Of a stretch of 64,000 bases of DNA, positions 1 to 64,000 are shown piece after piece. The position numbers and the translations under genes are program-made. Positions within the stretch are counted from its first letter, which is position 1, and each line of letters opens with the position of its first letter. A model generated the notes under the pieces. The model did not search any database, was not told where the DNA came from, and worked only from the letters and a program-made list of their open reading frames with translations. This stretch comes from Microglena sp. YARC (lineage: Eukaryota > Chlorophyta > Chlorophyceae > Chlamydomonadales > Chlamydomonadaceae), in the NCBI GenBank assembly GCA_022414725.1, contig CM039463.1:79781183-79845182 (forward strand), given 5' to 3'.

Positions 1-35
1 GGGGGCAAACAAGCTTGTGAGCATATCATTAAAGT

Positions 36-190
36 AATGGCAGGGTCGCCCACGATGGCATGGCAATGCGGGCAGTTTTTTTTCCGACGACGATGCATGG
101 CGACGCTTGAACCCCCGGGCTCCGCGCTTTGCGCTCCGCCATGCAATGGCCACGTAGCAATCCTGAAATCAGGCTCCACTCCCATAAGCC
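36..190. repeat. Dispersed repeat fragment (CCGCGC-TTTGCGC-TCCGCC family)
   Basis: Contains GGCTCCGCGC, GCGCTCCGCCATGCAATGG and TCCTGAAATCAGG. The same motifs recur at 19705-19815 (inverted), 20625-20830 and 47200-47300. No coding potential is seen. It may be the remains of a TIR element, but its ends were not resolved. Confidence 0.5.
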
Positions 191-202
191 TGCCTGATGT
201 CC

Positions 203-1230
203 CCAAGTGGGCAGCAAGATGATTAACCACTGTCACCATCACCAGTATCATCATCACCACCACCATCACCAGAACAAGGTAACCCACCCTCAGGTGTTTG
301 CCTGGTGCGCGTGCACTGCGTCGCTAGCACCTGCACCTGGTCCACTCCCATCAACCTTGCCGCTGTCTCCAAGTGGGCAGCAAGATGATTAACCAATGTT
401 ACCATCATCACCATCACTATCATCATCACCACCATCATCACCAGAACAAGGTAAACCATCCCCAGGAGTTTGCCTGGTGCGCGTGCACAGCGTCGCCAGC
501 ATCTGAACCTGGTCCACTCCCATCAACCTTAACGCTGTCTCCAAGTGGGCAGCAAGATTATCAACCAATATTATCATCATCATCACCACCACCATCACCA
601 GAACAAGGCAACCCACCCAGGGTACTCTAAAGCGCGCGAGGCAGCGCGATTTTGCGCACGCTTTTTGAGCCCCACTGCGCGTTTTTTCAGTTTTTCAACC
701 CCATGTAGGCGCAGCACGCAGTTTTTGCGCTTTTTGCACTACAAAGCGCTGACCAATTTGACGTTTGTGCGCTATCAGCGCTGACCAATTTGACAAAATG
801 TCGTACCCAGAACCAACCCTCAGGAGTTTGCCTGGTGCGCGTGCACAGCGTCACCAGCATCTGAACCTGGTCCACTCCCATCAACCTTGCCGGAGCCTCC
901 AAGTGGGTAGCAAGATAATCAACCACTGTCACCATCATCATCACCACCATCACCAGAACAAGGTAACCCACCCTCAGGAGTTTGCCTGGTGCGCGTGCAC
1001 AGCGTCGCTAACACCTGCACCTGGTCCACTCCCATCAACCTGCCTAAAGTCTCCAATTGGGCAGCAAGATGATTAACCAATGTTACCATCATCACCATCA
1101 CTATCATCATCACCACCATCATCACCTGAACAAGGTAAACCACCCCCAGGAGTTTGCCTGGTGCGCGTGCACAGCGTCGCCAGCATCTGAACCTGGCCCA
1201 CTCCCATGACCCTTGACGCTGTCTCCAAGT
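203..1230 (-). repeat. Five echoes of myosin exon 5 tail with splice donor
   Basis: Tandem units of about 150-170 bp, each holding a copy of the exon 5 3' end ([11 protein letters not shown]...TRTRQTP on the minus strand), a donor-like GG-GT, then a CACCATCATCA-rich spacer. The exon-derived parts lie near 288-365, 461-535, 820-890, 970-1045 and 1148-1220. Several keep an open frame but carry substitutions. Two units are interrupted by the same MITE at the same site. Confidence 0.85.
618..810. mobile_element. hAT-like MITE, CAGGGTAC family
   Basis: Starts CAGGGTACTCTAAAGCGCGC and ends ...GTCGTACCCAG. The interior is rich in GCGC and carries AATTGGTCAGCGC on the minus strand. Flanks AACCCACC / AACCAACC form an imperfect 8-bp target duplication inside the exon 5 tail echo. 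There is no coding capacity. Related copies: 1302-1497, 49019-49214, 57889-58075 and 58241-58435. Confidence 0.85.
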
Positions 1231-1301
1231 GGGCAGCAAGATTATCAACCAATATTATCATCATCATCACCACCACCATCACCTGAACAAGGCAACCCCC
1301 C

Positions 1302-1497
1302 CAGGGTACTACAAAGCGCGCGCGGCAGCGCGATTTTGCGCACACTTTTTGAGCCCTTACTGCGCGTTTTTCACAGTATTTTCAACCTCCTGTAGGCGCA
1401 ACGCGCAGGTTTTGCGCTTTTCGCACTACAAAGCGCTGACCAATTTGACGTTTGTGCGCTTTAAGCGCTGACCAATTTGACAAAATGTAGTACCCTG
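1302..1497. mobile_element. hAT-like MITE, CAGGGTAC family
   Basis: Starts CAGGGTACTACAAAGCGCGC and ends GTAGTACCCTG, with matching terminal inverted repeats. Flanks AACCCCCC / AACCCACC look like an 8-bp target duplication. It occupies the same position in its repeat unit as the copy at 618-810, so one insertion was probably copied along with the echo unit. Confidence 0.87.
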
Positions 1498-1504
1498 AAC
1501 CCAC

Positions 1505-1751
1505 CCTCAGGAGTTTGCCTGGTGCGCGTGCACAGCGTCGCTAGCATCTGAACCTGGTCCACTCCCATCAACCTTGCCGCTGTCTCCAAGTGGATCATGG
1601 CATGAGGGGCCACTGTGGAGGAGTCATGATGAGAACCATCTGCCTCCACAAAGGTGATGTTACCGAGATGGAGGAGGCCAGCAAGGAGCTGAAACACCTC
1701 ATCTTGTTCCTTCTCTTTGATGCCGACACACCTCATGGCTTGCCTTGTGTG
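1505..1751 (-). CDS. Myosin exon 5: HLGNI block
   Basis: Acceptor TTCCACAG; starts [11 protein letters not shown], completing the conserved DAEEY-x-x-TR-x-AM-x-x-VGI stretch across the intron from exon 4. It continues through [20 protein letters not shown], an acidic loop and [11 protein letters not shown], and ends in phase 1 at ...RTRQTPE before donor GTGGGT. Its last roughly 75 bp are echoed five times between here and the left edge. Confidence 0.93.
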
Positions 1752-4700
1752 CTGTGGAATGAGGGATGGAGGGGGGTTAGAAGGGAGAGACCTGGTGTGT
1801 GGATGTGTTGAAGAGGGAGGGGTAGGGAGGGGGGGGGGGCAGGGGGGGGGGGGGGGAAAGAAGAGGGGGGGGGGAGAGGAAGAGGGGGGGGAGAGGGAGA
1901 GGGAGGGGCGGAAGGAGAGAGGGAGAGGAGAGAGAGAGGGAGTGGGGGAGAGGGAGAGAGAGAGGGAGAGAGAGGAGAGAGAGAGAGAAAGGGAGAGAGG
2001 GGAGGGGAGAGAGGGAGAGTGGGTGAGGAGAGGGTAACGTACTACAGCGAAGAGGAATACAAGTTTAAAACAGCACAGGGTGCCTTGCTCAATTCCTTCA
2101 TTGCGTTGTAGCCCCTTTCAGTGATATACAATGATCTAGTGGTAGACCAGATCGCTTGAGGATGAAGAGTCGGTGGTTCGACTCCCCCTTCGGTCGCTCT
2201 TGGCGTTGCAGGTCGTCGTCAACCGCAATGGTAGCTTGCCCAGTTGAGGTAGGAGACCTCTCCCCACCCGCGTACGACAGGCTCCCTTAACACCACGCCC
2301 CACCAGGCGTTATCAGTATCATTGCATTGTCATCGGCAGGCCATTGCTGACCCAAGACAAGCCCGCTCTACAACATCATTGGGAACTTCTAACCAATCCT
2401 CGCAATAGGAAGCAAAGGGTGCAAGAAATGCCAATCATCTGGTACAAGGGATCGGCACACTATATGATGTTGACCAAGGCGAGTATGATATCATATGATG
2501 CTGACAGTCTTACTAGGCTAAAGTTGCCATATGTATACAATATCATATGATGCAATTTGTATGTTAGCATATGATACCATGCAACTTGCAAAATATGATA
2601 TTGTATATGAATGGTTACTTTAGCCTAGCCAGACTGAATGACTTGAAATCATATTGGCGTTCCCTACCTGGCACTCTTCTGCATCACACACACTGGGTAG
2701 CTCAAAGCAGTTGCTCGGGTTGAGGTGCTTGAAGCTTTCATATACTGTATGACCTTATAGAATGACTTGAAATCATATTGGCGTTCCCTACCTGGCATTC
2801 TTCTGCATCACACACACTGGGTAGCTCAAAGCAGTTGCTCGGGTTGAGGTGCTTGAAGCTATCATATACTGTATGACCTTATAGAATGACTTGAAATCAT
2901 ATTGGAGTTCCCTACCTGGCACTCTTCTGCATCACACACACTGGGTAGCTCAAAGCAGTTGCTCGGGTTGAGGTGCTTGAAGCTATCATATACTGTATGA
3001 CCTTATAGAATGACTTGAAATCATATTGGCGTTCCCTACTTGGCACTCTTCTGCATCACACACACTGGGTAGCTCAAAGCAGTTGCTCGGGTTGAGGTGC
3101 TTGAAGCTATCATATACTGGTATGACCTTATAGAATGACTTGAAATCATATTGGCGTTCCCTACCTGGCACTCTTCTGCATCACACACACTGGGTAGCTC
3201 AAAGCAGTTGCTCGGGTTGAGGTGCTTGAAGCTATCATATACTGTATGACCTTATAGAATGACTTGAAATCATATTGGCGTTCCCTACTTGGCACTCTTC
3301 TGCATCACACACACTGGGTAGCTCAAAGCAGTTGCTCGGGTTGAGGTGCTTGAAGCTATCATATACTGTATGACCTTATAGAATGACTTGAAATCATATT
3401 GGCGTTCCCTACCTGGCATTCTTCTGCATCACACACACTGGGTAGCTCAAAGCAGTTGCTCGGTTGAGGTGCTTGAAGCTATCATATACTGTATGACCTT
3501 ATAGAATGACTTGAAATCATATTGGCGTTCCCTACCTGGCACTCTTCTGCATCACACACACTGGGTAGCTCAAAGCAGTTTGCTCGGGTTGAGGTGCTTG
3601 AAGCTATCATATACTGTATGACCTATAGAATGACTTGAATCATATTGGCGTTCCTACCTGGCACTCTTCTGCATCACACACACTGGGGTAGCTCAAAGCA
3701 GTTTGCTCGTCGGTTTGAGGTGCTTGAAGCTATCATTATACTGTATGACCTTATAGAATGACTTGAAATCATATTGGCGTTCCCTACCTGGCACTCTTCT
3801 GCATCACACACCTGGGTAGCTCAAAGCAGTTGCTCGGTTGAGGTGCTTGAAGCTATCAGTTATACTGTATGACCTTATATAGAATGACTTGGAAAAATCA
3901 TATTTTCCGATACCGCATTCTTCTGCATCACACCACTGGGCTAGCATCAGTTGCTCGGGTTGAGGTGCTTGAAGCTATCATATACTGTATGACTTTTAGA
4001 ATGACTGAATTATTGGGCGTTCCGTACCTACTGGTTCTGCATCAACACACGGGTAGCTCAAAGCAGTTGCTCGGGTGAGGTGCTTGAAGCTATCATATAC
4101 TGTATGACCCTTATAGAATGACTTGAAATCCGTTCTAGCCTGGCTCTTCTGCTCAACACACACTGGGTAGCTCAAAGCAGTTGCTCGGTTGAGGTTTGTT
4201 TGAAGCTATCATATACTTTTTAGAATGACTTGAAATCGGCTTTCCCTACCGCATCCTGCATCACACTGGTAGCTCAAAGCAGTTGGCTCGGGTTGAGGTC
4301 TTGAAGCTATCATATACTGTATGACCTATAGAATCTTGAAATCATATTGGCGACTGGGGCTGCAAGATTGCTCAATATTGCGGGTATCACACTGGGTAGC
4401 TCAAAGCATGAAGAAGCTATTTATACTGTATGACCTTTTATGTTGGCGTTCCCTACTGGCACTTTTCGCATCACACACACTGGGTAGTCAAAGCAGTTGC
4501 TCGGTTGATTGAAGCTATCATATACTGTATGACCCTTATGAGAATGACTTGAAACATATTTGGGCGTTCCTACCTTGGCACTTTCTGCATCACACACACC
4601 TGGTAGCTCTAAAGCTAGTTGCTCGGGTGAGGTGCTTGAAGCTATATATATACTGTTTGACCTTATAGAATTGACTTGAATCATATTGGCGACCTGGAAA

Positions 4701-7700
4701 TCTGGGTAGAAGCAGTTGCTCGGTGAGGTGGCTTGAAAATCATATACTGTATGACTGACTTGAAATGCTACCTGGCACTCTTCTGCATCACACACACTGG
4801 GTAGCTCAAAGCAGTTGCTCGGCTTGTAGGTGCTTGAAGTTGTATGACCTTATTAGCGTGACTTGAAATCATATTGGCGTTCCCTACCTGGCACTCTCCT
4901 GCATCACACAACTGGTCTCAAAGCAGTTGCGGCGTTGAGGTGCTTGAAGCTATCATATACTGTATGACCTTTTAGAATGACTTTGAAATCATATTGGCGT
5001 TCCCTACCTGGCACTCCTTCTGCATTCACACACACTGGGTAGCTCAAAGCAGTTGCTCGGTTGAGGTGCTTGAAGCTATCATATACTGTATGACCTTTAT
5101 AGAATGACTTGAAATCATATTGGCGTTCCCTACCTGGCACTCTTCTGCATCACACACACTGGGTAGCTCAAAGCAGTTGCTCGGTTGAGGTGCTTGAAGC
5201 TATCATATACTGTATGACCTTATAGAATGACTTGAAATCATATTGGCGTTCCCTACCTGGCACTCTTCTGCATCACACACACTGGGTAGCTCAAAGCAGT
5301 TGCTCGGGTTGAGGTGCTTGAAGCTATCATATACTGTATGACCTTTATAGAATGACTTGAAATCATATTGGCGTTCCCTACCTGGCACTCTTCTGCATCA
5401 CACACACTGGGTTAGCTCAAAGCAGTTGCTCGGTTTGAGGTGCTTGAAGCTATCATATACTGTATGACCTTTATAGAATGACTTGAAATCATATTGGCGT
5501 TCCCTACCTGGCACTCTTCTGCATCACACACACTGGGTAGCTCAAAGCAGTTGCTCGGGTTGAGGTGCTTGAAGCTATCATATACTGTATGACCTTATAG
5601 AATGACTTGAAATCATATTGGCGTTCCCTACCTGGCACTCTTCTGCATCACACACACTGGGGTAGCTCAAAGCAGTTGCTCGGGTTGAGGTGCTTGAAGC
5701 TATCATATACTGTATGACCTTATAGAATGACTTGAAATCATATTGGCGTTCCCTACCTGGCACTCTTCTGCATCACACACACTGGGTAGCTCAAAGCAGT
5801 TGCTCGGGTTGAGGTGCTTGAAGCTATCATATACTGTATGACCTTTATAGAATGACTTGAAATCATATTGGCGTTCCCTACCTGGCACTCTTCTGCATCA
5901 CACACACTGGGTAGCTCAAAGCAGTTGCTCGGGTTGAGGTGCTTGAAGCTATCATATACTGTATGACCTTATAGAATGACTTGAAATCATATTGGCGTTC
6001 CCTACCTGGCACTCTTCTGCATCACACACACTGGGTAGCTCAAAGCAGTTGCTCGGGTTGAGGTGCTTGAAGCTATCATATACTGTATGACCTTTTAGAA
6101 TGACTTGAAATCATATTGGCGTTCCCTACCTGGCACTCTTCTGCATCACACACACTGGGTAGCTCAAAGCAGTTGCTCGGGTTGAGGTGCTTGAAGCTAT
6201 CATATACTGTATGACCTTTTAGAATGACTTGAAATCATATTGGCGTTCCCTACCTGGCACTCTTCTGCATCACACACAGCACACTGGGTAGCTCTTGAAA
6301 AAGCACCTGGCACTCTTCTGCTCTGGGTTGCAGTTGCTCGGGTTGAGGTGCTTGAAGCTATCATATACTGTATGACCTTTTAGAATGACTTGAAATCATA
6401 TTGGCGTTCCCTACCTGGCACTCTTCTGCATCACACACACTGGGTAGCTCAAAGCAGTTTGCTCGGGTTGAGGTGCTTGAAGCTATCATATACTGTATGA
6501 CCTTATAGAATGACTTGAAATCATATTGGCGTTCCCTACCTGGCACTCTTCTGCATCACACACACTGGTAGTCAAAGCAGTTGCTCGGGTTGAGGTGCTT
6601 GAAGCTATCATATACTGTATGACCTTATAGAATGACTTGAAATCATATTGGCGTTCCCTACCTGGCACTCTTCTGCATCACACACACTGGGTAGCTCAAA
6701 GCAGTTGCTCGGGTTGAGGTGCTTGAAGCTATCATATACTGTATGACCTTATAGAATGACTTGAAATCATATTGGCGTTTCCCTACCTGGCACTCTTCTG
6801 CATCACACACACTGGGTAGCTCAAAGCAGTTGCTCGGGTTTGAGGTGCTTGAAGCTATCATATACTGTATGACCTTATAGAATGACTTGAAATCATATTG
6901 GCGTTCCCTACCTGGCACTCTTCTGCATCACACACACTTGGGTAGCTCAAAGCAGTTGCTCGGGTTGAGGTGCTTGAAGCTATCATATACTGTATGACCT
7001 TATAGAATGACTTGAAATCATATTGGCGTTCCCTACCTGGCACTCTTCTGCATCACACACACTGGGTAGCTCAAAGCAGTTGCTCGGGTTGAGGTGCTTG
7101 AAGCTATCATATACTGTATGACCTTATAGAATGACTTGAAATCATATTGGCGTTCCCTACCTGGCACTCTTCTGCATCACACACACTGGGTAGCTCAAAG
7201 CAGTTGCTCGGGTTGAGGTGCTTGAAGCTATCATATACTGTATGACCTTATAGAATGACTTGAAATCATATTGGCGTTCCCTACCTGGCACTCTTCTGCA
7301 TCACACACACTGGGTAGCTCAAAGCAGTTGCTCGGGTTGAGGTGCTTGAAGCTATCATATACTGTATGACCTTATAGAATGACTTGAAATCATATTGGCG
7401 TTCCCTACCTGGCACTCTTCTGCATCACACACACTGGGTAGCTCAAAGCAGTTGCTCGGGTTGAGGTGCTTGAAGCTATCATATACTGTATGACCTTATA
7501 GAATGACTTGAAATCATATTGGCGTTCCCTACCTTGGCACTCTTCTGCATCACACACACTGGGTAGCTCAAAGCAGTTGCTCGGGTTGAGGTGCTTGAAG
7601 CTATCATATACTGTATGACCTTATAGAATGACTTGAAATCATATTGGCGTTCCCTACCTGGCACTCTTCTGCATCACACACACTGGGTAGCTCAAAGCAG

Positions 7701-10700
7701 TTGCTCGGGTTGAGGTGCTTGAAGCTATCACATACTGTATGACCTTATAGAATGACTTGAAATCATATTGGCGTTCCCTACCTGGCACTCTTCTGCATCA
7801 CACACACTGTGTACCCCAAAGCAGATGATCTAGTTGAGGAACTGGAAGCTATTATATACAGAATGATAGCGTATGATGACTTGGTATCATATTGCCGTTC
7901 CCCAGCTGGTACTCTTCTGCGTCACACACTAGGTACCTCAAAGCAGATGATCTGGTTGAGGAACTGGAAGCTATCATATACAGAATGATCTCATATGATG
8001 ACTTGGTTTTATATTGACGTTCCCTACCTGGTACTCTTCCGCATCACACACACTGGGTAGCTCAAAGCAGTTGCTTTGGTTGAGGTACTGGAAGCGGCGG
8101 GCCGCGACAGGGGCTGCCTCTAGACCCCACCTCACACGCTCCTCGTCATTGGCACCAGCACAGAGCTGGTAGAAGACATGGAACGAGCGCTCGTTGGGGC
8201 TTACGTGGACCACTCTTGAGCGTTCCAGGAGGTAGGTGCGAACAGCAGCACCGCGCATTTCGCCTGCTCGCCGGCCGAAACTGATCTCCACATACTTTCC
8301 GAAGCGGGAGGAGTTATCGTTGCGAACCTGGGTGGGATGGGGTGGGGTGGGGTGGGGAAGGGCGGGTTGGGTTGGGTGATTGGGTTGGGTTGGGTGGTTG
8401 GGTTGGGTTTAAGGGGGTGGGCGGGCGGGGCGGGGCGGGGTGGGGTGGGTAAGGGTGGGGTGCAGTGGGGCGAGTGGGGTGAGTGGGGGGGGGGGGGGGG
8501 GAGAGTTGCGCTTCAGCTGGTGATGGTGATGGTAGGGGTGGGTGGGGGGGGGTGGGGGGGGGGGGGAGGGGCGATGGCATTGGAGAGGAGATGCACATGT
8601 GTGTGGGCTTGAGAGGAGATGCCATTGAATGTGTAAGGGTGCTGGCCTGAGTTTGGTCGTGTGGGCGTGCATCAGCAGCATCGTGACAGGCGTGGATGAC
8701 GAGTAAGTAGGGACCAGCATATCATATGATGTTGTCCAAAAGACAGTATGATATCATATGATATCATACAAATTGCATAATATTGTACATAAATGGTAAC
8801 TTTCATTTAATTCAATTCAATCTTATGCAATCAAATTCAAATAAACGCTACAAGCCGGCTCTGTTGCAGGACAGCCTGGGTTTAGGGTTTAGGGTTTAGA
8901 CTAGTAGACTCACCGTCTTAGCATTCCCAAAAGCCTCGAGAAGGGGATTTGATTCCAGCACTCGCTGTTCCACGGAAACGAAACCATCAGCGGCGCCACT
9001 AGACATGGAAAAAACGTCGCCATGGGTGCCTCCAAGTTGCGCCAGACATTTCATGATCAGCTTACTGGTCTCTGTCTTGCCAGCTCCGCTCTCTCCAGTG
9101 ATCTGCACAGGCAGGCAGGCAGGCAGTTGTATTAGCTTTGGGTGGTGTACACCAATTCACCATGGGTGCCTCCCAGTTGCGCTAGGCCATTCATGATCAA
9201 CTTGCTGGTCTCTGTCTTACCAGCCCTGCTCTCTCCAGTGATCTGTACAGACAGACAGGCAGACAGACAGACAGACAGAAAAACAGACAGAAAGTTAGTT
9301 AGTTAGTTGTATAAGCTTTGGATGATGTATCACCAATTGTGATCTGCAGAGACAGGCAGGCAGTTAGTCGTATTAGATTTGGGTGGTGTACACCAATTCA
9401 CCATGGGTGCCCCCCAGTTGCTCTAGGCAATCCATGATCAGCTTACTGGCCTCTGTCTTGCCATCTCCGCTCCCTCCAGTGATCTGTACAGGCAGGCAGA
9501 CAGGCAGACAGACAGGCAAGCAGACAGGCAGTAAGTTTCATTAGCTTTCTGTGATGTATCACCAATTGTGATGTGCACAGACAGGCAGTTCGTTGTATAC
9601 AACATTGTTTTTATTTTATTATTTTATTTTATTATTTTATTATTTTGTATTTATATTTTAGTTGTATTAGCTTTGGGTGATGTATCACCAATTCACCACT
9701 GGTCCCTCCCCCGGGGCGGCTCTTAAGGCAGCCCTATCCAAATCACAACCTGGACCCCACTCTTGAAAGGTGCCAAATCCCTGAAAGCTTCAAGAAGGCC
9801 CCCTTTCTGAAATGAAAAAAACTCTGTAGAGCACATTGTGGCAATACACATGAGGTGGACAGAAGAGATTTGTTAAAACCCATAAAGATGGCCTACCCAT
9901 TACCGCCTCTCTACATCTGGCAGTACGTAGATCGCATTGTGGCAATACACATGAGGTGGACATTATATATTTTAGCACTTCCCAATATGTCCTGCCCATC
10001 ACCGTCCCGCAACATCTGGCGGTACGTAGATCGCATCGTGGCAATACAGATGAAGAGGGCATTATATATTTTAAACACTTACCAATATGTCCTGCCCATC
10101 ACCGTCCCGCAACATCTGGCGGTACGTAGATCGCATCGTGGCAATACAGATGAAGAGGGCATTATATATTTTAAACACTTACCAATATGGCCTGCCCATC
10201 ACCGTCCCGCAACATCTGGCGGTATGCAGCGCATGATGTGGCAACACACATGAGGTGGACGCAATAGATTTGTTAACACGGTCGAACACAACAATATGGT
10301 TATAATTAATATCGCCAACATGCGCCTTTCAAAACCCACCAAGATGGCCTGCCCATCACCGTCCCGCAACATCTGGCGGTATGTAGATCACATTGTGGCA
10401 ATACACATGAGGTGGACATCATAATTTGTTTAACACTTATCAATATGGCCTGCCCATCACCATCCCGCAACATCTGGCGGTACGTAGAGCACATTGTGGC
10501 AATACACATGAGGTGGACAGAAGAGATTTGATCAAACCCACCAACTTTGCCTGCTCATTACCGCCCCGCTACATCTGGCGGTGAGTAAAGCACGCTGTGG
10601 CATACTCATGAGGTGCACAATATATTTATTTGAACACGTACCAATATGGCCTGCCCATCACCGTCCCGTAACGTCTGGCAGTGTGCAGCGCACGCAGTGG

Positions 10701-13700
10701 CATACACAAGGCGTGAACAGAAGAGATTTTTTAACACTTACCAATATGGCCTGCCCATCACCATCACGCAACATCTGGCGGTATGCAGCGCACGCTGTGG
10801 CATACACATGAGGTGGCATGGTATCTCCAGAAGTAGCTGCCTTTCTGTACTGTTCCATGCTGGAGGCACCAAAAAGGTGAGGCAGAGGCTGGAAGGGGTT
10901 CACTGCGATTAGGATGTTGCCTGTGTTGGTGTAGATGTCCCGGGTCTCATAGCGAGTCTGCAGGTTCCACAGTACTCCAGGTTCGTGCAGGTGGGAGAGG
11001 AGGGTCATGTCCTGGGTGGGAGAGGATGGATGTGGGTTCGCATTTAAGTGAATTACAGGCTGGAAGGGGTTCACCGCGATAAGGATGTTGCGTGTGTTGG
11101 TGTTCATGTCCTGGGCCTCATATCGAGTCTGCAGGTTCCACGGACCCCAGGCCCGTGCAGTTTAGGGTTGACCCGCCCACAAAAGCTCTCTATCCCCAAC
11201 CATACAGCACTCACCCATCCCCACCCCACATTGGGGGGGGGGGGGGGAGTGTTGTGTGGTTGGGGGTGGAGACCTTTGGTGGGCAGGTAGGTGGATGAGC
11301 GGACACAATACTCCAGTGCAGGTGGGAGAGGATGGAATTGGCGTTACATATTAGTGGAAGTGGAAGTAGGAGTAGAAGTAAAAGTAGAAGTGGTAGTAGC
11401 AGTAGCAGTAGAAGTAGAAGTGGAAGTGTGCATCCCTTGAAGTGCAAGAATTGAGCTAGGTGTGAGAGGATGGAAGTGGCGTTACATATTAGTGGAAGTG
11501 GAAGTGGAAGTAGGAGTAGAAGTAAAAGTCGAAGTGGTAGTAGAAGTAGCAGTAGCAGTAGAAGTGGAAGTGTGCATCCCTTGAAGTGCAAGAATTGAGC
11601 TAGGTGTGAGAGGATGGAAGTGGCGTTACATATTAGTTGAAGTAGAAGTAGAAGTGAAAGTGTGCATCCATTGAAGAGCAAAAATTGTGCTAGGTGTGAG
11701 AGGATGAAAGTGGGGTTCAGGATGTGTTTGAATACAAGTGCAAATATTGTGCTAGCACTCTGACAGGGCTTTTTCCGTTACCAGTAGCAATCGCTGCCTG
11801 GGACCTCGTTTTGGCCAAAAATTATAAGACCATGACACCAAAACCTAAGAACCCCACGAGGCGGCCCTTCGGGCTGCCCTACCCAAATCACTACCTGGAC
11901 CCCATCGTTGGAAAGTACAAAATCCCTGAAAGGTACCACAAGATCCCCTTTCTGCATTAAAACAAGCCCTCGTAGTGTCGCAAGCGACGCAGAAAATTGG
12001 CGGCAGGTGTTGGCTATCGGAGCAACTGGTTGCAACAGAATCAAGCGCAGTGGAACGAAGCCAGGGTCGGACAGACGCACGGACAAGCGGACAATGCAGT
12101 GACCCTGGGGGTTCTCGTCTCCCAGAAGGGGTGGCTATGCCAGAAAAAGATCAACTCTGACCAGACGGTGTTTCTTTCAATTGGCCCCTCCCAGAAAACT
12201 TCAGGTGATCTTGATTGTTCGAGGTTGGGCGGGTCCATTTAGCCAATCTGGCTACACCCTGGGCTGCAACTGTGCAACTGTGTGGCAGTGTGATTGTGAA
12301 ATTGTGTAACAGTGTGATAGTGTAACTATGTAACAGTGTAACTGTGTAACTGTGTGACATTATAACTTTGTGGATGTGTAATTGTGTGACTATTTAACTG
12401 TGTGACAGTGTAACTGTGTTACTGCTTATGAATCTTCCCTACTTCTAATTTCCCCTGCTTATTTCTTCGTCTTGAATCGAAGTAGGAATGGTTTTTCATG
12501 AATATGGCTCAGAAGTGGAAATTGATAATACATTGAGAATATGTTGAAAATGGCGAGGATGCATGCATTCAAAATTGCATGTAGTGGTGCATGCAGAAGT
12601 GCATATTTAAGTGCAAGCAGAAGTGGATGCATGTAGTAGTGGATGCAGAGGCGCATGCTGTCGTCGATGCATGTAGTGGTGGATGCAGAGGTGCATGCAG
12701 TGGTGTACGCAGTCGTAAATGCAGAAGTGCATGCTGCCGTGGATGCTTGTATTGGTGCATGCAGAAGTGCATGCAGAAGTGCATCCAGTGGTGGATGCAG
12801 AAGTGCTCGCTGTAGTGGATGCACGTATTGGTGCATGCAGAAGTGCATGTAGTGGTGGATGTAGAAGTGCATGCTGTCGTGGATGCATGTATTGGTGAAT
12901 GCAGAAGTGCATCCAGAAGTGCATGCAGTGGTGGATGCAGAAGTGCATGCTGTCGTGGATGAATGAAGTGGTGCATGCAGAAGTGCATGCTGTTGTGGAT
13001 GCAGTGGTGGATGCATGTAGTAGTGGATGCATATAGTGGTGCCTGCAGAAGTGCATGCTGTCGTGGATGCATGTAGTGGTGCCTGCAGAGGTGCATGCTG
13101 TCGTCGATGCATGTAGTGGTGGATGCAGAGGTGCATGCAGAAGTGCATGCAGTGGTGTACGCAGTCGTAAATGCAGAAGTGCACGCTGCTGTGGATGCCT
13201 GTAGTGGTGCATGCAGTGGTGGATGCAGAAGTGCATGCAGTGGTTGATGCAGAAGTGCATGCAGTGGTGGATGCATGTTGTAGTGCATGCAGTGGTGGAT
13301 GCAGAAGTGCATGCTGTCGTGGATGCATGTAGTAGTGCATGCAGTGGTGGATGCAGAAGTGCATGCTGTCGTGGATGCATGTAGTAGTGCATGCAGTGGT
13401 GGATGCAGAAGTGCATGCTGTCGTGGATGCATGTAGTAGTGCATGCAGTGGTGGATGCAGAAGTGTAAGCCGAGGTGCATGCAGTGGTGCGTGTAGTGTT
13501 GCATGCAGTGGCAATATTCTTGCAAGCCACATGGTAGGCAGTCCAAGCATGCTGCTGTCGGGGGTTCTGCTGCTCAGTACTGCAGCTGCGTGGTGCATGG
13601 TGAGATGGTGAGTGTTGCATGCTGAATAGTGAGATGGTGAGTGTTGCATGCTGAATTGTGAGATGGTGAGTGCTGCATGGTAAGATGGTGAGATGGTGCG

Positions 13701-14614
13701 TGCTGCATGCTGAATGGTAAGATGGTGAGTGCTGCATGGTGGATGGTAAGATGGTGAGATGGTGCGTTCTGCATGCTGAATTGGGAGACGGGGAGATGGG
13801 GAGATGGGGAGATGAGGAATGCTCCATGACCACATGTGGCATGATGCTGGGCAGTGTGTCGAGACTAGGGACATGTTGAATGCAGCATGCAGCAGTGAAC
13901 TCTCCACCATGCATCTTTCCCCCGAGCGTGGAGCTGACCAGAGTTGCATGGAGGTTCACTGTGCTGTATCTAGTTATCTAAAAGTTCAACATGCGCTTAT
14001 TCAGGGAGGGTCCCAATTGGCCTCGGGTGACCTTGAGTCTGCAATCGAGCAATACAAATGCTGTACCTTTGTTCATATGTTAGTTCAGGGGGTACCCAGC
14101 TAGGCTACAGAGATTTGCTCTACCTCAAAAATAATCAAGATAAATCTAGACGTTCCCAAGGAGCTATTTATAAGCACCTGGTCCCCAGAAAATAGAAAGG
14201 ATACGACGAAAGACCTGGGATAAAGTACTACTACATAATTTAAGTTTGTTTGGCCTCTGGCGACCTTGAGACTGCAATTCGGCAAAACAAATGCAGTATG
14301 AGGAGGCCGGGGTGAATATCTTACGGGGGGGGAGGACCTGTGCTTGGTGTTCCATTGTTTGTTGTAAGTCCACTACTGTATGTTTTGGCCTAAATAATAA
14401 CGCAAGGTAGATGGGTATGTCATCTCCATACCTCTATGTTGACGCAGTCTGTGTTCTGGTGCAGCAGCTTTGCTTGAGGGCAATCCAACGCAGCCCGCCC
14501 TTCCTCAAGAATCACAGTTGCCTGATCGCCCTCCATCTGTACTACCTCGGCTCTCTGCCACTGCTGCTTTGAGTCCTGAATCCAAACCTTGGACCCAGTG
14601 GAGAACATTTCCAT
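1505..14614 (-). CDS. Myosin heavy chain, motor domain N-terminal half (gene runs off left edge)
   Basis: Actin-based motor ATPase. Five exons join in phase: 14614-14432, 11011-10742, 9102-8914, 8327-8028 and 1751-1505 (all minus). Together they encode about 396 residues. In order: an SH3-like N-terminal subdomain (GSKVWIQD, about residues 7-14), the HEPGVLWNL and [11 protein letters not shown] motor motifs, the Walker A P-loop [19 protein letters not shown], switch [28 protein letters not shown], and the LLHLGNI block. The first ATG at 14614 is preferred over one 45 codons upstream because the longer form adds a hydrophobic stretch atypical of myosins. Exon 5 ends in phase 1, so switch II, relay, converter, neck and tail lie beyond position 1. 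The SH3-like start suggests a class XI- or VIII-like plant/algal myosin; class is not provable from the head half. Introns 1 to 4 are 3.4, 1.6, 0.6 and 6.3 kb and filled with repeats. Confidence 0.95.
1795..2035. repeat. Purine-only low-complexity tract
   Basis: About 240 bp of G runs and GAGAGG repeats upstream of myosin exon 5 in transcription direction. On the transcript (minus) strand this is an almost uninterrupted C/T tract ending about 45 nt before the exon 5 acceptor. Confidence 0.9.
2130..2325 (+). mobile_element. tRNA-derived SINE
   Basis: Contains a pol III A-box-like TGATCTAGTGG (about 2133) and a perfect B box GGTTCGACTCC (2175-2185), followed by a non-tRNA body and a 3' part CACGCCCCACCAGGCGTTATCA. 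The 3' part is shared with the element at 39675-39875 and, inverted, with 15727-15778. The tRNA-like region has an odd arm and is probably not a functional tRNA. Confidence 0.75.
2326..2445 (+). repeat. Second copy of the 23.5-kb ORF sequence
   Basis: GGCCATTGCTGACCCAAGAC and the following roughly 90 bp match the minus strand of 23560-23440, where they encode AIVDPRQAHSTTS. Here the reading is broken. This shows the sequence is dispersed, probably part of a TE, rather than a single-copy exon. Confidence 0.5.
2446..2666. mobile_element. TAGGGA-family MITE, boundary copy of the 124-bp array
   Basis: About 221 bp with terminal inverted repeats AAGGGATCGGC...GGCGTTCCCTA and a palindrome-rich interior (ATATCATATGAT, TTTAGCCTAG). 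Flanks are TCTGGTAC on the left and CCTGGCAC on the right; the right flank reads CCTGGTAC at the genuine exon 4 end. This 8-bp duplication is exon 4's own GTACCAGG on the minus strand. The element therefore inserted at the exon 4 splice donor. Confidence 0.8.
2640..7810 (-). repeat. 124-bp tandem array: about 42 copies of myosin exon 4 tail + donor + MITE end
   Basis: Regular units start at 2758, 2882 and 3006 (124-bp steps). On the transcript strand each holds a GATAG, then 67 nt matching exon 4 ([20 protein letters not shown]; the true exon reads [10 protein letters not shown]), ending CAG, then GTAGGGAACG (donor plus MITE terminus) and about 45 bp of intron. 124 is not a multiple of 3, so the array holds no continuous reading frame. 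Outer copies are nearly identical. It lies wholly within myosin intron 4. Confidence 0.95.
3590..4860. repeat. Indel-riddled central part of the 124-bp array
   Basis: Units here carry dense single-base indels, dropped blocks and misplaced short insertions (for example around 4000-4700), while units on both sides are almost perfect. This looks more like an uncorrected single-read consensus through a collapsed array than biological decay. Confidence 0.7.
7811..8027 (-). repeat. Two diverged echoes next to true exon 4
   Basis: Two copies of the exon 4 tail unit sit between the array and exon 4. They share substitutions not seen in the array (for example GATCATCTGCTTTG instead of GAGCAACTGCTTTG on the minus strand). 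One has lost the donor (CAG followed by CTGGGG). They look like an older round of duplication preceding amplification of the 124-bp unit. Confidence 0.8.
8028..8327 (-). CDS. Myosin exon 4: switch I region
   Basis: 100 codons, phase 0 to phase 0. Contains [15 protein letters not shown] (switch I), [25 protein letters not shown] and [20 protein letters not shown]. The last 67 nt plus the donor GTAGGG are the source of the 124-bp tandem array downstream. The intron starts with the terminal repeat of a MITE: exon CAG, then G, then TAGGGAACG. Confidence 0.95.
8328..8580. repeat. G-rich low-complexity tract upstream of myosin exon 4
   Basis: GGGTGGGGTG and GGTTGGGTTG repeats with long G runs. On the transcript strand this is a C-rich pyrimidine tract running directly into the exon 4 acceptor. 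Confidence 0.9.
8708..8803. mobile_element. TAGGGA-family MITE, truncated
   Basis: Starts TAGGGACCAGCATATCATAT and carries the internal GATATCATATGAT and TATTGTA-ATAAATGGTAAC motifs, but lacks the second terminal repeat. It lies in myosin intron 3. Confidence 0.75.
8878..8899. repeat. Interstitial telomere-like (TTTAGGG)n
   Basis: Three perfect TTTAGGG-type repeats, 13 nt inside intron 3 from the exon 3 donor. The heptamer is the plant/green-algal telomere unit. Too short to be a chromosome end. Confidence 0.9.
8914..9102 (-). CDS. Myosin exon 3: P-loop (Walker A)
   Basis: 63 codons, phase 0 to phase 0, acceptor TGTGCAG and donor GTGAGT. It contains [17 protein letters not shown] (nucleotide-binding P-loop and following helix), the variable loop 1 rich in Ser/Gly, and [16 protein letters not shown]. 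All catalytic P-loop residues are intact here, unlike the two echoes at 9150-9245 and 9398-9495. A telomere-like tract starts about 13 nt into the intron after its donor. Confidence 0.95.
9150..9245 (-). pseudogene. Echo of myosin exon 3 head, acceptor retained
   Basis: On the minus strand: acceptor CTGTACAG, then [17 protein letters not shown] and [10 protein letters not shown], then divergence. The P-loop glycine is replaced by Arg (GESRAGKT). No donor follows at the matching place, so it is an exon fragment, not an alternative exon. Confidence 0.85.
9398..9495 (-). pseudogene. Second, more decayed echo of myosin exon 3 head
   Basis: Acceptor CTGTACAG, then [17 protein letters not shown] and QLGGTHG. 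The P-loop has two changes (E to G, A to D). It is flanked, like the first echo, by AGGC/AGAC tetranucleotide repeats that also adjoin the true exon's acceptor, so exon head plus upstream intron were copied together. Confidence 0.85.
9826..10735 (-). repeat. About nine echoes of myosin exon 2 tail with donor
   Basis: Copies of roughly 90-100 bp of the exon 2 3' end ([20 protein letters not shown]) near 9826, 9918, 10012, 10104, 10210, 10370, 10470, 10570 and 10672. Those ending near 10077 and 10178 keep ATATTG or its variant followed by GTAAGTG; the one near 10636 has GTACGTG. Most have frameshifts or altered residues. They lie just downstream of exon 2 in intron 2. Confidence 0.88.
10742..11011 (-). 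CDS. Myosin exon 2: motor core start
   Basis: 90 codons, phase 0 at both ends (acceptor ACCCAG, donor GTAAGT). It carries [14 protein letters not shown], the [15 protein letters not shown] strand, the loop containing MPPHVYA, and [14 protein letters not shown]. It stops exactly before the P-loop exon, so ...GQAIL joins [11 protein letters not shown]. The 3' end with its donor is echoed about nine times in the downstream intron, and the 5' half is echoed once upstream. Confidence 0.93.
11040..11160 (-). pseudogene. Echo of myosin exon 2 head
   Basis: On the minus strand it reads [18 protein letters not shown] then [10 protein letters not shown]. The true exon has [20 protein letters not shown]. 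It lies upstream of exon 2 in transcription direction, following the rule that 5' ends of exons are echoed upstream. Confidence 0.85.
11340..11690. repeat. GTAGAAGTGGAA minisatellite
   Basis: Hexamer-based repeats interrupted three times by a shared roughly 55-bp block (GTGTGCATCCCTTGAAGTGC and flanks), giving a higher-order unit of about 130 bp. It lies in myosin intron 1. Confidence 0.85.
11962..12155 (+). repeat. Dispersed repeat: GTCGCAAGCGA...CCCTGGGGG family
   Basis: GTCGCAAGCGACGC, AATTGGCGG and CAGTGACCCTGGGGGTTCTC recur at 18378-18592 and inverted at 59545-59695, with GGCGGAGCCCCCC at one end. No coding potential is recognised. Confidence 0.55.
12280..12425. repeat. GTGTAACTGTGTGACA minisatellite
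   Basis: Short imperfect repeats of GTGTAACTGTGTGACAGT in myosin intron 1. Confidence 0.85.
12555..13515. repeat. GTGCATGCAG/GTGGATGCAG minisatellite
   Basis: About 960 bp built from 12-bp subunits (GTGGATGCAGAA, GTGCATGCTGTC, GTGGATGCATGT, AGTAGTGCATGC) arranged in a roughly 51-54-bp higher-order unit that is almost perfect at 13270-13460. It creates long Cys/His/Thr-rich reading frames that are artefacts. It lies in myosin intron 1. Confidence 0.92.
13590..13810. repeat. GAGATGGTGAGTGTTGCATG minisatellite
   Basis: Units of about 30-50 bp containing GAGATGGTGAGTG, TTGCATG and CTGAAT, repeated about seven times, ending in GGGGAGAT repeats. It lies in myosin intron 1. Confidence 0.85.
14432..14614 (-). 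CDS. Myosin exon 1: SH3-like N-terminal subdomain
   Basis: 61 codons starting [14 protein letters not shown] and ending at ...CVNIE before donor GTATGG. The pattern W-x-x-AEV, EGDQATV and the Cys-containing loop match the small beta-barrel that precedes the motor core in most myosins. It ends in phase 0 and joins directly to [12 protein letters not shown] of exon 2, a junction conserved in myosins (usually DDMT-x-L-x-LHEPG). Confidence 0.85.
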
Positions 14615-16505
14615 GCTGATCGAAGAGATACCAGCAGAAAGAAGTAGATACAGTATCAACCAAGTAGAGCTGGATTTGAAGCAAAGGTCAAAACTGATCA
14701 GGAGCAGCTGGTATTGTTCTGGAGCTAGTCGAAGCGAGATTGGGGACAACAGACCAGTAGCAAGAAGTCGGGAAGGAAAGTTTACGTTCTAACTTCGACG
14801 CAGCTAAGCGAAAGCCTGGGGTTGGTATTTTCGAGGCAGATTTTTCAAGCAGCACAGTATCACAGGCTTCAGAGATATAATCAGAACTTGAAAGTGGAGC
14901 TCCAGTGGCGTCGATAGAGACTAAGGACAGCCCCAACGAGGTATGACGGAGGCACTCGTCAACGCGAACGAGACTGGCTTGGAGGTGGGCAGCTGTCACT
15001 TTGCTCCAGGAATACTCAGGCAAGATATGGATGAATGCGTTGGCTTCTGGGTCATCGCGTGCACACTGGCATGTAACGGTCGCGAGATGGCGAGCTGTAA
15101 CGGTCGCGTTTTGAAAGTCAAGGAGGTAGGCAGTAATGTAGGTTAGGGTTTGGATTTGGGTGTGAGCGTAGGCGCTTTCTGCAGAGGGGTAAAAGCCTGT
15201 AGGCAATAGGCGGGGGGTCATCCGGCAGGCAGCACGAAATGAACTCGATCGAACTCGCTAAGCGATAGTTTGGTTATATTTTAAGCTCATGGCCTTACCA
15301 ACATCCTAGACTTACATGACTCTATCTGAGTAGGCAAAGAGCGGACCGGTTACTCTCCGGTCCCGAGTTTCCTGCCGTCAGCAGTACTGTGCACTACAGA
15401 CTGCTCTAGTATATTACCGCCTCAGTGCGACTATCTCTCTCTCTTCTATAACTCTTGTAAACGATTGAGTCTTGCAGTCTCCAATTATCACAGTTGTTAC
15501 TGCCCTCTTGCCTTGTCATACGTAATACCGATTATTTTTTATTGACTGCTGATCCGGCCCAATATGATGAGCAGTTTTAGCTGGCGGTATGAAAAACTTC
15601 AAACTGTGAAGGCATACCTTAGCTTACTAGCGTCCCTTCCAGAATCACGCCATGAGGCGCCTTTCTCCTTTATACATAGGTTGGGCCCAGCCATAGCAGC
15701 CACAACCCACGTGATTGTACCAGTCATGATAACACCTGGCGGGGCGTGGTATTAAGGGAGCCCCGTCTTTCGGCAATAGATATTGGGCTGCTACTTGGAC
15801 CTGGACCTGGACAAAGCTACCATAGCGGTTGACAGCGAACGTGATTGCATTATTTACGCATGAGTGTGGTGTAGTAGGGTTTGTATTACACATGTGATTA
15901 CATTATGTACTTATGAGAATGGTGTAGTAGGTTGCATCCCCCCTGGTTCATATACTTCTAATATTGTTGCCGAAGAAGGCAAGCAGCCAATTGCTGGCTG
16001 GATCTATGTAACCAAGTCCTAAGTGTTCTAGTAATAGTGTTTCTACTACCAATGTTTATGCTCCACTTACAATGGTGTTTTTATACTCCGTTTATACGAG
16101 TGCTTATACTACCAATGTTTTTACTCCGCTTGCACACGGTGAGCATCCGCACAGCTGGTATACCCTCTACTCAATCCAATCCAGTCATTTAAACAACAGT
16201 TGTGAAAGGAATTTCACCCCGGGAGACGACCCCCGACACAAACCAGCGACACAGAGGATACAGTTCGAATGGCGTTGCCACTCCTAACATATGGCTGGGT
16301 CACTGTAGGTATTACAACAGCTCAACATTATGACCCTGACCCTCTCAACATTGACGTATATATAGGATGAAGTGGGCTGGCCAAAAATTTAAGTGACTGG
16401 GGGGTTAGGCTTCTGGAAACAATGTTTTGAATGGGTGGATCTTCACATTGAATTTCGTGAGAGTGTGTATGTAATTATGTATGTGTGGGGGTGGTGTGTG
16501 TGTGT

Positions 16506-16551
<46 letters not shown>

Positions 16552-18615
16552 GGGTATGGGCAAAGAAGGGAAACATTCAAGCATTGCAACTATTACGAGC
16601 TATATGTGGCTGCTGCCTGGCAGCTTCCCTTCCTGGGGCTTGGGCCAGACCTGCTGGGGCTGGCTACAGAAGTCCAAACGTTTTTTTACGTTGTGAGGTA
16701 TTTCTCCCGTAGAGGGGCATCTCCCTGCACATACCAGCGGCGCCAGGATTCAGTTCAAATGGCGATGCCACTCATACAAAAGAGTAGACGAACTTAGGGA
16801 CGGTGGGAGATACCGAACCTCGTCCCAAAGAACATTCACCACTACCCCTGACCCAATTAATTTTTGACACAATGGCCCGTTGAGCTAGACGCTGTGCTGC
16901 ATAGCTTCAAAATAAGAGTGAAGGCTATAAAAACCGAATAACCAAATCTAGGAAAACTTGATCACCATTCAAAATTGAAGTGCAAGGGCATTTGAAGGAA
17001 AATTAGGAAACCTCAAGTTGTGTAGTGTGCGAAGTAGTAATAGTACATCCGGCGAATAGCAGTAGGACATACCGAGGTTTGTACACAATGAATAGACCCA
17101 GGGACGTTGACCTATCTAGCAGTTGTGTCATGCACTGCTTTTATTTTTCAGCAACCAGCAGCAGTAGCAGCTACAAGCAGCAGCAGTAAGTAGCAATGCA
17201 GCGGGCAAGCAGCAGCAGCAAGCAGCAGCAGTAAGTAGCAAGGCAGCAGGCAAGAAACGGCCGCAAGCAGCAGTAGCAGCGGCTACAAGCAAGTAGCAGC
17301 GGCTACAAGCAGCAGCAGTAAGTAGCAAGGCAGCAGGCAAGCAGCAGCAGCAGCTACAAGCAGCAGTCCAGCTACAGGCAGCTACCCTGGCCAGCTGCTC
17401 AGTCAAATCTCAAGCAATCTAGGCAGAAGTGCCCCTGTCTCTAGGCAGCGGGGGTGCCTCTAGGCAGAAGTGCCCCTGTCTCTAGGCAGCGGGGGTGCCT
17501 CTAGGCAGAAGTGCCCCTGTCTCTAGGTAGAAGTATTCTGCTTCCTCTCAATTTCTTGTAGCAAGTCCTCCATGATGCGCGACACTTGCTTTACAAAAAT
17601 ACCCTGTGGTGTTCAAGTGTTTTAAAAGTGCTGTTAAAAGTGTTAAAATGTTTGTTTAAATACCCTGTGGAGTTCAAGTGTTTTAAAAGTGTTCAAGTTT
17701 ATTTCAATACACTGTGGTGTTAAAGTGTTTTAAAAGTGTTCAAGTTTTTTTAATACCCTGCAGTGTTCAAGTGTTTTTAAAAGAGTTAAAATGTGTGTTT
17801 TAAATACCCTGTGGTGTTCGTGTGTTTTAACAAGTGTTTTAAAAGTGTTAAAATGTGTGTTTTAAATAACCTATGGTGTTCAAGTGTTTTAAACAGTGTT
17901 TTAAAAAGTGTGAAGGTGTTTTCTAAAATACCCTGATGTGTCCAAGTGTTTCAATTACAAATTGTTTTAAATGATTTAGGCTTTTAGGTGTGCAAGTGTA
18001 GCTGAAAATGCCTCAACTCTAAATAAGACCACGCTAAGCTAAGTGTGGGCTTTACCCACAAATGTAAATGTGGCTTTGCATTAGGCTTTTAAGTGCGCAC
18101 GTGTGGCTGTAAATATCCTGTGGTGTTCAAGTGTTTTTAAAGAAATCTAGTGTTTAAAAGTGTTTAAATACCCTGCGGTGTTCAAGTGTTTCCATTATAC
18201 ACTATTTTAACTGAATTAGGCTTGTAAGTGCGTACGTATAGCTGTAAATATCAAAGCTCTAAATGGGACCACAGTAAGCTAAGTGCGGTTGTTACCCACA
18301 CATGTAAATGTGGCTTTGCCCCATTCAATTTCTTGAAGCAAGTTGTCCATAAATCACGACACTTGCTCCACAACAAGTCCTATGCAGCGTCGCAAGCGAT
18401 GTGAGAAATTGGCGGAGTGTGTTGGCAACAGAACGACAGGTGGCAACGGACTGGAGCTGACCAAAGCCAGTTAGTTATGAGGCAGTTGGCTGACGTGTCG
18501 GGCTTCAATTTTTCGGTCGGCCGGACAGACAAATAGGTAACCCTGGGGGCTCCCGCCACCCAGAAGGGGGGGCTCCGCCAAAAATGACATGCGCATGACC
18601 TTGGCCTTACTGGGT
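14615..18615. other. Intergenic region upstream of the myosin gene
   Basis: No convincing gene. It holds an inverted SINE 3' fragment (15727-15778), copies of the GTTGTGAAAGG-type dispersed repeat (16197-16290, 16695-16855), a poly-G run (16507-16550), a CAGCAG-rich minisatellite (17145-17400), three copies of a roughly 40-bp GCCCCTGTCTCTAGGCAG unit (17425-17530), and loose AAGTGTTTTAAAAGTG repeats (17590-18330). The myosin promoter should lie just right of 14614, but no distinctive element is recognised. Confidence 0.6.
16507..16550. repeat. Poly-G run of about 44
   Basis: Uninterrupted G homopolymer preceded by GTGTGTG. Length is uncertain because such runs are poorly sequenced. Confidence 0.9.
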
Positions 18616-18757
18616 GGGGGGAGGCTACCCTCCAGTGAGCTAGCATCCACAAGCCAGATCCTCCTCGGGTTTAGGGTTTAGGGGTTTAGGATATAAGGTT
18701 TAGGGTATAAGAGATCTGGCTTGTGGATGCTAGCTCACTGGAGAGTAGCTTCCCCCC
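18616..18757. repeat. Inverted repeat with telomere-like spacer
   Basis: Left arm about 18616-18657 (CTCCAGTGAGCTAGCATCCA ... CAGATC) and right arm about 18711-18757 (GATCTGGCTTGTGGATGCTA ...) are near-perfect reverse complements of about 40 bp. The spacer is degenerate TTTAGGG repeats (18668-18708). Confidence 0.85.
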
Positions 18758-18779
18758 TCCACCTTCCTGGCCCCTGGCC

Positions 18780-19370
18780 CTGTCGTAAATCCACAGTAAA
18801 CCCGCAATTGACATTAGTTGCGTGTATGAGGCGTGTGTTAGCAAGTCTCAGAGAAGTGGCACTGCCGATTCTGTATTGCATCATGTTTATAGGTGTCAAG
18901 TAGACTTTAACATGTAATGTAATGTAATGCAATTCAATGTAATGTAATAGGAAAGAAACAGGAGTCGAGTGTGTGAGGCGTGTGTTAGTAAGTCTAAGAG
19001 AAGTGGCACTGCCGCTACTGTATATAGGACAGAAACAGGAGTCGAGTGTATCAGGCGTGTGTTAATAAGTCTAAAAGAAGTGGCACCACCGGTACTGCAC
19101 TGCATCATGTATACAGGACGGAAACACTCTTTCCCCCTTGCTCATTTGTAGACAAATGGATGCTTAACACATGTTTGACATTAAGAATAACTGACACATA
19201 CTTCTGTCAAAAGTGACCTGCGCTTGACCTTAGCCTTACTGGCCCCCTGGCCCTGTCATAAACCCACAGCAAAACCGCAAGTGACATCAGTTGGGTGTGC
19301 CAGGCGTATGTTAGTCAGTCTATGAGAACTGGCGCTACCGCTACTGTACTGCATCATGTACATAGGGGAG
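18780..19370. repeat. Four-copy repeat downstream of the SRPBCC exons
   Basis: About 75-110-bp units with core CAGGCGTGTGTTAGTAAGTC followed by AGAAGTGGCACTGCCG, near 18780-18880, 18955-19020, 19030-19110 and 19260-19350. On the minus strand each reads SGSATS-x-RL-x-NTRLIH-like residues and some are preceded by an acceptor-like GATGCAG. It could be an echoed terminal exon of the SRPBCC gene, but no gene family supports this. A short LINE tail (TAATGTAATG) sits at 18888-18950. Confidence 0.5.
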
Positions 19371-19526
19371 ACACATTCTTTCCCTCTAACTTGTTTGTGT
19401 ACAATCATTGCTTCTCCTGGACACCCACATACATACACGATCTCCCTTCCTACACCCACACCAACCTCAGTGCCCCTTTTAAACATGCTTGCTTGCTCCT
19501 ACCAACACAGCTGGCCCTAATCTCAC

Positions 19527-22500
19527 CTGCATCATCTCAGCTATCGGTGCTGGCACGTCTACATTAGGTTTCACTGACAGCTGGTGATCCACCACGCACG
19601 CTTCCACCACAGCTTCCCCCTTCCCACTTGAAACAAGGGCAGGTGTGACTTTCCATTTGCCCTCGAAGGCACGCTGTAACGAGGGAAGAGGGGCACACAC
19701 AGAGTTTTTTTATTTCAGATTTCTGTAGTCTAGGTTGAGTAGCTACATGGGCGTCTCAACCCTGATTTCAGGATAATTGCGTAGCCATCGCATGGCGGAG
19801 CGCGAAACGCGGAGCCTGGGTGCCCTCAAAGGCAAGCTGCACTGAGGGAAGAGGGGCACACGTTATTAGGGACTGGCATATCATATGATGTTGAAGACAA
19901 GTATGATATCATACAAATTGCATCACATGATATTGTAAATAGATGGAAAATTTATCCTAGCCAGGTTGCCGGCATCATATGATATCAAATTGCCGTTTCC
20001 TACGCATTATAGCCATTCAGCGGATGATTTGGATTTGGGATTTCGGAACACTTTGCATTTCGGAATTCGCACTTCAAACTTGAAAATTTGGCCCAAGAAT
20101 TCTGCCATTTTGGCCCGAGAATCGAGAATTTCTGAGAATTCTGAGACTTCTTGGAAGCTTTAATAGAAATAGTTGAGGTACGAACTACAAACTACGAACT
20201 ACGGGACCCAAAATCTGTCTTTCTGCCTCCCCCCCCCCCCCCCCCTCCCGAACTACAAACAACAAACTACGGGACCCAAATCCAAATCATCTACTGAACG
20301 GATATGAATAGGGACCATAAGGCATATCATATGATGTTGACCAAAGGTGAGTTTGATATCATATGATTTCATTCAGATTACATCATATGATATTGTATAT
20401 AAATGAGAACTTTAGCCTAGTCAGACTGCCGGCATCGTATGATATCATTTGATGACAGGATGTCATATGATATTATATTGCCGTTCCCAGCTCATACTAC
20501 TATGTTTATTCCGGGCGAGGGTGCGTCATGGAAGCTACCCCAATCGCTACCAGGACACCAAATCCCTGATCGCTACCAGGAGACCCCCTTCCTGAAACGA
20601 AAAGAGAGCTCTGAACAGTGTTTCATTTTTTGACGACGCGTCGCCATTCCGTAGAATGCTACACCCCCCGGACCCTCCGATATCAGGACGCGCTGCCCCC
20701 CGACCCCCCCAGGCTCCGCGCTTCGCGCTCCGCCATGCGATGGCTACGCAACTATCCTGAAATCAGGGTTGAGTAGCCCAAGTTGCTACTCAACCTGGAC
20801 TACAGAAATCTGAAATAAAAAACACTGGCTCTGAATCTACCCATACATGCTCTCCATGAACGAGGACTCTTTCAAAATAAAGTGCAGCTTCATGCTATTG
20901 GAAATTGCTATTGGAATCCTCATAAATTTCAGCTTCATGCTATTGGAAATAAAATAAAAACGCGAGGGTGCGTCATTCATGCTCGCCATGAACAAGGACT
21001 CTTTCAAAATGAAGTGCAGCTTCATGCTATTGGAAATAAAAAGCTCATGGGGCAGCATGGAGGGATAGGAAGCTACGCATTCTTTCCCACCATGAACGAG
21101 GACTCTTTCAAAATAAAGTTCAGCTTCATACTATCTGAAATAAAAAAACTCATGGAGGGAAAGGAAGCTACGCATTCTTTCCCACCATGAACGAGGACTC
21201 TTTCAAAATAAAGTTCAGCTTCATGCTATCGGAAATAAAAATCCTAATCAAGTTTTGCTCACAATACTTTGTTTTCTTATCATGAGGGTACGTCATGGAA
21301 GCTACCCAGTGCTTTTTCCTGGGACCCCGTTTTGCCCAATGAGACTCCCCCGCCCCGCCCCCGCAACCCTCTCAAAATACTATGTTTTCTTCGGTCGAAG
21401 CTACGCATTCATTCCCACCATGAACGAGGACTCCTTCAAAATGAAGTGCAGCTTCATGCTACCGGATATGAAAATCCTAATCAAGTTTTGCTCATAATAC
21501 TAAGTTTTCTTCGCGCGAGGGTGCGTCATTGAAGCTACCCGGAGCTGAACCCCCCTGCTACAAGTAGCAATCGCCACCTGGGACCCCGTTTTGGCCAATC
21601 CGGTACCATGAGACTACCCCGCCCCGCCCCCGCAACCCTCTCAAAATGCTATGTTTTCTTCGCGCGCATTCATTCTCACCATGAACAAGGACTCCTTCAA
21701 AGTAAAGTTCAGCTTTGACATGGTATTGGAAATAAAAAAATCTACCCAAGTTTTGCTAAAATGCACTGTTTTCATTGGACGAGGGTGCGTCATGGAAGCT
21801 GCACATTCATTCATACTATTGGAAATAATAAATGTAAATCATTTTTTGCTTAAACTACTATGCTTTCTTCGCAAAGGTGCGTCAGAGAAGCTCCGCATTC
21901 GTTCTCACCATGAACGAGGACTCTTTCAAAATGAAGTTCAGCTTCATGCTACCGGCATCTTCCTCCACAATCATGCTTGCTTTGAAAGTTCCAGAGAAAG
22001 GACCAAATGCCCACCTACAAGTCTGCAAGAGATGGTGGTGTGTGTGTGGGGGGGGGTCAAGATGGGGGGTGAGGGGGGTCAAGGGATGGTGGGGGGGTGT
22101 ATGAAGGGGTAGGGGTGGGATTGGGGTCAAGATAGGGGTGAGGGTTAGGGTGTGGCGTGTGCAAGGGGGTGGGGGTGGGGTGGTGTGTGTGTGTGTAAGG
22201 AGGTGGGGGTGGGGTCAAGATGGGGGTGTGAAGGGGTAGGTGTGGGGTAGAGATGGGGGGGGGCTCATGATGGGGGTGAGGGTGGGAGTGGGGATGCGGG
22301 TGGGGGTGGGAATCCATCTCTTCAATCGTCATGCTTGCTTTGAAGGAACCAGGGAAAGGACCAAAGGCCCACCTACAAATCTGAAGCCAAGACAAGATAG
22401 AACAAGATAGGGATCTGGGTGGAAGCTAGGGGGTGCGGTGGGGGGGGGGGGGGGGGGGGGATGTGGTGGTGTATGTGTCGATTAATTGATCAATTTAATT

Positions 22501-25500
22501 TAAGGGACAGAAGGTGTTGTTGAAAGTTACAAACAGTTTTGACACATTCATGACAGTGGGCAGTACATGATCCCAATGACCAACCAACATTCATGACAGT
22601 AGACAGTACATGATCCCAATGATAAACCATCCATGATAGTGGGCAGTACATGATCCCAATGACCAACCAACATTCATGACAGTGGGCAGTACATGATCCC
22701 AATGATAAACCATCCATGACAGTAGGCAGTACATGATCCCAATGACAAACCTACGTTCATGATAGTAGGCAGTACAAGATCCCAATAACAAACCAACTTT
22801 CATGACAATAGGCACTACATGATCCGAATGACTAACCATACATGACAGTAGACTGTTGAAAATGATTACATTGATGATGAGTACTTATGCTGGTGCCCTA
22901 CTGGACTCAAAATGTGCCCACGGCTCGACAGACTCATGGAAGACGTAGGAACAGCATACACACAAAACCAGAGGTGACCGGGCAGGGATCATGCACAGGT
23001 GGCGTGGGACTAAGGTCTCGGTCGATTGGCTTGAGACGAAGGCCTTGTTTGATGCCGAATCGTTTGGTACACTATATGTAGTATACTAGTATATATATAG
23101 TGTATCTAATATATTGTATGAATATGTATTGGCCCCGCTGCCTCCAGGGATATTTTTTCCGCTACATATAGCAATCGCTAGATTTGGCCCCGTTTGGAAG
23201 AAATTAACGCTATAGAAAAAGTTTTAAAAAAGGTTGGTTTATTTTGCCCCAAATGCCCCCCAAAAGCTACAAAAACCACTAAAATGCTGTCCCTGGAGGA
23301 GGCCTAGAACCATAAAGCTAGAAAAAACCCACTTTCAGTTTTGAAAACAAAATCACTGGCTGCCTCCCCTAGTAGTACGGGTGTCGTACTGATGTTCATT
23401 ATTCTGGGCTGGTAAAAAAGGTTAGCTTGTGAATGAAATTAGTGCCGGCAAAAACGCTTGCTTGCTGCAATCTTGCCTATCCAATTCTTAGGATGAGTCA
23501 AAAGACCCCTCCAGGATGTTGTGGAGTGGGCTTGTCTTGGGTCAACAATGGCCTTAATGAAAGCGTAATGCAATGTCAATGTGGGTAGCACGACCCCAAT
23601 GGCAAACCACGGCAACCAAATACCTGGCCTCAAGCTTCCCACACCCTCCCCCTCACCTTCAGCCACACCCATAAACCCACTTACCCCACCTACAACCACC
23701 CCCTCACCCTCACCTCCACTCACACCCATACCCACAAACCATCACCCACACTCTCACACACACTCGCTCCCACATCCATACCCATGTGCCATCACCCCAC
23801 CTACACCCACACATATATACCCATCCTCCCACCTACAACCCCCCCCCCCTCACCCTCACCTATACTACCCCCCCACACACACACCACCACCACCCACACA
23901 CACACTCGCTCCCACATCCATACCCATACACCTATCTCCCCACCTACATCCTCCCCCTCACCTACACCCACATCCTCCCCCTCACGCATATACCCATCCC
24001 CCCACCTATAACCCCCCCTCCCCCTCACCCATACCCACACACCATCACCTTCACCCACCCCCTCACCCATATACCCATCCCCCACCTTCAACCACCCCCT
24101 CCCCCTCACCCACACTCATGTACCTATCCCCCCACCTACAACCACCCCCTCCCCCTCACCCACACTCACACACCCATCCCCCACCTACAACCACCCCTCC
24201 TCCTCACCCATACCCACACACCATCACCCACCCCCTCCCACTCACCCACACACCATCACCTTCACCGACCCCTCACCCTCACCCACACTCTTACACCCAT
24301 CCCCCCACCTACAACCAACCCCTCCCCCTCACCCATACCCACACACCATCACCTTCACCCACCCCCTCACCATATACCCATCCCCCCACCTTCAACCACC
24401 CCCTCCCCCTCACACCACACTCATATACCTATCCCCCCACCTACAACCACCCCCTCCCCCTCACCCACACTCATACACCCATCCCCCCACCTACAACTAC
24501 CCCCTCCTCCTCACCCATACCCACACACCATCACCTTCACCGACCCCCTCACCCTCACCCACACTCTTACACCCATCCCCCCACCTACAACCAACCCCTC
24601 CCCTCACCCATACCCACACACCATCACCTTCACCCACCCCTCACCCACACACCATCACCTTCACCAACCCCCTCACCCTCACCCACACTCTTACACCCAT
24701 CCCCCACCTACAACCAACCCCTCCCCCTCACCCATACCCCACACACCATCACCTTCACCCACCCCCTCACCCACACTCATACACCCATCCCCCACCTACA
24801 ACCAACCCCTCCCCCCTCACCCATACCCACACACCATCACCTTCACCCATCCCCTCACCCACACTCTTACTCCCATCCCCCCACCTACAACCAACCCCTC
24901 CCCCTCACCTATACCCACACACCATCACCTTCACCCACCCCCTCACCCACACTCATATACCCATCCCTCCACCTACAACCAACCCCTCCCCCTCACCCAC
25001 ATGACCCCAATGCCTAACCAAGGCAAGCAAATCCAAGCACATCCTCAGGCGTACAAGTTGGGAACGGCAATATGATGTCATATGATATCATGCCATCATA
25101 TGATGCCGGCAGTCTGACTAGGCTAAAATAACCATTAATATAATTATATGCATACGTTTATGCGGCTGATACAAACAAAACAAAAATGTTTGGTTCCCAA
25201 CCTTATTTATATATAATAGCATATGATGCAGTTTTGGCCTGGACATACCTGGCCTCAGGTTTACAAGGCAACACCCACCACAGTCCTATTAGCCTAAACT
25301 GAGAATTGGGGGGCACACTTTTATTTGGCTAAACAGGGTGCATTCTGGGAGGGAAGGTTGCAATAGGGGTGCAGAAAAGGGTGCGGAAGACCCCCTAAAT
25401 TTGCAGTGCTATGTAGCCATCTCTGAGCTGTATCACCTACACCTACACCCAGATCCCCCCCCCCCACCCATACCCCCACACACACGCTTGCAACCTTCTC

Positions 25501-25594
25501 CCCACACTCCAACCTCAAGGATACTACGCAACACCTAACAGAGGCCCTTTGGCATATGTTGCTGCACCTGGACTGGATCAACCACACATGTACC

Positions 25595-25626
<32 letters not shown>

Positions 25627-25968
25627 AAACACACAAACACACAAAACGTGCACGCACATCCACTTGTTCCCAAAGCATCAACCCCCCGGTTTCACCTGAA
25701 TCAGCAAAGGGTTCCCTCCTTCACTCTGCAAATCTGAATCTAGTATGTTGTGGTATACCTGCCCTCCCCCTACACCTACTCATTGACCCTTTCCCTCCAA
25801 CCACAACCCCACAACCAAAACCCACCCACATATACACACACCATCCATGTTCCGAGGCATGAAACCATGGTCTCACCTGAATCAGCAAAGGCTTCAACCT
25901 TTTGCTCTGCAACTCTGAATCTAGTATGCTGCGGTGTACCTTCCCTTCCCCTACACCCACTCAGCACC

Positions 25969-26018
<50 letters not shown>

Positions 26019-26431
26019 ACACACACACACCACCCATGTTCTCAGGCATGAAACCATGGTCTCACCTGAATCAGCAAAGGCTTCCCCCCTTCGCTCTGCA
26101 ACTCTGAATCTAGTATGTTGTGGTAAACGTTCTGGCAGTTCTGCACATCCCTCAGGATGCCAAACACCATGCTGGCTGGGGATTTACACATAATCTTGCC
26201 AGCCACGGTGTACAGGCCCTCCGAGTTTAGGGATATGAAGCGAGCTGACTTGACGGGCATTGCATCGGGATCCACAATACCATCGAGCACCATAGGCTCT
26301 ACGGATTGTCGGGTCGTGACCTCCATGGCGCTCGCTCGCAGGCGGAGATTTCGGAGGGGAGCAGATGGCGTGGCACGGGAGGCCGACGCGCTGTGGAAGC
26401 TTCTAGAGGGGCATTGGGATCGCGTGAGCAT
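19527..26431 (-). CDS. SRPBCC/START-like domain protein, transit-peptide-like N-terminus (3' end unresolved)
   Basis: Three phase-0 exons join cleanly: 26431-26066, 22022-21909 and 19673-19527. The first 40 or so residues (MLTRSQCPSRSFHSASASR...) are Ser/Arg-rich with few acids, like a plastid or mitochondrial transit peptide. The body follows the helix-grip polyketide cyclase/lipid-transport pattern: LYTVAGKIMCKSPASMVFGI, DVQNCQNVYHN, then CRWAFGPFSGTFKASM, MKLNFILKESSFM, FEGKWKVTP, VVEACVVDHQLSVKP and APIAEMM. The ligand cannot be read from sequence. ATG 26431 is the first in frame. The terminal exon(s) left of 19527 are not identified; introns are 4.0 and 2.2 kb and repeat-filled. The assignment rests on pattern and exon phase. 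Confidence 0.78.
19867..20002. mobile_element. TAGGGA-family MITE
   Basis: TAGGGACTGGCATATCATAT ... TTGCCGTTTCCTA. Flanks CACGTTAT / CGCATTAT form an imperfect 8-bp target duplication. It lies in SRPBCC intron 2. Confidence 0.82.
20309..20488. mobile_element. TAGGGA-family MITE
   Basis: TAGGGACCATAAGGCATATC ... ATATTGCCGTTCCC with the shared interior (TTGACCAAAGGTGAG, TTTAGCCTAGTCAGACTGCC). It lies in SRPBCC intron 2. Confidence 0.82.
20847..21735 (-). repeat. Six echoes of SRPBCC exon 2 tail
   Basis: About 40-nt copies of the exon 2 end (SMKLNFILKESSFM) near 20847-20901, 20975-21040, 21075-21145, 21175-21235, 21405-21470 and 21665-21735. Four keep a GT after the final ATG (GTGGGA or GTGAGA). 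Several are preceded on the transcript strand by a pyrimidine stretch and GATAG, forming a plausible 40-nt pseudo-exon. They are interleaved with a dispersed GGGTGCGTCATGGAAGCTAC repeat. Confidence 0.85.
22030..22310. repeat. GGGGTG-rich low-complexity tract
   Basis: GGGGTGAGGGTGGGG-type repeats between the exon 2 head echo and exon 2. Pyrimidine-rich on the transcript strand and running into the exon 2 acceptor. Confidence 0.9.
22315..22390 (-). pseudogene. Echo of SRPBCC exon 2 head, acceptor retained
   Basis: Minus strand: acceptor GCTTCAG, then ICRWAFGPFPGSFKASMTIEE-like residues, ending without a donor. The true exon reads TCRWAFGPFSGTFKASMIVE. It sits upstream of exon 2, separated from it by a G-rich tract. 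Confidence 0.85.
22545..22860. repeat. Tandem repeat of about 60-bp units (GGCAGTACATGATCCCAATG)
   Basis: Eight or so copies of CATGACAGTGGGCAGTACAT followed by GATCCCAATGAC, alternating AACCAACA and AACCATC ends. On the minus strand each resembles the segment WFAIGVVLP of the ORF at 23439-23660, so it may be another exon-edge or TE-edge echo. Confidence 0.8.
23439..23660 (-). CDS. Possible hydrophobic coding segment, function unknown
   Basis: Open frame with IWLPWFAIGVVLPTLTLHYA (a plausible membrane helix) followed by a polar region (DPRQAHSTTSWRGLLTHPKN) and a stop at 23439. It lies inside SRPBCC intron 1 but cannot belong to that gene without breaking a clean exon 1 to exon 2 join. A second, broken copy at 2326-2445 suggests a dispersed element. 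No family is recognised. Confidence 0.25.
   Translation of the reverse strand, partial: EGEGEGVGSLRPGIWLPWFAIGVVLPTLTLHYAFIKAIVDPRQAHSTTSWRGLLTHPKNWIGKIAASKRFCRH
23662..25012. repeat. C-rich minisatellite (CCCACCTACAACCAACCCCT)
   Basis: About 1.35 kb of units near 100-140 bp containing CATCCCCCCACCTACAACCA, CCCCTCCCCCTCACCCATAC and CACACACCATCACCTTCACC. Both edges carry related sequence (CCAATGGCAAACCACGGC at 23600; CCAATGCCTAACCAAGGC at 25010). It produces Pro/Thr/His-rich artefact frames. G-rich on the SRPBCC transcript strand. Confidence 0.93.
25059..25150 (-). mobile_element. TAGGGA-family MITE, inverted, truncated
   Basis: GGGAACGGCAATATGATGTC ... GATGCCGGCAGTCTGACTAG, the reverse orientation of the other copies. 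The far end degenerates around TAATATAATTATATG. Confidence 0.75.
25685..25945 (-). repeat. Two echoes of SRPBCC exon 1 tail with donor
   Basis: Copies of the last roughly 65 bp of exon 1 (ILDSELQS...PLLIQ) at about 25685-25760 and 25865-25945, each followed by CAG and GTGA (GTGAAA and GTGAGA). Spacers carry CA-rich and poly-C sequence. They lie directly downstream of exon 1 in transcription order. Confidence 0.87.
25967..26018. repeat. Poly-C run of about 50
   Basis: Uninterrupted C homopolymer between an exon 1 tail echo and the true exon 1 end; the exact length is unreliable. Confidence 0.9.
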
Positions 26432-26659
26432 GGTTGCAGGTTGTAGAGTGGCACTGAAGGGGACAGAGCAAATGATGCTGCTGGAGCGTGGGGAGGAAGT
26501 TGACTCGTCGAATGCCGCATCGACGATCTGGCCAACGTGGCAATTGGGTAGTCCACGCCCCCGACAATGACGTGGCACCGTGCTGCATGAGAGACCCTTG
26601 AATGTGCCTTGAATTATGTCGGAAAAACAGGCCTGTCCCTGCAGGCATTAGTCTCTTAT

Positions 26660-26691
26660 ATGCCTGCCTATCTCGATAGATAGGCAGGCAT
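26660..26691. promoter_or_regulatory. Perfect 13-bp inverted repeat upstream of the SRPBCC gene
   Basis: ATGCCTGCCTATC and GATAGGCAGGCAT separated by 6 bp, about 230 bp upstream of the start codon; GGCAGGCATTAGTC also occurs as a direct repeat at both sides. Could be a dimeric protein-binding site or a hairpin; function is unknown. Confidence 0.4.
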
Positions 26692-26736
26692 TAGTCGGTT
26701 ACGGTTGCCGGTTGGCGTTAACCCAGCCCTGGTCAA

Positions 26737-26912
26737 TTAGGCATTGCACTTGTTGACTTCGGGGATCCTTTCTTCGCCTGGCTCGTGCCAGTGTGCCTCC
26801 TCCACCCTTGACGAGTGGCGTGTCTCGTAGGCTTGAGAACTTGAGAAGCTGTTCGGAATGTGGGCGCTGTCCAGGGGGCAGTTGGGAAGTTGCTCGTATA
26901 CCGCATAAGTTT
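26737..26912 (-). CDS. Possible terminal exon of an unrecognised gene
   Basis: After a good acceptor (CTCACTTTCAG) an open frame of about 58 codons runs ETYAVYEQLPNCPLDS, then polar residues with EEAHWHEPGEERIPE, to a stop at 26737. The composition looks coding, but no upstream partner exon was found between here and 30971 and no family is recognised. Confidence 0.3.
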
Positions 26913-26979
26913 CTGAAAGTGAGAGAATGGATGTAGATGTGGGTGTGGGGTGTGGGTGCGAGGGCAAGCAACTTTGCAA

Positions 26980-28500
26980 CCTATGTAGGCCCTACCTTGG
27001 CATGGAAACGTCGAATAACTGTCTACCTACTGCAGACCTACTGGGTCATAAAGTTGTTTTGTTAATCTAGCCCACGCTTTTCATGAACTTTTTTCTAGCC
27101 CTCAGAATGACATGGGACTATGGGAGTGGAACTGGGGTGTTACTCAGCTAAATACCAGTCCATAGATAAACTATGTGGTAGACATCCACCATATATTCTG
27201 ACTAGGGGGTCTCTCTCTCTCTCTCTCTCTCCCCACACACCACCACACCACCCCGTCTAAGTTTACGGGTTGCAATGGACTACAATACTACATTGTACCC
27301 TTCAGCCAGCAAGGCCATCCCCATAGTTGCATTGAGGGCTGCATCTGCATTTTCACATTTTATTTCCCATGCCGTGCTCATGGTCGTGGTCAGGATTTTT
27401 TGTAATCGAGGTTGGTCAGGTCCCTTTAGCCTATTTGGCTATCCCTGGACTGTAGCATACACACATTAGTGATGATTGAAGACCCCCACCGCCACTCCCA
27501 CCCCTCCACCCCAGTTTTGAGGGTGGTCACATCAGGGGCCAAGGCGCCCTAACCCCCAAGCCCCTAAGCCCCACCAAACAATGTTACATTGATTATGATT
27601 ATTTGCCTTTTTCCAAACATGCCCAATGGCCACGAGACCATCAGACCAACCCCAATGGATAGGCCTTCAATACGGTATTACAAAGAAATGCACCTACCCA
27701 GACACCATACTAATAAGTCGTGGCTGAGACAATGGCTGTAAAGTGGGTTCCGGAGCCGGGTGGTGGATTGGGTGTCTTTAGGGTTGGGGCACGGCCCCTC
27801 CCCCCCCCCCCCCCACACCCCACCGGCTTGCATCCAGTAACTGCATTACATTGCTCCAGCCTGCTTAGGTTGCTCGCCGTCTTCGGCAGGAAAATCAACT
27901 TGCAAATCCAGTAACTCAGTTGGAAACTCCTGGAAATAAGTTGCACATTACCGGTACGTTAAGTATGTTGAGTTGCCTCCAATCTCAGTCATTCAAGCCT
28001 GGGGTAAGCCCCATATAGCCCACCTAGCTGCAGGGACCACGGAAGGACTTAAGTGGACTGTTGGGGTAAATTGGGAAAGTCAGTCACGTGCAGCATGTCA
28101 AGCTATACCATGCCACCATACTCGATTGTAATCAACTGTAACAGATGACAATCGGGTATGGCAGCATTCAGTGTTAGGTAAGTTCAAGGACTACCAAATG
28201 AGTGCTTGGAATCGTGTAACAAAATCGATGCTCCCATTCCTCAGCATAATGTTTACTCATGCCCCCTTTTTAAGCTCTTCCAATACGGTTGGGCAAGTCC
28301 CTTTAGCCTACTTGGCCTACCCCTGGACTGTAACATACTTACATACATGCCCCCTTTTTTTACTATGCCACTTCTGTGAATCGCAGGAGGGCAATAGGGT
28401 AGGGAGTTGTATTGCTTATGCTTGCTTTTATCTTCATTAATCTTTTCGCCTTTTCAGCTTCACTAGTCTCTTTCGTTTTCTTGTCTGTCTGACATAAGAT
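26980..28500. other. Gene-poor stretch with dispersed repeats
   Basis: No gene is supported. Contains two copies of a retroposon-like 3' end (GTCCCTTTAGCCTA, GGCTA-CCCTGGACTGTA, then ACAT-rich) at about 27415-27470 and 28285-28345; further copies lie at 30260-30315 and 30880-30930. A TCTCTC/poly-C tract and a GCTCGCCGTCTTCGGCAG repeat fragment (27845-27900) are also present. Confidence 0.5.
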
Positions 28501-28547
28501 AGACAGCTCGTCCTGTACTAGGGTCCTAGCTGTGGGCGTGATAGGTT

Positions 28548-29327
28548 TTGCTTGGCTTGATGGGTTTTGCTTGGCTTAAACAAGCTTTGCGCTTCTGGAA
28601 CAAGACCATACATAAAGAACCTGAGGATCTCATTAGAATGGCTCTTGAGGAATCTTTTGACTCCAACACTGGCTGGGTTCATGACTTGCGTTGTGCTCTC
28701 CACAAGCTAGGATCCAGTAAAAACATCAACATTTTGGAGGCTGTCGATGTCGAAGGTATTATGTCTGAAGTTTTTGAGTCATGGAGGTTTAAGTACCCAA
28801 GTGACACCAATGCAGTTAGAGACATCCCTGATGAGAGAAGGGTTGGCTTTAAACGCCTCCGATACCAAAAATGGTTCGCAGCCAACAGCAATGATGAGAA
28901 TGGCTTGATTCCCTTTACATCCGCCTTACATAAGCAGGATCAGATTCGTTCTATAGCACAGTTTAGAATGGGTTCCCATTGGCTGAACACAGAAAGAATG
29001 AGGATGGTGGATAGAGCACACATCCCTCGCTCAATGAGACACTGTCAAATGTGTGGGTTCCAAAAACCTGAGGATGAAATGCATATGTTTGAGTGCCCTT
29101 TTTATAATGATATTCGCCTCCGCTACCAGAAGCTGTTTACAGATATTTATAGGCATGTCCATGAGGATACCAACTTAACCGTATGGAATGTGGAATTCTG
29201 CGATTCCACATTCAGAACCTTTATGAATGGAGATGGCACTAAGTCTTTTTGGAGCAACCTAGCCGACTATCTTTCTACTTGTAGAAGAGCAAGACAGGAA
29301 GCCCTGGACTGCTTAGTGGCACCGTAA
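28548..29327 (+). mobile_element. LINE ORF2 C-terminal fragment
   Basis: A 259-codon frame downstream of a missing reverse transcriptase domain. Features include LKQALRFWNK near the start and a zinc-knuckle-like CQMCGFQKPEDEMHMFECP about residues 170-188, the arrangement typical of the region after RT in non-LTR elements. It is followed by a 3' UTR shared with 50575-50838 and a TGTAA-repeat tail. This copy is truncated at its 5' end, so it cannot transpose on its own. Confidence 0.82.
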
Positions 29328-29605
29328 TTTATCATCCCTTTTTTTCTTCTTCTTGTGACTTCTCATTTGTTAGCTTCTTACCTCCGCCACTGTAAGTGGT
29401 TGAGATCTGGGTCCGGCTCTAAGGGGTTTAATACCTACGCCACCAAAACGGTGGTTGGGAGTTTGGTTTGTTTGTCCTCGACACACCCCTGATGTAATGG
29501 GGTTTTTTGCTTTGTGGGTGCTTTTTCTTTTTGTTTAAAGCACAGAGTCTCATACACCCTCGCGGTGTCAAGTAGACTTTAACATGTAATGTAATGTAAT
29601 GTAGG
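29328..29605 (+). mobile_element. LINE 3' UTR and (TGTAA)n tail
   Basis: Contains TAGTGGTTGAGATCTGGGTCC-like sequence, CGCCACCAAAACGGTGG, GATGTAATGGGG and CCTCGCGGTGTCAAGTAGAC, ending ATGTAATGTAATGTA. Nearly identical to 50575-50838. The stem CACCAAAACGGTG could be a recognition hairpin for the element's own reverse transcriptase. Confidence 0.85.
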
Positions 29606-30971
29606 TGTTACAACCAGGGTCAAAGAGTGTTTACGTGGCACTTAAAGAGTGTACGTGGCTCACGCAGAGCCCCCCCCCCCCCCCCCCCCCCCCCCCAAAG
29701 TGCGTGTAAACATACACGTCCCATTCAAAATGTGCGTTAATACCAAGGATAACGCAGTAACACACACACACAGTCAAAATCCGGAGATTTGTCAAAAATG
29801 TTCGTGTGAACACGCACTCACCTCTCTGGAGTGTGCTTGTTCACACACAGACACGTGCGTGTTGAACTACCCTGGTTACAACAAGGAGGCCACACTGTCT
29901 ACTTCTGCATAGTATATACCGGCAGCGCAATATAGAGAGAATGGGCACACTGCGGAATAAAATAGGACTAATGACTACATGGTCATGATGGGGTGCGCCA
30001 ACTCGATGATTTGGTGTCACATTACCCAACAGTAAAAATCCGTATACTGTCAACTACACCCATGTGGTAACTTCTGTTCGCTGGTGGTGCCACCTGGAGA
30101 GAGTGAGCAGCCAGAAGGCTCGCAGACGATGCAACCAAAGCAACCACAGTACCGATGCTAAGGTGTGGAGCATGCTGATGGAACCCATGAACACCTAACT
30201 GTATGCTAGGCGTAGATTGATACCCCCCCCCCCCTATTTGTTAAGCTTTTCCTAACAGTTGGGTAAGTCCCTTTAGCCTCTTTGGCCAACCCCTGGACTG
30301 TAACATACATACATTGGTGGTTAGTCCCAGTGCAAGCCAGCCTCAACCTTGTAATAAGGCGTACTATGTATTTATCTTAGATTGATACATATCACAATGC
30401 TCAAGTAATACTTTAACCCGTATGCTCCGTGTCCGGGCACCCTGCTATAACTGCAAATCAGAGAATCTCTGCTGCAAATTTCTGGGGGTCTTCGTCACCC
30501 CTTCCTGCACCGGCACCCCTAACTGCAAATCTCTGCTGCAAATTTAGGGGGTCTTGGGCACCCCTTCTTGCACCCCTATGGCACACTTCCCACCTAGAAT
30601 GCACTATTTTAAGCCCAATACAAGGGTGCCGTAGACGCACCAAATGTGCCTAATGTAGGGCAATTATCGCAATATCACTGGAACTCAGGTCCTCCATCAT
30701 ACTTAAGTTTTTCAATTCCTTGGGGACCAGTTCATCACTAGTGGTAGTTTGACTCACTGTGGCAGGACAGGGGTCCTGCCCCCTAGCAGTACACAAGCAC
30801 GCGATTCCTCGGGGACCAGTTCATCACTAGTGGTAGGTTCAATTGGCCCCTTCTGTTTATCTATAATTATTCTTCATTACTTGAGGTTGGGCAAGTCCCT
30901 TAAGCCTAGCAGGCTACCCCTGGACTGTAAAATATACCCAGGGCATGGTTGCTCCTTATCGCCCCTCCCCT
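29606..30971. other. Gene-free stretch between LINE and plastid-protein gene
   Basis: Poly-C run (about 29671-29696), ACACAC/GTGCGT low-complexity sequence, two copies of the CCCTGGACTGTA retroposon end, and at 30450-30640 a foldback-family fragment (CTGCAAATTT-GGGGGTCTT). No exon is supported. Confidence 0.5.
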
Positions 30972-33900
30972 CTACTCCTTGCTCCCAGAACTAGCTCCCT
31001 CGCTACTAGCTACACTCTTCTCGCTAATACCCGTGCTTGCAGCCGGTTGTTTTGCGCTGGCCAAGCGCGAGTCGACCATTGAGGCCATGCGAGTCAAAGA
31101 ATCCGACACCTCCGCTGCTGTTCCCTCGCTGGCCATCTCGGCAGGCGTGGCAGGCGTGGTAGTGGCAGGGGTGGCAGTGGCCACCTCGACGGGGATGGCA
31201 GGGGCTGAGCTAGGCATGTCTGGACGCTCCAACGTCTCTGGCATAGACCTAGACTGGGGCTCAATGGTGGCAGCGGGATCGGCAGCATCAGCATCAGCAG
31301 GAGCATCAGCAGCAGCGGCAGGAGCAACAACAGCAGCAGCAGCAGCAGTAGCAGCAACAGGAGCATCAGCGGCAGCAGCGTCGTCCTTTGGTGGGGGCAG
31401 GGCGGCCTTCTCCTTCGCAGCCAGTGCCGCTGCCCTCCTCTGAGCCAGCTCAGCCTCCACCAGCCTGGCCTGGCGCCTAGCCTCTTGCTGCTCCTTCTGA
31501 TATGCCAACTCGAGCTGCAGCTCCGCGGAAATGGCCTTGTCCTCAGCCTGTAACAATGATGAATTTTAAATCAAAATCGCAGTCTTTCATGACTTCAGTA
31601 ACCCCCAACCCCTTGGGGTGCACCAAAAGAAAATGGGCCAAGCTTATATATATATACAACCGAGTGGGCGTTCTGAATATTTAAAAGAGATGGAATTAAT
31701 TATCATGTTTTTGTTACCACTTTCTTAGATAAACTAGTACATGAGGTACCGAGCCCCAGCACCTACCCCTTCGCGACCATGTCCACAGGAACCCAAAGCT
31801 CATGCTGTAACCAAATGCTCATGCAAACGGTGTTATCACATATGTGTACTCGTTGACAGGTTGGCCATCCTACTCTACCAATGCACCAACTCGGTCAATG
31901 ACGTTATTCCCGAAAAGGGTGCCAGCCTGTCAATAACGTAACTCCCGACAAGGGTGTCAGCCTGCCAATAACATAATTCCTGACAAAGGCGGTACCCAGC
32001 GGTCTGGGCAGACTTACAACTGTACACAATTTCAGGACAAAGGTTAGATTGCTCCTGACGGGCTTCGCACCCTCGACCTCAGCGGGAATTATGATATTGA
32101 CAGGTTGACCATACCACTCAACCAATGCGCCTATCCGTCATCCTACCCTGTGCAGAATAAAATTCGCCCCCCGTGCGATCAGGGTAGGGGACCCCCCCTG
32201 GATCGTGGGAGTCCTCTGTGACAGGTCGACCATACCACTCAACTAATGCACCTATCGGCCATCCTACACTGTGCAGAATACAATTCGCCCCCCGTGCGAT
32301 CAGGGTAGGGGACCCCCCTGGATCGTGGGAGACCTTTGTGACAGGTTGACTATACCACTCAACCAATGCACCTCTCAGTTATGTGCTAATGACGTTATTC
32401 CCGACATACTTCATCCATCGGCTAAATTTACATGGTCCGCTATATTTACCTGCCTAATCGCGGGATACCTGTAAAACGAAATTACGAGTTTTTTTATTTT
32501 CCACCCTTCTTTTTTTCCTCTCCTTACAACTGCAACCAATAGGTTCTCAAACCGTTGTATTAGAAAACCTACCTTATTGACATGGTCCCACCAGTGGGAA
32601 CACATGCAGGAGCACTTCATATAAATTTCTCGAACATAATATACCGGTATATAGGTCAAACAGAACAACAGTAAAAGAGATAAATGATGCAAAAGCAGAA
32701 GACAGCGCACACTGCGAATTAGGGGGGTCTGCGGCACCCTTTTATTATTATAAGGATTCGTTCTGGGTGTGAAGGGTGCTGTAGGGGTACCGTAGGGGTG
32801 CAGAAAAGGGTGCTGAAGACCCCCCAAATTTGCAGTGGCAAATGCACAGGCATAGGCCTGGATATATAATATATATTCATATGCACACATATAACTGTAT
32901 AAGAAGGGGGAGTAAAATATCAATCCACAAGATGCAGGATGGTCTTGAATATATTAAACCTTGTATTATATATAAATATAATAAGCATTTCATTGGCATA
33001 CAAAGAGGGGGAGTTTATTCATATATGAATAAGCTATCTATTATATATACATGTCATCATATGCAAATGTGAAAAGTGCTTCGATTTAAACTTATGAGCG
33101 AGTAACAAAAGCAAGACATGGCGAATGAAAACGTTCTGTACATAAGAGTTGTTTGTGAGATGCGTAAGAAAGCCAGAGCCTAAATTGACCTTGGGGAGGT
33201 TGCGCGTGTGTGTGTGTGTGTGTTGGGGGGGGGGGGGGGGGGCAACGGCCACGCGTGCAATGTACAGATGAACTGGTATAGTATATATGTCATCATACGT
33301 AAAGAAAGAAGCACAATTTTCACTGACAATCTCGGCTTCTTCTTCGCTTCACGATATAAAGAATTATATAAATACTTATATATATATATATATATAAGCG
33401 GTTTATATATGTTTACATGAACATTATTATGGTTATATATCTTCTATAAGACAATACATATACAAAAAGCATGCTGTGGACTCACAGATTCTTGCTTCTT
33501 CTGCATACCCAAGGCCTTGTTGGCCTTTGAAATAAATGTTTAATTTTAAATTTCACACATTTTTATTTTTTATGCTGACTCACAGATTCTTGCTTCTTCT
33601 GCATACTCAAGGCCTTGTTGGCCTTCGAAATAAAGGTTTACTTTTTAATTTCACACATTTTTATTTTTATGTTGACTCACAGATTCTTGCTTATTGTGCA
33701 TACTCAAGGCCTTGTTGGCCTTCGAAATAAAGGTTTACTTTTTAATTTCACACAATTTTATTTTTATTTTTTATGCTGACTCACAGATTCTTGCTTCTTC
33801 TGCATACCCAAGGCCTTGTTGGCCTTTGAAATAGCCGGGAAGAAGTTCTCGTTGTTCTCAAGCACCAGCACACTCCCAAACAGGAGGAAGGAACCTAAAC

Positions 33901-35156
33901 CCAAGATGCCCCAAATCTTGGTCTTCCCAACTGGCTGCTCCGGCTTTGGAAGGGGCGCTGCCGCTTGCATTACTTGAGAAGCAGGCACCATCTGCATACA
34001 TAGATTAGGGTTCAGGGTTGAGGGTTGATGGCTTAGGTTTTAAAGTTTAGGGTTTATGGTTAAGGTTTGAAGGTTTAGGGAATGTGGCCATATGGAAAGT
34101 ATTAAGGTAGGCCATGCTTTAATTGTGTACCACCTGCATGCGGGGTATAAGTAGCGATTCAGGGAGGGACCGGCATATCATATGATGTTGACCAGAGGCG
34201 AGTATGATATCGTACAAATTGCATCATATGATATTGTGTATAAATGGCAACTTTAGCCTAGTCAGACTGCCGGCATCATATGATATCATACAGCCGTTTC
34301 CTACATACAAGTCATATTTAATGTACTTTGAATTTGTACTTGAGCTGGACCTGGACCTGGGATTTTCAATTGACCTCGACAAATCCTTAAACTGTCAAAT
34401 CCGCTTATTAAGCTCCCTGGTTTCCATGGGTATCGAACGAGGGGACTTGGAATTGGAAGATGGTCAGCAGCCCAGAGTTGACCGAAAATCATGTAACAAT
34501 TTAATTTTGTATTGCAAGTTTGAATGCGCGCGTAGCATTGATTGGCATAGCAAGATTATTCTGAAGGAAGACAGGGACTTGCCCACCAGTACTTTTCAGC
34601 GCAGCTACCGGCATCGCTGTTTTTCTTTGCAGCTCCGCATAGCAGCTTCTAGGCAGCTCCCTGATCTAGCTGCAGGGCTAAGCCACAAGATTTCAGCAGT
34701 GCTTGGCATCTGACTGTGTCGGCATTCAGTTACGCTGGGTCGCTAGGGGTTTGACTGGTTAGTCAACCAGGGGAGCTGCCCAGAAGCTAATAAATGTCGC
34801 CGAAAAACAAACCAGCCCTGCCCACTTCTGGATGACGGTTGAGGTTCATCGCCTTCTTCAAGTCTGTGCTATGCATGCCTCTTCTTCATACATCTGCTAC
34901 ATACATCTGCTACATACATCTGGTTTGAACATGCAACACATGCAACAAAACATTTCCCCCCCACCACCCCACACACACCCCACCACGATCACCCACCACA
35001 TACACACACACTCTCACACACACACGTACATAAACGCACCCACAAGATTGCATGGACTACAAACACACATGTGCAAAAGAGCCAGTAAGACCTGCAGCTC
35101 CCCAACTTATGTCTTATGAAGCAGAATCTGTCCTCGTTATATCCCTACTCTCTCAG

Positions 35157-35192
<36 letters not shown>

Positions 35193-35798
35193 AACACACC
35201 CACACCCACCCACCCACCCACACCATCTACCCACCACCACCACCATCACCAAAAACAACACACATGAACTCCAAATACACATATACACGAATACACAAAG
35301 GCAGCTACCAGTCAGACCTGTGGCTCCCCACCCCAAGCCGTATGAACTAAAGGCCGTCCCCAGTTCAGTTTTGCGGAATCCATGCGCCCGCATTGTCAGG
35401 TGTGCGCAACATGGAGACAGATATAACAAGGAGCAGTGGATATCTACCTCAAGCTCTGCTTTGCTAGGTGGGCATGCTATCAGGAAGGCCGCTATGACTC
35501 CTGCAGCAACAGCTTTCATCGGTGCCTCCTGAAAAAGAGGTTGGGGGAGGTTACGAAGGAGTTGGCTGGTACACTGGTACCATGACGATGCCAGCATTCC
35601 GAAACATCGTCAGTCTTCAGCAGAAGCATCGTCAAATGAACGCACTGTGGACATGAAGCTTCTTCCCTCATTCCTGTTCAACGCTTGCACTGCGCAGTTG
35701 CGCTTTGCCTGCAGCTTTGGCACAGTTGTACGAGGCAGGCGCACGGCCGTGCACCTGCACTGTCTGCAGTTCAATGACAGCGCGCTAGAGGTTTGCAT
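30972..35798 (-). CDS. Plastid-type membrane protein with coiled-coil-like, Ala-rich C-terminus
   Basis: Four phase-0 exons: 35798-35646 (transit-like, MQTSSALSLNCRQCRCTAVR), 35528-35448 (MKAVAAGVIAAFLIACPPSK, hydrophobic), 33991-33785 and 31547-30972. Exon 3 has one clear membrane helix, IWGILGLGSFLLFGSVLVLE (about residues 103-122), followed by NENFFPAISKANKALG. Exon 4 starts with a charged helix (QKEQQEARRQARLVEAELAQ) and runs into Ala/Pro-rich sequence ending SGSKE-stop. This architecture suggests a thylakoid or envelope protein with a soluble tail; no named family is recognised. A small extra exon near 35325-35369 is possible. Exon 3's tail is echoed three times downstream. Confidence 0.62.
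32710..32837. mobile_element. Foldback/MITE, CACTGCAAATTTGGGGGGTC family
   Basis: Terminal inverted repeats CACTGCGAATTAGGGGGGTC and GACCCCCCAAATTTGCAGTG, each continuing into GCACCC-TTTT-like inner arms. Fragments of the same family lie at 25340-25415 and 30450-30580. Confidence 0.7.
33478..33735 (-). repeat. Three echoes of plastid-protein exon 3 tail with donor
   Basis: Copies of about 50 bp of the exon end (KANKALGMQKKQES, then GTGAGTC) near 33478-33535, 33573-33635 and 33675-33735, spaced by about 95-bp intervals of AT-rich sequence (TTTAATTTCACACATTTTTA). Each keeps the exact donor. The true exon end is at 33785. Confidence 0.9.
34005..34085. repeat. Degenerate telomere-like tract
   Basis: TTAGGGTTCAGGGTTGAGGG and TTTAGGGTTTATGG variants starting about 14 nt upstream of the exon 3 acceptor of the plastid-protein gene (33991). 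Confidence 0.7.
34164..34303. mobile_element. TAGGGA-family MITE
   Basis: GAGGGACCGGCATATCATAT ... CATACAGCCGTTTCCTA with the family interior. It lies in the second intron of the plastid-protein gene. Confidence 0.82.
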
Positions 35799-37247
35799 GG
35801 TAGGAGGAACTGGCTTCGCAGCCGACCCGTTAGTACCAAGATCAAAAAGCACCAATATCGTACCGCAGACCCCTGTACTCCCCAGGTCTCACCACCCGTC
35901 TCCACCTAATCTTGCTGTGGTGCAGCCTGCGCCTGCGCTGAGGACAGGCGAGTCACGACTGTTAGTGCCACGTCACGACATCTCCCAACTGAATCCAACT
36001 CACGCCAACTCAGCTACTCTGGACAATTCAACGTTTTCGAGACTGGCCTATCAAAAATTCCCATAGTAAACACCAGGAACGACCACGAGAACATGCAAAT
36101 CACTTGTTACAACAAATTAACAAAGTTACAACTTTGAATCCAACATTCCTACATATATGTACAGGTGGTCTCTATTGCTGTATATTCTACTCATATACAT
36201 CTGGTTTGATAGTCTTTTCTTAACAAGTACAGATTTATAATTCAGCTTAGTTTAGATTATGTTTTCATAGAATGTAATAAGTAACTAAGACTAAGAAGCC
36301 TTAAAAAAGGAAAAATAGAAAATTGGAAAGCGCTGAATTTGAGGATTCGAGGAAGAGAGTATATCCACATCCCACTATTATATTCCACAGTTCTACTATG
36401 CTCATTTCAATAATATAAGTCAATGCTTCCTCTCTTGCCCAGTACAACCTCACAACCGATTGTGGCAGAGTGAGTAAACTTTTAGCCAACGTGGGCGACA
36501 GGAAAGCAACGGCTGAAATACTGGATGGAGCAAGTGGCCAAGAGATTTTGGCTCCTCTGGTTTTACAGATGAACGTGGACGTAATATTTAAATCTCGTTT
36601 CTCGAATTCCTGACACATCAGTTGAAACCAAGCTAGCTACCTCCAACTCCTTCATCATATTCGAAAAAAGAAACAAAAAAAGAAACGACTTCAAGTAAAA
36701 AACGTAAACGTGGGTATCCGTATATCCTAGACCAATTTAGCACCGTGGGCAACAATTTTAAGGGCTACAGCTTTACTCCGTTTGGAAATAGGGGGGACCC
36801 CGATGTAAATGGGAGGCTCCTTGCCACCCTTTAAAAGAGAATCCCTCCAACTCCTCCATCCATGTCCTACTTTAAAAAACTGACGCTCTACGGATAGGTA
36901 ACATCAGTAGCAACGACAGGAAGATGGCGCGCCGAGGTGCGCTTACGGAGCAGGGCAGCGAGCGGCGAGCCATCTCTAGGCCGCCCTCGGCTCTACTGAG
37001 CGAGGCAACCAATCCATGGTGATCAGACTCGATGTTTCATCGACCCCACTCAACCAGGCCCTGAGGGGCCCTTGCAAATGCCTTGCAGTCCTAATAATGT
37101 ACATCATCCATAGCGGTACAACTCTTTTTCGACTCCTCTCTTTTAGACTCCTGCTGCATCAAGTAGGATGTTAACAGTCCATTATCGTGTCGATTAGACT
37201 GGTCGCAGTCTTATAATAGCCCATTAATAGCAGGAAACCGGTGTAAG
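35799..37247. other. Divergent intergenic region between plastid-protein gene and CCT3
   Basis: About 1.45 kb separates the two divergent starts. It is mostly single-copy-looking, with no TE recognised. A GGCGCGCC palindrome occurs near 36930. It must contain both promoters, but no TATA or initiator stands out. Frames here (for example minus 36618-36301) lack coding character. Confidence 0.5.
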
Positions 37248-40200
37248 ATGCAGATGCCTATTACAGTCCTGAATTCCCAGACCAAGAGGGAAACGGGACG
37301 GAAAGCCCAGGCGGGAAACATTGCCGCAGCCAAGGTATGGAGCGATTTGGGACGCCTCCAGTTTGATTCATTCGATGTTGCTAACCCTCACTCCAACGCG
37401 CGCTTTTTTCATGAGCGAAGACTGTTGCAGACATCATCCGCACTACCCTTGGACCTCGCTCTATGTTGAAGATGCTGCTCGATCCTAACGGAGGTAAAAT
37501 TTCAAGTTAGATCTACTTTCCAGCACATTCGCGAGACTTCTTCCTCCAATCTGACGGAGAATGCTCCTTTCATGCAGGCATTGTCCTCACCAACGATGGA
37601 CACGCTATTCTGCGCGAAATTGATGTCGCCCACCCAGCTGCCAAGGTGATCTTAGCTCATAGCGGGCTTTCGAACTACCTTGTCCTTGGCTGCACATGTT
37701 GTACTGACTTGCTACCTTACCCCACCCCATGTAGTCCATGATTCAGTTGAGTAGAACTCAGGATGAGGAGGTTGGAGATGGAACTACATCGGTCATTATT
37801 CTAGGTGAGTTTTGAATTCCTTTGTTGTTGCCTGCTGAATCCATGAGTGCAGCTTCCTTACCCACTTGAGTCAGTTCCCTCTCAACCCCTGCTCAAGGGT
37901 GACCTATTGATCTGTCTTCATTGTCTCATGCATCTGCTAGTCCTTGTCATTTCAGGAGCAGCAACTGCTGCTGAGCCACCATGCTGCGCATGGACTGCTG
38001 CATGGTATTGGAATTTCTGGAGTTTCACTTTTGTCTCTTGCACTACCAATCTGTTTCACTCTTCAGCCATCATGGCTCTCAGTGTCATATTTAAAGTGCT
38101 AGCCTAAATCTTGTGTCAGAATGTCGCACATGGACACGACATGTTTCCTGCTGTCAGCAAGAAGCCGGCGCTTGCATCAGCAGATATTATACTTTTTACT
38201 TCAAATTCCGCTTTGGAGCAGCTTCCACACCAGACCTTCTTCATATATGGTTTGTATGTGAATTATTAGTGTCAACCCACAAGTACAACCCACAACAACA
38301 AAACACAGCGATTTGATTTGTCAGGGAAGAGTTTGCTGGCTGACTAAGTACGAGCCACTCGGCATTCAGTTCCTCTTATGTACTGTTCCTCCCTTCCCTC
38401 CCTTTCCCCACCCCCTCTTGCCCCCTATCTGTGCAGCTGGTGAGATGCTGCACGTAGCGGAGCCTTTCCTTGAGAGGAACCTCCACCCCACAGTCATTGT
38501 CCGTGGCTTCACTCGAGCCCTAGAGGATGCCATCAAGGTCGTTGAGGGCATGTCCTTCCCCATTGACACCTCTAACAGGGAGGAGATGATGAACGTAGTA
38601 AACAGCTGCATTGCCACCAAGTTCACTCAGCGCTTTGGAAATCTCATGGCTGACCTTGCCCTGGAGGCTGTCCAGACTGTCTCCCAGAACATCGAAAACG
38701 GTCAGAAAGAGATTGATATTAAGAATTATGCTAAGATTGAGAAGATCCCAGGTGGCGCTATTGAGGACTGCAAGGTCCTGAAGGGTGTCATGTTCAACAA
38801 GGATATCGTCTCCCCAGGCCGCATGCGACGCAAGATCACCAGCCCCCGCATCCTGCTGCTCGACTGCCCTCTGGAGTACAAGAAGGGAGAGAACCAGACG
38901 AATGTGGAGATCACCAAGGAGGAGGACTGGGCGGCTTTGCTTAAGGCTGAGGAGGACTCCATTAAGGGCATGTGCGATCACATCATCGCCTTCAAGCCTG
39001 ATGTGGTGATCACAGAGAAGGGCTTGTCAGATCTGGCTGCCCATTTCTTCGTCAAGGCTGGTATCTCTGCCATCCGCCGTCTGCGAAAGACCGACAACAA
39101 CCGTATCGCACGTGCCTGCGGGGCTACCATTGTGCACCGGTAAGAACTTATTTCTAAGCGTAGCTTTAATCTAGATTTGAGACTTATAATGCAGCTTTCA
39201 GCTTAGCCATGTTTTCACCGCAATATTCATATTCAGTGAGATTTCCAAAAGCATGTGCATGCATTCTCTGGGTGTGGCAAGTTCATGCGCAGCTCTGCAG
39301 TCTGCGCTGTCCCAGGTGGTTGTGTGATTGTGGACACGATGCGATTTGTCTGCAGATTCCAGTATGGCGAGTGTTACCCGTGTCCATATCCCCTGGAACC
39401 ACAGAGACTTGGAAATGTTTGAATGTATTTTCCTCTCCCCTTCCAAATATATGTTATGACAATATGTTGTCGATCAGCTTGAAGCCTGTTGTTTCAATGT
39501 CGGTTGTCGAACGCGCAAATGCGAAACGGAGAGATCTGTGTTGGGATGACGCTGTCTCTCAAGCCATGATGCTATGTCTGACTGTCAAGAAGCAGGTGCG
39601 GGATGATCTAGTTGTCTTTGCTCAAGATACAGATTGCGATTAGATGGATGTCGACTCCAGCTGTTGATCATCCCCGTTCAAAGAATGGCTCAATGGCTGA
39701 GCTCCTTGTACGACGAAGGTGCTGGGTTCGAATCCATGCAGGTGCCCCTTAGTGTACGCGGTCGCTGTCAGCCGCCATGGTAGCTTTGCCCAGGTAAATT
39801 AGCAGCCCGTTCCCTACCGCCGAAAGACGGGGCTCCCTTGATACCACGCCCCACCAGGTGTTATCATTACTTTTTTGCAGCTGTTGATTTCGAGAGCCGT
39901 AAAATAATTTCGGTTAGAAGAGCATTCTTAGCCACCAATCTTAAGACAGATCCTTAAATATATGAAGGATTCTATGAAGCTGCTATCATCATTTTTCATT
40001 GCTCCGTGCTCACCCACTCTCTGCTGCTCTGAATGCAGAACGGAGGAGATCCGCGAGACAGACATCGGCACTGGTGCTGGTCTGTTTGAGGTTGTCAAGA
40101 TTGGAGATGAGTTCTTCACCTTTGTGGTGGACTGTGAGGCTCCTAAGGCTTGCTCCATCGTGCTGCGCGGTGCCAGCAAGGACATCCTCAATGAGGTAGG

Positions 40201-42622
40201 GGACGGATTTATTTTTCAGTTCAGAAAGTGGGCTTCTTATAGCTCTAAGGGTTTAGGCCTCCTCCAAGGTCAGCGTCCTAATAGCCTTTTAGGGCCATTT
40301 AGGGCCGTATATTTGGGCTCTACATAGCGGCAATTGGGGCCAAAATGGGGTCAAAAGTAGCCAACACTAAATATAGCGGGGGGGAGGGGGGGGGGGGGAT
40401 CTCAAGTAGGGGAAAAAGTATGTTCTTGCGCCTAAGTGTTGGCTCCTGAGCCTCCACACAAACTTCTCTGCTCCTCCTGGATAATATTTGTATTGTATAA
40501 GCTGGTGACTGTGTAACTGAGGGTGTAACTGAGGGAACTCAGCCACCTCATCCTCAGCTCAACAGATGCGCAGTAGAATCTTGCAATGGTGGAAGGTTGG
40601 ACAGGTTCGTCCTGCCTTGAAGCGGAGGAACCTAACGTCACTTTAATGGTCAGACTCTTATGCATGTTGCTGCTCTCAAAAAGTATGGAACAGGCAGGTC
40701 CCATCATGGGCGTCCTTGCCCTCAGCCCAAGTATCCCTACCATGTATCCATCCATCAACCCATCCACCCACTCATCCATCCATCCATCCACCCCGAGGGG
40801 GAGGGGGGGGGGGGCAGGAAGACAGATTTTTGACCGCATCATGAAAATGGTGTCCGATTCAGATGGGAGATGGAAATTTGGAAGTTTCAGACAAAAGGAG
40901 GGGGAAAATAAAGTTGAAACAAGTTTTTACCCCTCACACACACCACCCCTTAAAGAAACTCCCCCACCCTACCCCCACTTAAATGGGGGTCATTCGAAAG
41001 ATCTTTTCATGCCCCATCCAATTATGCTCTTATATCTTTCAAGGGGTTACCCAAACGTGATTTATAGCAAAGTTCAGATTGTGGTCAAAAACATTTTGGG
41101 GATCCCTAACTTCCTGTAGCTTCCTGCCCCCCCCCCCCCCCCCCCCCCCCCCTGTCAATCCACCCATTCATCCACCCACCCACCCATCCATTCATTCACC
41201 CTTCATCCACCCACCCACCCATTCATCCACCCATCCATCCATCCACCAGGTTGAGCGTAACTTGATCGACGCCATGGGTGTGGCCCGTAACATCTGCGTG
41301 GACCCCCGCCTGGTCCCTGGAGGAGGTGCTTGCGAGATGGCTGTCAGCAGCGCTCTGTCCCAAAACGCCGAGTTTGTTGAAGGTGTGGAGCAGGGCCCCT
41401 ACAGGGCTGTGGGTGCTTCCATGGAGGTCATTCCCAGGACTCTGACACAAAACTGTGGCGCCAATGTGATCCGAACGCTGACTAAGTTGCGAGCAAAACA
41501 CGCGGCGGAGAAAAGTTCCCCTTTCGGTATCAATGGAGAGACAGGCGAGGTGGGCCAGCTTTCTGTCTAAGTTGTCCAATGCCATTTGTGAGATGAGTAG
41601 ATATCCCTGTCTACGTTGTCCCATACCAGTTGTGAGAGGAGTAGTTATCCCTGTTCAATTTGTGAGATGAGTAGTTATCCCTGTTCCTTACTGGCTGTCT
41701 GAAAAGAAATGAACAAATTGGGGGATTTAGTGTTGTTGATGGTGTGAGAGTGTGGTGATTGCCAGATCTGTGCGTGGGTGTGGGTGTGGGGGGAGGCTTC
41801 AACCTTCATACTTACACTGGTTCCAGTCGCAGCTTGTGTTTTGATCTCCTCCCCTCTTGCTGTTACCAGGTCGTTAACATGCGTGAGCTTGGAATCTGGG
41901 AGCCTTTGGCCGTGAAAGTGCAGACCATCAAGACTGCCATTGAGTCAGCCAACATGCTCCTGCGCATCGATGACATCGTCAGCGGTATCTCAAGAAAGGA
42001 GGCACCTAGGACACAACAGGCATCTGCTGATCCTGATGCTGAGCAGGAGCAGGGACCTGTGAGTGCCTCACCACTGCATGCTATGGCCTGCTGATAGTCT
42101 TGTCGTATTCGTGTTGCTTTGCTGTCCTGTGGTAGCTCGGGTGGTGAACCTGTGCGTTTTGTTTTTAGTTGTGAAAGGCATTTAACCCCAGGAGGTGGTC
42201 TCCTGAAACAAACTAGAGACACCTAGGATTCAGTTTTGAATGGCGTCGCCACTCCTACGAAAGAGTAGGCGCACTAAGGGTCTGTGGGAGATAGTAAACG
42301 AACATTCACCTCTACCCCTGTTGACCACGGTAGACAAGCTCCCTGCCATTGCCTCACCACTGCATGCTATGGTCTGCTGATGGTCTTGTCATATGTGTTT
42401 ATTTCCTGTGGTACCGCAAATCCGAAGGGGCTGGCCAACTCTGGGACTAGAACCTGTTCTCTCTTTCATTGTTTGTATGCCATACTCACCCAACCCACCA
42501 TGATAACTATTTTTTAGTCGTGTGTCATTGCCTAGTTGTATATGCTTACTGTCCTATTGTACATTGGTATCTCACTTTCCAACAACAATCATCATCTTTC
42601 CCTCATGCAGCCCGGAGAATAG
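37248..42622 (+). CDS. CCT3: T-complex protein 1 gamma subunit (CCT3), complete
   Basis: Subunit of the cytosolic TRiC/CCT chaperonin that folds actin and tubulin. Nine exons: 37248-37334, 37421-37493, 37578-37645, 37735-37804, 38437-39139, 40039-40195, 41250-41549, 41870-42058 and 42611-42622, all GT-AG and in phase, giving 552 aa (family about 545). Landmarks: TKRETGRKAQAGNI, LGPRSMLKMLLDPNGG, TNDGHAILREI, ATPase motif GDGTTSV (residues 90-96), the gamma-type stretch KTDNNRIARACGATIV, IGTGAGLFEV, the conserved VPGGGACEMAV, NCGANVIRTLTKLRAKH, and ELGIWEPLAVK-x-QT-x-K with LLRIDDIVSG. ATG 37248 is first; 37254 is an alternative. The last exon is only 12 nt. TGTAA and AATAAA lie at 42856-42875. 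Confidence 0.97.
39675..39875 (+). mobile_element. tRNA-derived SINE in CCT3 intron 5
   Basis: A-box-like TGGCTCAATGG (39686) and B box GGGTTCGAATCC (39724-39735), then GCCGCCATGGTAGCTTTGCC and a 3' part GGGGCTCCCTTGATACCACG with CCCCACCAGGTGTTATCA, shared with the element at 2130-2325. Same orientation as CCT3. Confidence 0.8.
41125..41249. repeat. Poly-C run and CCATCCACC repeats before CCT3 exon 7
   Basis: A C run of about 26 followed by CACCCATCCATTCATC-type repeats forms the whole polypyrimidine region of the exon 7 acceptor. Confidence 0.85.
42163..42340. repeat. Dispersed repeat in CCT3 intron 8 (GTTGTGAAAGG family)
   Basis: TTGTGAAAGGCATTTAACCC, GAAACAAACTAGAGACACC, GGATTCAGTTTTGAATGGCG and ACTCCTACGAAAGAGTAGG. 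Related copies: 16197-16290, 16695-16855, 53125-53230 and 59395-59510 (inverted). It is bracketed by two copies of CCTCACCACTGCATGCTATG (about 42066 and 42351), so this donor-proximal intron segment was duplicated around it. Confidence 0.7.
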
Positions 42623-44035
42623 AGAGGTTAACCACGTCTGTGAGCACCCTCTGAACAACTGGCATCTGCTGCTGGATGGATTTATGTGTTAGCGTGGAGT
42701 AGAGGGAGGGAGCTGTTCGTCAGTTAAAGTTACATGTTGGACCGACTCTTCCAGTCTAATATTTGCTTTCGGGAATTGCAATTGGATGACGGCTGCAAGG
42801 ATTAGGCAGCTAGCTACTACCTACATGCTGAAATCATGAAACGTCTAATTACCAATGTAAATATACTGCAATAAAACTTGTCTCCCGATTGTACCATATT
42901 CTCCTTTCTCAAAATCTTAAACCTTATTCTAAGGCCTAGTAAAAGAGTAGAGGGCCAATGAGCAGTAACAGTGCAAACTTGAACTTGGTTACAAAGCTTC
43001 AGCCAGCAATTTATCTGCCCGCCGTTTTCGGCAGTATTTTTTTACCTGGGAAATTGTAAACGCGGACAGCAACAGTGCAAAACTAGAAATCTGTAGTTCG
43101 GTTATTGAGTTAGTGACCAATGGTAAGGTTTTTTTTTTTTTTATGGTATGGTATGCCCTTTCCCTTGGTCAAGGGGATTATTGGCTGTCTCACCTACAGA
43201 AGTCGGCATATCTTCTGCGGGAATTGTGGCCTCGTGCCATTTTCCTATGGAAATTTGAAATTGTTAAAAAAAACCATCCAGCCAGATCCAGCCATTATAT
43301 TAAATTGCGACTACAGCATAGGTCTTGGGCGCAAGCCTGCAAGAAACAGGTGGCATGTTCTAATATACTTATAGTGGCAACGACAAGCTAACGTGCTGAA
43401 TGATCCATCAATAATTCAAGTCCACGAATAGAAGCCACAGGACTCGCCCAGGAGGCCCCTTCGGTTCCTCGTAATTCGCGTCGGCGGCGTGCTGACTGTG
43501 CGATCCCCTATGAGGGCCGAGAGCAGGGGCCCAGGCTGGCAGAGAGTCCATGCTCAGATCAGATCGGTCCTTAATTCAGGTACAGATGGTGTATCCCGGG
43601 TGTATCCCTCTCCTTTTTTTCGACTCCCCAGACACTATCTGGAGGTACAGAAAGGGGCGCGTACGGCGTCTTCATGAAGTTCCTTGTCAACGGCTGGCGA
43701 TCCCCATTATAGTGGATATTGCCACTCGCCACAGCTATATTACAATCCATCCATTCACAAATCCGATCAGGCCTGCAAGCTGCTTATCGAATCCTGCGCA
43801 CGTCCCGGGCATCGCACTGCTCGTGGTCAAGTTCGGAGCTTCGATCTCCTACCTCGACCCGGACGCAATCTGAACTTGGATTTTATCTGCGCGTCTTAAT
43901 AGCTTCAATATCCGCCTCTGCGTACCCACCTGTCTCTTCCTTATTCCGTTCGACCCGCTCCCATTGACACATGTCTACTTGCCTCTAGCCAGACTGCTAT
44001 CTCAAACCGACGAACCTTAGCAAGCATCGAGTAGA
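42623..44035. other. CCT3 3' flank and TOG gene upstream region
   Basis: CCT3 3' UTR to about 42890, then a GCTTCAGCCAGCAATTT dispersed repeat (42975-43035; also near 15965, 27845, 48865, 55025 and 57190). The rest has no recognised repeat or gene; it includes the promoter region of the TOG-domain gene. Confidence 0.5.
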
Positions 44036-47000
44036 ATGGGAGCCTTATTTTCTAAGAAGAGCTCCAAGGTCGCCCCAGAGACTACTGCTGACAAACCTCA
44101 GTCAGCTCCATCGCGACTGGAGGGCCTTGATGGCACCAACCCAGCACATTGCGTTGAACCTCGCCGAGCCATCACTCCCAACCAAGACTACCCAGGGTGC
44201 GTTTAAATATCACTTCGCTGCGTCCATGCGCTTGAAGCCCGTTGAATGTTGCTGTGCCAGTGTGCCGCTGGTGTCACATGCTCTGACCTGTCGTCTGTCA
44301 CCTGATAATGAGTCTGACTTCGAAAATGTGTCACCAGCAGGCGCAGGACGCGGGACCCATCTCGCCAGGCGCAGGCGGCAAGAGGGCACCAAAGAAGATT
44401 GACGTGATTGGAAAGCAGACGGACGGAGCTCAGCTGGCCCAGGTTTTCTCGTCTGCTGCCGTGCCACTGCCCGAGGAGGGCAAGCCGTGGGCCAAGGTAG
44501 GCAGGCAGGGACATTTGGGGTGGGGTGTGTGTGTGTGTGTGGGGGGGGTAACCCCTTGGAGGAAGCGGGAAAACTGCATACCCTAACCAGTGTATGTAGA
44601 GACGATTCTATGCGATTGGTGCATCGTTTTATTGACTTTGGGAGGGTGACGAGCAAGGGTACGATGGAGAGGGATTTTGACAGATGATTCGTGTGTAGTA
44701 GATATATTTGGGGAAGAGGAGCGAGCGAGTGCCTGGGGTACTGTTCACACTGATGAATAAATAAACAAATAAATAAATACAAGGCATGAGGTTGAGGGGA
44801 CCGCCACGTTTGCTTGCACTGGGGCCTACCACCATCACATTGATACAATATGCTATCTGGTAGTTCTGGTGGTCAAATGTGGGGTAGCTAAATGTCTCAG
44901 CTCAGACTGTGCAGTATTGGCCCCTTCAGAGTTCAGCTACCAAAGGCTGTATGAGGCCACATTCAGTGTTTATACTTTCAGCTGCAAGCAGCAGCTTCTA
45001 GGCAGATCCCCTGACTGACTATTCAGCCAAACCTGGCGTAACCTCGGGCACCTTGAAGCTGGCATGATCAGCTGTCCAGAACTGCTGAAATATTTTGGTA
45101 TAGCCCAGTGGCCGGTTCAGGGAGCTGCCAAGAAGAAAAACCCTGGCCACATTATCCATACAATAATCTTGCATAGGATTGTGCGTGCTGGCACGGCCAC
45201 CACATTGCTGTCGATTTGTCCATCTGTGCTACTGACCTGTGCTCACTTGTTACGATGTAGAATATGCAAAAGTTGCAGAATACATAGTTCTGGTCATACG
45301 CGTATTCCTTGAACCCACAAGATCCAAAATCCTGGAGTCTAGGGAACAGCATATCATATGATGTTGACCAAAGGCAAGTATGATATCATATAATATCATT
45401 CAAATTGCGTTATATCATATTGTATATAAATTGTAGTTTTAGCCTAGTCAGACTGCCGGCATCATATGATACCATATGAAGACATGATATCATATTGCCG
45501 TTCTTTGCTTATATCACTTCCTTCCTCAGGTGTTTGACGAGAGAATTGTGAAGGACCTGTACAGCGGGAGCTGGAAGGACAGGGAGCAGGGCCTAACCTC
45601 AGTATCACGGGCTATTCAAAGCCCTGCCTTTGCAAACTCCAAGGATGCCAACGAGGCGTACATGGTTTCCACTCAAATCGCTGCCCGAAGCATCAAGTGA
45701 GTACTTGTTTTCTCCTATCCACACTTGTGTGGTACTGTACTACCCCCCCCCCCCCCCCCCCCCCTCCCCCTCCCCCTCCCCCCACCCCTACTGACCCCCT
45801 CCCTCCACCCCTCCACACACACACACACACAAACACAAACACACACACCTCCCCCCATCCCCCCACCCACCCCACCCACCGACCCACTGGTTAATTCAGT
45901 TCAATTCAATTCGATCGAATTCATGATCAGCCCTGTGAATGCTGACCAAGGAACCAAAAAGCTGTTTGTCTGCTGAATTTCAATCTGTTTGTCTCCTCTT
46001 ATCAAGAGTACTGCACTGATGTTGAAGGCTGGCCTGTCAAGGAGAGATATCCTATTTTGATCAATATCGCTCATTATCAAAATCGCTCATCATCAACATC
46101 GCTCATTATCATCATCGCTCATTATCAACATTGGCCATTATCACGTTCAACTCCCTCCACACCCAATCCTGACTTCATCCCTCCCCAACCTTCCCCAGGG
46201 ACAAGGTCTCTCCCATCTACCACGCGTCCCTGGATCTCATGCAAACCATCATGCATGTGTACGGCAACCTGCTGCCTGGACCTGCCCTCCAAGCTGGCTT
46301 GGACCCCCTCATGCCCGCACTCATCCACCGCTGCGGAAACTTGAACTCCAGGATCCATGAGGCTTCCTTGCAAGCCATCCTGAACATCGCAAGCTACCCC
46401 AAGCTAGGCACTGCCTATGTCGGACCCTTCGCCCTGTCTTCTGTGCCCAAGGTGGCCAAGGATGCAAATGCATCCGCGCAGATGTACGGCCGCTTGGAAC
46501 TAATCTGTGGCATGCTTGTCAATAACTGCGCCCCGAACTCCATGGCCGGCCTAGGCCTCCAAGACACGCTGACCTTCGCCAAGGCGGGGTTGGATATGCC
46601 GGACGAGAAGGTGCGCTCTTGTGCCATCAAGGTGGTGGTTGAGGTGTACAAGCTGCGAAAGTCTGCTGGAGAGGATTTGGAACCCGAGCGCTATTTGGGT
46701 GCTATGAAGCCAGCATTGCTGCAGATCCTGCATCGGAAGTTTGCCGAGGCCTCCTCCGAGACCGGCATCAATGGCAGGGGCGATGCTAGGGGTATGGCCA
46801 CGGGTGTCAACATCAAGGTCAGTAAAGGCCTCCCTCCCATGACCACAAACTCCTCGTCCACCAACCTGGGCCGAGGCAACCTGCCCCCCATCGGAAGCTC
46901 AAACAAGTTCAGCCGCCCCACCACAGGCAGCAAGGCTGGCCCAGCAAGCCCGTCCACAAACAGGTCAAACTCAAAGATGAAACCTGCCCCCCCATTGTCA

Positions 47001-47177
47001 CCCAAGGGAGGTCCTTCGTCAAGCCCTAAGCCCAAACGACTCGGCACTAGCAGTGGCAGGTTTGCGCCAGCTAGTACTATGAAGGCCAGCCCGATGGCAA
47101 CAGAGGGTTTGTTGGATGAGGAGGAGGAGAGCCTGATCAGGTACATTGCTGGAGACAATGAAAATATGAAGTTGTGA
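44036..47177 (+). CDS. CEP104-type TOG-domain protein with N-myristoylation signal
   Basis: Exons: 44036 to 44196 or 44200, 44313 or 44338 to 44496, 45530-45696 and 46199-47177, about 490 aa; both boundary pairs of intron 1 keep frame. N-terminus MGALFSKKSSK matches MG-x-x-x-S-K-K, the N-myristoylation plus basic-patch signal. The middle (VFDERIVKDLYSGSWKDREQ, AARSIKDKVSPIYHASLDLM, LPLMPALIH-like HEAT repeats, PDEKVRSCAIKVVVEVYKL) parallels the TOG array of CEP104/FAP256, a tubulin-binding ciliary-tip protein. The C-terminus is basic, Ser/Pro-rich (about 120 aa) and ends acidic LDEEEESLIRYIAG. The jelly-roll and zinc fingers of CEP104 are absent, so this is a TOG-only relative. Intron 2 carries a MITE. 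Confidence 0.85.
45340..45503. mobile_element. TAGGGA-family MITE in TOG gene intron 2
   Basis: TAGGGAACAGCATATCATAT ... CATATTGCCGTTC, ending only 26 nt before the exon 3 acceptor. It provides part of the branch/pyrimidine region. Confidence 0.82.
45742..45895. repeat. Poly-C and CA/CCCA low-complexity tract
   Basis: C homopolymer of about 22, CCCCCT repeats, (CA)n and CCCACC repeats in TOG gene intron 3. Confidence 0.85.
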
Positions 47178-49010
47178 TCTACTGATGGTCAACTGTTTTT
47201 CTTGTGCGATGCGTCGCCATTCCGTCACTGCATGGCGACACATGGGTCCGGCTAAACTGGACAGAAATGCCCCCCGGGCTACGCGCTTCACGCTCCATGG
47301 GTTTCAGGGGGCAGCGTGTTGTACTGGGTTCGCACCAAGTCACTCAATTTGTGACGGGAAAAAAACAGTGCTGATGGTCTGGCTTGGGCTTGTGACCAGT
47401 CACAGTCACAACACACTTATTGAGATATACGTTCCTTGTGGAATAAGACAATTGGATATGATGATAATGATGACAGCTCACATGAGTATGCATAATTTGT
47501 CATGAGGTAGCCAGAAAGGCGGACGGGGATAAGCCACCTCAATGACAATATGATTCAGTTCTGAAATGAGTACTGAATTATGAGTGGGGCATAAAAAAGG
47601 ACACACTACGTGAAATTGACAAAATGACCTCAATATTTGCTTCACATGGGATCTTGCAAAAAGAAACAGAATGTCTCAAGAGGATCTAAGGCGGTGATAG
47701 TTGTGACACCTAGCGACCTCGACATTTGCTTCACATGGGATTTTGCTCGTTGAAACAGAATGGCTCAAGAAGATCGAAGGTGGTGCTAGTTGTAACACAG
47801 TAACACCTAGCAACCTCCTCATTTGCTTCACATGCAATTTTGCTCATTGAAAAGAATGGCTCAAGAGGATCGAAGGTGGTGCTAGTAGTGACATGTAGCC
47901 AGACTAGTAGGGTAACATGGTCACATTGTGCAGTCGCCCTGAATTATCCCTTAAAGTCAATAGAATAATAGGCTGCGATGCTGATTTCATTGGCAACACA
48001 TATCAACTTTCAGAAAAATTATCTCACATGTTGTGGTGCAAATATGATACAAAATATCAGGGAATCAAGAGCCTCACGCGCATTTTCTTGCGGGCTCTTG
48101 GGGGCTCTCCCAAACCTCTTCCCATTATCTGAATTTATACATAAATAGTACGCCTTGTTATGAGGCGTGAGGTTGAGGGGGCCAGCCCGTTTGCTTGCAC
48201 TGGGGCCAACCACCACTTCCCGTTATATCTTGTTTTCCGCAACTGCCTATGGTTGTGTGCTGGTGTGTGTGGTTGACTGGTTGGTTTGCGTGTGCTGTTG
48301 TATGGTGGTTGTTGGATCATATGTGTGGTTGGTCAGTGTGTACCGTTGTATTGGGGGCCTTGAATGTGTCTGTGCCTGCTTGAGGATGGGCTTCTTGGCT
48401 TGAGACAAGCCAGGCTTCATTAAATGCAGGCTTGCAGCTTGCTATCCATGCTTGCCATCCATGCTGCCAGGTTGGCTGCCAGTGCAGGTCGATAATAGAG
48501 TGATTATCATTCATTTTTATATCATGGTCCAGGTAGTAGTCATTGGCCTGCCATAAAAAGAGAGGAGCGGTCAGCATTGATTTTGCGACAATCCTCTATG
48601 AATTGCCCCATCCGGCCAAATGGCTGGTGAATCAGGACATTTTTGAAAGCCACTTAATATGGCAATTGACTGTACAAATGTACAGCAGTAAACGGTTAAC
48701 TGCTAGTATAGTTCTGTACTTTATTTTACTACATTAGGATACAACTCGAGACGTTGTCTGCATATGTGCGGTATCTTAGTGCCGTGTGGAGATATAATAA
48801 ATGCTTCATTATCGTGGCATGATTCGAATAAGCACACTCTGTAATCCGTTTGTTTTGCATCAACAACTTAAACTTAGTTATACAGCTCCAGCCAGCAGTT
48901 TGCCGTCGTCTTTAGCGGTAAAATTTAAATTAATTTTTTTTTGCCTCAGACGTATAGCGTGTTTCAGCTCACTGCTGAGATCTTGTTCTCCAACTAAAAG
49001 GTAAGCAGCG
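47178..49010. other. Intergenic region after the TOG gene
   Basis: Contains a CGATGCGTCGCCATTCCGTC repeat fragment (47200-47300), three copies of a roughly 85-bp unit with TTTGCTTCACATGGGATTTT and AACAGAATGGCTCAAGA (47600-47890), and a GAGGCGTGAGGTTGAGGGG copy (48165-48225, also 44785-44840). No gene is supported. Confidence 0.5.
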
Positions 49011-49018
49011 TTGTCAAC

Positions 49019-49214
49019 CAGGGTACTTCCATTTACCAAATTGGCCAGCGCTTTAGCGCACTTGACGAGAGAGAAAAATTGCGCTTTGTAATGCAAACAG
49101 CGCAAAAATTGCTTGCTGCGCCCACAAGGGGGTGCAAAAAATGTGCGAAACGCGCAGCGGGGCTCAAAAAGGCAGCGCGCCTGCGAGCTAAAGTGCGCGC
49201 TTGGAAGTACCCTG
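49019..49214. mobile_element. hAT-like MITE with perfect 8-bp target duplication
   Basis: 196 bp, CAGGGTACTTCCATTTACC ... CTTGGAAGTACCCTG, flanked by TTGTCAAC on both sides (49011-49018 and 49215-49222). CAGGG termini plus an 8-bp duplication are diagnostic of hAT-type transposition. Interior AAATTGGCCAGCGCTTTAGC is shared by all family members. Non-autonomous. Confidence 0.95.
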
Positions 49215-49599
49215 TTGTCAACATAACATATTATTGAGCTCATCCTCAGAAGAGGAAGACAAGTATAGGACGGAAGGACAATGTGCACATCTACTCACAA
49301 AAACAATATTTATGCGCTGATGCCTAGATTACCGCGGTGATTGAAAGGTGGTTAAAAGTTGTTGTATCGAATTGAAACCTCCACTAAGGTCATGAAATGG
49401 CGGAAATCACCTTGTGCACTCATCGCTTTTTGTCTGGTTATACAAAGCAAAGTGAGGTAATAGGTGGCAGACCCCTAGACAACACCGATACGTCCGCGCC
49501 GTCCGTGCCCAATTCCAGTTGGTTTGTCTATTCCCAGCCCCCCCACCACCACCACCACCACCACCACCACCACACCACCACCACCACAAACAAAAAACC

Positions 49600-49830
49600 A
49601 TGGCTTACTTGGATTGATAGCACACGGTCCATTCTTCTCTTGGCTCCTAGGCACCAGGGCCATTTTGCCCCCTACCCACCCAGCACCACCACACACACAC
49701 ACACTCGCCCCCCACTCCCCCCCACACACCCGCACACCACAGAAACACAAAACACATGACTTACTTGATAGCACATGGCCCCACCGCACACCGTCTCTTA
49801 GCTCCTAGGCACCAGGGCACTGTGCCCCCC
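49600..49830 (+). repeat. Two echoes of an acceptor-exon head
   Basis: Two copies (about 49600-49672 and 49756-49830) of the sequence at 49915-49970: ATGACTTACTTGATAG..., a pyrimidine stretch (GTCTCTTAGCTCCTAG), then GCACCAGGGC. Spacers are CA- and C-rich. The third, rightmost copy continues into the open frame at 49957. Confidence 0.75.
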
Positions 49831-49842
49831 CCCGCCCCCCCC

Positions 49843-49844
<2 letters not shown>

Positions 49845-49882
<38 letters not shown>

Positions 49883-49900
49883 ACACACACACACACGCAC
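49845..49900. repeat. (CA)n microsatellite
   Basis: CA dinucleotide repeat of about 25 units with minor interruptions. Confidence 0.92.
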
Positions 49901-49956
49901 CACACTACAAAAACCCATGACTTACTTGATAGGCCCAACCGTCTCTTAGCTCCTAG

Positions 49957-50238
49957 GTACCGGGGCCAATGTGCGGGAATGATGGGAGGTTTGAGAAGAA
50001 GTTTGCATCGTGGGACGCCAACGACGTTGCATACTTCAACCCCAAGGAAAGAGAGCAACTCGTATCGACCGCCGCCGAGGTCCAATGGGATGCCTCGGTA
50101 TTCGGCCAGGGCCATAGCCTCGACTTAGCAGCTAAACTTAGTGAGTTTTGTCGCTCGACCCGTCATCTGTTGACTGGTCCAGTCATTGCCTTGCTCGGCT
50201 CGGCGCGAGTTATCTATAAGCACCCGCAGCCTGTATAG
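49957..50238 (+). CDS. Possible exon, unknown protein
   Basis: After acceptor GCTCCTAG the frame reads VPGPMCGNDGRFEKKFASWD, NDVAYFNPKEREQLVSTAAE, then VFGQGHSLDLAAKL before composition changes; a donor near 50150 or the stop at 50238 could end it. An opposite-strand frame of similar length exists, but the plus reading has the upstream acceptor and looks more protein-like. No family is recognised. Confidence 0.3.
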   Translation, partial: VPGPMCGNDGRFEKKFASWDANDVAYFNPKEREQLVSTAAEVQWDASVFGQGHSLDLAAKLSEFCRSTRHLLTGPVIALLGSARVIYKHPQPV

Positions 50239-50574
50239 TTCAACACCAGTTGGTCGGCCCTATGGATCAACTCTGATCTGGCGATTTTAGCGACAAGCTG
50301 TCGCTGTCGCCTGGATTGGACGGGCCAGCGTGACCCGTCATATCGGTACTCGTCAGAAGAGAGGTCGAAGTCAGAAGAAGGATAATTTGAAGCTCGAGAT
50401 AGCTAACGCTAGGTCGCTAGCACACTGCCGCAGCAAAGTAGGAGAGCAGGAAAGCAACAGCGAGAAATAGAGGTCAACGAGCTTCAGTGCGAAGTGAATG
50501 ATACATCACCTTGTGAAGGACATAGCAAATAGGGACAGCAAATAGCGACATTGCATTTATTAGCATCTATTCTC

Positions 50575-50838
50575 CTTTTTTCTTCTTCTTGTGACTTCTT
50601 ATTTGTTAGCTTCTCACCTCTGCCACTGTTAGTGGTTGAGATCTGGGTCCTACTCTAGGGGGTTTAATACCTACGCCACCAAGACGGTGGTTGGGAGTTT
50701 GGTTTGTTTGTCCTTGACACACCCCTGATGTAATGGGGTTTTTTGCTTTGTGGGTGCTTTTTGTTTTTGTTTAAAGCACAGAGTCTCACACACCCTCGCG
50801 GTGTCAAGTAGACTTTCACATGTAATGTAATGTAATAG
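50575..50838 (+). mobile_element. LINE 3' end, severely 5'-truncated
   Basis: Almost identical to 29335-29605, including GGTTGAGATCTGGGTCC, CGGTGGTTGGGAGTTTGG and the CATGTAATGTAATGTAAT tail. No coding part remains. The high similarity to the other copy indicates recent activity. Confidence 0.88.
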
Positions 50839-50839
50839 C

Positions 50840-51940
50840 AAGATAGCTACCAGCGAGATAGCAAATAGCGAGATAGCAAATAGCGAATTAGCAACAAGTG
50901 AGTTAGTAAAAAGCGAGTTAGCATCTAGCTCTCCACCAACACACCATCACACTTAGACACATACACACACAAAAAGTCCAATACGAGGACGGTGTGCCGA
51001 AAGTGATTTTCATAATAAAATAAAGACAGAAGTCCAGCTCCATCATACTGAACTCTTAATATCTTGTCTTCAAGGGGACATATGGGCCAGAGTTCTTCGA
51101 CCCACCTAGATAAAGATGACATACAGATAGGGAGCGGCAACTAATATTAGTGTTTGAAAACTAATATTAACTCATATCATTACAGTGTCACAATAATATT
51201 ACTTTTTCAACTAAATTCGAAATTCTGGTGAGGCGGCTCGTCCAACTAATATTACCAGTATGTAATATTATATAATATTATTTATTCACTAGTATTATAT
51301 AACATAGCCGACTCCTACATACAGGCAACAGTTGTTCAGGGAACTGCGTCCTCTATCGCAGACGAGACAGATCATACTTCTTATGCTACCCGAAAAAACA
51401 TTGAAATTGAAAAATGAAGTTGTTCGATTTTGGTGTTTGAAGGGATTCCTCCCCCGGAAATGTGGCCTCGAGGCTTTAAAAAGAAATATCTCCAAATCAC
51501 AATTTTATTTCATACCTTATGCTGAATAAAAGTAGGTATAATTCAGCATAAGGTCTGAATGCTGAATTATTGTATTGTGAAATGAAGAAACAATTCACAA
51601 TGTAGTCAATGCTGCTGCATGACAGAAAAAGTAAATGAAGACAAGGAAAAAATACAAACACCACAGAAAAATATGTTTTCAACTCACGGCCTGCAAGTAT
51701 ATCAGGACCCACCCCTTGGCACCACCAACATCATCGCGTCCCAAATGTATGCCAAACCTACACAGCTCAAACCTGCACGTCTACAGGCCACCCTTACACA
51801 CCTCACGACCACATACTTCAACACAAGTCAAAAATAACACATGAGCCCGAGGGCAGACCTCCAGGGGACCCACCAGGACAACCTCATATTTATGGCTCAA
51901 TCCGCATGGCTTGATTCGTAACACTCACTTCCCGCCCTAT
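50840..51940. other. AT-rich stretch, no gene supported
   Basis: Contains AGCGAGTTAGCAAATAGC repeats (50840-50925), several TAATATTA/AATATTATA palindromes (51140-51300), and a hairpin of 14-bp arms ACCTTATGCTGAAT / ATTCAGCATAAGGT at 51513-51554. A short frame at 51690-51836 after a possible acceptor (TATATCAG) could be an exon of the gene ending at 52870, but evidence is thin. Confidence 0.45.
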
Positions 51941-51943
51941 CCT

Positions 51944-52475
51944 GGCACATTCCCGCCCTCTCATGTATGCACGCACACAGGCGACGACACGACCATTCCC
52001 ACATTGAAAGGAGTTTAGGGTTTAGCACCCATGCGCACACACAAGCATACATGCACTAACATGCACACACACAAGCACAAGCACATGCACATCCTGACAC
52101 ATTCCCGCCCTCTCTTGTATGCACGCACACAGGCGACAACACGACCATCCCCACCTTGCAAGGAGCTTAGGGTTTAGCACCCATGCGCACACACAAGCAT
52201 ACATGCACACACACAAGCACAAGCACATGCACATCATGACACATTCCCGCCCTCTCTTGTATGCACGCACACAGGCGACAACATGACCATCCCCACCTTG
52301 CAAGGAGCTTAGGGTTTAGCACCCATGCGCACACACTAGCACACATGCACACATACATGCACACACACAAACAAAAGCACATGCACATCCTGACACATTC
52401 CCGCCCTCTCATGTATGCACGCACACAGGCGACGACACGACCATCCCCACCTTGAAAGGAGCTTGGGGTTTAGCA
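51944..52475 (+). repeat. Four echoes of the 52545 exon head with acceptor
   Basis: Four copies of TGACACATTCCCGCCCTCTC, TATGCACGCACACAG (acceptor), then GCGACGACACGACCATCCCC and ACCTTGCAAGGAG. The exon part ends and TTTAGGGTTTAGCACCC plus CA-rich sequence follows. Copies at about 51944-52030, 52087-52180, 52237-52320 and 52395-52470; the fifth, at 52502-52571, runs on into the true exon. Confidence 0.9.
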
Positions 52476-52544
52476 TCCATGCGCACACACAAGCACATGC
52501 ACATCCTGACACATTCCCGCCCTCTCTTGTATGCACGCTAACAG

Positions 52545-52870
52545 GCGACGACACGACCATCCCCACCTTGCAAGGAGTTACCCAGTTCAGCCCTTGGTTC
52601 CAGAATGGCACGCGGAAAAGCATGTTGCTTGATTTACAAGCTTCTGTCCATGAGGGTCACACACACCCCACTACGACACAAGCTGACATTTGGATTAACA
52701 CGCCGCCCTTCTTGGAACTTTCATATAAGGGGATAGATGCTAGGGGAACCCATTTCGAGATTACAAAAAAACACAACTTGTGCATGGAGTTGGACATCAG
52801 AAAGTTTAAGAATGATTCGAGGGGGATGCACTTAAGCAAAGGGTACCCCCGGTTGTTTGTGGGGAATTAA
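52545..52870 (+). CDS. Terminal exon of an unrecognised gene
   Basis: Acceptor CACGCTAACAG; phase 1 entry; 107 codons to stop at 52868-52870. Sequence starts GDDTTIPTLQGVTQFSPWFQ, then NGTRKSMLLDLQASVHEGHT, FLELSYKGIDARGTHFEITK, and ends YPRLFVGN. Mixed polar and aromatic composition, no low complexity, consistent with a folded domain's end; no family is recognised. Upstream exons are not convincingly identified. The exon head is echoed four times upstream, as in the other genes here. Confidence 0.5.
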
Positions 52871-55800
52871 GGACGTGGGAGGGGTGCAACCAACGTGTAC
52901 TTGTATGTGCACCAATTGTTAATGTGGCTTTGGTTTGGGAGTGGTCATTCCTGGGAGGGCCATAAGGTTTGCCGCCTCTGTGATTCCCAGTTGTGTGGTA
53001 GCGTACAGCACCTGAAGAGGGTTTAAAAACTAAAACCCTCATCCGCGCCGTCCGTGCCCCATTCATGTTGGTTGTGTATCTATTTCAGACCCCTAGTCTA
53101 CTCAGATACGCCCCATTTGATTTTTTTAAATTGTGAAAGGACAGTCACCCCAGGAAGTGGGTCTCCCAAAACAAACCAGGGACCTGGAGGATTCAGTTCG
53201 GAAGGCGTTGCCCCTCCTACAATAAAGTAGACGCAGTTATGTTATGTCCATTTTCAAGGTTAGGCAATAGGCGGTAGACCCCCTAGCTAGGCAACACGGA
53301 TACGTCCGCGTCCCATTCGGCGCATACCAACCCTGGCTATGACTTGCCATGTGACAGAGTTCAGGGGACGTGATGAGATCAGGAACGAAGTGTTTGAACA
53401 ACTGGACAAGTTAAAAGGGGCCGGGGGACGCTTCTAGAGAGAAGCGTCCTGATGGCAAACCCGAAACCCTTAGGTTACGGGAAAGGACAGACGCGATAGG
53501 TCGCGGAGTCAATAGGACGGGTAGAACCAACGAACAGCTAAAGCTGACACGATGACACGCCATGCTATGGCTGTTCCAGTCTTTTGCCCTATCTGCTGGA
53601 ATGTATGACTCTCAAATCTGGAGCACTGGTCTTATTCAACATCTTCTTGGTGCTACCAGCAGAGACCAAGTAGCATCTACAGATATGGCACATGACTTGA
53701 CTACTTGAGCCATGAGTCCTGTAGGGTTCATTCAATAATTTGCAGGAAATCGTCTTTCTTTGTATGCTCCCTGGTGTGTGTATCGCACGGGGGGGCTTTG
53801 AACGAGCAGCCCGGAGGTGGCTGAAAAACCATGTAACATTTAAGTTAAATTTGCAGGAATTGGTACCGGTAGTACGGCTATTAGCTTGTGCAACTATATA
53901 TAGTGATGAAGTGGACCCCAGCAACATGAGGCATTCGACAGAGGACCTGAGATCCAGTGGAATTGAGATATTAATGTAAAGTTGAAGCACGGAAGACCAT
54001 GTATCCGTACAGGTACTCAAACCCAAACTCTTTCAATACAGGGTGAACCAGTGGTTCACATGGGCCGGACCCATGTGAACCTTGTGAACAGGTTACAGCT
54101 CGGGTTACACAAATAAATTCCAATCTGTAACATTTCACCATAGCTTTCCTTTTCGGCTACGAGCAGCAGCCCGTAGGCAGCTCAAGGTGTTATAGTACGA
54201 CTTATACGTCGCACCTAGAGTGGCCAAGTGCGCTCCGGTCTGAATCCCCACCTGACTCTGTACCTCTTGCCTGACAGTGGCGTAGCCACCTGTCGTCGCG
54301 TGCACTACTGTCGCAGCACCTACTGTACTGCCGCCATCTCCTTCATTATCCAAGCCTCGCGCTTGCTAGTGTATTTTATCACTCTGTCAGATACAACCCT
54401 CGACGAGTCTGCAATCCATTCGTTCTATGAAACAATGAGCTAGCTACTGGGCTATACGCCTATGCCCCAAGATTTCAATATAACTATACATGAGCATCCC
54501 CGTAGTACGTTGCACTGGCATGATGTGTCCACGGTGCCTACAACTGCATGCATCGGCGGTGATTATTTTCAATGAGGTGGTCTTACGGTGGCTATAGCTA
54601 GCTCCGGCTTACGCTGTGGTGTCCTTAACTTCACGTCCTGTGAGTATCTGTATTACACGGATGTAACAATTTCAATTACATGAGCTTCCGCCAGCTTCAC
54701 GATGCACCACGTTGCTAAAGGTTTGACTTGGTATGAACTAGAACACCTGGTGAGCTGCCGAGAAGCTGCATCTGGTAGCTGAAAAAGAGAGCAAAAGAAA
54801 AGCTGAAAAAGAAAGCAACCCCCTACCCCTGCCGGGGCATTCATTATTGTTAGAATGGTGAACTACAGGCACACGGATGCTATATCTGCATCTAGATATA
54901 GATGCGGATATAGCATCCGTGTGCCTGTAGTTCACCATTCTGACAGCGACCCATGTGAACCTTGTGAACAGGTTACATTTTGGTTTATGTTTACCAGTGT
55001 AAAATACATTTCAATCTTCAGCATTGTAACTTGAACTTGAACTTGGTTACATAGCTTCAGCCAGAAATTTGGCTGCTCGCCGTCAGCATTTTAATCAGAA
55101 TGTGAAGTCCTCTATAGCTGAAGTCAGGGACCCATCTCCTGGGGTGAGAATCCCCTCAACCAAAAACACACTTTTAACACTTTGTAACTGCTTTATAATC
55201 TGCATTGTTTGCTCACTGGTTTCCACAGCACGTGAGGTCTTATAATTGGAAGACGGTGAGCAGCCTAGAGTAGGCTGAAAAACCATGTAACAATCCGATA
55301 CAAAAACAAACTACCCCCCTCATTCCATTGTTGTGGTAGAGCGCAGTATATCTATATACAAAGAAATCATGGTCGTGGTCGCGGTCGTGGTCGTGGTCGT
55401 GGTCGTGGCGCTGTCATCGCGTAACCGACTTAACCAACTTCCCGCCCAGCCAATTTCCGCTTTTAATACCTCCTCCTCCAACTTCTGCCTAATTTAGCCT
55501 CCTGCGAATTCGGCCTAATGCGACCTCCGCCTCATGCGTATTATTCTTGTTGCGCATCCCGCCCGATTTCTCCTTTTCCCGCCTGCGTTCATCCACCTGA
55601 TTTCGGCAGCGCAATAGTCCGTCTTCATACAAGCTTTCCCCCCTGCTTCTCTGCGAAATCTTTCCCTTGTATCAAGACACTTGTCGCTGTGCACAACGAA
55701 AGGTGACATGGTCAGTCAGCCAACCTGCCTGAATTTTTCAAATTCCATCCATCCCATATCACAAACTTGAATGCAACTTCTTCCCAGTACATTGAGAAAC

Positions 55801-57582
55801 TTGACGCTGCGCATTGTACCATAGCGAGAATGCGGCAAAGTTGAATGGTCGAACCAAGCCATGTTACCAAGTCTCAGATCGAGTTCGCTAATTCACTTCG
55901 GGAGCACTTCGGGTGAACAGGATAGCTCATCGGCCGAACTGAATACATGCTCGCGAAGAAGAAGCTTCAGGTATGTAACATGTAAGGTATGTACCATTGC
56001 GATTGCGCAGTTTCAGTTTTCTCTGTGGGGTCGGCTATCGATCGCAGCGGAAGTGGCAGGGAAGCAGGAAAGAGGATGCAGGCTTGGAAATTTCGCCGTC
56101 CGTTGCTATCAGCGGAGTCGGATTAAGCACACACGTTGTCGATGGGTTGGATCTGCAGCATGCCCTTCGTCCCGTTTGCCTCTCAGCTATGGCAAAGCCC
56201 TCAGCTGAAGTGTGTGTGTGGGGGGGGGTGGGGTGGGGTGGGGGTGGGGGGGGGGGCAGATGGGAAGAAGTAGGGGAGTGTGAGTGTGTGCTGGTAGGTG
56301 CATGTAGGAGGAGGGGAAGGATGAGAGTGGGGAGAGGGAGGGGGCTGGTGGGATGACTGGGGTTTGGGAAGGGGTGGGGCAGGAAATATGTCAGGAAGAG
56401 CAAGGGAGTATGTTTATTTGTGGGTGGGGGCACATGGCTGGGTGGGGTGGGGGTGGAGAGAACTGGGGGGGAGGGGGGTGGGGAGGGGGTGGAAGTACGG
56501 TAGTATGTGGGTGCTTGTGGGTGCACAAGGGAGACCATCGCAAGGCATAGGCGTCCTTCAGTGTTTTCACTTCGCATGCACTGCAGAGAAAACCGGTGTA
56601 AACCGTTATGTAACCCAGCCGAAAACAGGTGTGGCCAACGGGAGGGAGGGGGAGGGGAAGGCGCGGGGCGACAGTGTTTTGAGTTGGGGTAACATCATGG
56701 CTGTGTGTTCATGTGAGGGGTGGGGGTGAGGACAAGCGTAAAACATTCTGTTACCCAGCCCCAAACAGGTGTGGCCAAAGTCAAAACGGGCACAGTACTA
56801 TGATTGGGGTGGGTATGTTTTGTCTACGTGTGTGTAGGTGTGGCCACCGGCCACACAGGCTACCGTACTAGTAATTATATCAATATTCTCCAAATCGCAG
56901 TCACAGGTTCGAATCTGCTGAGTGCGCTGCCTGGTTTCGGTGGCTATCGCACGGGGGGACTTCAAAAAACTGGAAAACGACCAACTCCATCCCCTCAACA
57001 AAAAACAGACTCGTATTACCCAAACCTGTAGCACTTTCTACTCCGCTCACCGTAGTTCGCTCCCCGGTATCGCACGTCGGGGCTTGGAATGAGGGCGCAA
57101 CACCCATATAACAATCAAATCCAATGCAAAAACTAAGTACCGGATTACTCCCAATTTGGTCGCGTTTACATTTATACATCATCCTGGTAAAACAAAATTA
57201 ACTGCCGGAAACGGCGAGCAGCCAAATTGCTGCCCGAGGCTATGTAACAAAGTTCAAGTTCTACCCCCCTCATAGTGGTAGAACGAGGTATATAAATGCC
57301 CCCCAATTCCCAGTCACAGGTTTGAATCTGCTTAAGAGTGTGCTCCCTGTTTTTCAGTGTCTTTTATAATGGGGGACTCCTAAAAAATTGTAGATGGCGA
57401 GCCCACAGTCGAAAAACAAGGAAACAATCCAATTAAATCCCAAAGCAAACTACCTCCTCATATTTGTAGAGCGAATTATATAAATGGTCTTCAAATCCCA
57501 GTCACATGTTTGAATCTGCTTCGTGCACTCCCTGGTTTCCGTGGCACAGGGGGACTTCAAACAATCGGTACAAGGTGAGCAG
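52871..57582. other. TE-rich intergenic region
   Basis: No gene is supported. Holds a GTTGTGAAAGG-family copy (53125-53230), GAGCAGCCCGGAGGTGGCTG / AAAACCATGTAACA repeats (53795-53850, 55250-55300), a pair of CCCATGTGAACCTTGTGAAC repeats (54068, 54949), a palindrome (54852-54941), a GTCGTGGTCGTGG microsatellite (55370-55410), a GCTTCAGCCAGAAATTTGG fragment (55025-55095), and a G-rich tract (56215-56520). Possible short exons near 55950-56200 are discussed under rejected items. Confidence 0.5.
54852..54941. repeat. 90-bp near-perfect palindrome
   Basis: 45-bp arms (AGAATGGTGAACTACAGGCA ... and its reverse complement ... TGCCTGTAGTTCACCATTCT) with about two mismatches next to the centre and no spacer. 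It would extrude as a cruciform or fold into a long hairpin RNA. Confidence 0.95.
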
Positions 57583-57880
57583 CAGGGGACTTCAAACGGA
57601 CCCCAGGGGTTGCGTCCTGGGACGCACCCTAATTCGGTAGGTTGCGTCCTGGGACGCACCCAATACGGTATGTTGCGTCCTGGGATGCATTCAAATCTGT
57701 AGGCTGCGTCCAACTATAAACAGAACCTTTAGCCCACGGCATTGGAGTGGTGGTGGACCAATCAACTGCTGGGTGAGACGCAACTAACATCCTGAACCTG
57801 CGTCTGGGACGCAACCAACATCCCGAACCTGCGTCTGGGACGCAACGGACCCTTCCCATGTTGCGTCCTGCACTACCCTG
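57583..57880. mobile_element. hAT-like element with GTTGCGTCCTGGGACGCA repeats
   Basis: 298 bp, CAGGGGACTTCAAACGG ... GTCCTGCACTACCCTG, flanked by GTGAGCAG on both sides (57575-57582, 57881-57888). The inside carries six or so copies of TGCGTCCTGGGACGCA-type palindromes. No coding capacity. Confidence 0.8.
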
Positions 57881-57888
57881 GTGAGCAG

Positions 57889-58075
57889 CAGGGTACTTCA
57901 AATGGCCGAATTGGCCAGCGCTTTAGCGCACTTGAAAACAAAAAAACTGCGCTTTGTAGTGCAAAAAGCGCAAAAATTGCTTGCAGCGCCCACAAGGGGT
58001 TGCAAAAAACTGCGCTTAAAGCGCAGAGGGGGTCAAAAAGTCAGCGCTCAAAAGCGCGCGCTTTGAATTACCCTG
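57889..58075. mobile_element. hAT-like MITE, CAGGGTAC family
   Basis: CAGGGTACTTCAAATGG ... GCTTTGAATTACCCTG, flanked by GTGAGCAG (57881-57888) and ATGAGCAG (58076-58083). Directly abuts the previous element, sharing the 8-bp sequence between them. Confidence 0.9.
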
Positions 58076-58240
58076 ATGAGCAGCCCACAATGGCACAGTC
58101 GGCTGGAAAACATGTAACAATTCAATTTATATTCAAACTACTGTTACTAGCCAACAATTGGTAGACGGCGAGCAGCAGTTGGCTGAAAAACCATGAAACA
58201 ATTCAAACCAATTCCAACTAGCGTTAGTAGCGCGTGTTAC

Positions 58241-58435
58241 CAGGGTACTACTTCTTGCCAAATTGGCCAGCGCTTAAAGCGCACAAATGTCAAATTGGTC
58301 AGCGCTTTTTAGTGCAAAAAGCGCAAAAACTGCGCGCTGCGCCCACAGGGAGTTGAAAACATTGCGCGAAACGCGCAGAGGGGCTCAAAAAGGCAGCGCG
58401 GCACCGCGCTGCCGCGCGCGCTTAGTAGTACCCTG
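58241..58435. mobile_element. hAT-like MITE, CAGGGTAC family
   Basis: CAGGGTACTACTTCTTGCC ... TTAGTAGTACCCTG. No clear 8-bp duplication; instead TCCAACTAGCG-x-x-AGTAGCGC-x-TGTTAC occurs on both sides, so the locus was rearranged after insertion. It ends 8 bp before the stop codon of the J-protein gene. Confidence 0.85.
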
Positions 58436-58442
58436 CTTCCAA

Positions 58443-61400
58443 CTAGCGAGAGTAGCGCTTGTTACCCGCCTGCTTGGATTTTGTCCTCGTAGGCACCCCG
58501 TGGCTGCCCGGGCTGGCCCTAGCTGTTCCATCTGCCATTGTGAATTTGAAAGAGGGTCTGCAGGAGTTGGATTCTACTAATTGGCCTTGGGAGCTGTAGA
58601 ACATGTTTGTGCAGCGCGCGTACTCGGTGACGTCGTAGATGACCTGGCACAGCAGGGGTGAAGGACAGATGGCTCAGGTGAGAGGTCAAGAACAAAGGCA
58701 ATACACTATTTGAATTCCAAACAAGGTTTAGTTGGCCAATGTAATTGCATCCCAAACCTAAAAATCGATTTTTGCCCCCCCCTTTTCAGAATGTATTTTA
58801 TATACTCCGGGTCCAGGTTTTGGATGTGAGGTAGTGTGGTGGGGCATCCGGGATGTGGGTGCAGTTGGTGAGGATGGGGATCGTGGGTGAGGGCGAGGGT
58901 TGTGGTTATGGTTCAGGGTGAGAATGGGGTTGGGGGTGAGGGTGGGGGTGAGGGTAGGGTTGAGGGTAGGTGGTGAGGGAGAGGGGTGAGGGGCGAGGGT
59001 GAAGGGTGGTGGTGAGGGTGGTGGGGGGTGAGTGTGAGTGTGAGTGTGCAGTTGTTGCGTTAGGGTTAAGGTTGAGGGATAAGGTTGAGGGTCGAGGTGC
59101 GTGCCAGGAAGGGGTGAGGGAGAGGATGGAGGTGGGGTTTGGGAGGGGTTTAGTCTGACTACCATGGGTAGGTCCTAATCAGCCTCGGACTACAATACGC
59201 CTGAAGCAAGGAAGGCGGAGGGGGATAAATGGTTTTGCCTTTTTTTTGCTTCTTTAGCTTTCTTTTGCCTTCTTTAGCCCTCTTTTCCTTTCTTTTCCTT
59301 TCTTTCCAGGCAGGGAGTTTGTCTGCCGTGGCCAACATGGGTAGTGGTGAATGTTTGTTTGGTCGTGGGTTGGTATCTCTCACCAACCCTAAGTGCACCT
59401 ACTTTGCATATTGTAGGAGTGGCACCACCATTCGAACTGAATCCTCCGTGTCGCTAGTTTGTGTCGGGAGACCCACCTCCTGGGCTGAAAGTCCTTTCAC
59501 AACTAAAACAAAATAAAAATCTCCTTCTGCTGTTGCTTTATTTTTGGCGGAGCCCCCCTTCTGGGTAGCGGGAGCCCCCAGGGTCACCCCGTTGTCCGAT
59601 CATCCGAGCACAATAAACCCTGGCCCTAACTGTCGTAAACCCTGGCTTCGGTCCGCTGCACTCGATTCCGTTGCCACCTGTCACATAGCCAAAAATCTCC
59701 ACCATTTTTCCGCGTTGCTTGGGACTTTTATTTGCGCCTTGGACTTTTATTTTTACTACCATTCAACTTACCCCGGAGGAACACACATAGACCTTCTTGG
59801 CAGAAAAGAAACCTCTCAGCTCAATCCATCCGTCCCCGTCCTTTGCTGTATGGAAGAGATCACACGAAGAGCAGAAGCGGGCCCTTGACCTTTCAGGCAA
59901 ATAGTAAGTGAGGGGTGAGAGGGGAGTGAGGGGTGAGGGGTGAGTGAGAGGTGACGGGTGAGGGGTGGGTGAGAGGTGAGGGCTGTATGGAAGAGTTCAC
60001 ATGTTTCAGGCAAAGGATAAGCAGAGGATAAGCAAAGGATAAGCAGAGGATAAGCAAAGGATAAGTGAGGGGTAAGAGGTGGAGGTGTGGGGGGTGGGGG
60101 GTGGGAGGGAGCAGACAAAGGGGTAGAGAGTAAACATAGGTCCCCATCCTCCGAAAAATGTATGGAAGAGATCACATGTAGAGCAGAAGGGAGCCCTTGG
60201 TTTGATTTGGTGGTTTGACTTGGTTAGACTTGGTTTGCATTGGCTTTTTGTGTTTTTACCTGCTTTGGCTTGGTTTGGCTTGGTTTGATTTGGTGGTTTG
60301 ACTTGGTTCGCCTTGGGTTGCATTGTATTGTTGTTGTTTGACTTGCGTTGAGCTGCGAGATCACATGTAGAGCAGAAGCGAGCTCTTGACCTTTCAGACA
60401 AATGAGGGGAGAGTCTGAGGTGAGGGGTGAGTGAGGGGTGAGGGCTTGGTGAGAGGTGAGGGGTGAGTGAGGGGTGAGTGAGGGGTGAGGGCTTGGTGAG
60501 AGGTGAAGGCTGTATGAAAGAGATCACATGTAGAGCAGAAGGGATCCCTTGACCTTTCAGGAAAATGAGGGTTGAGTGAGGGTTGAGGGGTGGGTGAGAG
60601 GTGATGGGTGATGGGTGAGGGGTGGGTGAGAGGTGAGAGGTGGGCGAGAGGTGAGGGGTGAATCATAAGTGAGGGGTGAGTGAGGGGAGAGGGGTGAGAG
60701 GTGAGGGGTGAGTGAGAGATGAAGGGTGAGAGGTAGGCGAGGGGTGAGGTGGGTGAGGGGTGAGTGAGAGGTGAGGGGTGAGTGGGAGGAGAGGGGTGAG
60801 TGAGAGGTGCAAGGTGGGTGAGGGGTGAGAGGTGAATGAGAGGTGAGAGGAAAATAATACGTGAGGAGTGAGTGAGGGGTGAGGGGTGAGTGAGAGGTAG
60901 GCGAGGGGTGAGGTGGGTGAGGGGTGGATGAGAGATGAGGGGTGAGTGAGAGGACAGGGGTGAGTGAAAGGTGTAAGGTGGGTGAGGGGTGAGAGGTGAA
61001 TGAGAGGTGAGAGGCAAATAATAAGTGAGGAGTGAGTGAGGGGTGTGGGGTGAGTGAGAGGTGAATGAGAGGTGAGGGGTTAATGATAAGTGAGGGGTGA
61101 GTGAGAGGTAAGGGGTGAGTGAGAGGTGAGGGGTGAGTGAGAGGTGAGGGATGAGATGGGTTAGGGGTGAGGGGTGAGTGAGAGTTGAGGGATGAGATGG
61201 GTTAGGGGTGAGGGATGAGTGAGAGGTGACGGGTGAGGGGTGAGGGGTGAGTCAGGGGTGAGGGGTGAGTGGTAGGTGAGGGATGAGTGAGAGGTGAGGG
61301 GTGAGTGAGGGGTGAGGGGTGAGTGAGATGTGAGGGGTGAGTGAGAGGTGAGGGATGAGATGGGTTAGGGGTGACGGATGAGTGAGAGGTGACGGGTGAG

Positions 61401-63177
61401 GGGTGAGGGGTAAGGGGTGAGTGAGAGGTGAGGGGTGAGTGAGGGGTGAGGGGTGAGGGGTGAGTGAGGGGTGAGTGAGGGGTGAGGGGTGAGGGTGAGT
61501 GAGGGGTGAGGGGTGAGGGGTGAGGAGTGAGGGGTGAGGGGTGAGTGAGGGGTGAGTGAGGGGTGAGGGATGAGGGGTGAGTGAGAGGTGAGTGAGGGGT
61601 GAGGGGTGAGTGAGAGGTGAGTGGAGGTCGAGGGGTGAGGGGTGAGGGGTGAGTGACAGGTGACGGGTGAGGGGTGAGGGTGAGTGAGGGGTGAGGGGTG
61701 AGGGGTGAGTGAGGGGTGAGGGGTGAGGGGTGAGTGAGAGGTGAGTGAGGGGTGAGGGTGAGTGAGAGGTGAAGGGTGAGTGAGGGATGAGGGGTGAGGG
61801 GTGAGCGAGGGGTTAGGGGTGAGGGATGAGGGGTGAGTGAGAGGTGAGGGATGAGGGGTGAGGGGTGAGTGAGGGGTTAGGGGTGAGTGAGAGGTGACGG
61901 GTGAGGGGTGAGGGGTGAGTTAGGGGTGAGTGAGGAGTGAGGGGTGAGTGAGAGGTGAGAGGTGAGGGGTGAGGGGTGAGAGGTGAGGGTGAGTGAGGGG
62001 TGAGGGTTGAGTGAGAGGTAAGGGTTGTGTGAGAGGTGAGGGGTAAGGGGTGAGTGAGGGGTGAGGGGTGAGTGAGGGGTGAGGGGTGAGGGGTGAGTGA
62101 GGGGTGAGTGAGGGTGAGGGGTGAGGGGTGAGTGAGAGGTGAGTGAGTGAGGGGTGAGGGTGAGGGTGAGGGGTTGAGGGGTGAGGGGTGAGTGAGAGGT
62201 GACTGGTGAGGGGTGAGGTGGTGAGGTGAGGTGAGTGAGGGGTGAGGGCGTGAGTGAGGGGTGAGGGGTGAGTGAGGGGTGAGGGGTGAGTGAGAGGTGA
62301 GTGAGGGGTGAGGGGTGAGTGAGAGGTGAGGGGTGAGGGGTGAGGGGTGAGGGATGAGTGAGAGGTGGGGGTGAGGGGTGAGTGAGGGTGAGGGTGAGGG
62401 GTGAGGGGTGAGTGAGCGGTGAGGGGTGAGTGAGAGGTGACGGTGAGGGAGTGAGGGATGAGTGAGGGGGTGAGTGAGGGGTGAGGGGTGAGTGAGGGGT
62501 GAGGGGTGTTAGGGGGAGTGAGGGTGAGGGTTGAGTGAGAGGTGAGGGGTGAGGGGTGAGTGAGAGGTGAGGGGTGAGTGAGGTGAGGGTTGAGTTGAGG
62601 TGAGGGTTGAGTGAGAGGTGGGTGGGTGAGGGGTGGGGTGAGGGTGGGTGAGGGGTAAGGGGTGAGGTGGGTGAGAGTTGAGGGGCGGGTGAGAGTTGAG
62701 GGGTGGGTAAGAGGTGAGAGGTGAGAGGTGAATGATAAGTGAAAGGTGGGTGAGGGGTGAGTGAGGGTTGAGGGCTGAGTGAGGGTTGAGGGGTGGGTGT
62801 GAGGTGATGGGTGAGAGGTGAGGGGTGAGGGGTGAGTGACAGGTGAGTGAAAAGATAGTGAGGGGAAAGGTGTGAGTAAGAGGTGTAATGCCACTGACGT
62901 GAGATGGTGTGAGAGAAAGGGGGATGGGGTGGGGTGGGGTGGGGAGCAGATAAAGGGGGGGAGAGTGAAAAGAGACTCACGGCTTTATCTTTGTCGGAAT
63001 GCCCAAGTGGGTCCTCCCACAGCATTGGCAGGGCATGGACATGGAAGACATCGCCTCCCCTCGCGTTGAAGTGCATCCACTAGGGTGGGCCTGGGCGTGT
63101 GACTGAGCAGGCTTCAACGAGTCAAGCTCCTTGTCGTACTGTCGTCGCTTATCGGGGTCAGACAGCACATTGTACGC
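58443..63177 (-). CDS. DNAJC14-like J-protein with Jiv90 zinc-binding domain (5' part off right edge)
   Basis: Hsp70 co-chaperone. Three exons in phase: 63177-62981, 59889-59772 and 58643-58443. The first has the J-domain end AYNVLSDPDKRRQYDKEL and the first zinc pair CQCCGRTH...PTKIKP; the second has ARFCSSCDLFHTAKDGDGWI (second zinc pair and the GDGW motif) and KVYVCSSG; the third has VIYDVTEYARC, RPSFKFTMAD and a basic tail to the stop at 58443. This order matches the Jiv90 region of animal DNAJC14 and its plant relatives (CDC-x-x-H-x-A-x-x-GDGW ... VYDVTEWA-x-C). The HPD part of the J domain and any membrane helices lie upstream, outside the window. The 3.1-kb first intron is mostly minisatellite. 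Confidence 0.9.
58878..59150. repeat. GGTGAGGGTGAGG low-complexity tract
   Basis: GAGGGTGAGGG and GGGTGAGTGTG repeats in the last intron of the J-protein gene; C/T-rich on the transcript strand. Confidence 0.85.
59905..62870. repeat. 2.9-kb GTGAGGGGTGAGTGAGAG minisatellite
   Basis: Built from GAGGGGTGAG, GTGAGTGAGG and AGTGAGAGGTGA subunits, without a single fixed period, filling the J-protein intron. On the transcript strand it is CTCACCCCTCACTCAC, a continuous pyrimidine-rich run leading to the exon acceptor. It generates long Pro/Ser/His-rich artefact frames. Confidence 0.95.
59985..60565 (-). repeat. Echoes of J-protein middle exon head
   Basis: Copies of the exon's first 40-60 nt (SRARFCSTCDLFHT) at about 60137-60195, 60355-60405 and 60506-60565, plus a truncated one at 59985-60015. 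Two retain the acceptor side (CCTGAAAGGTCAAG or TCTGAAAGGTCAAG). All lie upstream of the true exon, embedded in the minisatellite. Confidence 0.88.
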
Positions 63178-63189
63178 CTAGGTGGGTGG

Positions 63190-63211
63190 GTGGTGGGTGT
63201 GTTTGTTTGTT

Positions 63212-63261
<50 letters not shown>

Positions 63262-63290
63262 GGTGGGGTGGGGGTGGGGTGGGGGTGATA
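63190..63290. repeat. (GT)n and GGGGTGG tract
   Basis: About 20 GT units followed by GGGGTGGGGGTGG, directly upstream of the exon at 63177; on the transcript strand it forms a (CA)n plus C-rich acceptor region. Confidence 0.92.
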
Positions 63291-63419
63291 GGATGGGTGC
63301 TATTTCAGGATCAAAGACTGCTATTCAGATGGACATACAGGATAAATGAAAGCTTTTTACAAAATTGGTGACGAATTTTGGTCAGTAGACCATCGACAGA
63401 CCAAGCGATATTGAACAAG

Positions 63420-63530
63420 CGAACAGTCTCTAAGGTCAGACAACACATTGTACTGTCCACACAACACATTTGTACTGTCACACAAACACATTGTACTGTC
63501 ACACAACACATTGTACGCCTGGGTGGGTCA
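63420..63530 (-). repeat. Echo of J-protein exon head with acceptor
   Basis: On the minus strand CCACCCAG then GCGTACAATGTGTTGTGTGA repeats the true exon start (CCACCTAG then GCGTACAATGTGCTGTCTGA); the 20-25-bp ACAATGTGTTGTGTGACAGT core is then repeated three more times. Confidence 0.82.
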
Positions 63531-63554
63531 CATGATGAGTCTTATGAGGCTATT

Positions 63555-63690
63555 ACTATTGTTGTTTCGGGGGTTGTGGTGGTGGTGGTTGCTGTTGTGG
63601 TGGTGGTGGTTGTTGTGGTTGTTTTTGTTGTTACTGTTGTTACTGCTGTTGCTGCTGCTGCTGTTGTTGTAGTTGTTGTAGTAGCTGCAT
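63555..63690. repeat. GTT/GGT trinucleotide repeat
   Basis: Imperfect GGTGGTTGTTGTTG and GCTGCTGCTG repeats. Intronic or upstream relative to the J-protein gene. Confidence 0.9.
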
Positions 63691-64000
63691 GAGACGCTTC
63701 CACAATAAGGTAGAACACCAGGCTATACCCCACCTAATCTTCCTAGCAACCCACCCATAAAACACTTCCACACCCACACAGGGTCCATGTACTTGGTGTG
63801 TTTCCTTCAATTAGCCATCCTGGTCATCTAGAGTTGATCCTGTTGTTCCAGGTTGGACAAGGTACTTTTGCCTTATTTTTTTTAGGGTTATCAGTACCAT
63901 TCTGCTACCAAGACTACCGGGCGGTATATCGTACTATATGGTACCATATAACGTACAATATAATGATATCTCGTAAAACATAAATATATCGATATCATGG
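63691..64000. other. Right-edge sequence, no gene supported
   Basis: Ends in AT-rich sequence with short palindromes (ATATGGTACCATAT, CGATATCATGG) that may be the start of another inverted-repeat element. The missing 5' exons of the J-protein gene lie farther right. Confidence 0.4.

What the first reader, a model, noticed from the sequence alone, without database searches (positions are those of the whole stretch)
203..63530. Exon-edge echoes: exon ends with their splice sites are tandemly copied into the adjoining introns of many genes
In the myosin, SRPBCC, plastid-protein and J-protein genes and the plus-strand gene ending at 52870 (and possibly the exon at 49957), copies of an exon's 3' end plus GT donor lie downstream in the intron, or copies of its 5' end plus AG acceptor lie upstream. 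I count about 80 echoes at 11 exon edges, on both strands. Polarity is consistent: tails go downstream, heads upstream. Most echoes are 40-120 bp and often carry damaging substitutions, so they are not simply alternative exons. CCT3 (8 introns) and the TOG gene (3 introns) nearly lack them. This points to a mutational process that repeatedly copies splice-junction-proximal DNA, such as break repair at R-loops or slippage, expanding introns from their ends. Intron birth by tandem duplication of AGGT sites is known, but repeated, polarised echoing across neighbouring genes is not something I know to be described.
Basis: partly seen in the sequence, partly recalled or inferred. Interest (0 to 1): 0.93.

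Follow-up and report, generated by a model that had tools for sequence, protein, structure and literature searches.

The report
Exon borders tandemly copied into introns
In this green alga, short stretches of DNA that straddle exon-intron borders have been duplicated over and over into the neighbouring intron in many genes, leaving introns full of decoy splice sites; the same oddity is known from a few genes of amphioxus, but here it is common in the genes sampled.

Summary
Tandem arrays (unit 88-215 bp) whose unit straddles an exon-intron junction extend into the intron. In 38 introns of CCT and myosin genes with exact junctions, 13 of 38 donors and 16 of 38 acceptors have such copies (132 in all); shuffled introns gave none in five rounds. 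Tails lie only downstream, heads only upstream, and exon centres are not copied (0 of 8). Kinesin and dynein matches agree.

No junction-reading mechanism is needed: any tandem duplication across a junction gives this polarity if the outermost splice site stays in use. Breakpoints fall evenly around the junction, units are about half intronic, echo splice sites decay like their neighbours, and 0 of 69 echo donors keep an open frame.

This is the anatomy of amphioxus 'mirage' minisatellites, here common in a chlamydomonadalean alga. Open point: junctions are hit about 2.4-3 times as often as intron interior, either a hot spot or a legacy of shorter ancestral introns (a mean interior of about 220 bp would remove the excess; relatives' medians are 198-343 bp).

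The parts
10742..11012 (-). Myosin motor exon ('E4'); last base 10742; upstream limit approximate
   Evidence: PF00063; donor fixed by junction fit
11057..11160 (-). Head echo of this exon, upstream, 88% identical (a weak second piece at 11304-11335)
9825..10816 (-). Tandem array of this exon's tail plus donor, period about 100 (includes the authentic tail)
8914..9102 (-). Myosin P-loop exon
   Evidence: PF00063; junctions
9157..9507 (-). Two head echoes of the P-loop exon with AG acceptor (9157-9266 and 9398-9507), 86-88%
8028..8327 (-). Myosin exon ('E6') ending in CAG|GTAGGG
   Evidence: PF00063; junctions
2636..8095 (-). Array of the tail of exon E6; 124-bp unit = 68 nt exon tail + about 56 nt intron head; 44 matches including the authentic one; the genome search found no other place
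   Evidence: TRF; whole-genome DNA search
1503..1751 (-). Myosin exon ('E7'); first base 1751 fixed, donor end approximate
   Evidence: PF00063
175..1232 (-). Six tail echoes of exon E7, period about 172, 81-96% identical
26066..26400 (-).
   Evidence: sequence and BLAST; no Pfam match; gene identity not tested
25688..25943 (-). Two tail echoes of that exon with donor (25855-25943 and 25688-25758), 90-92%
33785..34010 (-).
   Evidence: gene identity not tested
33479..33729 (-). Three tail echoes of that exon (one 56-nt copy 100% identical)
52545..52870 (+). Exon of the plus-strand gene ending at 52870, preceded by a CTAACAG acceptor
   Evidence: open frame only, no Pfam match
51939..52461 (+). 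About four head echoes with acceptor upstream of that exon, period about 142-152

Best explanation
These are 'mirage'-type minisatellites. The genome suffers frequent tandem duplication of segments of roughly 70-215 bp, in introns and in stretches where I found no exons. When such a segment straddles a splice junction, one copy stays as the working exon edge and the extra copy, with its splice site, falls into the intron. The gene survives as long as the outermost donor and the outermost acceptor are the ones used. The array then grows by unequal exchange or slippage like any minisatellite, lengthening the intron from its end, while the exon copy is held by selection and the echoes drift. Shown: straddling units, tandem arrangement, polarity, even spread of breakpoints, neutral-like decay of echo splice sites, one unit confined to its own intron as far as the genome search sees, and outermost junctions in one annotated protein. 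Inferred: the duplication mechanism (microhomology or staggered-break repair), growth by unequal exchange, and near-exclusive use of the outermost sites in RNA. Suggested but not tested: tolerance because a partial exon has only one splice site and so cannot be defined as an exon.
For: 13 of 38 donors and 16 of 38 acceptors carry straddling copies, 0 in shuffled introns, 0 reversed, 0 of 8 exon centres. Exon share of the unit averages 0.49 and is compatible with uniform (28 edge arrays taken, KS p 0.25); period median 133.5. Echo GT positions keep the exon's letters in 90% and 90% of copies, AG in 90% and 94%, within the range of neighbouring positions. 0 of 69 GT-bearing echo donors would keep an open frame; up to 38 of the 69 are from the one myosin array. 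TCP1-alpha gene with echoes at several edges: joining the outermost junctions of five exons equals the annotated protein P0121 over 368 of 368 residues, and echoes appear as partial tblastn hits at lower identity in the right polarity. The 124-bp unit: 44 matches, all in this intron, 31 of them at 97-100% identity. Non-edge arrays are common. Amphioxus mirages share the anatomy.
Against: Junctions are hit about 2.4-3 times as often as comparable interior points, which plain random placement at present intron lengths does not give. The excess is not confined to the oldest-looking arrays (ratio 0.9 for best identity below 80%, 3.5 for 80-88, 3.1 above 88; 3, 11 and 7 edges), and the 15 of 42 introns without arrays have a median of 637 bp rather than 220. 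No RNA evidence was available.
Confidence: 0.74

Rival explanations
1. Junction-targeted mutation (compatible with the mirage anatomy but adding a cause): exon-intron borders are true hot spots of tandem duplication, for example through transcription-linked breaks, R-loops or nucleosome edges, so introns grow from their ends.
For: Intron-only detection, which removes the advantage of the conserved exon copy: 21 of 76 edges against an interior-point rate of 0.093, ratio 3.0, bootstrap 95% interval 1.8-5.3; 2.4 (1.4-4.2) after removing dispersed repeats seen in the held sequence; 2.8 (1.6-4.9) with four more introns. Earlier null at current lengths: 19 edges against 10.0 expected.
Against: Breakpoints are spread evenly around the junction. 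A mean interior of about 220 bp when the duplications arose would make the ratio 1; core-Reinhardtinia introns have medians of 198-343 bp (PMC8226300, passages). With placement conditioned on each intron and collapsed lengths the excess was 19 against 12.8, or 22 against 14.4 without low-complexity masking.
Confidence: 0.22
2. The echoes are functional alternative exon ends or regulatory decoy splice sites.
For: Many echoes keep intact GT or AG.
Against: Echo splice sites are no better kept than flanking bases; 0 of 69 echo donors give an open frame and inserts are a multiple of 3 in 22 of 69, as by chance (acceptors not tested this way); the annotated TCP1-alpha protein uses none in the 368 residues compared.
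Confidence: 0.04
3. Intron birth by tandem duplication of an exonic AGGT segment, or introner-like transposons.
For: Tandem repeats with duplicated splice sites are the raw material proposed for intron birth (PMC3087553, passage).
Against: Units contain about half intron sequence (exon share 0.49 over 28 arrays), not exon only; the one unit searched genome-wide was found only in its own intron; none of the 23 interior arrays had more than 30% of its length matching other held loci (edge arrays not tested so).
Confidence: 0.03
4. Assembly artefact.
For: Minisatellites are hard to assemble; copy numbers may be wrong, and the myosin array holds 12 copies identical to the unit.
Against: Best identity within the 50 arrays is 68-96%, so copies differ by real substitutions; the edges lie on five large contigs and follow a strict polarity.
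Confidence: 0.02

Closest known systems
Amphioxus 'mirage' minisatellites (Adh, troponin C, globins BflGb6 and BflGb9, PGBD5)
   Same: [quoted passage not shown] units of 150-160 bp in globins, 10-72 bp in Adh3, 60 and 108 bp in PGBD5; many AG/GT kept; reported not to disturb splicing (PMC3087553 and PMC3902484, passages)
   Different: Here in a green alga and at 29 of 76 sampled junctions, with up to 44 copies; length polymorphism and RNA not examined
Intron gain by tandem duplication of AGGT-containing segments (Rogers model, named in the passage; potato RdRp case PMC4974935, search listing only)
   Same: Tandem duplication with duplicated splice signals
   Different: Here existing introns are lengthened; the unit is about half intronic, not wholly exonic
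Human introns from tandem arrays (Zhuo et al. 2007; content recalled, reference entry seen)
   Same: Tandem arrays containing exon sequence inside introns
   Different: Paper not read; no alternative splicing shown here
Direct repeats at splice sites (PMC11782384, abstract)
   Same: Repeats near splice sites
   Different: Those are 4-30 bp repeats at or near the intron borders, not arrays of about 100 bp

Membership tests
Mirage minisatellites | Repeat unit spans an exon-intron boundary | tested here: met
   29 of 76 edges
Mirage minisatellites | Both 5' and 3' boundaries affected | tested here: met
   13 of 38 donors, 16 of 38 acceptors
Mirage minisatellites | Many repeats keep AG/GT | tested here: met
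   GT positions 90% and 90%, AG positions 90% and 94% kept
Mirage minisatellites | Units homogenised within the cluster, border units excluded | tested here: inconclusive
   one array examined: 31 of 44 matches at 97-100%; copies next to the exon 83-89%, but a block in the middle is as divergent (83-89%) and the far end is not (99%)
Mirage minisatellites | Regular mRNA splicing undisturbed | tested here: inconclusive
   annotated TCP1-alpha protein matches outermost junctions over 368 of 368 residues; no RNA data
Mirage minisatellites | Allelic or somatic length instability | not testable with these tools
   one assembly only
Intron gain by AGGT tandem duplication | Unit wholly exonic | tested here: not met
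   exon share of unit mean 0.49 over 28 arrays
Duplicated alternative exons | Whole exon with both splice sites copied | tested here: not met
   of 27 partial-copy rows 22 share one edge only and 3 neither; 2 share both edges and are exceptions not followed up
Introners | Same element in many genes | tested here: not met
   edge units contain their own exon's sequence; the one unit searched genome-wide was found in one intron only

The most novel reading that the evidence does not exclude
Exon-intron junctions in this alga are true mutational hot spots, two to three times hotter than intron interior, so introns lengthen chiefly from their ends by junction-straddling tandem duplication, while the spliceosome reliably ignores up to about 40 similar downstream donors or 8 upstream acceptors.
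Probability: 0.25. Interest if true: 0.75.

Novelty: new member of a known kind. Interest (0 to 1): 0.5.

Why it matters
It turns a curiosity known from a few amphioxus genes into a frequent way for introns to grow, in a distant lineage where it can be counted. It is also a natural experiment on splice-site choice: many similar donors or acceptors sit beside the real one, and outermost-site use or exon definition can be tested on them directly. Annotation of such genomes must expect false partial exons.

Tried and rejected
Uniform-placement null with exons included: 30 of 50 arrays touch an edge against about 13 expected. Set aside because the conserved exon copy makes edge arrays easier to detect, and because two of the 30 lie inside HMM-defined exons; replaced by intron-only detection. 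A first test with approximate edges gave 20 edge contacts in 41 arrays against about 10. Age classes of arrays are too small to decide between hot spot and history. The idea that the P-loop echoes end in a perfect donor was dropped: they read GTGAAT. Two dynein genes show head copies at the same exon start; sequence could not be fetched, so shared ancestry versus recurrence is open.

Rows and cases left out: 58 of 64 CCT rows were used; six rows (two long single-frame matches, two on small contigs, two weak) were dropped. All 27 myosin, 128 kinesin and 63 dynein rows listed were used; the tool says its lists are lower bounds. The 29 rows of PF00133 are in no count. Of 46 inferred introns, 7 with score under 2.9 were dropped and 1 lacked its middle, leaving 38. 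The 28 edge arrays of the breakpoint test are the 30 less the two inside exons. Short introns are under-sampled, because HMM rows can read through them; four junction-fixed ones (86, 84, 632 and 76 nt) were added, and a fifth could not be fitted.

Negative literature statement: in the listings of searches I saw no report of this in an alga; the held library lacks most subscription papers.
Full report
What was checked. The window lies at G000:C2:79781183-79845182 of a 568-Mb assembly. The CCT3 protein read from it matches an EukProt gene model at 100% (P0001), and its nearest named relatives are Chlamydomonadales.

The window. Myosin exons were identified with Pfam PF00063 and their junctions fixed by requiring GT, AG and a matching count of residues between HMM matches. 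Copies of exon tails lie downstream and copies of exon heads upstream at five myosin edges. The J-protein edges and the exon at 49957 were not resolved, and the TOG gene was not tested.

Beyond the window. From CCT and myosin matches I obtained 38 introns with exact junctions and full sequence (7 weak fits and 1 incomplete intron dropped from 46). 13 donors carry 84 echoes and 16 acceptors carry 48; 40 of the 84 are in the one myosin array. Dinucleotide-shuffled introns gave 0 in five rounds. Of 18 exons of at least 150 nt with both introns known, tails recur downstream in 7 and heads upstream in 9; the reverse never; and 0 of 8 exon centres recur. Independently, 276 protein-HMM rows of CCT, myosin, kinesin and dynein contain 27 partial copies: 11 tails downstream, 11 heads upstream, none reversed, 2 sharing both edges, 3 neither.

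What the units look like. Periods of 28 edge arrays are 88-215 bp (median 133.5). The exon share of the unit averages 0.49 and is compatible with uniform placement of breakpoints around the junction (KS p 0.25). Arrays touching an edge make up 16,897 of 49,198 intron bp, all arrays 27,166; without the 6.3-kb myosin intron 11,505 and 21,774 of 42,922. The 124-bp myosin unit has 44 matches, all in its own intron; the tool warns that such a search can miss places. 31 of the 44 are 97-100% identical to the unit; those next to the exon are 83-89%, as is a block in the middle of the array.

Function. Letters of the exon's GT are kept in 90% and 90% of donor echoes, of AG in 90% and 94% of acceptor echoes; neighbouring positions span a similar or wider range. 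So echo splice sites look neither cleaned away nor protected. Of 69 echo donors with GT (up to 38 from the myosin array), 22 would insert a multiple of three and none would leave an open frame. For the TCP1-alpha gene, with echoes at several edges, joining the outermost junctions of five exons gives 368 residues identical to the annotated protein P0121; its echoes appear as partial tblastn hits at lower identity in the right polarity. The annotation is not RNA evidence.

Why the polarity is automatic. Tandem duplication of a segment with exon tail and intron head leaves the second tail and donor downstream, inside the intron, whichever copy is called the original; the mirror holds for heads. 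Duplications wholly inside an exon change the protein and are expected to be lost. So tails down, heads up and no centres follow from tandem duplication plus selection (inference).

Is the junction special? With introns alone (so that the conserved exon copy gives no advantage in detection), 21 of 76 edges are touched by an array, and a comparable interior point is covered at a rate of 0.093: ratio 3.0, bootstrap 95% interval 1.8-5.3. Without low-complexity masking 24 of 76 edges, ratio 2.8 (1.7-4.7); with dispersed repeats removed, as far as the held sequence shows them, 2.4 (1.4-4.2); with four more introns, 2.8 (1.6-4.9). Conditioning on each intron and on collapsed lengths weakens it to 19 against 12.8 expected. 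If the duplications arose when interiors averaged about 220 bp, the ratio is 1; core-Reinhardtinia introns have medians of 198-343 bp (PMC8226300, passages). Against that, introns without arrays have a median of 637 bp (15 of 42), and the excess is not limited to divergent arrays. I leave both readings open and put the hot spot at about one in four.

Known kind. [quoted passage not shown] Adh, troponin C and PGBD5 of lancelets show the same (PMC3902484, passage). The present arrays meet the anatomical features; RNA and instability could not be tested, and homogenisation was looked at in one array only, with a mixed result. New here are the lineage and the frequency.

Noticed in passing
C1:29812289-29815400 and C1:61037253-61039040 (rows): Two dynein heavy-chain genes carry head copies at the same exon start (HMM position 314): inherited array or recurrent hit of one edge.
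   Followed up: no
window 37.3-37.6 kb; C5:39348839-39348914: CCT3 and TCP1-alpha also have introns of 76-86 nt with no array, beside introns of 0.3-6 kb; the short ones may show the unexpanded state.
   Followed up: partly
window 14800-25600: A stretch in which I identified no exons is rich in tandem arrays (e.g. 17597-18319, 20808-21955, 23638-25001), so the duplication process may not be confined to introns.
   Followed up: partly
window 33479-33534: One echo is 100% identical to the exon over 56 nt while nearer copies are 92-97%, which suggests very recent copying or conversion.
   Followed up: no
window 42056-42125 and 42342-42409: A 70-bp segment starting close to the predicted donor of CCT3's exon ending near 42058 recurs once downstream at 84%.
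   Followed up: partly
window 5.1-6.0 kb region of the 2636-8095 array: A block of divergent copies (83-89%) sits between blocks of nearly identical ones, so the myosin array may have grown in more than one phase.
   Followed up: no
C5:39348001-39362000: The annotated TCP1-alpha protein P0121 stops at 418 residues, at the end of an exon followed by tail echoes, and may be cut short there; a second EukProt model of the same naming style (P0123, 84% identical) is full length.
   Followed up: no
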